Source: Citrus sinensis | Taxonomy: Eukaryota; Streptophyta; Magnoliopsida; Sapindales; Rutaceae | Length of the DNA stretch: 64,000 nt | Direction of reading: 5' to 3' | Assembly: GCF_022201045.2 (NCBI RefSeq) | Contig: NC_068558.1 | Span: 50,013,501-50,077,500, forward strand | In this document: one piece after another, positions 1 through 64,000 of the stretch | Numbering within the stretch: the first letter of the stretch is position 1 | Layout of the letters: every line of letters begins with the position of its first letter | The notes under the pieces: generated by a model | The model's database searches: none | What the model was told of the DNA's origin: nothing | The model's input: only the letters and a program-made list of their open reading frames with translations | Program-made: the position numbers and the translations under genes

Positions 1-403
1 AGGGTTAAATTAACCGTAATTTCTTTCCATTTTATCTGATCTAAGATTCAAAATCAATCTTGTATTGCTTCAAGAGTCATGTTTTATCTTTTTGAATAAA
101 ATATATTGAATGATTTCCATTTCTAATCTTATCATTCACAGTTTGATGAGGTCACTGACTACTCTTTCGTCTAACAATTGAAAATACAGCAAAAAGGTTT
201 TTGTTTTTAGCATAGTAGGAGTAAATAGTAAACTGCCTGCCTTTGTCAATCAATTGTCAATCCACGTGCTTCTCTTTACAGTAATGTAGGCAAGTTTGTG
301 CTCCATTATTGCAGTGTTCCATCCCATTGTACATTAGTTAAACCATACACACTTCTCTTTGTAATATGAGAAAGATCTTAAATGATTATGTTCTCTTCTG
401 TAG
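1..403. other. Left-edge non-coding stretch, probably a STE24 intron
   Basis: No coding exon could be recognised here. A splice acceptor ends at 403, directly before the first visible STE24 exon. The STE24 segment expected just upstream (ending near the residues before the CKND block) is not present. The stretch is therefore read as the 3' part of a STE24 intron, with the remaining 5' exons outside the window. Confidence 0.6.
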
Positions 404-2422
404 TGCAAAAATGACGAGGAAATTGTAGCTGTTATAGCTCATGAGCTTGGGCACTGGAAACTTAACCATACAATGTACTCATTCATTGCTGTTCAGGTAT
501 GCTAGAGTTTTCTATCAAGGCTGGATTTGAGATCTATACTCATTTGGCTTGGACAAAAGTTCTATTGTACTGTTTGCCTTCAATTAGTATTTTAGAGATT
601 ATTAACTGTTTAAAATGAACTCACATTTCAGGATAGGGGTATAGTTTTTACTCATGTCATAAATTTTGGCACAAAAGTTGGTATCTTTTTCCCTTTTCTT
701 TAGGTTGAAGGTGTTAACTCATCTTCAGAGCTCTAAATTCAGAACAAATCATCAGGGCTTATGAACTGTGAAGCATTTATCGTTCTTATGGAGGCCTTTA
801 TTCTTTTTGTTGCTCATCTCTTAGTTCTGCAGCTTACTGTGTTATGTGCATATATTCTTTTCCTGATTCAATAATTACTGTCCTCATTATAACTGATTAT
901 GTTTTACTTATCAGGGAGAGAATAACTACGTCATAAAATTGACTTTGATAAGGTTCTTTATTCTCACTTTGGCAGGTTCTTACACTCTTACAATTTGGAG
1001 GATATACCCTCGTGAGGAACTCAACAGATCTCTTCCGAAGCTTTGGGTTCGACACACAGCCAGTTCTCATTGGTCTAATCATCTTTCAGGTATTGTTGTC
1101 TACGAATTCTACACATCAGTTTATTCAGGGTTTAGATCTTAAGTATCTTTATGCTTCTCATTTGATATGTGCATTCAGAGGCAGTATGTTGTTAAATTGT
1201 GCTCAAGTTTGATGTGGGCATGCTTAATTTATTAAAATGCTCTGCATTATTGCATAAAATGGTTTATTTTTGTAGCAAGTACGTGGTATTTTGTTAAAAA
1301 TTATGATTTCAGTTGATGCGTATGTCCTTAAAATATTAGGAGGTTGAACTTTGTTCTTTAGAGAGAGAGAGAGAGAAAATGAAAAAAAATTGGAAAACAA
1401 AACAATTATTAGAGTTAGCACTGCAAGTAGCACTTGCATTGCTGGTATAACTTCCTTGTTTTGGGTTACGTCCATATTATTATGGCTCTCTCAACGTGTC
1501 TATATAGGTTTCTGCAGTTAAGAAAATAATAATGTTTTCCCCAGAAGAGCTTTCTAACAATTTTTCTAACCTTGCTTGCAGCATACTGTAATACCAATCC
1601 AACACTTAGTAAGCTTTGGTCTTAATCTTGTGAGCCGATCTTTTGAATTTCAGGTAACTTTTTGAAATGCAGTTTAGTTTGTTGGCTTTACCCCTTCTCT
1701 CTTGCTCTCTCTCCTACTTCTTGATCATTTTTTTTTAAATTTTGATGGGGCATCTTTATTTTACTAGATATATTTTTTCTATGTAGGCTGATGCTTTTGC
1801 TAAGAAGCTTGGTTATGCCTCTGCTCTTCGTGCTGGTCTTGTGAAACTACAGGTGATCAATCAATATCTTCTTCCTACCATGATTAGAAATTGATTTTTT
1901 TTTTCCTTTTACTGTGCCCTGAAACAGAGGAGCACATTCTAACTGCCTGATGTTTAGGAGTTCTGTTGATTTTCTTGTGAAACAGAGTTTTGTTTGATTT
2001 TTTTCCCTCCCTGCCTTGTGGTTGGAGCCCATTTATGTAGACTGATAACATCTCACTGATTTGTTTCATTGGGCATAAGGCGAACATGGGACAATAAAAT
2101 TCCAATTTTTGTTATCGATAAGTCAGTTTGATAATACACTATATGGTTTTAGCCGACACACACTGGTGTTGTAAGGCCTTGTTATATCACAACCTTTTTT
2201 TGTGTATATGGTCAACAGTTCTCTTTAGTTATTAGAACTACAATAAAATGTTACAGAAGATGGGAAATTCTGGGTTTACTGATGGGAACTTTGTTGGTTT
2301 TTCAGGAAGAAAATTTGTCGGCTATGAATACGGATCCTTGGTACTCAGCTTATCACTATTCTCATCCACCACTTGTCGAGCGACTGGCGGCAATTGATGA
2401 ACCTGATAAGAAAGAAAAATGA
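404..2422 (+). CDS. STE24: CAAX prenyl protease 1 (STE24/FACE1), 3' part
   Basis: Zinc metallo-endopeptidase of the ER membrane that removes the -aaX tripeptide from prenylated CaaX proteins (M48 family). Five in-phase exons are visible: 404-496, 976-1089, 1582-1653, 1787-1852 and 2306-2422. Each is an exact number of codons (31, 38, 24, 22 and 38 plus stop), giving the last 153 residues. The family is usually about 424 residues, so the N-terminal two-thirds with most membrane helices lies off the left edge. Exon 1 carries the HELGH zinc motif. Exons 3-4 carry FEFQADAF, whose Glu is the expected third zinc ligand. Exon 2 holds a hydrophobic stretch ([10 protein letters not shown]). The C-terminal [15 protein letters not shown] block is typical of the plant orthologue. 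The gene ends in a Lys/Glu-rich tail. Its neighbour is the kinase at 4533, the same pairing as At4g01320/At4g01330 (recalled). Confidence 0.95.
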
Positions 2423-3719
2423 TTTAGGCAAACAGGGATGGCCATCCTAGTTTTTAGTTCATTTTATTACAGTACACAAAGCTAACTAAAATCATGACAG
2501 AGCGGCAGCTGTAATATTAGTTTCTGTTGAGTTCGTTTGGAGTATACATTTCCTTTACAATCAGGTACAAAAAAAGCACTTGTATCTCAAGTCTCACTTA
2601 AGGGATCTGTTTAATTCAGCTAAAAGAGGAAGTTAAAAGGGAAGGAATTATGAACTTTGTGAATGCATGAGCCCATCATGGTGGTGGGATTTAAAATCTG
2701 TCATCAATCGTGATCGTGTTTCTTTCAGCGAGGGAGATATCCGACCTGGATAACATTTTTTTTTAAAATTTAAAATTAAAAAAAAAATCAATTTCAGGCG
2801 AGACTTATTATTATTAAACGAATAGGATGTCATCTGAGGAAATTGAGCGGGTCCATCGAATTTTTGACTTCACTGACAATATGAATTCCTTCTTCAGAAC
2901 GATAAGAATCGGAATTGTCATTAAAACAATCGAGTTTTCTTCTTTACGTTTCAACACATGAAGACATGTATGGCATGGCATTGGTTTTAAGTCCAATGAA
3001 AAAGAGAGAATGACGAGGAAGGAGAAGAAGAATCTCAAGTTACCAAGAAAAGCTTCAAGAAAGCACAACTGTCGTGGGGACAAGGCATTTATCAAATTCT
3101 GTATACTTCCTTCCATAATGCTGTTTGCGGGGCATTCCAATCAAACTACCTTTTGTTATCTTGTCTTGATTCAATAGAATATATTATCATTTACGATTCT
3201 CAAGTACCACTCGCATTCGCAATTTGCAAATACAGTGGCAATAGTCAATAATCTCATCAACATTCGCAAGATCCAATTGATTGAATAAAAAAATATAATA
3301 ATAATTAAGCAAAGGCCAAACCACCTTGCTTGTTAAGTTAAGCAGCTCTTTCCCAAGTCTCCCCCGTGGATCCCACTCCCCACACATGACATATCCAGTA
3401 TGATTTCAGCGTCACTATTACCACCTGGCAGAACCTCTGGCTTCTGTGATCTGTGGAATTCCAATTGTCACCCTAACGGCGTATGGTGAGTGGCAACGCC
3501 GCTGATTATCCAGACAACGAGATAAAAGAGGAATTAATAGTGTTCTTATTAAACTTAAATCAAAATATACTGAAATTGAAATGGATTCAAATCGAAATAG
3601 GGAATAGAAATTAAAATAAATTATTTATTTTAACCGTATGAATCAAAATCGAAAGGAATTTTATTATCATTAATATATTTATTTTATTTTAAAATTAAAA
3701 TGAATTATCGTAAATTATT

Positions 3720-3955
3720 AAAATGACGTTGTTGATTATTGTTATTATTTATTATAATAATTTTGATTATATTATTATTATTGAAAATTATTATTGTTAA
3801 AAATAATAATAATTATTATTATTACTAAAACTATTATTACTAATATTATTAATTATTAATATTATCATTAATTATTATTAACAACAACAATTAAAAAATA
3901 ATAACAATAGCAATAATAATATAATATAATATAATAATATTTTATTTGAGGACAA
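3720..3955. repeat. Degenerate (AAT/ATT)n microsatellite tract
   Basis: About 235 bp built almost entirely from TTA, ATT, AAT and ATA triplets, with a few interruptions. The run switches strand sense several times, so it can fold into long AT hairpins. It sits midway between STE24 and the kinase gene. Confidence 0.8.
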
Positions 3956-4408
3956 AAGTATAATTATAAATTTAAATAAAGTAAAATGAGAATTTCAAAG
4001 AGCTTGATTCCCTACCTCTCTGATGGAATTAAGTTATTTTCCTTAATTCTAAAAATATATAGATCTTATATATTTCATTTTCATTTCACCTCTATTTTAG
4101 TATATAAATATACGATCAATTATTTTTTTTTAAAGAAAGTTCTGCCGTTACCGTCAAATGGGGAAATGCGGGCGTGGGCCCAAAAACTCCATTACGAAAT
4201 AGAAATCGAAGCACATACTCACTCACAGAGTCACAGTCACGGACAGAACATAGGCGTCCCATTAGCGTATCCAACGGCACTTTTTTAAGTTTTAACATTT
4301 TACAGAACTCCAGCTAGACAGAAGCAGACAGCTCATTTATGCTCGACAACAACCGGAACGAACGAAACTCTCATCCTCTTGGCTCTTGCCTCACCACCAT
4401 CACCATAA

Positions 4409-4429
4409 CTCTCTCTCTCTCTCTCTCTC
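4409..4429 (+). repeat. (CT)10 microsatellite in the kinase leader
   Basis: Uninterrupted CT dinucleotides about 105 bp upstream of the kinase start codon. Pyrimidine-rich CT runs are common in plant core promoters and 5' leaders (Y-patch-like). Its position suggests leader or core promoter, but no TATA box or transcription start was fixed. Confidence 0.6.
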
Positions 4430-4474
4430 CTCCCCATAATTCAATACGAACACACAAGTCTTTCACTCGAAGCC

Positions 4475-4492
4475 ATGCCTGAAAGCCTCTAA
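4475..4492 (+). promoter_or_regulatory. Candidate 5-codon upstream ORF in the kinase leader
   Basis: ATG CCT GAA AGC CTC TAA lies 41 bases before the kinase ATG at 4533 (MPESL then stop). If the transcript starts upstream of the CT tract, this minimal uORF would be translated first and could dampen expression of the main ORF. The transcription start is not known from sequence. Confidence 0.35.
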
Positions 4493-4532
4493 TTCATTTT
4501 CAGTTTCTTCATTTAAATAAACGGGAACAAAT

Positions 4533-6947
4533 ATGTCTATGTACGACGCCGCATTTGTGAACACAGAACTGTCAAAGCGGACATCAATTTTCGGGCTTCG
4601 GCTTTGGGTCGTAATCGGAATCTTACTCGGTTCACTAATCGTTCTCGCTCTCTTTCTGCTGTCTCTCTGCTTAACCTCTCGCCGGAAAAAACACAATCAT
4701 CTTCAACAACAACAACAATCCAAACAAATCCTTAACACGCCGCCAATCTCCAAGGAAATTCAAGAAATCGTGCACCATCCGGCACCTGTTCCGGAGATTC
4801 AAGTCGACATCGGGAAGATCGAGCACCGCGTGGTGTTTTCTGACAGGGCGTCGAGTGGGGAGAGTAGGGGAACGGGGAGTGCGTGTGAGACGGCGTCCTT
4901 TGGGAGCGGGAGCGTGGGGCCCGAAGTTTCGCATCTTGGGTGGGGCCGTTGGTATACGTTGAGAGAACTTGAAGCTGCTACCAGTGGGCTGTGTGAAGAG
5001 AATGTTATTGGTGAAGGTGGTTATGGGATTGTCTATCGTGGGATTTTGAGTGATGGTACTAAAGTTGCTGTCAAAAATTTATTAAATAACAGGTACTATT
5101 ATTATTTTTCCAAAATTGGTTTCTGCTTCTGATCCATGTTTATTTGCATGAAGAAAAAGGAACATATAATTTTATGTTATATTTGGTTGTCAAATTCTTT
5201 TTCTGTGATCGTTCCGGTCTATGCTCAATCCTGTTTTTGTTGTTTGTTAATTTTCTCGTGTCAGTTGCAGAATTTGTGCTGCAAAGTTGCCTACTTTTAC
5301 AAAAATAAAAAGAAAAGATGTTTGCTCATTGTAAACGCCTGAATTGATAACGTAGACTGAAGAACTGTCGCATATTTAGACTATTTGAGTACCGTTGGAC
5401 CTCTTCAATTGATTTGAGCTACATTCACACTATTTATGTTTGCTGACGTTAGATGGATATATTATCAGGGGTCAGGCTGAGAAGGAATTTAAAGTTGAGG
5501 TAGAAGTAATTGGACGTGTTCGACACAAGAATCTAGTTAGATTGCTTGGATACTGTGTTGAGGGTGCATATAGGTACGGATAATTGATTTAATTTATGGC
5601 CCGCCCAGATTTTTGGTTGAGGTTGTGGCTTTTGTTGAATGTTCAGAGATGTAATTTGTTTCTTGGTTTTATTTTGTAGGATGCTTGTGTATGAGTATGT
5701 TGACAATGGCAATTTGGATCAGTGGCTGCATGGGGATGTTGGGGATGTCAGCCCACTAACATGGGATATTAGGATGAACATCATACTGGGAACAGCTAAA
5801 GGGTACCGTAATTTTATGTTCTAAATTTGATTCTTCCCATGTGATTGAATTGCTGCATTCAATCACCATCCGAAGGGGTTTGTTTTCTGAATTTTAATTT
5901 ATTGTAATTCTTACAGATTGGCCTACCTTCATGAGGGTCTTGAACCAAAGGTTGTCCATCGAGATGTAAAATCCAGTAACATACTACTTGATCGCCAATG
6001 GAATGCTAGGGTTTCTGATTTTGGGCTTGCTAAGCTTTTATGTTCAGAGAGGAGTTATGTAACAACCCGTGTGATGGGAACGTTTGGGTATGCTCATTTC
6101 ATTGTTCAAGTCTCGCCTTTGTTTATTCTGTTATATATTCTTCTGTCAGTTAGATACAACTCCAGTACAATATAATGCATTAAGCAGCTTTGATTCTTTA
6201 AAGAACCAACTATAAATCATTTTTTGTTGGTTTTTGCAGTTATGTTGCACCAGAGTATGCATGCACTGGGATGCTGAATGAGAAGAGTGATGTTTATAGT
6301 TTTGGTATACTTATAATGGAGATAATTACTGGGAGAAATCCTGTTGATTATAGTCGACCACAAGGAGAGGTTAGCATTGATATATACATTGTTCTCATTA
6401 TACCCATTTATTATGTTCCTTTTTGTCTCTGGACCAATGTTGAAAATAACCAAATAATTGCAGGTGAATTTGGTTGATTGGTTAAAAACCATGGTTGGGA
6501 GTCGAAAATCTGAGGAGGTAGTTGATCCTAAACTGCCCAAGATGCCTGCTTCTAAAGCACTTAAACGTGTTCTGTTGGTTGCTCTGCGATGTGTGGATCC
6601 TGATGCAACAAAGAGGCCCAAAATGGGGCATGTAATACACATGCTTGAGGCAGATGACTTGTTATTTCGTGATGTATGCACTAATTCTCTTCATGATTTA
6701 TCATGTAACATGGAATAGCAAAAAGAAAGAAAATTCTCTATTAGTGGCTTTATTTCCACGCAATTTGACTAATTTGTGCTTCATTTTGCAGGAACGTCGA
6801 ATCGGAAGAGAACCTTCAAACTCATATGGTGAAGAGAATCGTGATTTTGCAAGAAAAGTAGGTGATAAACAATTGGGTGAAGGCGCTTCGGATACAAGTG
6901 AAGGTGATGGCAGTAGGAACAATCATCGACCAACCATGCGGCGATAG
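4533..6947 (+). CDS. Membrane receptor-like cytoplasmic Ser/Thr kinase (At1g01540/At4g01330 type)
   Basis: Seven exons join in phase: 4533-5092, 5469-5573, 5680-5802, 5917-6087, 6240-6369, 6464-6673 and 6792-6947, giving 484 residues. A short extracytoplasmic N-terminus (about 24 residues, no signal peptide) is followed by a transmembrane helix near residues 25-47 and a basic stop-transfer RRKK. A Gln-rich linker precedes the kinase domain. Catalytic features are all present: the Gly loop GEGGYG, Lys in VAVK, HRD at 277-279 followed by VKSSN, DFG at 297-299, and an APE-type YVAPEY. The HRD arginine makes it an RD kinase, likely regulated by activation-loop phosphorylation. The Ser/Gly-rich C-terminal tail has no known domain. 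Substrate and ligand are unknown. It is next to BPS1 and a MAPK, as in Arabidopsis chromosome 1 (recalled). The start is the first ATG that precedes the membrane helix. Confidence 0.95.
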
Positions 6948-9940
6948 CACCAGCAGAGAATTAGGTGACTAATTATTATCGTCTCCACTTTGGAAAGTTT
7001 GCTTTTCTTATTCTATTAGTTAGATTTCTTCTTGTACCTTAAAATCAAAGATACCTATGATTTGCAAATTCTTTTACATATATATTTTTTTTCTTTTTTC
7101 AGTTTTACATTCCTCAAATTGGGATGCATTTTGTATAATTTAAAGAATTCTTTCAATCATTCTTACAGGAACTGTATAATTAATGCTCGGTATATTTGTT
7201 TGTCAAACAAAAGCTGTTTTAGCAATTTTTCTGTCGTTTTACGAAGAACAAACATAAGTAGTATTGTTCCCCAAAAAAAAAAAAACCCTTTTTATTGAGA
7301 TTTTACCTACCTATTCAGCTTGATTGTATAATCCTTAAATTTTACATCTAGATATCCATTACTTGGCATGCTTCAGTGTTAAGACTTGTTGGCATCACTG
7401 CCAGCCTCTAGAAACAGATGTTAACGGGTGATGGCCCCAAACGCCAGCGACTTTGCTGGAATTTACTTGGTTTACATCCAGCATCAGGACCAACTCCTAA
7501 GTGGGACGGCACTGTGAAATCGACCCGCCAGCCAGCTAATAGAATGAAACATCTACATTTGGATGTAGTTTTGCTTATCCTAATTGGACCGGCTGCCAGC
7601 TGTGCTGCGCGAATCAGATATTGGAACGGGTCTTGCCATGTTTAACGATCACTGTCAAAAGTATTGCCTTTGGCCCAGAGTTTAACTGAAGCAAGCCGGT
7701 TGTTTGTGTTTTGCGTTTGGACCCATCTGTCTCCGTATTCTGTTCTGAAAGCTCGAGTTCCCATTTAGCTATTGGCAGTCTTACCGACTTAACCCCCTGT
7801 CAGCTTTCTTTTGGTACTGCGGTGGGACAGTTATAGTTGTCCTCGTCATAGTACTTTTAAATATTTAGCAAACACGCTCCACTGGTTGATTTTGTCGTTG
7901 GAACACTTACAATGATTTTATTTTATTTTATTTCGAAAATTGTGTCTAAATATCATATTTATCATATACTATGATTTTTTTTTTAAATAGCCTGCATCAT
8001 TTTACCTCAATATCAAATTGGGCCCGATTCCTAACAATAGTAAACCATTCTTCAAAGCTTGCTAATTGCTTCTTGCTTACACTTTTTCATATTTCATCTG
8101 AATTGAGGTTGGGCAATTAAATGTTATAATATTAAACTATTTGGTAAATATTAATTACTATAGTTTGAAAATTAAGTTGATTTGATTTTATACTTATATA
8201 ATAAAAAATTTATTATATTTTTAATAATTTTAATCAAAATTATTATTTAAAAATTATATTTATTACATACTATTAACTTTTATTTTAATTACAGTTTTTG
8301 TCCTACAGCAACTGTAACTTTTAAGTTACAACATCTTAATATTAAATTGGACTTTGATGTATTTTAAATTTGTTTCTTGCCTAACTAGTAGTTATTTGTT
8401 TTTAATTTATTCACAAACTTTCATTAATAATTTTTTGTGCCTTATATGGTAAAAGTTTCCGTTGATCAATATTTTAAAATTAAACCATTTCTAAGTTGAG
8501 CCAGACTATTGGCATCCTTCAAATATCTTTTAAAATTGTTTTCATGTATTTTACGATTTCAACCTTCGTTAAACACTTAAAATAGTTTCTCTTGCTTAAA
8601 ACTCTATATGCAACCACAACCACGCAGATTCTTCTTCTTCTTCTTCTTTTTTTCTTTTTGTTGACAACTTTGACACCATGTATCGTCATCAACATTCTTT
8701 TCTTTTTTACACTATAGCTTAACTACATTCATTTTTAAAATTTTTTAAATTGAGTCGCAGTAATCATGTAAGGGAGGAAGATGATCATAAAAAAGTGATT
8801 TTTTTTTTTTTTTTGTGGGGTAACTTCATGAAGAGCATAAGAAAATTAATAAGTAAAGGCCGTAGGATCAAAGCTAAAAACAAGAAAACACAAACTTTAA
8901 TGTAGTATATTTTTTCATTTGATGTATTAAAATTAGTGTTTTTCTATCTTTTAATTTGTTCTTCCCTTACTAAATAATGATTATTTAGTGAATGGCAATT
9001 TAGTCAATGGTAATTAATTTAAGGATATTTTTCAACTTCTACTGTAATTTAGTACGTAATATTTACATGTTAATTTTTTTCCAAAATTTTTATTGGGGAC
9101 ATGAGTCACATGACCCATGTGCGTCTCCATTAAGTTCCACTTCTGATAATAATAAAAAAAATCATTTAAATGTACCAGTAATGAAGAATCACATAATGGT
9201 ACAAATTAAAATGAAATAATTAATCTAAGTATAAAAAAATTAAGAAATCTATATCCCTAAATCTTTTTTTTCCTCATTGGGATTTTTTTTACCATTTTAT
9301 TTTGATGAGACATTTTGGTCCTAAGAAGTAATTTCCATGAAGGTTATAATTATAAATTTATGAAATGTATTTTAAAAGGATTTTGAAGGGGTGCCAATTA
9401 TCCAGGTATCCAACTCTTCGTATAAACACTGTTATTAAAACCAAAACAGGCCATTGGGCAATTAACCAGACCAAATTTCAGCCCATATGTGGGGCCCACT
9501 TAAAGGCTTCTCTAGAGAGTTCGTAAAGTGCAATCAAACTCAGAAAAGTATGGGGTGTGGCGGGACATCAAGCCCCGTCTGATTTTGTGAACCATCAGTC
9601 ACACGTGGCTCACGCACCATGCTGATGACTTTTCTTCGCACAAGTCACAACGGTTGCTGTTGTCTCGGTCTTTCTACAAAAAGATAACAAGCCGTGTTGG
9701 GCTGAAAGAGCATTGACGAAACGAAACTTACCAAAAAATGCCAAATATTTTGGCTTCAATAAATAAAGAAAATTTAAGAATTTTAAGTAAAAAGTATCCG
9801 TTGTGCTAATCACCATTCGTAGAACTCCACGTGTCCATCTGTCACGAAATTTTCCAGAACCGCAAGTGACTCCATCCCGCGCCCTACACCTTCAATATCA
9901 AAATAAAACAACCCCTCACCTAAAAAAGCGAGGACGCAAT
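6948..9940. other. Spacer between the kinase gene and BPS1
   Basis: The first few hundred bases are the kinase 3' UTR. A moderately GC-richer patch at about 7380-7800 has open frames but no recognisable domain. It is followed by AT-rich DNA with a TTC run near 8635-8650, an inverted copy of a dispersed MITE (8108-8345) and a T tract near 8802. Close to BPS1, CACGTG cores occur at 9602-9607 and 9828-9833 and may belong to its promoter. No gene is supported. Confidence 0.55.
8108..8345 (-). mobile_element. Dispersed AT-rich MITE, copy A (inverted)
   Basis: The reverse complement of this stretch aligns along its length with the stretches at 30690-30940 and 37615-37875. It shares the ordered blocks AAATAAAAGTTAATAGT, ATAATTTTTAA.TA.TAATTTTGA, ATATAAG/ATTATAAG and AACTTAATTTT. 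It has no coding capacity. Ends are approximate because no clean target duplication was identified. Confidence 0.6.
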
Positions 9941-10199
9941 AGTGTCTCTAACGCGTCTGCGAAATTTCCTAAGATTTTCGAGTACTGATTTCGGTACGAT
10001 TTATATCATCTTTTTTTGGTTGTTCTTTTCTTTAATCTTTGTGAAAAGAGAGGCTATTTTATTTTTCTCTGATTTTTTTTTTATTTATCAAAGACGTAGA
10101 AATTAGGTTTAGTTTTAGTTACGGTCTGCCATTAATTCTTTGTTAAGTATTTCGATTTAACCGAATAATCAGTTTTTCGATCCACGATCTATTGTTAAG

Positions 10200-10960
10200 G
10201 TAAGATATTTACCATATTTAATTTATTTTCTTTATTATGTGCATGATTAAGGTCTAGGGTTTGACTTTTGATTGAGAAAAGAGGCATGAATTGAAACAAG
10301 AAACTTTATATTCTGCATGATTATGTCCTAGGGTTTTTAAGATCTGAAGTTAATTCCTAATAGTGATGCCATGTTTCTTGTGGAAAGATCTGAATTTTTT
10401 TTTTGATCTTTTTGTTGGATTTTTTTTTTCTAAATTGATGCATGTAGTTTAAGGTGGAGAAATGGAAATTATGCAGTGCGTTGACTTCACGTTTACAGTC
10501 TTTTGATTTGCTATGACAGTGTATGTGAAATAAACAATTTTTTTACCTTTATGTTTCCTGAATTTGTATTTATTAGAAGCCTAATGTTCCCCTAAATTGC
10601 CAAAATATTGTAAGAGTTTAGAAAGAATTTTTTTTATTTAATGTCCCCTTATTATGCATCTAATTTCTTCGACTTTTACTCAGCTACCAACTGGATGGTC
10701 GGGGATAAAACTTTTGCCAAATTGATTTTGGCCTTCGTTTCCATATGATAAAGCTCAGAATGATAAATTAAGTTTTATGTTTGACTAGAGCTGTTTAAAT
10801 ACCTGCTAACAAATATGTGTAATAGTAATTTTCTTATTATATTATATTGTGTAACGATCCCCCGCCTCCCCCCCCCCCCCCCCCTTTCCCCCAAAAAAAA
10901 CAAAAGATTATGTTGCGATATGATGTCTGATTGATTTTCTTTCTTTTTACTTCTTTGCAG
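10200..10960 (+). other. Probable 5'UTR intron of BPS1
   Basis: A strong donor (AAG|GTAAGA, GT at 10200) and a strong acceptor (TTCTTTGCAG ending at 10960) enclose 761 bp just upstream of the BPS1 ATG at 10974. This would put only 13 leader bases in the coding exon and the rest of the leader upstream of 10200. The intron holds a run of 18 C at 10868-10885 followed by an A tract. Leader introns of this kind often raise expression in plants. Assignment rests on splice consensus only. Confidence 0.65.
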
Positions 10961-10973
10961 CAAATCCATCAAA

Positions 10974-12029
10974 ATGAGTCGCCCCCAGGATCCACACCGT
11001 CCTTTCTTCCCATTTGGAAATCCTTTTCGGATGATGTCCCCCAAAGGTTCTCGTTTGTCTCCCAAGCTTGTATCTCTGTTGGCTGATTTTGAGGAGACCT
11101 TGGCAGAGAGGCTGAGAAAACTTATGCCGAAAGACAAGGATGATATCCTCAACTTATCATGGATGAGACTGGCAATGGAGTCACTTTGTGAGACTCACAA
11201 TGTCATAAAAGACCTTATAACTGAGTTGGAGCTTCCTGTAAGTGACTGGGATGAGAAATGGATAGACGTGTACTTAGACATCAGTGTAAACTTGCTTGAT
11301 ATATGCATTGCTTTTAGCTCTGTTCTCACGAAGGTCAGCCAAGGCCACCTATTGCTTCAGTGTGTCTTGCACACTTTGGATTCTTCCTCTCCAACACAGT
11401 TTGGGCGAGCCTGTTCTTCTCTTGATAACTGGAGGGAGCACATTAGTTCAAAGAACCCCAGAGTTGAGAGCTGTCGTTCAATCTTAGACAATCTGGTAGC
11501 TTCTTTGGATTTGCCCAAGGTTAAGAACTCAGCCAAAGGGAAGGTTTTGATGCGCGCAATGTATGGGGTTAAGGTGTTGACTGTATTTGTTTGTAGTATT
11601 TTTGCTGCAGCCTTCTCTGGATCAGCCAAGAATTTGTTAGAACTGAACGTTTCTGACACATTACCTTGGGCACCAGCATTTTCTGCCTTGCAAGCTAATG
11701 TGAATGCAGAAGTTAGGAACATATTATCCTCTGGAAGAGCTACAGTTTTGAACGAACTAGAGGCTGTTGATGGGAGCGTTAAGAAATTGTATGAGGTGAT
11801 TCAAAATGAGGTTGACACTGTTGAAGAGGAACTGCTCCAGAAATCTGTTTTGGATTTGGGAAAGAGGGCAGATAACCTTTCTCAAGGGCTAGATCATCTT
11901 ACAAAGGCAGTGGATGGCTTTTTCAAAATAGTTTTGAGTGGGCGTGATGCTTTGCTTTGTAATCTAAGAGCAACTGGTACTGCCCCTGACATACTAGTAG
12001 GGAGGAATGCAGAACCTGTCAGGAGGTGA
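10974..12029 (+). CDS. BPS1: BPS1 (BYPASS1) family protein
   Basis: Single coding exon of 351 residues. It has the hallmark N-terminus of plant BPS proteins (SRPQDP followed by FFPFGNPFRM.SPKGS) and the conserved internal block LELPVSDWDEKW.DVYLDIS. Further family blocks are KNPR.ESCR.IL and the hydrophobic stretch around VKVLTVFVCSIFAAAFSGS, and the C-terminus has VDGFFKI.LSGRD.LL. In Arabidopsis, loss of BPS1 lets roots over-produce a mobile signal that stops shoot growth. The biochemical activity is unknown. The central hydrophobic segment (about residues 200-217) may be membrane-associated, although the family has no proven topology. The start is the only ATG giving the family N-terminus, and it follows a probable leader intron. 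Alternatives such as the BPS2/BPS3 paralogues cannot be separated without a tree. Confidence 0.95.
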   Translation: MSRPQDPHRPFFPFGNPFRMMSPKGSRLSPKLVSLLADFEETLAERLRKLMPKDKDDILNLSWMRLAMESLCETHNVIKDLITELELPVSDWDEKWIDVYLDISVNLLDICIAFSSVLTKVSQGHLLLQCVLHTLDSSSPTQFGRACSSLDNWREHISSKNPRVESCRSILDNLVASLDLPKVKNSAKGKVLMRAMYGVKVLTVFVCSIFAAAFSGSAKNLLELNVSDTLPWAPAFSALQANVNAEVRNILSSGRATVLNELEAVDGSVKKLYEVIQNEVDTVEEELLQKSVLDLGKRADNLSQGLDHLTKAVDGFFKIVLSGRDALLCNLRATGTAPDILVGRNAEPVRR

Positions 12030-14529
12030 ATATTGATGAATGAACTAAAATTTACTGTATACAAGTGGTGTACGTATGGGGTTTTCTGTTCTCTGATTGA
12101 TAGAAATATACCAACTAGTATTCTGTGTGGTCTGAGTCGTAAGGTGTGTCGTACTACTATTTCTCCTGTCTGTAAATGTACTTTGTGCTGTTTAATGCCA
12201 AGATTATATCACTGGAATTGTACTGTTTGCATAAGTGTTCGTGTTGTCATATCTAGCAGCATTAACTTACAAGATGTGATGATGTGATTCCGACATCTGC
12301 AAGAGTGTATGTATTATACACCTGCTTACCGGTAATTCTTTCTGGTGCTTTTCTGGCACTCAACTCAAATTTTGATGAACTAATATACCTATCATTTGAA
12401 TGTGCTTTGCACTGTGGCTAATCATGCTCTCTCTCTGTCTCATTGGGTGTCATGGCAAAGGAATTTCCTTCTCGGTTTGCAGTACTCCGAGGGGAAGTTT
12501 CTCTCTTCGTGGTCTGTTCACATATTGAGTGAGTAGCATCACATTCTTGACTTCCTCCATTGGAAGCTAACATGATGAGGTTGATTCTCTTCATGTTATT
12601 GATGTTTTAATGGCTTGTTCATTATTGCACGGTATGGCTTTGAGAGAAAGTAAGCCACATAGTGGCTTGTTATGCAATGGTTTCGTAAGTTAGCTCTCTT
12701 TGAAACTTATTGCAAATTGCTGTGGATGTATACCCAAGACAACCCAACTTTACAAGGCAAGTGTATCATGAATGCGTCACTTTTTTTTTCTTTTAATTTT
12801 TAAAACTCACCACCATAATGAAAATGGCGTACGGCTATTGGTTAGGACTGTTGATTATATGGACGTATGAATTAATGGATGTGAGGGTGAAAACCTGCAT
12901 CGCAAGATAAAGAGTTTTGCGAAAATTTGGCAGCAGCCAAGTTTGCGTTAGTGGAGGTCGAGTTTTTCTTCATTTCAATATTACTGAAATTTAAGCGCTT
13001 TGGATGCAGGAAATTAATAAGCCAGGAACTTGCCCAAACTTGGAGGTATTACCCACCATGTTTCATTTCAAAATCATGGATCACAAATTTGTCTCCGGCA
13101 TGTTATGGTGTGCACTGTGTGAATCTGTTGGGCTTTTTGAGATGCAGTTGTTTGTGTCGCAGATCTGTCTCAACTTGCTTTGCGCTTTGATATTTGTTTT
13201 TCGTCAAGCACACACGGCTAAAGCAAACGACATGATATCATTGCAAGAGGTTTTGATTTGGGGACTTGGAAGATGAGACTGTCAGACCTCAAGTTCCCGA
13301 AACTGGCTTAATAAACAAACATTTGTGAGTCACTTGCAATACACATGAATTAATCCGATTAGACCATGGGTCGCAAGGTATCTCAAATGAGTTGTGCTTT
13401 TAACACCCCTCAAATGTTCTTATGAACCCCCTCCTCCAACTCATAGAAACCGCATGATTCCTAAAAGGCTGGGAACCGCATGATTCGTCTTAAAACACTG
13501 TTTATACCCCTGTAGTCGGTAGATGTTCACCTCTTTCACTGAATTTGGCTTCTCTTCTTCTTCTTTGTTTTGTTTTAATAAGAGAGAAAATTTACAAAAC
13601 ACTTGCATAAAAAAATATCTTTTGTATTATTAATTAACTGAGCTTTGTCTTTTACACTTGGGTTGGATTTCATTTATTAGAGATATTCTATATTCTCCTG
13701 ATAACCATGTCTATTTTCGATTTTTTTTTTCTTTTGCATATCTTCGACCATCAAGAAACCTATGTTTTGTGTTTTTTTTTCAAACCACAGTTAACTTAGC
13801 TATGTGGACTTGAAAATTAGGAGGGGAAGAACTAGTTTGTATAAGTAGTAAGAGGCAATGAAGTGCACATAATTGAAGGTTGTTATTTAAAAAAAAGGAG
13901 AAGGAATATACAAAAAGGGCATTTTTGAAATTATAAGTGTTATTAAAACTTTTTTTAAAAAAAATTTTAATGGTGTACTTCTAGAACTGAGTTTTGTAAG
14001 AAAAATTTAGGAGTGTCAAAAAAAGCTCGACGCCTCACAAATAACCTAACTGAAATTAAGTTTCAGAAGCCATGGAATCAATAATAGCGGCTTGTTTTAT
14101 TATATTCTACTAAATTCTAATAAATGTGCCACCTACGGCAGTCAGACTTTTAATTCACTTGACAGCCACCTAATTGATATTGAAACTTGACCCTACCCTA
14201 TTAAATAAAAATTGGAGTTGACTATAAATTGCAACTGTGCTGTGGAAATTAAAGACAAAATTTCATCATTAAGCATAACTCAACATATAATTAATACTGA
14301 AAATTAAAGCTTACAGTAAGCAATATTCGGTGACAATGGGCTTTTAGCCTATTGGCATTTTGAGTGCATGGGCTAATTGAGTTAGGTAAAGGTTAAATTT
14401 TTTGATATAGGTGAATTAAATATTTTTTTAATATTATGTGAGAATAAAATTTCAGACCACGTTGTATTGTAATGGTTTCTTTAAATTATTGATGGCAAAT
14501 ATTAATAAAATTTTAATTCTAATATACCG

Positions 14530-14563
<34 letters not shown>

Positions 14564-14866
14564 TACGTGGTAAATTCGTTTAGAAGACTTAAAATTCAAA
14601 AAAAAAAAAAAAAGGGGAAAGTCTAATTAATTTTAATCCAAAAGTTGAATTAAATTAGTTCACGGATTACCAGGCTTTTCCAGTTCAAAAGTTTGCGAGT
14701 TCACACACTCAAAAGAAAATATGTCAAAGCCCTTTCCACCTACCGACACGCCCTCCTAAAATTTAGTAGCTCTTTCCTCGAAATTGGTTCTCCTTCTCGT
14801 TCCAATTTTCAGGAAAAATCCTTGTCGGGTTCGGATTCGGATACCGTATTCGGGGCCAACAGAATC
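12030..14866. other. Spacer between BPS1 and the MAP kinase gene
   Basis: The first 300-400 bp look like BPS1 3' UTR. Open frames near 12927-13276 on the plus strand have no recognisable domain. AT-rich DNA from 13500 includes (TG)n(TA)n at 14531-14563 and an A tract near 14600. The last 100-200 bp are the MAPK leader. Confidence 0.55.
14531..14563. repeat. (TG)4(TA)n compound microsatellite
   Basis: Four TG units run directly into about 12 TA units, roughly 300 bp upstream of the MAPK start codon. No function is inferred. Confidence 0.8.
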
Positions 14867-17940
<3,074 letters not shown>

Positions 17941-19434
17941 GGTTGACGTGATAATGTGTTGTTCATGAAATGTATCTCATGGTTCTGATTTGCAACAAGA
18001 CTATATTTGACCATTGGGTCCTCCAATATTAAATCAGTACAAAAGTTCAACAGAGATTGAGATTCAATTAAAAATCTTATGAGTATTCATTCGTAGTTCA
18101 TCTGGCAACCTAGCGTGTAATATATCATTGTTACATAAGTAGCTGAAGCAGAATAAGCTCCCTTCTTAGATGCAGGTTCTTTTATTCTGTGTAGATAAAG
18201 GAGCTGAGGTTAGTTGTGTTTATAGCCTGTGTTTATTGATGATGCGGTTTTCCCTCTCTTATCTCTGGTTGCGGCATTGTTTAAGTTTTAGCAGAACTGA
18301 GGAATTATACAGGGATAAGGATTGTGTTCTTGTGTTGATTAATTGCATATAGTATGTGACTTTTGAAGCAGGTATCACATTCCAGGTTACTTTAATGAAG
18401 TAGTTGACTTCTTGTTGCCCATACGACAGATTTTCATTTTCTAGAAAACGTGAATTGTTCATTTCTCATCTACCTGGCAAGTTACACTTCCATCCACAGG
18501 AATTTGTACAAGCAACCAGAGATATAGTTCTCACCAACTTAGAAAGAAAGGTAGATGCATTCAGCTTAATCAAAATTTTGCATGCATTTGAGGATGAACT
18601 ATCCGAACAAATAATGACTAAGGCTAAGGCTCTCTTTGATACAGCTTATTAAATAGAGTTTATAACAGTATGGCTTATAGGAGGAGAGTTTATACCAATA
18701 GAACTTTTAAACAAAAAGTCATTAGGTGTTTAATTGTCAATTAATTTTTTTTAAAAAAAATTATTAAACTGTTTGATTGTGTAAAATTAAAAGTGCTTTT
18801 GTGTAATTAAATTACTAAAAAAGATATGTATTCATAATTATATAACATGTAACAAAATGCATTATCCAAGCTATCAATTAATAAAAAAAAATAGTTTAAT
18901 TATTTCTTTAATTTTAAAATTAAAAATTACATCATTGATGTATTATCCCAAACAAATAAAACTATCAAAATTACTTGGTATGCTCCTCACAAAAAACGTT
19001 AGCTATGACTATGATTGCTCTCTCAAGTGTTGGGTATGTACAGAGATTGCAAAATTAAAATGCTCGCTACTTTTTAAAAAAAAAAAAGAGAGAAAAAATG
19101 AAATGCCGACTACAATTTTTCGTTGGATAAATTTTATACAAAATACGATATTATGTAATTAATAAAATATGTCAAGAATATTTTAGATATTATTTATGTT
19201 TTGGAAAAATTCTCTACCCTCTACTCTCAAAAACTGCTGGTAGAGGTAAATTAACTTATTTAAGTTTTAAAAAAAAACTTTAATAAAAAAATAACCAAAC
19301 ACCATAAAAAATTTTAAAAAATTATAAGATTAAATAAACACTTATGCCTTAAACAGGCACTAAAGTATTAAAACTGTTGTAGCATAGCGTAGAGAAACAG
19401 AAGCTGTTGTCCTGCTTATACTAGCAAAGGAAAT
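17941..19434. other. Spacer downstream of the MAPK gene
   Basis: The first 300-400 bp are MAPK 3' UTR. An exon-like open stretch at 18500-18652 is annotated separately. From about 18660 to 19400 the DNA is AT-rich, with A runs and TE-like character, but no ends could be fixed. The polygalacturonase stop codon at 19435 closes the region from the other side. Confidence 0.5.
18500..18652 (+). other. Orphan exon-like open stretch, 50 codons
   Basis: Directly after a good acceptor (CATCCACAG) an open frame runs for 50 codons to TAA. It starts EFVQATRDIVLTNLERKVDA and ends AKALFDTAY. It is amphipathic and looks helical, and its codon composition is protein-like, unlike the flanking DNA. There is no in-frame ATG except very late. 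I do not recognise the family. It could be the last exon of a decayed gene, a captured fragment, or a chance ORF. Confidence 0.25.
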
Positions 19435-21685
19435 TCACAAATAATTAATTCTGTAAGTACACTTTTTCATCTCCACCATATCAATTGGTAGACTCTCAGT
19501 CGGGAAGTCACAGGCTCTTATTTTCTCAGGTCCTTGATCAGGTAACAATTCACAGGGTGGAGGAGTCACGCCACTGGTCATCCCTCCAATATCAGCACAA
19601 GTCCACGGTACTTTCTTATGCTTGGCCGCCATTCCAATTGTCGCATTAGCAATGCAAATACCTGTAAATGGGTCACCGGAAATTCCCTCTAATCTAGCAG
19701 CCATGGACACATTATCCGCCACAATGTCCCTATAATTAATTCCTTGAATCACGGGCAGAGCCTTTGGATCATAGTGATTATCGGCATGCGATCCATAATT
19801 GCCAGTCATCCAAAAGGCCCATTTCATTGTGTGCATGGTCATTCCTCTTACGTAAATGTCTTTAACATACCCTCCTCTGCCTACGGCAGTTTTGATTCTA
19901 ACTCCAGATTCAGTATTGATGGCTTTGATGTCTTCAGCTCTGACGTCTTGAATCCCACCTGACATCTCGCTGCCTAATGCGATGGTGGCACTGTACGGTG
20001 AAATGCATGTCAGCCGTCTGATGACTAGTTGTTTTGTGGGCATTCCATATGCAATTCCATACTCGTCCCATCCGCTTTTTACTGCCACACAATCATCTCC
20101 AGAGACTATGTAGCAGTCTTCAATTCTAGTATTGGTGCAAGAATCTTATTTCAAAGGGGGAAAAATAAATTAGTGACTTGATACGTGTAAATAAATTAAG
20201 AGTTTAAGCCCATTCGTCAACAATTTGACGTGGCTTTAAGAGTTGAACAAAACACAAACCTGGGTTGATTCCATCTGTGTTTGGAGATGTAACAGGGGCA
20301 ATGATGGTAATCCCTTGCACGAGAATATTACTGCAATTCATTTTAAAAAAATAATTTTATCATAAATAATTCCGACTGACCTATTAATTAATAAATGACC
20401 CATGAAATGCAATGTTACATTAATTAGCAGACATTGACCGTGTATAATTAACCAACTACAAAAGCATTGTAAAGGTTTAATTTTTTTCTCAATTATGAGT
20501 GAAGACAGTTTTATGAGTGAAGACAATTTTGAAAAATTAGTGAAATAAATGTCCCTCGAATATTTGAAAAATAAAAATTTGACCAAATTTAATATAAATT
20601 AGTTTCAATAACTATTTAATTATAAATATCAATAATATTCTCATAGTTGTAATTAGAGTAATATTCTCATGTAATTCAAAAAAAAAAAAAAAATTAACCA
20701 TACTGCAACAAGTGTTATTATATCTAGGCTACATGTAAAGGTACCTGCTGTAAACAGGATGAACATTCCATGATGGTGAATTCAGCAGCGTTAGACTTGA
20801 GATTTGGATATTGTCAGTGTACATGAATTCCATCAGGTAAGGCCGAGTGTATTTTAGCTTGCCCTTGTGGAATTGCTGCCACCAAAGTGCACCCTGACCG
20901 TCGATCGTGCCATTGTCCCCTGATAGCAAATAGGTTCCACCCATTTTACTTGTAAGAACTGAGATTAACATGAAATCTGATCTAAATAATACTCGATAAA
21001 GTTTCATAATTACCTGTAACAATGACATCAGTCAGATTGGTTCCAAATATGAGACTCGTGTACCTTCCAGCAGCTGCATCCCTTCCTCGACCGTAGGAAG
21101 GCAGAGGCTTGATCACGGGCCATTCGTTCAAATCCTAATAATAAAACCAGTGAATAATTTGCCGTTAATGAGAGAATAAGTAATCAACACTCACATCACA
21201 TGATTATCAGAAGAATAATTAGCAAAACCTGAGAAGCTAGAAGAAAAGCATCTTTGTGGAGATAAAGAGTGAAGTGACTGATGAGGTTAAAGCTACCGGT
21301 GAGCCATTTCCCAGCAGGAACATACAGCTGAGCTCCACCATCAGAAGAGTACTGACTCAGTTGATTGATAGCGTCCTTGAAAGCCTTTGTATTCGATGTC
21401 TTGCCATCACCAACTCCTCCAAAATCAGTAATTGATGCACTGTGTGCTCTACAGCTTATAGCATTGTACTCAAATGAGTCTAGTCTCCTTGCCTTTCTGC
21501 TCTCAGCTCCTCTTTGGCTCAGTAATGCCACCACTATGAGAAGTGGCACTAACTTAGTCACCTGTAAATTAAACAAGAATAGGAAAAAATATATATATTA
21601 TTACAAGCTCTGAGGGCCAATAGTTGGTTAATTGAGTTAGTGCATTTACTTGACTTCTCAGGCGGCTCATCCGCGACAGCTCCAT
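19435..21685 (-). CDS. Probable polygalacturonase (GH28, pectin lyase-like fold)
   Basis: Six exons on the minus strand join in phase: 21685-21650, 21561-21229, 21134-21014, 20919-20745, 20330-20260 and 20144-19435, giving 481 residues. The N-terminus has a hydrophobic secretion signal or anchor (VTKLVPLLIVVALL), so the protein is likely apoplastic and acts on homogalacturonan. GH28 motifs are SPNTDGI (NTD 239-241), SGDDC (GDD 261-263) and RIK at 328-330. The usual GHG motif with its catalytic His is replaced around residues 293-304 by a CISPYSATIALGSEMSGG block. That block is characteristic of the At3g61490/At4g23500-like clade and suggests altered catalysis. The C-terminal Cys-rich end is intact. 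The start codon is the first ATG after a TATA-like (TA)n on the minus strand and gives a 12-codon first exon. Pectin hydrolysis is inferred from the family. Confidence 0.93.
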
Positions 21686-21752
21686 TGTTGTGATAAGGTA
21701 GGTGATCTTAGAATGCTGTTTTGTGGTGTTGCTGAGACAAATGGGGTGCGTG

Positions 21753-21783
21753 CGTGTATATATATATATAGCTATAGCTATAG
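21753..21783 (-). promoter_or_regulatory. TATA-like AT repeat upstream of the polygalacturonase gene
   Basis: A (TA)n block followed by two TAGCTA units lies about 70-100 bp upstream of the start codon on the minus strand. It can serve as a TATA element. The call rests on position and composition only. Confidence 0.5.
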
Positions 21784-23405
21784 GCTAGGACGAATTTGCA
21801 TTGTTGAAATTGGCTTCACTTTTTAAACTTCTTTTGTCCTTCTTTGAAGCCAAGTAATGGCTTTCGCTCAATCAATCATAATGAAATTTAAGAAAATACT
21901 TGTACATGTGGAGTGTTAGTGTATGTTAACTTTTTCTGAAAATATAAATTTATGGGGTAAGTTCAATAAGCAAAGCATTATTGACTTACTGTGACAAATT
22001 CTTTAGGAAAAGTAGTTTTTGAAGCAACAGAGCACCAACGTGGGAATCTACGACGGGGGCACTGAGAAATGTTGGCTCGTGAGTTGGTGGTGGGTGGTTT
22101 CATTTTGTCCTATTGCCTTAGAAAGTAGCTGATGGGCCCATCGCATTCACTTTCACTCTCTTGGAGTTTGCATTTTTATCACATCTCGTGATCTTGCGGC
22201 ACTAACCCCACTATTGCCTTTGCCGACCCACTTCGACTATTCTCTTCACGGGTTTGATTTTGATAATACTGGTGGGGCCTCCCGTGAGCCTTTTTATCAA
22301 ATATCAATGATTCAATTCTCATCATATCTTGATCTGCTACCGCTGCCATTCTTTAAGAGGGAATATTTTACCAAGCAGAAAATGAAAAGTGAAGAGAATG
22401 GATAATTTATTCAACATAACCGATCAGGTTAACGATGATGAATCATGGTTGGCCATACGATTTGGATCAGACGGTCCGAGTTGACTTCATCCAATCGATG
22501 AGGCCTGAGATCACCCACGAATTCACGAGAAAGTGCGGTGCATGTCACATGCGCCCCATTCTTGTTTACCAATATTACTAGCTCTGGGATTTGTCTCATT
22601 AGAGAAAAAGGCTTTTTTGCGGTTGCATTCTGATTTTACAATTTTAGTCGCGGATGTTATCGTTTTCCTTCTCATCTTATTCTCTTTTAACGTATAACTC
22701 TGGCAATAAAATTTGTTTGATAATTATTGTTTTCACTTAATATTTTATTATTTTTACTACCAAACGGTTAAAATAATAAAATCCATCTTATGCCCTAAAC
22801 TATGTAAATACAAGTTAATCATCTAAAATAAAAAAAAATGCAAAATTAGTTATATACAAAGTGATAATCATTTTATTAATTAATTATTTTTTTATATCTA
22901 AAATTGTCAATTGATAAAATTACAAATGTTATAATATTTTTTTTTTTACTTAATAGACTGAAATTTTAAAAATACTTCTATGAAATTAGTAATTTTTTTA
23001 ACACAATTAATGATTTTATTTTAAAATAATAAAAATTGAAAAATTAAGTGAGAAGAATTATTGTCAGAAAACTGTGATTAAAAAAAATTATATGATAAAA
23101 TGATTGCATCGCTTTTGGGTTTGGGATGGAATTAAACGTTTTTGGTATTGCAATAACTAACTAGTAGAAGTTAAACACCCATTAACCAAAAGGAATAAAA
23201 GATTACAAGCAAGGCTCCATTGGACTGCTGACTCAGTTTGGGTTTGTGAAGAAAAGATTTATGGATCAAGTTACATTATCCTAACAAGCCCATCTTCAAC
23301 TTACTTTCATTTTATTTACCAACAACTCGCATTCGTATTTTTGATTTACTCGTCACTTCTTATCTAACCAATTAATTCTCACAAATTCAGAATAATTTAT
23401 TATTC

Positions 23406-23505
23406 TTTTCATAGTTCTTACATATTAAACATTTTTCTTTTTTCATAGTTCTTACATATTAAACATTTTTCTTTTTTCATAGTTCTTACATATTAAACAT
23501 TTCTT
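23406..23505. repeat. Tandem repeat, 3 copies of 34 bp
   Basis: The unit begins CATAGTTCTTACATATTAAA and recurs with its C at 23410, 23444 and 23478, an exact 34-bp period. Copies are almost identical, so the expansion is recent. Confidence 0.9.
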
Positions 23506-23622
23506 TACTTAAAGACTGCTTGAAAATTTTAATTTAAAATATGTTTAATTTAAGACAATGAGAAAATAACAAAATATTACTTCAAGTTTCAACAGTGACA
23601 AAATAAATAAAACTAGAAAGAC

Positions 23623-23962
23623 AAACCTATCACTAGTATTGGGTCGGCCTGCATTAAATAAATAAATTAACAAACCAATCTATCCTTATCATTTCTAGAA
23701 AAATAAATAAATAAAGAAATAAACGATCCTTATCACCAGAAGTCCAGAACAAAAAAAAAAAAGGACCTGCCTATGGTACAGGTTCTGTACCTAACATCTC
23801 CCGTCATCCCACCGTCCCATTTTCTATGGTTTAATTGCTCACTCCACATCCAACGGCTGATGCTGCAGTCTGTAGCTTACAGATTCTGTAAGCTAGTCGA
23901 GTCCAAAAAAAAAAGGGGACCAGAATTTCCAAAAGAAAACCTATCACTAGTATTGGGTCGGC
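23623..23962. repeat. 26-bp direct repeat pair flanking about 290 bp
   Basis: An identical 26-bp sequence containing CTATCACTAGTATTGGGTCG sits at 23623-23648 and 23937-23962. The DNA between is A-rich with AAATAAATAA runs. It may be a segmental duplication or the footprint of an insertion. Confidence 0.7.
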
Positions 23963-24352
23963 AACTGGCCTAGCTAGCCATTCCAGAAAGTAGAAACGTC
24001 GACTATGATGTGTGCCATTAATAATTATGAAAACTCCTGCACAATGCCCAAGAACTTTTATTATTAATTCTAATTAATTATTTTCAGCTACAATACAACC
24101 CTTTCATTGGTTTTATGTCACCTTAGATGAATTGACAGAACTAAATAACAAATGTGGTATTATTATGGATGCTTACGATCGAGTAGTAAGAATATATATT
24201 TGTTCAAAAGATTGTATGTTGAGCAAATAGCTAGCAAAGATGATTATTGATTTTGGGTGCTTTCATATCATGATCATCAATTGATGAAGCTATGTGTTAT
24301 AATTTTCAATGTAGCTAGCTAGCTTTCACTTTCTTCTGTCATATAATCGAAA

Positions 24353-24690
24353 ATGGCGAGAGCACTTCATGTAGTGTGGTTTTACTTCTACAAGCTAGCT
24401 GCATTTGTTTTGCAAATGAAAGCCTGACCTGAGTGCCGGAGACTGAGTGGATTCATTTTCCATCTTCGTTAGCTTTTCGAATATTGTTCGAATTAGCGAC
24501 TGGCAGCATTTGATATTCATTAAGCACAATGGCTTTTAGCTTGTAATTGTGTATGAATGTACGGAATCTGAGATAATTAACGGATCTTCAAAAGGATCGC
24601 TCAATTCTCCATGCATGCATGTGCGACTTTGGCTATACGCAGCTGCCCTGCCCTGAATACATACGAAGCTGAGAGAGAATTCTTGAATTT
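24353..24690 (+). pseudogene. UDP-glycosyltransferase remnant, 5' half
   Basis: Three blocks line up in order with the intact UGT gene downstream. ATGGCGAGAGCACTTCATGT at 24353 matches its start codon region. The stretch near 24440-24475 (TTTCCATCTTCGTTAGCTTTT-like) matches its codons near 26370. The stretch at 24590-24680 (CTCCATGCATGC, GGCTATACGCAG.TGCCCTG, TTGAATTTACATGAAAA) matches its codons near 26475-26550. Spacing is contracted from about 730 to about 330 bp and frames are broken, so this is a deleted pseudogene. No repair to an ORF is implied. Confidence 0.7.
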
Positions 24691-25819
24691 ACATGAAAAT
24701 ACATTAATTTGTCGTTGAAGCATGCAAACAACCTTCGTGTAGCAGAATAAAAAGTTCATCCTCCCGGTGGGCATAATCTGTCTCGAAAACTGTTTCCAAT
24801 CTCTTGTAGTAGGAAATAGAGAACTCGTTGCTAAAGATCCACCATTATTTGAACTTTTTCTTCTGTGTCATTCAAGATAATAATCGATCGATTTTCAGGT
24901 AGATTCAAAATTTAACTTTTTATTTTTACTTGTTTTTTAATGTCATGGTACAATTGAATTTTTTTTTGTCCCCAAATATCAAAGCAATGGAATCAGCAAG
25001 TTAGCTTTTTAGACACCAATCACCATCATCACATAACATATCTGTATCCCACAGTTCCAAATTATACAATCTCGTACTTATATTTTTTTCTTGTTGAAGC
25101 CATTCTTTTGTGGCTGCAAGATGCGACGCCAATGAAGTCTAGTATGGGGCTAAGGACCAGTTTGAGATTATTGCTGTTTATAAAACAATTCACCTTGACT
25201 GAAATGGATAAATTAATGATGGACAAAAAATAAAAAATGAAAAATTATCCAATTTTTCTTGACCCTGACGAAAAATTAAGTGGCAATCATGCACCTCGCG
25301 TGTGATGTCAGACTGCCAAATGCCAATCCTGCACCTCGCGTTTTTAAATTTCGGGCACTGCAGCACGGCTCTTATTAGCGGCTTTTATGTTGTTCTTTAG
25401 TTGGATGTTGGCTAATGATTTCGTGCAATATTGTCACCTATGATGGAAAAGTGGTCAAAAAAATCATAATAAAACAAATAAATAAATAAATAAACTTTCG
25501 GTGAGGACTCGAATGATGTGTACGTAGCAATAACCGCGCATATCATGTATCAATCTTTTATATAATTCAAAATATTTTAATGCATACTTTCTTGCAACTT
25601 GTAATTAAGTAAAATATATATATATATATATATTTTTTTAACCACAGAATATTTTGTAGAGGGCTCAAATTGTGTGGGAGTCACACTTGAGTCTGTACCA
25701 CAACAAAGATAATTAAATAAAATATTTTAATAGCATGCTTTCTTGGAACTTGTAATTAAATAGCTCTCGAGTGAGTATACGAAGAAATTCTCAGGCTCAC
25801 CTGAAGCATTTGATCGGAA
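24691..25819. other. Promoter-side spacer of the UGT gene
   Basis: It contains a partial promoter duplication. A block of about 41 bp (AAAATATTTTAATGCATACTTTCTTG...) at 25568-25608 recurs at 25718-25759. A (TA)n tract lies between them at 25614-25632. An 18-bp CAATC.TGCACCTCGCGT motif also repeats at 25283 and 25323. No coding sequence was seen. Confidence 0.5.
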
Positions 25820-27241
25820 ATGGCGAGAAAACTACACGTAGTGATGCTTCCATGGTCAGCCTTCGGTCACCTGATGCCTTTCTTTCAACTCTCCATAGCC
25901 TTGGCAAAATCAGGAGTCAAAGTCTCCTTCATATCAACCCCAAAAAACATTCAAAGACTCCCAAAACCCGCTCCAGAGTCAGAAGTAGCTGCCCTAATCA
26001 ACTTTGTTGAGTTTCCATTACCAGCTTCCGCTGCCTTGGACGACAAATTACTCTTGCCTGAAGGCGCCGAGGCTACGGTGGACATTCCATCTGAAAACAT
26101 TCAGTATCTAAAGATAGCATATGATCTCCTGCAACATCCTTTCAAACAGTTTGTTGCTCAACAGTCCGTAGATTGGATCATCGTTGATGTTATGAGTCAT
26201 TGGGCGGGGAAGATTGCACAAGAATATCATGTCCCTCTCTTGCTGTTTTCTGCCTTTTCAGCAGCTGCATTTCAATTTATAGCGAATCCAGAATGCTTGG
26301 TTGGCGATGGTCAGAAAAGAGTTAGGCCATCCGCTGAGAGCTTGACGTCAGTTCCAGAGTGGGTGGACTTTCCATCTTCCGTAGCTTTACGGACGTTCGA
26401 CGCAATCGGGATGCATCATGGTTTCTATGGAATGAATGCCTCCGGGATAACAGATGCTCACAGGACCGCCGAAATTCTCCATTCATGTCAAGCTATGGCT
26501 ATACGCAGTTGCCCTGAATTTGAAGGTGAATACTTGAATTTACTTGAAAAGCTTACTGGGAAGCCAGTAATTCCAGTGGGGTTGCTCACACCGGAACCGA
26601 ATTCTGCAAAAGGAAGAGATCATCAGATTAGTAAGATATTTCAATGGCTTGATGAGCAGAAGCCTAGATCGGTTGTGTTTGTTGGGTTTGGAAGTGAGTG
26701 TAAGCTCAGTAAAGATCAAGTTTATGAGATTGCGTATGGGCTTGAGCTATCTGGATTGCCATTCTTGTGGGCACTGAGGAAACCCGAATGGGCTACTGAT
26801 GATGTTGATGCTTTGCCGCTGGGTTTTGCCGACACAATTCGCGGCAAAGGAATTGTGTCCATCGGATGGGCACCGCAATTGGAAATTTTGGCACATCCAT
26901 CAATCGGGACCTCATTGTTTCACGCTGGTTGGGGTTCGGTGATAGAAACTTTGCAATTTGGACATTCTCTTGTTGTGTTACCACTCATTATTGATCAGCC
27001 TCTGAATGCAAGGCTTCTGGTTGACAAGGATTTGGCTGTGCAAGTAGAAAGGAAAGATGATGGGAGTTTTACAAGAGATGGGATAGCCAAGGCTCTGAGA
27101 CTGGCCACGGTGTCTGAGGAAGGTGAGAAACTAAGAGTACGAGCTAGAGAAGCCGCTAATACTTTCAACGATAAGAAGCTGCATGATGATTACTCTGTTA
27201 GATTTGTCGAGTACCTCAAAATCAACGTGGCTACAAAATAA
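25820..27241 (+). CDS. UDP-glycosyltransferase (GT1, UGT91-like)
   Basis: An intronless ORF of 473 residues, the normal length for plant family-1 UGTs, which move a sugar from a UDP-sugar onto small molecules in the cytosol. The N-terminal acceptor domain has the catalytic His at residue 17 in the SAFGHLMPF block. The sugar-donor PSPG box spans about residues 350-393, from WAPQLEILAHPSIG through HAGWGSVIE to the closing DQ. The usual HCGWNS core is HAGWGS here, a variation seen in the UGT91/rhamnosyltransferase-like group. Similarity therefore points to flavonoid or other glycoside decoration, possibly branch-forming, but donor and acceptor are unknown. The gene is the intact survivor of a local cluster, with remnants of the same family on both sides. 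The ATG at 25820 gives the standard MARKLHVVMLPW start. Confidence 0.93.
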   Translation: MARKLHVVMLPWSAFGHLMPFFQLSIALAKSGVKVSFISTPKNIQRLPKPAPESEVAALINFVEFPLPASAALDDKLLLPEGAEATVDIPSENIQYLKIAYDLLQHPFKQFVAQQSVDWIIVDVMSHWAGKIAQEYHVPLLLFSAFSAAAFQFIANPECLVGDGQKRVRPSAESLTSVPEWVDFPSSVALRTFDAIGMHHGFYGMNASGITDAHRTAEILHSCQAMAIRSCPEFEGEYLNLLEKLTGKPVIPVGLLTPEPNSAKGRDHQISKIFQWLDEQKPRSVVFVGFGSECKLSKDQVYEIAYGLELSGLPFLWALRKPEWATDDVDALPLGFADTIRGKGIVSIGWAPQLEILAHPSIGTSLFHAGWGSVIETLQFGHSLVVLPLIIDQPLNARLLVDKDLAVQVERKDDGSFTRDGIAKALRLATVSEEGEKLRVRAREAANTFNDKKLHDDYSVRFVEYLKINVATK

Positions 27242-27436
27242 TAAGGATTATGGTCCTTGTGCATCATTTTTATTCAATGTTTATTTTGCTTCGCTTTTCT
27301 TTGTCAAATTAAAAATTAATAATAAGGATATTTCTTTATATGATCGGCCCTCCCACCCACCGCTGATGTGGACTTTTCTTTATTCAATGTTTTTAAATTT
27401 ATGATTCTATTTTTTGAATTCAGAAAATATTAAATA

Positions 27437-27964
27437 CGTGTTCGGTAGATTGTTTTTTAAAATATTTTTAAAAATATAAAATTCATTCTATACTTTTAAC
27501 AAAGGAAATAAGAAAATATTTTTTTCTTATTTTCCTTACTTTTCATTTTCCAACACAATATTAAGTTTCAAAATGACCAATTTTCTTTCACCATCTCACA
27601 AAATAATAATAATAATAATAATAAACAAAATTATTATTATTATTATTATTATTATCCAAAAAATAATTTCGCTCACAATAATCTTTTCTTTTTATATACA
27701 TTATAACATTTATATTTTTATATATTAATTAAATATGTAGAGTTTATCATTTTTCTTTAAACAAAAAAATTAACAAGATCACCTAATTTATTCTTAAAAT
27801 TAAAATAATCAAACTAATTAAATTATAAAAATGATTATTCATTACTTAATTTTAAGTTTATAGAAATTATTCCAATAATAATTCTTTAAAATATTCCTAA
27901 CGAACATGTTTTACTTTTTTTTTTCATTTTCAAGATTATTTTTTTGAAAACGATACCGAACACG
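27437..27964. mobile_element. Candidate MITE with 11-bp perfect terminal inverted repeats
   Basis: CGTGTTCGGTA at 27437-27447 is exactly mirrored by TACCGAACACG at 27954-27964. Weaker inverted similarity continues about 30 bp inward. The centre (about 27600-27655) is (AAT)n followed by (ATT)n, a near-perfect hairpin. It has no coding capacity. A target duplication was not clear, so the element class is open. Confidence 0.5.
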
Positions 27965-28964
27965 TTTTTAAATTATAAAATAAATTTAAAAATAATATTT
28001 TTATTCTCATTTTTGTTTCATAAAAACAACATTTAGAAAATAATACCGAATAGGGCCTCCCTTATTGTTGTTGACTTGCAATTTGTAGATCAAACTCAAA
28101 GCAATGAAATTCTTCCTAATTATTAACAATGGCGTTTCCGTCACCCTATCTTCGGTTCCGAGGTATTTTGTATGGTGACAACGCATGAACGTCCAATTCT
28201 GGCACATAGAAATTGCACATGGACACTGCAATTATCTGAAAAAACAAAAAATATATATATATTCTTACCAGTTTTGCTACTTAATGCCATCCCCATAATA
28301 TACATCGGTCTCAAGAAAATTGAACGCAAAAACATGTTAAGGACAAAAATGCAATAATTTTGTCTCTACTATATCTGACAATCAAATAGCGTATCACATG
28401 AGTTTCTAGAAAAGTTATTATTACTATTGTTTCTTTAATTGTGTTCTTTTAAATGTGACATTAACCTACAGAAGGAGCAGAAAAGAAAAAGAAGATAAGT
28501 ATTCCATAGGAGATGGTAATATTAACTAGGAGAAATACTAGTGTTAATTTTATGAAAAATGATTGAGAACTAAATACTGATAAAATCTTGACAAAACACA
28601 TTTGAAACACAAAGTCCTTTTGGGTAAATTAAAAAAATAATTAAACTTTATGTACTTATAATTTATATCCTATTTTAATAAGTCCCCAACTTAAATTTAT
28701 GTCTTTATTATTTTATCTTAATATTTATATTTTGTTATTGTAGGTATATTTTAAGAACCAAGAAGAAATCAGTTGCGCTATGGGGAATAAATTTACACAA
28801 GATTAATAATTTAAAATATAAAAATTGAGATGCCAATTTAACTAACAAGTGGAAGACAAAAGGAACCATATTGTTTTGAATTAAATTAATTGAATTTGGT
28901 GGGCTTGACGTGCATGCATGGGCTTAAATTTAGTGGCTTAGCTTGGCTTTCTTTTAATCCTTTT

Positions 28965-29562
28965 AGGCCACATTTGGAAGATAAGATTGAATTTGATTAA
29001 CTTTTAGAATTAAATTGAATTATATTAGATTGGATTAAATATGATAATATCTTTTGTTTGGTACAATTTAGATAGGATTAAGTTAATTTAATTTAATAAA
29101 TCTAAATTACTATTTAAATAATATAATATTTTTAAATTATATTGATAATTATTGACTTTAATAGCTAATATTCAATACTACTAGAAAGAAATAGTTGATT
29201 ATTTTTATGTTTAATACTCAATACTAGTTTAGATAAATTAATGAATAAAATTTTGATATTCTATATAAAATAAAATTGTAGGTTAAAGAAATTAAGAAAT
29301 TAACTTATATGTTTAATCTTTACTAAAATACTAGGTTAAATGGAAAATAAAAGAGTGATAAAGAAGATACAAAATCTTCATTTTATTTTATCCTAACTAA
29401 ACCCATATAAATATAAGGACTAATAGGCCCAATTGTTTTGGACTAAATTTTGGTCTATCCTATTAGTCAATGGCAACCAAACATACCTTAAATCAAACTA
29501 TTTTATTAATCCCAAAATCCAATCCAATCCTGCTATTTATCCAAGCTCTCAAACATAACCTT
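28965..29562. mobile_element. Candidate AT-rich MITE with degenerate ends
   Basis: The left end (AGGCCACATTTGGAAGATAA) resembles the reverse complement of the right end (AAGGTTATGTTTGAGAGCTT). Inside are repeated GATTGGATTAAAT-like motifs in opposite orientation. Similar 25-bp blocks (CTTGGCTTT.TTTTAATC.TTTT) flank it at about 28944 and 29582. Boundaries are approximate. Confidence 0.35.
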
Positions 29563-30600
29563 AAGGATTTAGAGGCCTGGCTTGGCTTTGTTTTAATCAT
29601 TTTGATTTAGAGGCCGAGCATTATTATATAAAGAAGAGAAATCGAGAGGATAATTAAAATGAGAAGCAATTGCTACACGAGGAGAGTCCGAGAGCAAGGA
29701 AAGCTGATTGAAGACATAACAGACTTTTTCTTTGGTATTTTTAATTTATTACTTTCATAATTGAGTGTTCATTATTCTGCTTAATGTTTTTTAATATTTG
29801 GCCAATATTTGAATGATTTGAGATACATAATGAGACCAAAATGAGATTTATGTGTTTTTACTCTATGTAATGGATGTCATAAATTGAATGAAAGATAGAG
29901 ATACAACAATGTGATTCATATACTTTTATTTAAGAATTTTCATAGAACTTAATGAACCTTGACATATTTAAAAATTCACATAGAGATATAGTAGTTAATA
30001 AGTGAAGGTATTTTTGATATTATTTAAGAAAAAATACTGAATAGATTAGGAAAATTGACTGTCAACGTGAGTAATAGTTTTAGTAGTATAGACGTAGAAT
30101 TAAATTGGATTAGTTATGGTGAAGTCGAATGTCCTTATGTCTTAATCTCTTGATGATTTTTGTTACTGTTTACATCTTTACTTAATTTTTAGTTGCTTTG
30201 TTTAATATTATTTTTAATCTAAATTCTCTTATTCGATTGTTCAAATAAATTTGTGCTAGAATGAATTTGGTAGCTAATAAGAAGTAAAATCTTTATAGAA
30301 TAATATTTTACTTTACATTATATTACTTGTGCCATCTAATATACTTGTTAAATTACGTAACAAAACTCACTTAAAACAACGAGTTTTAAGTGCGTTTTTG
30401 TTAAGATTTTTTATCAGAATTTTATTTTATATCAGTAATTATACACTTCTGACACCTAATTATTTCATTCAAAATATTTTCACACATAACATTTTACCAA
30501 ATATATAAAACAGAGCATTGTTGTCCTTCTCCCATATAAAGTGCCATTCTTTATTTATATAAAAGGCGAAATTCAACATCACATGCAATAAAATTAAGAA

Positions 30601-31075
30601 CTTCACATGGTGATGCTTACATGGTCTGTTTTTGGCCACATGATGCAATTTTTAATAACTCTTTGTTGCCTTAACTGAAGCAGGAGCTGGAGAATTTGCT
30701 TAGTATTGAGATATTGTAATTTTTAAGTTAGTAGAAAAAACTCATAATTATGAAATAAAAGTTAATAGTGTATAGTATATATAATTTTTAAGTAGTAATT
30801 TTGACAAAAATTGTAAAGATATTATAAGTTTTTCATCATAAAAATAATGGATCAAACCAACTTAATTTTTAAATTACAACAATTAGTGTTTATTATAAAC
30901 TTTAGTGTTATACCATCCAACCTTAATAGCAAATAGGGCTCAAGTGAGTCAAGTCTCCTATATAGTATATATCAACCCAAAAACATCCCTAAATTCCACC
31001 AAATTTAACATCTTAATAAAGTTCATAATGAAGCCAAAGTTTTAGAAATTCACCTCCCTAATTTGAGATACCATC
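30601..31075 (+). pseudogene. UDP-glycosyltransferase 5' remnant interrupted by a MITE
   Basis: 30601-30690 (CTTCACATGGTGATGCTTAC, then TGGCCACATGATGC and further) aligns with codons 5-35 of the intact UGT at 25820. The alignment stops where an AT-rich MITE copy begins. It resumes at about 30945-31075 with GAGTCAAGTCTCC, ATATCAACCCAAAAACAT and following bases, matching the next UGT codons. Stops and indels break the frame, and nothing of the 3' half was found. Confidence 0.7.
30690..30940 (+). mobile_element. Dispersed AT-rich MITE, copy B, inside the UGT remnant
   Basis: It shares TTTTGACAAAAATTGTAAAG and ATATTATAAGTTTTTCATC blocks with the copy at 37615-37875 and, inverted, with 8108-8345. 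It divides one UGT remnant into two pieces, so it post-dates that duplicate. Its edges read ATTTGCT...AGCAAAT. Confidence 0.65.
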
Positions 31076-31942
31076 ACGTTAAACGCTACGTGATTATTAG
31101 AAAGTGGATCGAGGTCCTTTTTTTTCATCCTAATTTGTAATTACTACACTTTTTAATTAACTTTCTTCCACTTTCTCTCTTTTTTTCCCCTTTAAAATGA
31201 TTTTATTTGAATGTAATAAAATTAAAATGACAATATGTTTGACATGTTTCCTGAAGTTGACCATGTAATTTTTTCAAGAAAATTCGGAAGATTGTTAACA
31301 CGTTACACTCCTATTGTACTAAAGCAACAGATTGAAACTTCTGCGGTTGTAAAAATTCATTGACGAACGTTAAAATAGAACCACATGTGTCATTAGTATT
31401 AGGACCGATAAATAAACCAAGTAGCATAATAAATAGAAAATATTTATTAATTTGCCACATAATTGTTTTCATACTTTGGAAATTTTATCTGAGAAACAAT
31501 TATTTTGATATATTAATAGAAATATCCAAATAAATAGTTTTGGCATTCTTTTTCGGAAGGCACTTTTAAAATGTGATGCAATTTCCGTTTTTCTGTGAAC
31601 ACTTCCTGAGGGGTTTGGGAATTTTTTTTTTTTTTTTTTTTGCCATTCCGTCTATGTTACTTGAACAGTTTTCTTTTTCTTAAAAATTACCTTTTCACTG
31701 ATGGTAAATCACAAATTTCACATGAAGTAAAATTGTAATCGGATGAAAATTCATATCCTTTCGTGCGGGCGGGTAAGATTTCTCCATTGGCGTCTAGCAC
31801 CTGATCTCTTTCATATGAGATGAACCTCTTGTTCTAGATTCTGATAAACCAAAATCACCAGTTTCAATGTTGATACGTTTACATATCTGAGATTTTTTTG
31901 CCCCATTTTTTTTTTTTCGTTTTTGTTTGCTTTTGATTAATC
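31076..31942. other. Spacer upstream of the DUF604 gene
   Basis: AT-rich, with a T22 tract at about 31620-31643. The last 100-200 bp are the likely leader of the DUF604 gene. No coding signal was seen. Confidence 0.5.
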
Positions 31943-34182
31943 ATGAGCAGCCCATCAAAAGATCAAGAAAACCCATTAAGAGATCACATGGTGAAAAATT
32001 CTCATACAAATTCTTGGTCTCTCCCCAAAACGATGATCTGTTTCATCGTTTTAGTATCTCTTCCGTACGTATTTTACTCATTAATTTTGTTATATTCGTC
32101 AGACACCCCAAATCATGAACCTGTGATCCGCATTCATCGACAACATTCTCGAAACAAAGTTCTGGTACCCACACACGTACCATCATCCGACGACACCGAA
32201 GATAAAACAAGCCTAAAACACGTCGTATTTGGCATTGGAGCCTCATCTTCAACATGGGAACATAGAAGAAATTACATCAGAACATGGTGGCGACCAAACG
32301 TAACAAGAGGCCATGTCTGGTTAGATAAGCCTGTTAAAAACAGCAGCATTGATCATCTTTTGCCACCAATAAAGGTCTCAGGCGACACATCAAAGTTCCA
32401 ATACAAGAACCCAATTGGCACCCGAGACGCGATACGGATATCGAGGATTGTTTCGGAGAGTTTCAGGCTTGGATTGAAGGATGTGAGATGGTTTGTGATG
32501 GGAGATGATGATACAGTATTTTTTCTTGATAATTTGGCTAGGGTTCTGTCCAAGTATGATCATAACGAGTATTATTATATTGGCTATCCGTCGGAGAGTC
32601 ATTTGCAAAATTTAGCTTTTTATTACGGGATGGGATTTGGTGGTGGTGGGTTTGCCATTAGTTATGCTTTAGCAAAAGCTCTTGAGAAAATTCAAGATGA
32701 ATGTTTGCATAGAAATCCATCTTTGTACGGCTCTGATGAAAGGATTTTTGCTTGCATGATGGAACTCGGTGTTCCTCTCACCAAACACCCAGGATTTCAC
32801 CAGGTTTTTTGCTTTCCGATTTCTGTTTAGTTGCTTATTTAGAAACATTATTATCAAAATTTATATTGTCTCCCTTCAAATTCAATTCATTTAGCAACCA
32901 TGCATATACATTCATTCACTCTACACATTGTTTCAGTTGTTCTTACTTCATTTAGCCCCGAATTACTTATGATATGTACGTAGATCTAAAAGAGACGAAC
33001 CATTAATGTGACTTTTTCTCCCTTGGAAATAGTTATTTTTAAGTTGTGCGATTAGATATGAGATTTTTATATTCAATCGTCATGATAGAGATGCTCACTA
33101 ATACAATTACTCCTGGTCAGCTTTATCATAAATCAGCAAGCATAACCATGTGTCATCAGCAATAGTTTGCCCCATCCCCCACGTATACCTTCTATATATA
33201 TATATATATATATATGCCTCTATTCTAATGTAAACACGTTTGTGGCAGTGCCGAACTTTCTGGCTTGACTTGACCAAACATTCAAAGGCATGCATGCATA
33301 TAAAAGTTTATTAATCAATTGCTAATCATCATTATTGTTCTTCGATCTGTTATGTTACTATTGTTATTTTCTAGCAATTAATTATACTTAGATTATATCT
33401 TCTAATACGGCTTGTATGTGGGATATATTTTGAGGGATGCAGCTTGATATATACGGGGACCTCTCGGGGATCCTTATGGCTCATCCGGTGGCACCGATAC
33501 TCTCTCTCCACCACTTAGATTTGATCGAGCCAGTGTTCCCAAAAATGGACCGTGTAAAAGCCGTGAAACGGCTAATGGTTCCAATGAAATTAGACTCGGC
33601 CGGACTCATTCAACAATCCATTTGCTATTGCAAAACCAGGAGCTGGACTGTATCTGTTTCGTGGGGCTACGCAGTCCAAATATACCGTGGCATAATTGCA
33701 GCAAAAGAAATGAGTGTCCCGGCCAGAACGTTTATTGATTGGAATTTCGGAGACGAAGATGTTTACTTCTCATTCAACACGCGACCTGTTAGCACTAACC
33801 CCTGCCAAAAGCCATTTGTGTATTATTTGTCCAATGCTTTGTTTAATCTCAACTTGAATCGTACGGCTAGTGAGTACATCCGACATCAGGAATCAAACTC
33901 CGATTGTGACTGGAAAATTGCTGATCCCTCTCGAATTAAGAGGATCGAGGTTTACAAGAAACCTGACCCACATTTATGGGACAAGGTAATTAATTATGTT
34001 TTCAGCTTTCACAAGTACATTAATTATATATCTTGTTTACAACTAATTGATGTGTGTTTTGCATTTGCATGCATGAGCAGCCACCGAGAAGAAATTGTTG
34101 CAGGATATTACCAACGAAGAAGAAAGGGACAATGGTAGTTGATGTAGGGGTATGCAGAGAAGGTGAAATTGCTGGGTTGTGA
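31943..34182 (+). CDS. Fringe-like glycosyltransferase, DUF604 family (GT31-related)
   Basis: Three exons join in phase: 31943-32803, 33443-33985 and 34081-34182, giving 501 residues. The short cytosolic N-terminus is followed by one hydrophobic helix near residues 32-53 (MICFIVLVSLPYVFYSLILL), the type II topology of Golgi glycosyltransferases. The lumenal part has the donor-binding acidic triad GDDDTVFF (DDD at 188-190), then a Gly-rich GMGFGGGGFAISY block, ERIFACMMELGVPLT and FHQ|LDIYGDLSG across the first splice. SLHHLD, VSWGYAVQIY and a Cys-rich C-terminus complete the DUF604 pattern. The family is presumed to transfer sugar to glycoproteins or cell wall glycans, but no substrate is established. 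The neighbouring FRO gene also sits near a DUF604 gene (At1g01570) in Arabidopsis (recalled). Confidence 0.93.
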
Positions 34183-35651
34183 TAGAAATTAGTTTTTCAT
34201 ATTCTATACTTAGCATTAATTGCTTTCCCTTCGCAGCTCAGAACTCAAAATTTCTTCTATTTTTTTATTCATCGTTGATTTGGGTACTATCCATCATAAT
34301 CGATGTGATTGTGATCAAAACGCTTAGACGATTTTTTTTTTCTTTTTCCCCCTCTTAAAAATGTAAACAACAGCAGAAACTTGGAGTTCATTTTTTTGGT
34401 ACGGTCAGATAATTGGTATAAGAAATTTCTGTGGATTTTTAATATTAAATATCGTTTGTATTGTAATATTAATATTATTTCAAAAAAATTGCATAAGCTA
34501 CAATCAACTTATAAGCAATAATATTTTTTAAACTCCTCCCATACATAAAACGACTCTAAAAAAAATACAGGCACGTAATATTAAAAGAATGACTTTACAA
34601 CGTACAGTTGCATTACTGTCAAATCTTACACGACTACACGAGTAATGTATTACTAGTTGGGATATTTAATTTATATGTAATACATTATGCATCATTATTG
34701 ATTGGATTAAAAAGTATCTAATAATAAATTAAATAATATTATACACATGACGAAAAACAATTGATAACACATTGATTTTTTTTTAACTAATTAAGTATCA
34801 GGTTACTGTATTATACAGATACTTACAATTGTTATGACAGCATATCAATATATTAATGTTTACAATCAAATATATAACTAGGACTTATATTACAATGATA
34901 TTCACAATCAGATATAATAATTAGGACTTACATTATTACATTTAATTATATGAAATACATATCCAGATAAATAATACTTACTGAGAAGGGGTGCCTTTAA
35001 TCCACTCGCATTCCGTAAGAAAGAAAGACTTTACAAATATCTCCACACAATTAAGCTTAATTGAGTGAGATTTTTTGAGTTCATGGGGTCAAAGTCATAC
35101 TTAACTTTAAGGGTAATAGTTTACCATTGGGCTAAAGCTTAAGTGGTAATAACACATTGGTTGAATACACATTAAGTAACTCTTAATTATTAGTAGATGA
35201 TCAGAATATTTTTTTAAAAAAATATTATGTAATTTTAGTAAGTTTTCATTTAGATTGTCCTTGCTACTGGCAAAATATGAATAAATGTATCTATTATCTA
35301 TAAGAGCAGGTTTTTTCAAAATTTTAGCGGTCCTTATCATTATTTTATAGATCAAAGCTAGTACGATAGATTTCTAATTAGAATTGTAATATCATGCAGG
35401 ATGGATGATAAATAAGGTGAGGGACCCATTTAGTACGAAAGATTAACTAGATCTTTACATGAGAAAAAGTATAAAGTTAGGGATCAAAATGTTATTATCT
35501 TAGACGCCAACGTGTAACAACTGTCAAAACGCGTGGACACGAACTCAGTCGTCTCCGAGTCAACGGCTCACTTATACATAAACTCACAACTCAACAGCAC
35601 TCATTCATCTAATCTCATCTCAGTTCTTCAACTAGCTTTTGTTTGTATCTA
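34183..35651. other. Spacer between the DUF604 and malectin genes
   Basis: The first part is 3' UTR of the DUF604 gene, followed by anonymous AT-rich DNA. TATA-like CTTATACATAAAC at 35571-35583 lies about 70 bp before the malectin gene ATG. No gene was seen. Confidence 0.5.
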
Positions 35652-37064
35652 ATGGAGAATCTGCGCAAAAACCAAGCTTTGTTTCTCTTATTACTGTCTC
35701 TATCATCTTTCTATGGTATTGCTCTCTCTTTCTCTCCAGCCGATGACTACCTCATTGACTGCGGTTCCACCGTGGACACCACCGTAGACAATCGCCTCTT
35801 CATTTCCGACTCCTCCCGCGCCAGCTCGCATCTCTTGACCTTCTCAACTCGGTCAAAATCGATCCAACTTAGTCACCGAAATGGTAAATTACCTGAAATT
35901 TATAACTCAGCAAGGGTTTTCGATAGACCATCGAGGTATATTTTCAAGATCAGAGACAAGGGAACCCACATGGTACGCCTACACTTCTATCAATTAAATT
36001 CGTCTCAATTTGTTTCAGATGATGCTCAATTTCACGTTTTGGTTAATGGATATGTTGTTTTGAGCAATTTTAGTGTTGGTAATATAATTGCAAGTGCTAG
36101 TGTTAAGGAGTATCTTATCTGGATTAATGCTGAAAAGCTTGTAATTGCGTTTTTGCCCACTATGAAATCGAAATTTGCATTTGTTAATGCCATTGAAGTG
36201 ATATCCGCACCTAAAGATTTGATTTTGGATACTGCCAAGTTTGTCAATGGCGATAAAATTGACAACTTTGATGCGCTAAGTAAACAAGCGCTTGAAGTTA
36301 TGTATAGGGTCAATGTGGGTGGTCCAAAAGTGACACCATTTAATGATACTGTGTGGAGGACATGGTTACCTGATGATGAATTCCTCAAATCTAGTGAGGG
36401 ATCAAAAAAGGTGTATTCTACTGGTAGGATCTGGTATCAGAGTGGAGGGGCAAGCCGTGAAATTGGTCCTGATAATGTTTATAACACTGCCCGGGTGATT
36501 GCTGCCACGAATGCTTCAATTCCTAATTTGAATATGACGTGGGAGTTTCCTGTGATTGAGGGTTACAAGTATCTTGTTAGGTTGCATTTTTGTGATATTG
36601 CAAGTATTTCTCTTGGTTTGCTGTTTTTCAATGTGTATGTTAATGGGAACTTAGCATACAAAGATTTGGATCTCTCCATTGTTGCGGGTTATTCATTGGC
36701 TTCTCCGTTTTATGCCGACTTTGTGGTTGATAGTTATCATTCAGGGGTTTTGAGTGTCAGTGTTGGCCCCTCAGATAAGAGCTTGGGATATGCTGTTGAT
36801 GGTATTCTGAATGCAGTGGAAATCATGAAAATGAATAAGTCAATGGGTATTCTCGACGGAGAGCTCTGTGCAGGATTGATATTGAAGACTTGGCCAAGGG
36901 GAAATGTTGGTATATTGGTTCCTTTGATTGCTGCTTTGTGTGTGATGCTAAGCTTATCTGTGTTTAAGCATAGAACTTTCTGGTTTAAGAACTCGGTGGC
37001 ATGGTCTAAACTGCCCATGGATGTTTCAGAAATTACTTCAAAATCGGGCAATCAACACACATAA
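35652..37064 (+). CDS. Malectin-like receptor protein without kinase (CrRLK1L-like)
   Basis: An intronless ORF of 470 residues, counted from the ATG at 35652. It has a signal peptide (about 1-28) and a first malectin-like lobe that opens with DDYLIDCGS and continues through RYIFKIRDKGTHMVRLHF. A second lobe carries VWRTWLPDDEF, then the NMTWEFPVIEGYKYLVRLHFCDI block. One transmembrane helix lies near 418-438. The cytosolic tail is only about 32 residues (it includes WSKLPMDVSE) and stops where CrRLK1L receptors such as the At5g24010 type continue into a kinase of about 300 residues. CrRLK1L genes are normally intronless and about 800-850 codons, so this is a clean truncation. No kinase remnant was found downstream. 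It may act at the cell surface as a decoy or co-receptor for carbohydrate or RALF-type ligands, or it may be a recent pseudogene. Several N-glycosylation sites are visible. Confidence 0.88.
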   Translation: MENLRKNQALFLLLLSLSSFYGIALSFSPADDYLIDCGSTVDTTVDNRLFISDSSRASSHLLTFSTRSKSIQLSHRNGKLPEIYNSARVFDRPSRYIFKIRDKGTHMVRLHFYQLNSSQFVSDDAQFHVLVNGYVVLSNFSVGNIIASASVKEYLIWINAEKLVIAFLPTMKSKFAFVNAIEVISAPKDLILDTAKFVNGDKIDNFDALSKQALEVMYRVNVGGPKVTPFNDTVWRTWLPDDEFLKSSEGSKKVYSTGRIWYQSGGASREIGPDNVYNTARVIAATNASIPNLNMTWEFPVIEGYKYLVRLHFCDIASISLGLLFFNVYVNGNLAYKDLDLSIVAGYSLASPFYADFVVDSYHSGVLSVSVGPSDKSLGYAVDGILNAVEIMKMNKSMGILDGELCAGLILKTWPRGNVGILVPLIAALCVMLSLSVFKHRTFWFKNSVAWSKLPMDVSEITSKSGNQHT

Positions 37065-38014
37065 TATAAGTTTGTGATGTGCGATTGCTGCATACAAGTT
37101 GGGTGTGAAGACGGGTTACAGTTTGCTAGTGCATTATATTTGAAAGATAATTTTAGTTCGAAGCCTCTGAAGAACTGCATGTGCTTGCAAATTATTGTTC
37201 TGTTCCTTTGTATGCAAGTTGTATTTATGTAATATAATTTTGTTTGCAAACTAGATGTAGTTTTTCTTGAAGTTATTGTGATCTTTATGTGCTGTGGGAA
37301 CTTTAATGGATTATTTCATATAAATTCTATTTATATACGCAACTGTAGAATATGATGTTTTAATTTTATAGTTTGTTAATACTGCATCGGTGGAACCGTG
37401 ATTCGTGAAAGTAAATCATTTTATGGTGCATCATGAACTTGAGATTTGCAGAGAAAGATTTGTGACATTTTGTCACTGACCAAGAGATCGCCACAGTTTA
37501 CTTCGTGGTTTAACATGTGCAACGGGTTATTATTTAGCTGAATGAACTGTACCTAGATGTTTGGAAGTTAGCTAAATGCAACATTTGGATGAACTGCACC
37601 TAGCATTTTTGGCCCATTTTGGTATTTAGATGTAGTTTTTAAATCACAATCCTGTAAAAAAAAAAAATTATTATTATCACATAAATGTTGATAATGTGTA
37701 ATAAATATGATTTTTAAATATTGATTTTGACAAAAATGACAAAGATATTATAAGTTTTTCATCTTATAAGTGTGAAATTAAATTAATTTAATTTCTAAAA
37801 TGTAACATTTAGTGTCTATAAAAAAAATTTAGTACTATAACTTTTAAGTATACACAACCTCCAAACTAAACAGCGCCATAATTCCCTTATAATTGATCGT
37901 AGCATAGCAGCAATATTTTGAGCTTCATGCAACTTCCAGAAGGATTAAGTGAGTCATTTTTTAATGAATTAAAGGGGAAAGAAGAAGCTATGGTACCCTG
38001 TTGATTGTCAGTAG
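37065..38014. other. 3' flank of the malectin gene
   Basis: Contains the likely 3' UTR and then a copy of the dispersed MITE (37615-37875). A search by eye for HRD, DFG or APE-type kinase remnants found none. Confidence 0.55.
37615..37875 (+). mobile_element. Dispersed AT-rich MITE, copy C
   Basis: It carries TTTTGACAAAAATGACAAAG and ATATTATAAGTTTTTCATCT in the same order and spacing as copy B at 30690-30940. The flanking AT blocks are also similar. Ends are approximate. Confidence 0.6.
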
Positions 38015-38023
38015 AAATTGTAA

Positions 38024-38812
38024 GAGTGGGACTATTGGCACCCCTCTAAATACCTCTTAACACCCCTTTAATTATTTTATAATTTTAATCTTTATTAAAA
38101 TTACATAATAAGACAATTTTGAATTAAACCCCCACTCAAAATCAAATAATTTTTTCTCCTTAAAAATTCCTTATTGCTATTAGATTTGTTAATAGAATCA
38201 TTGCTATTATCAATTTATCATTGACATAAAATCATTCATTCCTCTTAGATTTGTTCCATTATCATTCTCTTCATATAAAATCATTACTATTATATTTGTT
38301 AATAGAAGTCATTTCATAGAGGCATGTAAAATTTTGGAAATTCAAATTATGCTACAATATCTTTATTATTGGACTAATTTTTCTATGGCTTTTTTTTCTG
38401 CAGGTGTTCATGCTTCCAGCTTCACCTATTCCTCCTATTGCGAATGGTTGGATCAAGTATCATGAACCATGTGCAGAAGGCTGGGCAACACCATACGAAA
38501 CTAATATAAGTGTTTTTAAGGATTTGGTGTTTGAAGTTACCACACAAGAAATAATTGATCTAGCTAGTCAATGACAATATTAGACAATTTTATACTAATA
38601 AATTAAACAAGGGATTAAAAATTAAATTTTATCCACAATCAAGTGATCAAAAATTAAATAATGGGGTTTATACTAATAAATTTAAATTAAGGGTATTTTT
38701 GTCATTAAAGGGGTGTTAAAAGAATTTTATAATATTTTTAATTATTTTAATAGGGTTAATAAAAAAAAAGAGGTATTGATAAATATTTAAAGGGGTGCCA
38801 AAAGTCCCACTC
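38024..38812. mobile_element. Mutator-like non-autonomous element with 9-bp TSD
   Basis: Identical 9-bp duplications AAATTGTAA flank the element at 38015-38023 and 38813-38821. Terminal inverted repeats of about 30 bp start GAGTGGGACTATTGGCACCC on the left and, read inverted, GAGTGGGACTTTTGGCACCC on the right. A 9-bp target duplication is the Mutator (MULE) signature. There is no transposase. Inside is an exon-like ORF at 38404-38574 that follows a good acceptor, so the element may be a gene-fragment carrier (Pack-MULE-like). Confidence 0.85.
38404..38574 (+). other. Captured exon-like ORF inside the MULE, 56 codons
   Basis: TTTTTTCTGCAG (acceptor) is followed by 56 sense codons and TGA. The peptide starts VFMLPASPIPPIANGWIKYH and contains CAEGW and FKDLVFEVTTQEIIDL. 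Its base composition is far less AT-rich than the element around it. I cannot name the parent gene. It has no plausible own promoter. Confidence 0.4.
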
Positions 38813-38821
38813 AAATTGTAA

Positions 38822-40565
38822 ACGCAAACAAAGTTCACGTGCCCTTTATATTTGCAACAAAAACCAAGCCGTGCGATACAAAGAGATTAATGGGCTTCAT
38901 GTTTTTGTAAGAGTAGGCTTTTGATACTCCTCAAAAAGTCAAAATTCCTTCTAAAACCCCTTTTTAATTGAAATTACCTATATAACTAAATATAATAATT
39001 TATTTCATTTTTTTTTCAAAAGAAAATTTAATTAAACACTTAAAATAAATTATTCTTTTAATAAACTTTTTACGTCCATCTCATTTTATAATTTATATTC
39101 ATATTTTATATTTTGATCTAAAAAGTTTTTTTTTGAGATAATTATAAGAGTATAGAGTTATGGAGATAGAAATTACATAATAGAAAGAAAATATAATTTA
39201 AGATTGTAGGAGTGGCCAAAATATGTATTCTATAAATAAAAGTTTAGTTTCAAATTCTTTTTTCTAAGGTAAAATTTTATGGAATGATGGTTAATTTTAA
39301 CACATGGGTTTGTGTTTTATAAATTAAGTTCGGGGTATTTTAGAAAATAAAATTCAATAATATTATAAGAATTTTAAAGCTCTACTCTTTCTATAAGTCC
39401 ATTGAGTTCTTTTGTTTTGAGACGTGAAACGCACAAATATCAGTCAAATGGAAGTTCAGCTTCTTATGGGCCCATTAGTTGGTTGATAACACATAAACCC
39501 ACGTGCGCATATAAGTTATTAATTTATTCTGAAAAATTAGATAACATGCCAAGTATGATTATCAATCATATATACTACTGTACTAGTAAAATGCTTGGTT
39601 CCATGGTTTACTTATGTGGACGATCGTGTAGAGAGTTTATTCTAAAAAAGCATTAGTTGAGTGATAACACACAATCTTATCTACGCAAACAAAATTATTA
39701 ATCTATTTAAAAAATACTGATAATCAATTATGTTTGATCTCTTAACATGCTATGTATGATTATCAATCACATCAGTAAAGCGATTGGTTCGATGGTAAAC
39801 TTATGTGAACAATTAGTTGACAGTTTTCATACTGAATTCGTATTGCAGTTGGCCTTCCTTTATCGGAAAATAAAACCCACAAATCAGCTTCTATGCATCC
39901 GAACGAGTCTCAATTTAGGAATAATAATATAATGTGTACATAGTTGAGATAATAGTTTATGTTCTAAATAATATGTTGATCTTGTTGTGTATTAAAACTT
40001 CTTAATGATCATTTTATTCATAACAATTGTTAACGAAAGACGCAACGTCTTAAAGGAGGTGCATTGCATTGATGCCATGCCAAAATGTCCATAAGAAATT
40101 GTAGACTAGTGTTATGACTTATGATATTTGATGAGAATACCACCGCTTGAGAATAGTAAACAAATATACATAATAGTCCAAACTGCTCTATTATAAACTA
40201 TGAAGAGAGCATAAGTCTTTGTAATCGATCCATTCAGAAATCATCAATAAAAAGCTCGTCTTATCTTCATTATCTTATTTTATTCCCATTTAGATTTATA
40301 ATGTAAACTCATTTGTTATTGCAAGCCGCTGTCGCGCAAAATGTCAAAGTGTTTCCTTTGCTGAAAGACTTATTGAGTCGTTTGACTCAAAAAGGGAAAA
40401 CATAAAATTATAATCAATTAATCACCCCATCAAGAATTAATAGAATGTAATATACTATCAAGAATTTTTGTATCACCTCATCAAGAAATAATAGTAAATG
40501 CAACCCATATTAAAATACAAAAGTCAGCCCTAATTTTTTAAAGCACAATCACTTCATCGCCGAAT
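38822..40565. other. Repeat-rich spacer
   Basis: AT-rich DNA with an imperfect tandem duplication. Blocks starting near 39473 (CATTAGTTGGTTGATAACAC) and 39652 (CATTAGTTGAGTGATAACAC) share several motifs. These include AACATGC.A.GTATGATTATC and GGTTC.ATGGT.TACTTATGTG, at a period of about 180 bp. No gene was seen. Confidence 0.5.
39473..39822. repeat. Imperfect tandem duplication, unit about 180 bp
   Basis: Two neighbouring units share CATTAGTTG.GTGATAACACA, TATTAATCTATT-like, ATGTATGATTATCAATCA and TGGTTC.ATGG motifs in the same order. Divergence is high, so the duplication is old or the units belong to an uncharacterised repeat. Confidence 0.5.
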
Positions 40566-40574
40566 TTAAATTAA

Positions 40575-41002
40575 GGGTTAATTTTGTCCTGCCCCCAACT
40601 GTTTCAACATTTTTCGCCACGCACTCATATGTTTCGAAAATACTCACTCCACACCCAATTCCGTTAATTTGACCGTTATGTTTAACGGAGCTATTTGAAA
40701 TTTAAGTAAATGTCCGAAATACCCCTTATCTTGAATTAGAAAAAAAATAAAATGAGATAAAATGTTAATTTAATAATTAATGTTTACATTAAAAAATTTT
40801 ATTTAAAGGTAATTAATAATAATTTCATCAATTAAATTATCATCATCAAATAATATTTAGGATATGAATTTCTAAATTTGTCCTTTGACCGTTAGAATAA
40901 ACGGTTAAATTAACAGAATTGGGTGTGGAGTGAGTATTTTCGAAACATATGGGTGTGTGGCGAAAAATATTGAAACAGTTGGGTGCAGGACAAAATTAAC
41001 CC
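40575..41002. mobile_element. Mutator-like MITE with ~105-bp TIRs and 9-bp TSD
   Basis: The left arm (GGGTTAATTTTGTCCTGCCC ...) and the inverted right arm (GGGTTAATTTTGTCCTGCAC ...) match with few differences for about 105 bp. Exact 9-bp duplications TTAAATTAA flank it at 40566-40574 and 41003-41011. The 428-bp element is mostly TIR with a short AT-rich core and no ORF. Long TIRs plus a 9-bp duplication fit a MULE-derived MITE. Confidence 0.92.
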
Positions 41003-41165
41003 TTAAATTAATGTTGATTTGTCCATATCGCACGCACATTCATCAACCACCGATGCACGAATGACTTGACACGCATTCAACACACGACATCACCACATGG
41101 TACCATGCAAGGCACGTGCCAACTGCATCCATGCAAAATTACTAAAATGTACAAATTGTCTGTTC

Positions 41166-42327
41166 CAGGGGCGGATCCAGAATTTAATATTACCCCGGGC
41201 TAAATTTTAAAATTTATATTTTGAAGCGAACATAAAAATTTATAAGTAGAAATAAGTATATTAAATAAGGAGGAATACCAAGAACTTTATCTCTCTAAAT
41301 ATGTACTATAAACAAAAATAATTATAAAAAAAGAGTAGAAAATAAAAAACAACTCAAATATGAAATTATTTTTTAATTATAGAATTTGACATTGCAACCT
41401 ATAATAACTTGTAATTATATAAGGATTAAAAAATCAATTAAGAAATTTAAATTAACATAGATCAATACATGTAATTACAATCAATTAAAAATTGCAAGTA
41501 AAACTTTTATGCATGAAGTGAAGTACTAAATTATCCGACTTAATAAATTAAATAATTAAAATTTATTTATCCTTTCAAATTGTATAAGTATTTTTAATCA
41601 AAAGTTTCAATAATAAACTAAACTCAATTCAACAAAAAGATATTTGGGTGCAGTTGTTTCTTTGTCGGATGCTCTATCTCTCTTTAAAGAATTAGAAGTT
41701 GATGATTCTTCTATTAAAAGCTCTTAAAATACTCAAATTTTATTTTCTAACTTGTCCTCTTAGTTAATATAACTAATAAATAAAATCTGAAAATTCACAT
41801 TAAAATTTTATGAAAATATTGATAATTGTTACTATATGTTATTTCTGCTGTAAGTACTTTTAAGTCTAGTGATGATGTTATATTACATTGACATATATAT
41901 TTTTTAATTAGAAGCTTTTTAAAATAAATTAAAGCGGTAATAAAATTTTAACACCCTAATGTTTTCAATCTATTCAATAAATATATAATTTAATCATTTT
42001 ATAAAATAAGTCACTAATTTCAATTGAAAATAATATAATTGACTTAGGGACACATTTATAAATAAAATAAAAACTCTATTATTATATAAAATTAATGAAA
42101 ACATATGGGTAATTGAGTTAGGGACATATTTAAATATAAAATGAAAACTCTATTGTTATACTAAATTGATGAAAATGTAAGGGTAGTTGAGTTAGGGATA
42201 TATATGAAACTAAAATGAAAACTCTATTGTTTTATTAAATTATTAAAAAAGTAAGGGGTGTAAATGATTTTTTTCTAAACTAGACCGGGCTACAGCCCGG
42301 TCTAGCCCACGTGCAGGTCCGCCACTG
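41166..42327. mobile_element. hAT-family non-autonomous element, 1,162 bp
   Basis: Ends read CAGGGGCGGATCC on the left and, inverted, CAGTGGCGGACCT on the right. An exact 8-bp duplication GTCTGTTC flanks it at 41158-41165 and 42328-42335. The 8-bp duplication and CAG.GGCGGA ends are hAT hallmarks. The right subterminal region has a GACCGGGCT...AGCCCGGTC palindrome. The interior is AT-rich with no intact transposase. Confidence 0.9.
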
Positions 42328-42335
42328 GTCTGTTC

Positions 42336-44317
42336 ACGTATGGTGCTTGCTTATGTTATCAGCCCCGTCATCAACTGTTGCATGCATCTTGCAAATTGGA
42401 GGGAGGTAAACGCCCCCACGTGTCAAGTAGGCCCCATCTTTTTTGGCCCTGAAAATTATGTTATTGACAATGTCGTTCTGTTGTTTGCTCCAAATAAAAA
42501 AAAAAAAAAAAAACAACCCCCAAATGATTCACGGTGTTAACACATAAGCCGTTCTTGTTTAAATATTTTACACTCAAGTCCACCGTCCGTAGTTGACCGT
42601 AAATTTAGGTTCCGTTTGATACAATTTTTCAAGTAGAGTTTATTTTATTAAAGTTTTTGGCAATAAAACTCTAACAAATAAAGTTTTTACTTAAAAAATT
42701 TTAGTTATTTAATTGTCAATAAAAACTTTTATTAAAAATATATAAAATTACTTTAATAGGTAAATTTTTTTAAGTTATATTATGAAAAGAATAAAATAAG
42801 ATTGTCAAATAAATAGATGATATTTTGAATATTTTAACATTTAAAAAAAGTTTTTCAACCTTTGCTCCCAAAAGTCTAAAATTTGAGATTTTACTAGTAA
42901 AGACAAAATAGCTTATTTAAACTCTAAAAGGTCTACTAAAAAAAACCAAACAATAAAAAAATTATGATAAGAGCTACTAGGATTAAATAAGCAGTTATAA
43001 CAATTAGATAAGTCATACCAAATATACATTTAATGAATGTTTATTTTTTACAAAGGGCAAAATCGCCAATTCAACAAAATATTTTAAAGTATTTTTCTAT
43101 TTTCTCTTTATTTCTTTATTAATTTAATTCATCTTCTCTCCGAACCGTTTGCATTCGCATATGGGGCAGCGACGGAGCAGCAGCTTGCGCACTAGTGCAC
43201 AGCGGCTCGCGTGGTGGTGGGCGGTGGTTTGAGCCAGCTGGAGAAACTGCTCAGGCGATCCACCATTGCCCCTGGGTTTTTCATGGCTTGATTCAATTAG
43301 TTTGAGAGTTGGATTTGATTTATTTTGCTTTGACCTTCTATTTTGTTTTGTTTTTATTTAATGTTTAATGTTTAATGTTTTATGTTTTAGGTTTTAAGGG
43401 TATTTTCGAGAACGATACCTTTTGATTTTGTAAAATCTGAATCATTTTATTGGTCACTCAAAATCCCATTTTCAAGCACTTGAACAAATCGCGTTAATTT
43501 GTTGATTATGCCTTTTGCTTTAGTAAATTCCTTTATTGAGTGAGTGTAAGCAATAAGATGAATAAAATGAAAGTGTTTGTAGTGTTTATTATTAGTGTAA
43601 GCAAGTTATTAATAACGTTGTAATAATAAGAATATTTTGGTATGCTTGAGACATTACTTTTTAATTATTATTCGCAGTTTCGTATGTATATTATTATAAT
43701 AAGATGAAGTATATATACATAATAAAAGGTGAGCTAGAAAGAAATAATATTTCAATCACGATTTTATATACATATTATTATAATTAATCGAAGGATACAC
43801 AAGCACAAAAACAAAAAAAGATAAAACTTCAAAAGTACCCTCACTTTTCCTCAAACGACAAGTTTGCAAGAAGTTGCACTAATAGATTGGCTTTTCGGCC
43901 GTGGCTGTAGAGCAATATATTGCCTTTTTTATTTTAATATATTAAATTTGTTTTTTCGGCCCTTTTATTATCTAAGGGTTAAAATCGTCATTTTATAGAG
44001 TTTAGTATTTTTTAACGGTCAACGGATCTAGGACCCAAGTGTCAAATAAATTGAACACGGAGGACTTAGACATAAAATTTGGGAAAGCCGAGATTTTATA
44101 TTTTTTGCAGTGGCCATGATTCATGCTTCCTTTTTTGCATTATACATTTATACACAATACAAAGTCTACTTTTTCACATTGATTAAAATATTATTTGCAA
44201 ATTCTTTCCTATAAATATGGTAATTCTACTTACATTCTCCACAGAGATTCTCTCCCACAACTAACGAATTGACTCTCTCTTTTTTGGTGTTGAGATTGAG
44301 ACAGTGAGGAGAGAGAT
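42336..44317. other. FRO upstream region, with a possible old MULE
   Basis: Candidate degenerate inverted ends lie near 42545-42608 and 44008-44075 (TTGACCGT and ACAC..AAGTC blocks). A GC-rich patch occurs at 43140-43270, followed by a short TTAATG tandem near 43355. No gene was recognised. The last 100 bp hold the FRO promoter and leader. Confidence 0.5.
44210..44217 (+). promoter_or_regulatory. TATA box of the FRO gene
   Basis: TATAAATA sits 101-108 bp upstream of the FRO start codon, which predicts transcription near 44240-44250 and a leader of about 70 bp. It is the best TATA match in the region. Confidence 0.6.
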
Positions 44318-47300
44318 ATGGATTCGAAAGTCGTGAACAAATCAACTTCGTCTCATGAAAACATTGGTGCAGTTCGCGCAATCATAAAGCTGCTGCTAAT
44401 GGCAGTGTATTTGGGCACTCTTATGCTTTGGGTCCTGATGCCCACCAACACATACAGGCAAAACTGGTTGCCTCATCTGAGAGCCAAATTCGGTTTTACT
44501 ACATATTTTGGAGCACAAGGTTGGTAAATTAAATTATTAACTACAAATTTAAAGAATTTACAGTATGTTACATGTCCATAAGTTACTTCTGCAGGAACAA
44601 CGCTTTTGATTTACACGTTTCCTATTCTCTTCATTGCCGTAACGGGCTGCCTGTACCTTCATCTTGGGAACAAATTGAACGATAATAATGTTCTGGAAAG
44701 GTATATTTATAAAATAAACCCATTTGCTAGTGGTTGCTGTAATCTTGTGGCGTACGTGCGTACTTGTCGATTGTTATTTATTTATTTATTTTTTTGAAAT
44801 GAACTTGGAACCAACAGAAATGGCAAGAAGCATCGCCTGGGCATATGGAAAAAGCCGATGCTGGTGAAAGGCCCACTAGGGATTGTTTCTGGCATTGAGC
44901 TAGCCTTCTTCATGATGTTGATTGCACTGCTAATCTGGAGTCTCTCCAATTACCTCCATAACAGCTTTGCTGATATCACCCCACAATCAGCAGCAGAGGA
45001 AGGAGTGAAAGTGTAAGACCTTAACATTTTCGGCAGCAAGTTTATTTGGAAATTGAGATTGAAATAATATTTTGGTTTTGGGTTCTGTCAGATGGCAAGG
45101 TAAGCTGGAGAGTACGGCGCTGAGGTTCGGCCTTGTTGGAAACATATGTCTTACACTTCTCTTCTTTCCGGTAGCTCGGGGCTCATCGGTGCTTCCACTT
45201 TTTGGCCTAACATCTGAGGCCAGCATCAAGTATCATATCTGGCTGGGCCACATGGTCATGACCCTCTTCACTGCCCACGGCGTTTGTTACATCATCTTTT
45301 GGGCAGTTACAAACAACATCTCGGAGGTAATAATTTTGGATACCTTTTTCTTTTTCTTTTCTCTTCTCTTTTGCTTGTTAATCTTGAATATTAATTTTTG
45401 TAGATATTGTTTTCCATTTCTGGTTGGTGTTTCTCCTTTACAAGGAACTGGCACTAGCTACGTACTCTTTTCGTTTTTGCTAAAAAGAGTAAAAAAAAAC
45501 AACCAAATAAAAGATGAAGCTACTGAATTTGAAACGAGTCTATTCTCATAGATGCATCAGCATCACCCGATATTAGAACTTAAATTAGGAGATAAATAAC
45601 CCTAATATTAATTTCCCAAAAAAAAAAACTGGTATTTGTTAATCTTATGATGATGATGATGATGTAGGATTGTTTAGATGGTCAACCTGATGTGAATGAT
45701 CTCGAAGAGCGTGTCCAGAATGAACGGTTGGATTCGTTCGATTATGGACAACCTTCCCATATATGTCATTAAAGGGACCCACGAGTGGACTTAGATAGCT
45801 CTCTCGCCGTCTTTTTCTTTTCGTAATCGTAGCAGTATAGTTTCGCTTGTTTGGGAAACGTCAAATTTGCTTACGTCATTGCAGTTGTGTCATTTTCTCT
45901 CTTAAAAATGTTATTTGCCCTCAACAGTTACGAATAAAATTATGGATGACAAGTAGAATAAGAATATTTATGTATAAAAAATAAAATCAATAAAATAAAC
46001 AAATGAAATATTTATTATCTTTAGTTACCATGTACAGTTTTATGCATACAGCCATATGCAAGTAGTATCACTCTTTCTCTCTTCTTTTAACGCTTGTATT
46101 CCATGCACATAATAATAAATAAGTGCGCTGCGGAGCTGATCACGAACGGTCAGGAGCATTATTTGGGTACTTTGATTTGTAATTTTATTTTGTAGCAGAA
46201 AAGTATTGACTGCTTCTTTTCCGTTTACGCTCCGGTCGGGTTAGGAATCTTAGTTTGTGGGTCCCACGAAAAAGTTAATCTGATACGTGTGGGTTGGGCG
46301 GACCCTCCGTTTGGAAAGTGAATTTGGGCCAAATATTCCACACGATTCTGTTGTCCAGGGCCCGTACGTTAGTCACATCCTTCCTTAGTGCTGGTGATAC
46401 CAACTCCAACTGGCCCACCTATCGAGAAACAAATATCATTCATATTGGCCCAAAAGTCTAAAACGCAAGTGATACTGATGATATGATGCCACGCCACCAA
46501 AAGCGATTCGTGAAAAAAGCTGAAAGCACTGTTAACGAAGGGTCGGAAGTAGGCACTGCAAAGTCCAAACCCCCCCAGTCCCCAGTCCCCAGATAGATAT
46601 ATGCAAATGGAAATTAACAAGTTGCGGGACCCATTTTTGACTTTTGTGAATTTTTTTTGTTACCAACATTGATCCTGTAAAGACGAAAGTAGTAGAATCC
46701 TCGTGCTTTATCGTTGATCGTTGACTTATTGCAGATGTTGCAATGGGCAAAAATCGGAATATCAAACGTGGCCGGAGAGCTGGCATTGCTATCTGGTCTT
46801 GCCATGTGGGCAACAACTTTCCCTCCAATACGCCGCAAGTTTTTTGAGCTCTTCTTTTACACACATTACCTTTACATATTGTTTGTGGTCTTCTTCGTGT
46901 TCCATGTTGGCATCTCTTACTCGTTGATTATGCTTCCTAGTTTCTATCTCTTCGTGGTCGATCGTTACCTAAGATTCTTACAATCACGACGAGCAGTTCG
47001 TTTAGTTTCTGCTCGTATGTTACCTGGCGAAACTGTTGAACTCAACTTCTCCAAAGCTCCAGGTATATTAACTACATATGTAATAGTTCTATATATATCT
47101 TCCTGTTACTTCACTTGATGATTCTTTGGGTTCTTTTTTTTTTTTTTTAATTTTTTAATAATTATTTTACTAGGTTTGAGTTACAATCCGACAAGCATTA
47201 TGTTCATTAATGTGCCGAGCATTTCCAAGCTGCAATGGCATCCTTTTACTGTTACTTCTAGTAGTAATTTGGAACCAGAGAAGTTGAGTGTCGTGATTAA

Positions 47301-48499
47301 AGGTGAAGGAAGTTGGTCCAAGAAGCTTTATCAGGTGCTTTCATCACCTTCTTCAATTGATCGTCTTGACGTCTCTGTCGAGGGACCTTATGGGCCTGTT
47401 TCAACTCATTTTCTCAGGTTTGCATTGTACCTTTTTAGCACTGTTATGTTGGTGTTTTAGAAGTAGTCTAATTTGATGTTATTAATAATATTGGTACTGA
47501 GAGCAATGGTGATTTTTGAAGGCATGATACTCTTGTGATGGTGAGCGGAGGCAGTGGCATTACTCCTTTTATCTCTGTAATTCGAGAGCTTATGTATGCA
47601 AGCACAGTAACAAAATGTAAGACTCCACAAGTAATCCTGATTTGCTCATTCAAAAACTCTTCGGACCTCACCATGTTAGACCTTTTGCTTCCGATTTCTG
47701 GCACCCCTACGGAGCTTCCCAACTTGAAGCTACAAATTGAGGCTTATGTAACAAGAGAGAAACAACCAACAACAGACAACTCGAAACTCATTCGAGCCTT
47801 ATGGTTCAAGCCCCTCGCAACTGATGCACCCATATCATCCGTCTTGGGACCAAACCGCTGGCTATGGCTTGGTGCAATAATCTCATCATCATTCATCATT
47901 TTCCTCATATTAATTGGGATTGTTGGCAGCTACTACATCTATCCTATTGATCACAATTCCAATCAAATTTTCTCGTTCACTTTAAGAGCATTCTTGAATA
48001 TGTTAGTTCTATGTGTGTCGATAGCTGCAACGGCCAGTGCAGCTGTGCTTTGGAACAAGAAACAGAATGCCAAGGAAGCAACGCAGATACAACACATGGA
48101 AGGTTCAACGCCAGCTGGATCACCAAACTCTTGGTTTTATAATGCTGATAGAGAATTGGAAAGTCTTCCACGTCAGTCTCTAATTCAAGCTACCATTGTG
48201 CACTATGGAAAAAGACCTGAGCTAAAGAGTAAGTTTCCTTGTCGCCATGTGTTTTACCTCGATCGGCTTTAAAATTGTTTTAGCCCTTGACTTCTGCTCT
48301 GCTTGCTTAACTCGATAGGTCATTTTATATTTTCTCGCTTGTATATATGGTGGGTGCAGGGATGCTATTTGAGTGTAAAGAATCAAGCGTTGGAGTTCTC
48401 GTTTCCGGTCCGAAGAGGATGAGACATGAAGTTGCAACAATCTGTTCATCTGGTCTGGCAGCTAATCTGCACTTCGAATCTATCAGCTTTAGCTGGTGA
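44318..48499 (+). CDS. FRO2: Ferric-chelate reductase (FRO1/FRO2 type)
   Basis: Eight exons join in phase: 44318-44519, 44595-44700, 44818-45012, 45092-45326, 46735-47062, 47174-47417, 47522-48228 and 48360-48499, giving 718 residues (Arabidopsis FRO2 is about 725). This plasma-membrane flavocytochrome moves electrons from cytosolic NADPH through FAD and two haems to extracellular Fe(III) chelates, the reduction step of strategy-I iron uptake. Haem-ligand histidines are in HIWLGHMV, the following HGVCYII and HYLYILFVVFFVFHVG. The FAD site HPFT is at about 378-381. The NADPH region has VEGPYGP and GGSGITPF near 446-453. The C-terminal FESISFSW is intact. Intron 4 is unusually long (1,408 bp). 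FRO1/FRO2 neighbour a DUF604 gene in Arabidopsis (recalled), as here. Which FRO paralogue it is needs a tree. Confidence 0.95.
45327..46734 (+). other. Long intron 4 of the FRO gene
   Basis: A 1,408-bp intron, bounded by GAG|GTAATA and TTGCAG|ATG, that splits the membrane domain. It contains (GAT)n at about 45647-45664 and C/A homopolymers near 46569. The other FRO introns are 75-132 bp. No coding or clear TE ends were identified. Confidence 0.7.
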
Positions 48500-50172
48500 T
48501 TACGTACATCTTATAGTTCAAAGGGCACTTGGAATATGCAGCATTTATATCAGCAAGATACACAGTTTCTTTTTCCCCCAGCATGTTGTTGGCACATAAA
48601 AGTCGTTGGCTTACGGAGAATAAAATCGTCGTGTTCGTTGTAATAGTTTAAATCAATTCTCTCACTGTTCTGAGTCGGTGTACTCTACGACTTCGTGCGC
48701 ATGAACGAGCTTTTGAAATTAAATTCAAGTGAAGGAAAAAGACGAAAATCCTTATAATATGTAAATTACAAAGCACCTCACAAGCTTGCATCCACTTTGC
48801 CGCAGACTTCCACCTCTGTGGAGCGAACTAACCCCAACTCGTTTGTTTGTCGTAGTCATTAGCGACAACTCACCCTATTTACTCTATAAGAGAATGTAGT
48901 AGCTTTGTTAGCTTCAGCCTTCAGCGCTAATCTTCACTTATTTCCGAAAAAGGCCAAATCATTCTAGTTATTTCTAATCAAATTTGGATTTGACAACGGG
49001 CACACAATTTGAATTTGAACTTCAGCCTGAAAAGGTTGTTCGGTTTCGGAACAAACATAATAAGGCAGCTGTTATGTTGGAGCAGTTCCAACGTAGAGCA
49101 ACCTCCGAAGTTATTGTATATCTGTAGTTGGATTTGAAATAATTGTAATAATATTCATTTATCCAAAGTTATTGTATATTTATAGTTAAATTTAAAACAA
49201 TTGTAACAATATCCATCTAACGATTTTGAAAGTTGCTCTACCTTAAAACTAACTGGTGCAAGGTAGCTGAACCCACATACTAAACATTATCAGAGCACTC
49301 GTCCGCTAAGGCACAAAACCCAAAATTATCACAAAATTGACTTGCACTATCTGCTCGAAACCAACGATTATCATCATTTATAATGGGCATGGAGCATGAC
49401 CCACTACCGGGAGCTCACTACAGTCATTAACAACCAAAAATGTCATGTTCAGCTTTACTCGAGCCCGTGATTTGAATCAGGTGATTTTATTTGGGAATAA
49501 TTGCTTTCATTTCCATTTATACGCGTTGTCAATATTTTCTACCCCAATTTCACTTTTATTATATCATAATGCATTACTTACAAAAGACTTAGATTATTAA
49601 TTTCTATACGTTTAAATGTTTAGAATGTTTTGCATGCAAATGGACGGTGGGAACTTCACTATAAATGAGGCCACCAACAATTGTAATTTAGATACAATCG
49701 AATGAAGCACAACGAAGACTTACTGCTTTAGCTTAATTTCCTCTACCTTTTCACTTGAATTCTTTGAACTGAATCTTTAAAGTTCTTATTTACAATTACT
49801 CCATAAACTTAGGACAATTCCATAATAAATCCATAACAATACAGACAATATCAACATTTTCCAGACTTGTCAAAAAAATTGGGGAAAAAAAAAAAGAACT
49901 CTCGAGACAGTTTACTATGCATAGACCTCCTTTATCTACATGAATTAACTGAGTGTCTGATGGATTGATGGGGACAATAACAAAAGGGAGGTCCCAGTCA
50001 TTCCCATGACTTGCTGTCCATGTCGTTGTCTTCACTTAGAACTGATAGGCAGATGTTCATTCATCACTTAGGACTCTGAACAGAATCATTCGCCAGAGAA
50101 TTGCACATGCCATTTAGAAAATTACCTTAATTAGTCCCAATCTGTTGCCAAACAACATCAGAAAAACTACCC
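48500..50172. other. Convergent spacer between FRO and RIC1
   Basis: The 3' UTRs of two convergent genes approach from both sides. A duplicated TCCAAAGTTATTGTATATTTATAG-like motif occurs near 49108 and 49162. No gene was recognised. Confidence 0.5.
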
Positions 50173-53100
50173 TCATCTCTTTGCAGAATCCACAACAGAT
50201 GAAAGCTTTTCGTCCAAGGCTTCAAGCAGATCATGGTATTCAGCAAATGCAGGGTAAGACTGAATAAGCAAAACAAGAGCATGGTAAATTTTGCACAATA
50301 TAATAGCCAATTTGAATGTCATCTTGAGCACTGATCTAAAAGATTAAAAGAATACCTGTAAGGTGATGGCATATGCTTCCCATAATCGCATATCATGCCG
50401 GAAAAGATCAAAGAGTACCTGCGTAGAGCCACAAGGAAAATCTTAATTTGCAAGTATACTTATTCTGATGCACACTGACAAAATAAATCAGGTAACAGCT
50501 TCAGGGGAATTGAAGTGATTACGCTAGTGCCGACCTATCATGATGCATCTATATAAGATAATAGTTATTTATACTGGCTCAAAATTAACTATTTGTAATG
50601 CAATCATCTTTGGATGCCTGAAGAATGATCGTACACTAATTAAGTTTTAGTACTTTTTGAGTTTCCAAGCTTTATCGCCATAATCTCATTTAAAATAAAC
50701 AACCAGCAAAAGATGCTAGCAAATTCAATGAGTTATAGTTATCACTACTGAGATGATATAAAGAAAAAAAGCAGCTTGAAATGAGATGGCCAAGCAAAAC
50801 TCGTCAGAAAAATCTCAGTGAAATTTTCTCTTAAAAGCATCTCGTTACGCTTACATTTTATAATTTTCCTTTCCACAGTGAACTAAGTTCCACCTGAAGC
50901 ATCAGATGCAATGATAATACATATATTTTTACAGGAGTTCAGATCCTCAATTGTGACTCAATAATTTTGAGATTCTCATAAGTTCCAAACTACTGCAAGG
51001 TAAAACGAATAAAGCAAAAGCAATAACAGGGTGGCATTATACCTCAGATCGTCTCAAAAGAGTTGCCAGAACCACTATCCACTCTTTGAATTTTACAGAG
51101 CACATATGAGCCAGAAGGAATTCTGCATCCAACCGGCTCTGCAGTGTGCCCATTTGAAGCTAGAATATTATAAAAGATGATTCAGTCAATAAAGAAATGC
51201 CAAGATAAATATAATTCAACAATTCCTCATGGCATATAATAGTAATGAAATTACAGAGAGCTGAACAATTCAAAAGTGAGATATCTCATCAGTGTCTAGT
51301 TGATCACTTTTGAAAGAAAAATTAATGTTAATGCTATAACTCCATAGAAATCCAGTTAAGAGTAAAAAGGAAGTTATAAAATATCTAACCATCTTGACTC
51401 AATTACATTTTAAAATCTTTTGCAAACAAAATATTTACAGCATCAGCTTTGAAAGGAAAAAATAGAAAAACAATCCAAGAGGAAAACGTCACATTTTGAC
51501 ATATATATGCTACAGGGAGACTGATAAGGTGAGCTGTGAAAAATTGACAGATATTGATACCTTTTGCCCAATTAGTTCAAGTCCTGAAGCAAAATTCTCC
51601 AAGCGAGCACAAACACGTCCTTCACGTTGAAGATATTCCTGTAGTAAATGTTAGCAAACTAATAAGATCACTTTAAAATATCACATAACCGAAACAAAGG
51701 CTCTAAAAACTTTTCTCACCACTAAATCAAACTGAGTGCCTTTTACAAATGCAACAAGCTTGGAAAGTTCTTTTCCTGACATCAAATAGCTAGCATGACT
51801 TTCTAAGATGTTCTTAACAGAAGCAACATTTGGACTCTGCTCCTTGAACGAGGTGCTGCCCAAAGAAGAAAAGCCTAGTAAATATGATTAGTAATGTCAA
51901 GATGGTCGGTTCAGATACATGCAAAACTGCTCATAGGAATGCACATCAACCTTTTATCCAAAGATGGCCTCCTATAACTAGAAGGAAAAAGAAAATAGCC
52001 CAAAAATCTGGGAGATAGTTTGTCAGAATCAGTAGATGCTTGTTCATATTCCCTTCCAGATCTTAGTAAGAATCTCACCTAAGGGGAGAGAGAGGGGAGA
52101 GAGAGAGAGAGAGAGGGAAAAAAAAAAAAAAAGGTCATTCCTGTGCAACATTTAGGTATCATTTTTCCAATTAAGAGAGTCTATGATCATGTTAAAACTG
52201 ATACCAGCTCCCCAGCGAGTTCATATAAACATTCGTCAAGAGTTGCCTGCATATGGTTGACAATCATTGTTAAGGATAACCACAAAGAAAATGAAAAACA
52301 AAGAGAAAATAAAGTTTGAAATGCAGAAGACCACGCCTACCTGTAATAAACGTAAGGCACTATATTGACTGACAGCAGGACCTTCAAGTTTAGCGATCAC
52401 CTGTGACATTGATACAAGCAATGAAAACCTAACTACCTATTGGCCCGGCTAATCAGCTAGTTTAAAACTTATTTCATCATTGCCAATCCTTGATACAAAA
52501 CGGGGATGTAATTCCTATTTCCTACTTGGTCATAAGTCTCCTCATGACCTTTAACCCATCATGAAAATGGTGTAAAGGTTTTAACCAGAATATGCAATCA
52601 TTCGGTTTTGTATCAGATGCCAAATTAAGGTGTGCCCATATGTTATACAAACTGAACAATTTACAAACTGGACATGCAATCATTCACTGTTGTATCAGAT
52701 CCCAAATTTAAAGTGTGCCCATGTGATGTGGACATAAGATTGATTGCCGGACAAAAGGAAACATAATCACACTGAAGAACAGTATTCAATGGTCCATTTT
52801 GGAAAATTGAGATTAAATAAAGCTTATTATAGGAGAAAAATTGTACAGGACCAAGAAGGCAAGAAATTCCTATAGTTAGGGAGGCCTAACATAATTGAAC
52901 AAGCAGGCTGTAATTCTTCCTTGGCAAAGAGAGAGAGACTGTAGATCTTACAAGAATATAGCAAGCGGCAGTGCGGTACCATCTTCTCTGGAAGCATTCC
53001 TCAAACAACCTATTAAAAATACACAATATGCAGTCATTTTAGTAATTTTTTTCCATTAAGCAGTACGGTAGCAGATTCAGCATTACAAGAAAATTACAAT

Positions 53101-56100
53101 CAATCTTTCATCAAAAACACATCTGCCAATGTTCACAAAGACCTCGGACAACCAAATTGGAAGAGAACAAGGAAAAAGGCCACCCAAATTCTCTAAGAAA
53201 GCCAACACCAATATAAGTTTCAGCAATATCCACAAAGTCTCAATCCAGCACTATGGTAGAGAACAGAAAGAAAGGAACACTAAAAAATTGTCCAAAAAAC
53301 CAAAACTCCAATAAGAAAAAACTCCATATTCACAGGTCATCAAGATGAGCATAGAAGAATAGGGAAGAGATCAACAGCCTTTTGCAAGAAGGAATCTTTT
53401 TCAGAAGACTTGTCTCCCTCGTTTCTTTAATATTCAGTTACATAATTACCTCCATGTCTGATCAAGAATTATGCAAATATCATACAAATGTAAAATAAAA
53501 TAGAACACTTTTTTATCCACCCTTCAAAAATGAGGAAGAAAATAAATAAGTAAATGTAAGTAAAAGGTATACTCTGTTGATCTTCCAGCAGCAGAGAACA
53601 AGTCTGCCCAATGTCGACCATCAGTTTTTCTTGCAACACTCACCACCACATTAAGATACTCAGGAAAATTTCTGATGAAATTACAAGTCTTCTCCAAAAG
53701 AGAGAAGCTGGCAGCACGTTTAGGTATTGAGATCTGGTTCTTGTTTATATTTTGCCTGCAACAAAGTTTGCATCTTAAAAATAAACTTTTAACACAAAAA
53801 ACACATGAATTTAAGATCTGATTCTAGCTTTGGGAACACAAATAGATGCCAGAACAGTGTAACCAAAAAATCCCCCCCCAAGAAAATACATACAACCACA
53901 ACAAATAACTAAAATAAACTATATTTCACAAGTTCAGCAATTGCTTAAGAGTGCATTCCTTGAAGTACGGTGGGGTTTGTGCAAAGTTAAATAACTGAGA
54001 ATCAGAAAAACCATGTCAATATCGATCAATGATTACATTTGGGGTTTCTCATCATACACATACCGTGAAATTTCAGCATCAAATACAGTAAAAAGAAGCC
54101 ACTCAAGACAATGTGAAAAGTGAGGCTTTTCTGCAGACAATTGAGCCAACCGCAATGCCTCCTCAATTTTGTCCCTCTGACAGGCAAAAATAGAAATAGA
54201 TCCAGAATGAATATCGTGAATCTAATACAGAACATCATACATAGGCAATCAACTAGTAAACTGAATTGAATTTTGTAATCAGCAGGGCCAGCATTTCGAC
54301 AGGAGCCATTAGGCAAACTAATAAATAAGAACCAAAGAAAGTACATACATGCTCAGAAGGACCTAGCAGTCCGCTCAAAACTAATTCTCCAGTTTTCTAA
54401 TACATAACAGAAAGCAATTTGGCTTAAGTGCTCTATTTGTATAAGTTAATCAAAGAACTATCCATTCCCATATAACACCAGCCAGTACAATATCATTGTT
54501 CCATGAGCAGGACATGAGCATGATTTTATTCTTATTTTGGATTCATAATTATACAGCCTCAATGGTTGACGGCAATTGATGACAAATAAGTTAAATTCCC
54601 AACAGGTACAAGCAGTGGATATTTCTCCTGACAATATAAAACCAACTGCCATGATAAGTTCAACAGGTCAAAAATGCTGGCCCTGCTGATTAACTACCTA
54701 GTAACCGATTGCGTAGTCAATCAATTTTTACCATTATTGGTAATTTGGGCTGTAGCTTTCCATTCAAGCATACAAGGTCGATGTGAATAAGACTTCAATT
54801 CCGTCCAACAAGGTCATTAACTTTCCTATACTAGATTTAAAAAATAAAAATTCATACTGATACCTGAAGGAGATGCCGAAGAAGGCAATGCAATATAGTT
54901 TGAGCTTGTGGAGTTGGTTCAAAACATGGAAACTCTGTGCATGCAGAAAATGACATTCTTTGAGAAACACCGACAACAACACCTGCATTTGGAAGAAGCC
55001 CCAGAGGGTACACTTCACGGTCGAATTCCAACTCCGGGTCCAACTAGAAGATAAACATTCAGTGAGTTAACCAATTGGGTATATGGACTATATGGATTGC
55101 CAACCAGATCAGAATATCTCAAGTTTAACATAATTACTTTTCATAGATTCACTTCCAAAATCTTCTGAAATTTCAATAGCTAAAGCAAATACATATAATA
55201 TTTAACTGATAATAAAAAAGATTCAACCAGGAAAGGAAATAATGTCTTCATTAACAGAGAAGATGGAAAATCATTCTAGTTATATTAAAGAAAAACCAGA
55301 ACGTTAAAAAGAGAAGAATAATGGAAAATAAACCCTAGTAACAACTCTTAATGTTAAACTATATATAGCAAGGACCATTTCCTTCTTTTATTTCAACTGA
55401 CAGAATCTTGAATGAAAAATGCACAACTACACAAATGAAAAGTCATCATATGCTATGATGAAAAGAATCATTTGGCTGGAGGATAAAAAAAAAACAGATG
55501 TAAATGGTGCATACCTGCAAGAAATCCTCTTGCTTATAAGGGTCAACACCAGGAGATGGATACCAAACCTGTAAACATAAGCTTCCAGCAAGATTCTATA
55601 TCAGACGGATAAACATGACGGAAAACAGAGTTGAATTTTTATAAACCCTAGACATGAGGAAATTGATAGAACTTAGTAGTTGGTTACCTGCATTCCTCGG
55701 TATCCGTAATCCAACCATGAAACTTCTTCAATTAGACTCGTTTTCTCCTCTAATTGACCACAAGTAACCCAAAATAATTCAACAGAATCGGTAAGCTCTC
55801 TTTCTCGTCCATCATCCAAATCCAAAAGTGAAAGCTCCCCATTTGCTCTCAATATCAAACATCTAGCAAATAGACGTATCGATTCAGAGGCATATAGAGC
55901 ACAAAAACTTCTAATCATCATTTCATAGATCCATACCTCGCAGGCTCCCTTGCTAACATGTCAGAAGAAGTTGAAACATGATTGTTTAAAGAACATTCTC
56001 TTGGAACCTGATCGGGGATAAAACGCATAGCAGCGGGATGGCTCTTTGCAGTCATGATTGAAAGTTCTCGTACTGTAGAAAGCTGTTTGTCATGTTATCA

Positions 56101-59100
56101 CTTAAAAATGAATGAAGAATAAAGTTCCATTAAAGCAGTCTCATCCAGAGTACAATTTTTAACTTTACAAACACAAATCTACCAGGAAAATAGTATCATT
56201 CGACAATTCTAACCAAATTTTCATCAAAGCACATCTGAAACATTCCTTTACCTGAAGGTCTGGAGTGGTAGAAGGTGTCAATTCACCAAATAATTTCACA
56301 TGGAATATGTGGACATCAAATGGGCGATAGGTCACAAGAATATAATCTTCATAGACATCCATCACTATTGGTTTAGCAAGCAATGATTTCCGACATAGCA
56401 ACGAGCTCTGATCAAGGTGATATCTTGGGTAAAAGAGCAGTTCATACCTGCAATGAGTCAATACTTCAGCAAAATTTCCATCCTTTCCAACCAAATAATA
56501 AGAATAATGAAAAAAGATTGCTCCACTCAAACAGAATAGAATCCACACTGTTAACACCTGTGGACAACCAAGGCCTAGATCCTGATTGATGTGTAAAGGG
56601 AAAATGCCTTGGCAGCTAGCAAGGTCGGCAGCAAGGCTCAACCAAACATTTTGACTATTATGCAAAGTCTAAAAGAATACTTCAAATAGCTGAAGGATGA
56701 AAAGACAACTTCAAAGAATCCACAATAGAATACATTAAAAAAAAAAATCTCACGTGTTAGAAGAATCGATATAGTTGCAGACAACAATGATCTTCCCCAG
56801 CCACAACAAACCTTTACTCTGAATCTTCTGTTCCTGAGTAATATCTCCAAATACTCGCCATTTTTTTTGCCGTATATCATATAAGATTAACCCATGAAGA
56901 CCAGCAACTGCCAAGAACATTCCGTCCTTGCTTGCAGCCACATGCTGGACAGGCCAATTTTGGGAGATATAAGAAACCTGGGCAAAAAACAAGATTGTAT
57001 CAGGGATACAAATATTATATCAAGTGAAAACCAATTGTAGAGATTGAAGTTTCGTGAATAACTGGAAGGTTTAGGTGTAGAATTTTGAGTTCGTCAGTAT
57101 CTTCCGATTGCACAACTAGTAACCTATCTTCACCATAAATTACTTGACGAGCATATGTCATGCCAGAAACCCCTCTGTTAAGACAACATTTGCCAAAGGA
57201 AAATATAAGAACTCGTTCTGAAGATCCTTCCTCAATTGCATATAGCCTATATCCATATTCATCCCATTGCATCATTGAGGTGCCACTCATCAATGGCTCA
57301 TATTTACAGTCTTGGTTTGGCTTAACAATGGGAGAGGATATAGAACTTAAACTGATTTGACGGATCGTTGACATCAGACGACATCCGGACACGGACCAAA
57401 CTGTAAGTCCTCTTGACTTCCAACCAACAGCAAAAGCAGAATTATCAGGTGTCCAAGCAATACAACTAACAGGACCAGTGTCATCCATGGAGTATCTGCA
57501 AAATGTATAATAAACTTCTCTCATTCTTCATGAGATAAAGCCTGATGTAATGTCAAGCAGAGGACATTTGAACAGCAGGATAATGAACCAAATGACAAAC
57601 AAAAGTACATTCACATAGACATTTACGGGCTTACCCCCAGTCATATAAAGACACAGTACGAATAAGTGATGCTGATTCTGCCAAGTCATAGAGCTCAACA
57701 ACCCCTCTCCTTGTACCTACAGCAAGGATTTGTTGCTCTGGAGCTATTGAAGCACACACAGCATCACCAGAACCCAACTCTTTATCAATTTTAATGAATT
57801 CAGCTAGCTTTAAGCCTTTCTTGCTCACAGAGCATGACATTAGTTGTCCATTAGAATACAAAACAAATAGCAACCTCATAGGTAGGCAAAGCTCCAGCCA
57901 AATGATAGCAGAGCTTATGGGAAATTTATGATCAGACACAAAAGCTCCCGAAGTGTCGACAGAAGCAAGACCGTTGCTCGGAAAATGGTGGGACAAAGCA
58001 GCCACACTGCTATCATTAGAAGAGTGGACAAGTTCAAAAGCTCCATAAAACTGTAGGAAAAAAAAAACAGTATAAAGTTAAATTGGAAAATAATTTTACC
58101 ACGTAGTATGATCCCAAAGGAGTAATGACCCAACACCCTAAAGCAGAAAGATTAATGACACCGTAACTTCTGAACAGCTAACGCCAATCATATTCAGATT
58201 ACCTCCCCCTTCCATGAGATACTATATAAAGATCCATCTGAAAGCCCAAGTAGCATGTGTTTGTTATCACTGACAATATTGCTCCTGACGAAGTCACGCA
58301 ACAGGACTAGCAAGATCAGATTTGAGAACAAATACGTACAATTATCATACTAGTGCCATAAAGGGTAAACATACATCAGCTCAATCAACCTAAACCAACA
58401 AAAGAAGCATAAAGTAAACTAAACCAGATTTTATATATGCAATTGTCGACATTTCTCAACAATATAGATGCAGAATAAATTTCAAGTAGCATCTTGTGTC
58501 CTAAATGTAACAATTATGAGCCCTTGACATGATTATATTCATACAGGTATTCATGCTGTGACTTCCCAATACGTACAAATAATGAACACCAGAAACAACG
58601 CCCATCCACATAAATGTATACCCATTAAATTAAATGGACATTTTTTTTCCAATGGACATACCTAACATAGATTATATAATGAGTGGTTCCTCAAAACCAA
58701 TAGAATCTGAATATTTATACATTTGAATCAACTCCTGTTAACGTCCAAATACAGAATTCAAACTCCCATTAAAGTCTAGATTCTTGAAACTCAAGACAAC
58801 AGAGAATACGAACTAATCACAAATAGAGCAAGAAGGAGAACAGAAAGATAAAGAAAGAGGTTAGCTCAAGAACTTACACTGACAAACCCTTTTCCGCAAA
58901 AGGCAACTGCTCATTCAGAACAAGAGAGATCTTAATGAAAAACAAACCAGAAGGCTGCTTTCCTCCGATTTGTATACTTTTTTCTGTAATCTGGACCTTG
59001 AAAATATGAAGATATAAAGACGATGTCTGCCAACAAAAAAGAAACACAGTTAATCACTAAAGTGGCACATGTATACATCATTGCCTTGTATCTATACATA

Positions 59101-59721
59101 AAAGAAACAAAATCAAGATGACAATTAGGTTGCCAAGATATGGTACATCATCAAAGTCACAAATCATCACATACAAGTAAAAAAGAATAATAATTATATC
59201 CTAAAAGCTATGACCACAAGGATAATAACATCACATAAAGCATTGATTAAAACATACATGTACAGCTGTATAGCAGTTGTAAGAGTAACAGTGAATAGCT
59301 AATCAGTTGAACTGAACTATATATATGACTAAAATTAGTGATGGATTCAAATGAAAACTTACAACAACAGCAATCAATTTGGTGTCGGGGCTCCACACCG
59401 CCTGCAAATTCTCGCCCTCTCTTTGCACTGACTCCGAATCCCTCTTGTATTTCCCTAATCTCACTTTATGCTGTAAATAATCCACAATTCCCAATTCAGA
59501 AAAAAAAAAACACTGCACAGAACCAAAACCCTAAAATTGTTAAAAATTTGTAAACATAAATGCTAAAGAAATACCTGAGAAGAGCTCCAGAGCTCGATGT
59601 GACAAGGAGACGCAATAAGTAACAATCCATTGTTAACTTTGAAGTATATGATCTGCTGAGACGATGGACAGAGTCCTTGCTCCAGTGGAATCACCTGCGG
59701 CCATCCGTATGCCATATACAT
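50173..59721 (-). CDS. RIC1: RIC1-like Rab6-GEF subunit (WD40 plus RIC1 domain)
   Basis: 23 exons on the minus strand join in phase to 1,124 residues. From the 5' end they are 59721-59575, 59470-59363, 59026-58878, 58284-58203, 58050-57635, 57495-57063, 56977-56754, 56447-56252, 56082-55937, 55862-55688, 55568-55515, 55043-54864, 54176-54064, 53755-53573, 53009-52952, 52400-52341, 52246-52205, 52078-51951, 51855-51720, 51638-51561, 51159-51043, 50418-50356 and 50259-50173. The N-terminal half has WD-like repeats (e.g. GPVSCIAWTPDNSAFAVGW). The C-terminal half is the helical RIC1 domain (LEWLLFTVFDAE, CNFIRNFPEYLNVVVSVARK, RLDAEFLLAHMCSVKFKEW). In yeast and animals RIC1 pairs with RGP1 to activate Rab6 for retrograde traffic to the Golgi; that role is inferred here. 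The start ATG opens MYMAYGWPQVIPLEQG. Confidence 0.93.
52081..52132. repeat. (GA)n followed by A tract in a RIC1 intron
   Basis: A GA-rich microsatellite runs into A15 directly upstream (on the gene strand) of exon 18. Seen on the minus strand it gives a long pyrimidine stretch next to the acceptor at 52079-52080, so it may act as an extended polypyrimidine tract. Confidence 0.6.
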
Positions 59722-61600
59722 TTTGATCTAATTTATTTACTTTGTTTTCTTGTTACAGAGACCTTACAGAATCAAGAGATCTGAAACATTTTAGTTGGAA
59801 TGAATGAGCATTTCAGTAGATCTCATTTGGCAAGATCCACGGAAGATTTTTATTTTTCATTATTTTATTTTATTATTATTTTTTTTAACATGTGAAGCTT
59901 TTGTAATTTTTCGTTCATGGAAAAATTGACGTTGTAACATAAATCGGTGAAATGGACGCTAAGCCCGTGGGTCCAAATTTATGTTGGAGTAAATCCTTCA
60001 CCATTGGGTTGTGGCAATTATACTGATCTGTGTTGAAGGACTTCTGACTTACATTGGGTGCCAAAAAGATCTGTGTGGGCCTTCATGGTTGTTGGGCCTA
60101 TACTTGGAAATGGACAACACGAGACCAATTTGGGCTACACGTCCACCATTAGAGGGGCCACTGCCAGTGGCGCTATTAAACCCTATATTTCATCTCATTA
60201 TGTAACATTTAAATTGAATTAAAAATTTTATCTCCAAGAAAGTTACTAGAAAGTACGTCTTCCAAAACATTCCTCCGGTAATTTTCAAGGACGTAACTGT
60301 AAGTTTGGAGATACAAATTCCTAGCTTTCTTTTTCAGACTGTAGCACTGGCGACTCTATTCTCCTTCAAAACTGTGACAGGGGTGTCTTGGGGTCAATAA
60401 ACCAGCAACTAGTCCTATATCTAGTTGATGGGCGATCCTAACACATCGTGTATTTATATTCATTCTCGTGTGAGTCTGGGGTAAAGATGAGAGGCAAGCC
60501 CCTTGATGTAGAGAGTCCTTGTGGGCAATTGCTCTCCTTTTGCACGTAGCCTTCAAAATGTTTTCAGATAAAAAAAATAGGGGATTGCCCGAGAACAAAG
60601 CCCATTTTAACCCAATAAGTTGGCCAATCCAGTAACAATCAACACTGTTTGAATTCAATACGGTGCGTGCACATTCAAGGGGAGACTGCTTATTTCTTCC
60701 TAATGAAATTTATATATATGGTTCCTGACAACAAAATTTTATATTATTACTCTTGTTATAAATAAATCGTATTAAAAAAATTAAAGTACTAAAAATACGA
60801 AAAATATTTTTTTTGGTAAATAAAAAATTAATAAAATGATATTCTTCTCATACTTTTTTTTGTTATTTTTGAAACGTTTTTCTTATAATAAATAGACATT
60901 TTTGTATTTCTAAAATAAATTATTAAGTAAACGATCCATTTACTCTTTCTTTTTCCTTAAATTTTTTATGCCATGAGGACTTTTGAATGTTATAAAAACT
61001 GTAAGGGAGTAAATGGTACTCAGCATTAAAAAGCAAGCAATTTGTTTAATTAATTGAGTGGATGAACATGATGAAACTTGGCTGCGTTAAAAAATAATGA
61101 TGATGGTGGTGGTGGTGGTGGTGGTGTTAACAAAAGGGGGTAGTTATAAGATGGGGACTAAAGAGCAGATGAAAACCACCAAAAATGAATTGTTCAAAAA
61201 TTCAAATCAAGAGTCAAAAAAGTACGAGCCCCCAACACTAGAGAGAAGATAAGATAATAGTCGAGGGTGAGAGCGATATTAGTGAAGAAGGAGACAGAGA
61301 TCAAACTTGGGGTCCCCGGACATTTCGGTTATGCATTACATTAGGCCCCTTGTAATCAAATTTCATCAACATTACAAAGAAACCACTTTCTTTATTTCAC
61401 ATCAAAACTTTATAATTATCTAAACATGAGATATTAGTTGCACCAAACCTCACCGGTCTATTACCTATATAACCCTGTAATAGGAATACAGAATTATATA
61501 CTATAATTATTATTATGATATGGTTCGAGTAAGATCGACAGTACTATATAGTCACTGGGGAGTTCACAATTCACGTTCACATAGCATGGCTATATATACG

Positions 61601-61604
<4 letters not shown>

Positions 61605-61633
<29 letters not shown>
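61605..61633. repeat. (TG)14 microsatellite
   Basis: A pure TG dinucleotide run, likely polymorphic in length. Confidence 0.9.
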
Positions 61634-61636
<3 letters not shown>

Positions 61637-63337
61637 ATTAGGAAATTTGTATGTGACATGAGTTAGGCGGGGGGGTACGTTAGAGGCAATTGGGCCATGA
61701 GTGTCTCGGCGTGGGAAGGCACAGCAAAAGTCCTGTAATGAGGGCTTGGATCTGGATGCATGGGCGCATTCATCTGAAAAGAAAATATATAATAGTGTCA
61801 AGAGTGTCATAATCCATCCATGATGGTCTGCTGGTTGGCCGGGGTTCGCACCACCGACGAATTTTGTCGTATCGATGTTCTCTTCGTGAATGGCCTACCA
61901 CTTTCATGTTCCATGGACCTCCCCCCTCCCTCTCTCTTTTTATCATGTTCCCGCCCCTGTATCTCAATTCATTCCCGACTGCACTTACCCCCCCCCCCCC
62001 CCCAAAACAAAAAAAAAATGTATTAATTTGGAGATCATTCCTCCCCATTTTCTTTTTCTTTTTTAATTAATTTTCCTCATTTAATTGTATTTTACATATG
62101 CATAATGCTATTGTACCTTCTTCTTCTTTTTTTCCCCCTTTTTTATTGAATATATGCACTAAATTATCACCTAAAAGAAATATTATGCAAAAACGCCTCA
62201 TTTCCTCTCCTTTTGTTCACAGCCAAGCAACATTAATTCAAGTTGGGGAATGAAATATTTGCCCCTTGTATGTCTACTACTACATACTACGATGGAATGG
62301 TTTGAAAATAAACCATTAATATTCTTCTTTAGTACTTGAAAGCTTCTTAACATTCGCATACAACTTTTTTTTTCTTTTTTTTTTAAGAATCAATGGATAA
62401 AGTGCTTTTGAATACAATGAATCACTTCAAAACACATTCTTCATTCATTCTTCACTTTAACATTTGCTATATAGTTACTACTCCTAACAAGTATGTTTTT
62501 TGGCTTTCAAGTTAGAACACAAATTAATATCGTGATAAATGATTGATTATGTTCATTTAAAAAAAATCTTTATATATATAATCATGATTTGATAGTATAT
62601 AAACATAAGAAAAAGGTATCTACACTAAAGAAAAACTATATATATATATATTTATAATATAGAGCATAGGAGATGAGATAGTGCAGCGGCAATAGAATCA
62701 TGAAAGAAATATGAGCAATACTTCAATCTATGGTGTGCAAATTGTGATTTTGTAATGGGACATAAATAACTTTATCAATCACTAATGCGACTTTAATCCA
62801 TGATTTCTGAACGGATCTTTGCTTTGATTCTTCAAATAACCAAGCCCTCCACTCTGTATAGATCACAACTGACTTGGAGCCCTCCGAACATTGCCATGAG
62901 AATTAAACAATTTTGGTTCCAGGCTTTCAATATTATTTAGGTAAGCTTTGTAAGAATCACAGGACCATTTTGCATTTCCGATGAGATTGCTCGTGCTTGT
63001 CATATATCTTTAGGAGGAAATATTAATCTGTATCTAACCGATAGGGGCGATTTCTATATATATACAATTGAATATGTTTTCTTTATTGTATTTCTTCATG
63101 GATCATTTCATGTTAGCGGTCTAGATTTGAGCAAATAATGCAAATCTCCATTGAACATTTGCAAAGATTGCGGAGATGATAAAATCTCATTTGGAGTTGT
63201 GATTTAAGTGATTAAAATAACCTAGTGGCTAACCTCTAGTGTACAGACAGAGCCAATTATGAAAATGATAATTTAATCACGTATAGTATAGATGATTAGG
63301 CGTCCACTATAACCTTCGTGAACACTTCCAACTGCAG

Positions 63338-63350
63338 CACGTGACACGTG
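63338..63350 (+). promoter_or_regulatory. Tandem G-boxes upstream of BRH1
   Basis: CACGTG at 63338-63343 and again at 63345-63350, separated by one base, continuing into CGTGTG at 63347-63352. They lie about 540 bp upstream of the BRH1 start. G-boxes bind bZIP and bHLH factors, and CGTGTG fits the brassinosteroid response element bound by BZR1. BRH1 in Arabidopsis is brassinosteroid-repressed, so a role in that response is plausible but inferred. Confidence 0.5.
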
Positions 63351-63892
63351 TGAAAAAAGTATGCAGCTAACCATTTTTTAATGCTGGAACCGAAGGCCAA
63401 ACGCAGCCTTTCCCCATGTCATGAGTGTACTAATCTTTAAAATCTATTGAGACCCAAAAAAATAAAATCATATTACTGTAGCATATAAAATAATAAAATT
63501 ATTTATATTATAATATTGTGATTTTGATTATGGTGTTGTTTTGTAAATGACCAAATATCAGTTTTCATATCAAAATCACCACCACCCACAAAATTAGCGG
63601 TTCTCACCGTCCAATAAAAGGCCCTCCAAGAAAGACTCTCCTCACATCGATTCCTATTGGTCAATCATAAACCCCTACATCACAGCCTGTACCTCTATCA
63701 CCTTCATGGTAAGAGGCAAGATCGGCAAAAGCATTATTAGTCATTTAGAAATAATTGTTATGCAATACCACCAGTAGCCGAAACAGAAGCTTCCGCTCTC
63801 TCTCTCTCAAAACTCTCTTTATAAGGATTTGTAATCCAAGCTCTCCATTTGGGATTTGAGAACAAATTTTTCTCTTTTGCTTTACGTGATCC

Positions 63893-64000
63893 ATGGGTTT
63901 CCCAGTCGGGTACACAGAAGTATTCTTGCCGAAGTTCTTCGTACACACGCTTTCCTTTCTGGGTTTCATCAGGAACATCATTATCTGCTTGTTTCGCTAT
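63893..64000 (+). CDS. BRH1: BRH1-type RING-H2 protein, 5' end only
   Basis: An open frame of 36 codons runs off the right edge. It begins MGFPVGYTEVFLPKFFVHTL and continues with a hydrophobic helix (LGFIRNIIICLFRY). This is the characteristic start of Brassinosteroid-responsive RING-H2 (BRH1), a membrane-anchored E3 ubiquitin ligase whose RING-H2 domain would lie beyond the window. The ATG at 63893 gives the family N-terminus exactly. Related XERICO-type RING genes are less likely, because they do not share the YTEVFLPK start as closely. Confidence 0.85.
   Translation, partial: MGFPVGYTEVFLPKFFVHTLSFLGFIRNIIICLFRY

Follow-up and report, generated by a model that had tools for sequence, protein, structure and literature searches.

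A Citrus sinensis gene block as a probable unduplicated counterpart of four thinned Arabidopsis regions

Why does a single block of the Citrus sinensis genome unite gene families that Arabidopsis carries on several chromosomes? The window, which denotes the whole 64,000-nucleotide stretch of DNA analysed here, contains, in this order, genes for a STE24-like protease, a kinase, a BPS1-like protein, an MPK4-class MAP kinase (MAPK), a GH28 polygalacturonase (PG), a UDP-glycosyltransferase (UGT), a DUF604 protein, a malectin-like protein, a ferric reductase oxidase (FRO) and RIC1. The initial annotation had listed these genes in this sequence with BRH1 as an eleventh member; ten of the 11 families are co-located in the block by domain or sequence match, and BRH1 is represented by a 36-codon open start only. 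The PG and RIC1 genes lie on the minus strand, and the remaining named genes lie on the plus strand. The features are as follows.

404..2419, plus strand: STE24-like CAAX protease (M48), C-terminal part, with the gene cut by the left edge of the window
4533..7629, plus strand: kinase gene (gene model; 3' end uncertain)
10974..12029, plus strand: BPS1-like (BPS1/ROH1-like) gene, single coding exon, 351 aa (open reading frame and Pfam)
14867..17940, plus strand: MPK4-class MAP kinase with a TEY loop, encoded in 6 exons (rebuilt six-exon model; stop from the automatic model)
19435..21561, minus strand: polygalacturonase-like gene, GH28 (model and Pfam; 5' end approximate)
25820..27241, plus strand: UDP-glycosyltransferase, single exon (Pfam and PDB)
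31943..34138, plus strand: DUF604 (Fringe-like) gene, at least 2 exons (Pfam; 3' end approximate)
35652..37064, plus strand: malectin-like protein (PF12819, E 2.4e-29)
44318..48499, plus strand: ferric reductase oxidase (Pfam on a model from 44858)
50179..59715, minus strand: RIC1 (Rab6 GEF partner), many exons (Pfam, codon score and inspection by eye; 3' end approximate)
63893..64000, plus strand: BRH1-like RING-H2 gene, possible start, 36 codons (open ATG frame, cut by the window end)

The genes were identified through Pfam and PDB sequence searches, and some exons were placed by codon score or by eye. The automatic gene model fused adjacent genes and skipped exons, and the fusions were discarded. 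The M48 domain of the STE24-like protease (PF01435, E 3.3e-11) lies at approximately 395-508 on the plus strand, on the exon that encodes HELGHW, and the open reading frame at 2153-2419 was assigned by eye as the last exon. The kinase gene matches PF00069 and PF07714 in two frames, and the BPS1-like gene matches PF05633 (E 1.5e-12) and PF03087 (E 7e-07) on 10947-12026. The PG gene matches PF00295 (E 2.3e-13) on 19438-20145, and the upstream exons that the automatic model placed past 21561 were discarded. The UGT is matched by PF00201 (E 5.9e-15) and by PDB entry 7erx (E 4.5e-93); an NCBIfam scan of three proteins returned weak UGT matches far below the cut-off and nothing else. The DUF604 profile PF04646 is divided between 31943-32803 (profile positions 1-66, E 3.5e-30) and 33443-33958 (positions 67-240, E 9e-63). 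The open reading frame of the malectin-like protein appears by eye to be hydrophobic at both ends, and Pfam matched no kinase family within it. FRO carries four ferric-reductase or oxidoreductase families (PF01794, PF08022, PF08030 and PF00175), and its N-terminal exon at 44318 was added by eye. In minus-strand frames, RIC1 is matched by PF25440 (E 1e-47) and PF07064 (E 3.6e-11); Pfam support reaches down to approximately 53.6 kb, below which the model follows codon score and inspection by eye.

The MAPK gene can be placed more closely within its family. A PDB search with a model one exon short returned 226 distinct sequences with E no higher than 1e-60, and among the best 60 the top sequence is Arabidopsis MPK4 (7w5c, 645 bits), followed by MPK6 (525 bits). 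On sequence, the window MAPK is assigned to the MPK4 group, being nearer to MPK4 than to MPK6 and containing TEY, at a level of score that does not separate MPK4, MPK11 and MPK12. The donor of its third coding exon, at 16334, reads GTTGGC, a poor fit to the usual plant GTAAGT. The grape MPK4 group comprises VvMPK13 (chromosome 15, 18.82 Mb), VvMPK9 (chromosome 2, 0.38 Mb) and VvMPK11 (chromosome 6), which pairs with AtMPK13, and each of these three genes has six exons (PMC4511077). The window gene resembles VvMPK13 and VvMPK9 as an MPK4-group MAPK, and its model likewise has six coding exons.

What lies at the right end of the window? The 36-codon opening at 63893 presumably resembles the start of BRH1. 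The gene may be BRH1, and its RING, if present, would fall beyond base 64000. At 59001-64000, none of the six frames matched a Pfam family when read unspliced, and a regular expression for RING-like Cys/His spacing found no match in six frames of the window. We take LHCA2 (At3g61470) to sit between BRH1 and RIC1 in Arabidopsis. The interval from RIC1 to the BRH1-like start (59716-63892) gave no Pfam match when all six frames were read without splicing, and the window and Arabidopsis orders are thus probably not identical; the gene would have been either gained in Arabidopsis or lost in the window.

Additional genes in the gaps were considered and rejected, given that Pfam, with E values up to 0.001 accepted, matched no family in three frames per strand. 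This result covers 21560-25819 and 27242-31942 on both strands, as well as 37000-44999 on the plus strand and 37065-44850 on the minus strand. On the minus strand, the Pfam scan covered the gap stretches and 49000-64000. On the plus strand, it passed over 14999-21559 and the intervals between the other stretches, gene pieces excepted, and it took in two of the three frames at 4500-6200 and 10941-14998; short exons can escape scans of unspliced frames. Within this subset of frames, Pfam revealed no second copy of the named genes. Rfam at gathering thresholds gave no match in the window, and no tRNA was found there. A Pfam-free stretch contains an inverted repeat at 40566-41011 (123-nt arms, 91% complementary, 200 nt between), perhaps a foldback or MITE-type element, and a 74-nt unit is present in three head-to-tail copies at 42036-42257. 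A dispersed 165-nt repeat (30735-30899 and 37661-37825, 77% identical), part of which (30753-30817) is related in inverted orientation to 8221-8285, is perhaps an old transposable-element fragment.

Where do the corresponding genes lie in Arabidopsis? We take the kinase, DUF604 and FRO genes to fall within At1g01540-01590, with a kinase also within At4g01320-01370, as in the initial annotation. RIC1 and PG are likewise presumed to lie at At3g61480/61490, loci at which a literature search pairing two terms did not meet them. Publications place STE24 at AT4G01320 (PMC4393236), BRH1 at AT3g61460 (PMC6969932), the BPS genes at AT1G01550, AT4G01360 and AT2G46080 (PMC5793164; PMC4112631), and MPK11, MPK4 and MPK12 at At1g01560, At4g01370 and At2g46070, respectively (PMC4511077). 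The loci claimed for STE24, the BPS genes, MPK4, MPK11 and BRH1 are accordingly backed by the sources consulted, and those of the other five genes are presumed. The BPS comparison uses locus numbers instead of the BPS1/2/3 labels, which conflict between sources: At4g01360 is BPS2 and At2g46080 is BPS3 in PMC5793164, and At4g01360 is BPS3 in PMC4112631 and PMC9134115. By locus number, BPS and MAPK genes adjoin in three regions (At1g01550/01560, At4g01360/01370 and At2g46080/46070), and the fourth region, At3g61, holds none of the 20 MPK loci tabulated in PMC4511077. At1g01, At4g01, At2g46 and At3g61 contain the same gene families as the window, with BPS-MAPK neighbors in three of the four regions, whereas the genes are spread over four chromosomes in Arabidopsis and united in one block in the window. 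The earlier count of three Arabidopsis chromosomes overlooked At2g46 and its BPS-MAPK pair and must be raised to four regions.

The NGATHA genes provide an indication of how the four regions are related. According to published loci, each region holds one member: NGA1 (At2g46870), NGA2 (At3g61970), NGA3 (At1g01030) and NGA4 (At4g01500) (PMC9266525). The genes lie outside the gene set of the window, approximately 13 to 80 loci away if numbering proceeds by tens. NGA1 and NGA2, on chromosomes 2 and 3, differ by a Ks of 1.07, and NGA3 and NGA4, on chromosomes 1 and 4, by a Ks of 0.96 (PMC9266525). The four cross pairs have Ks values of 1.74, 1.81, 2.06 and 2.60, which overlap those between NGA and NGA-LIKE genes (approximately 1.94-2.79) and are therefore near saturation, so that the older split is not dated by Ks alone (PMC9266525). 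An arrangement in which two closer pairs share one deeper split is the pattern expected from the alpha doubling after the beta doubling. We take LHY to be At1g01060 and CCA1 to be At2g46830. PMC2887406 traces the LHY/CCA1 pair to beta and states that grape and papaya have apparently undergone no polyploidy since gamma.

We propose, with a probability of roughly 0.87, that the window represents an ordinary eudicot segment, kept in single copy by a lineage without the beta and alpha doublings of Arabidopsis, and that Arabidopsis carries four thinned copies of it. In the Arabidopsis lineage, the same ancestral segment would have been doubled twice, by beta and then by alpha, leaving one copy near an end of each of chromosomes 1, 2, 3 and 4 (At1g01, At2g46, At3g61 and At4g01), and many genes would then have been lost from each copy. 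In the unduplicated order, the genes kept in At3g61 (PG, RIC1 and BRH1) would alternate with those kept in At1g01 and At4g01. The direct basis of this proposal is the window order, the three BPS-MAPK pairs by number and the presence of NGATHA in four regions with two closer pairs. From these, we infer the orthology of the window genes to the named loci, their collinearity and the identity of the older split with beta. The link between the window and Arabidopsis is one of gene families and locus numbers rather than of alignment; two of the three At3g anchors (RIC1 and PG) are at presumed loci, and the third (BRH1) rests on 36 codons.

The idea that one block faces several thinned Arabidopsis copies thus agrees with the gene order, the BPS-MAPK pairs and NGATHA. 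The initial annotation further singled out the way in which the At3g genes alternate with those of the At1g/At4g set. Such interleaving is expected because one unduplicated segment is set against four thinned copies, and it is predicted by alpha and beta, given that the closer NGATHA pairs join At2g46 with At3g61 and At1g01 with At4g01. A block in one piece with interleaved kept genes is what a lineage lacking both doublings would likely have. The term "pre-fractionation state" was an overstatement, since the window displays the order of a single living lineage and includes UGT and malectin-like genes, for which no counterpart is shown in the Arabidopsis blocks.

Could the interleaving instead be a local novelty? 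PG, RIC1 and BRH1 might have been translocated or transposed into the block in the window's own lineage, as the minus-strand orientation of PG and RIC1 against the plus strand of the other genes would allow. This scenario is improbable because it requires separate, scattered insertions that preserved the partly presumed locus order of PG, RIC1 and BRH1, and because the four Arabidopsis regions already resemble duplicates, which predicts interleaving without insertion. An assembly chimera of two unrelated loci can hardly be credited: no sign of one was seen, a single join cannot interleave two sets, the 64000 bases include 0 N, and G+C per 2-kb step varies from 0.265 to 0.406.

The window genes could also be paralogous rather than orthologous to the named Arabidopsis loci, with only a loose likeness of order. 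The kinase, UGT, GH28 and DUF604 families are large and leave room for such a mismatch, but STE24, BPS, RIC1 and FRO belong to small families. The BPS-MAPK pair is, moreover, repeated by locus number in three Arabidopsis regions, and we regard paralogy as very unlikely. That pair, shared by the window and three of the four Arabidopsis regions, raises the separate idea that selection, for example through shared regulation, kept it together while other neighbors were lost, which we consider doubtful.

The single-segment reading makes this gene neighborhood a known and unsurprising consequence of genome doublings, and it adds no new principle. No publication titled on this exact block was found in the literature searched, although one may exist in print. 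The locus offers a small case of how two doublings and gene loss disperse one ancestral neighborhood across four chromosomes, and it could aid ortholog assignment for MPK4, BPS1, FRO and RIC1.
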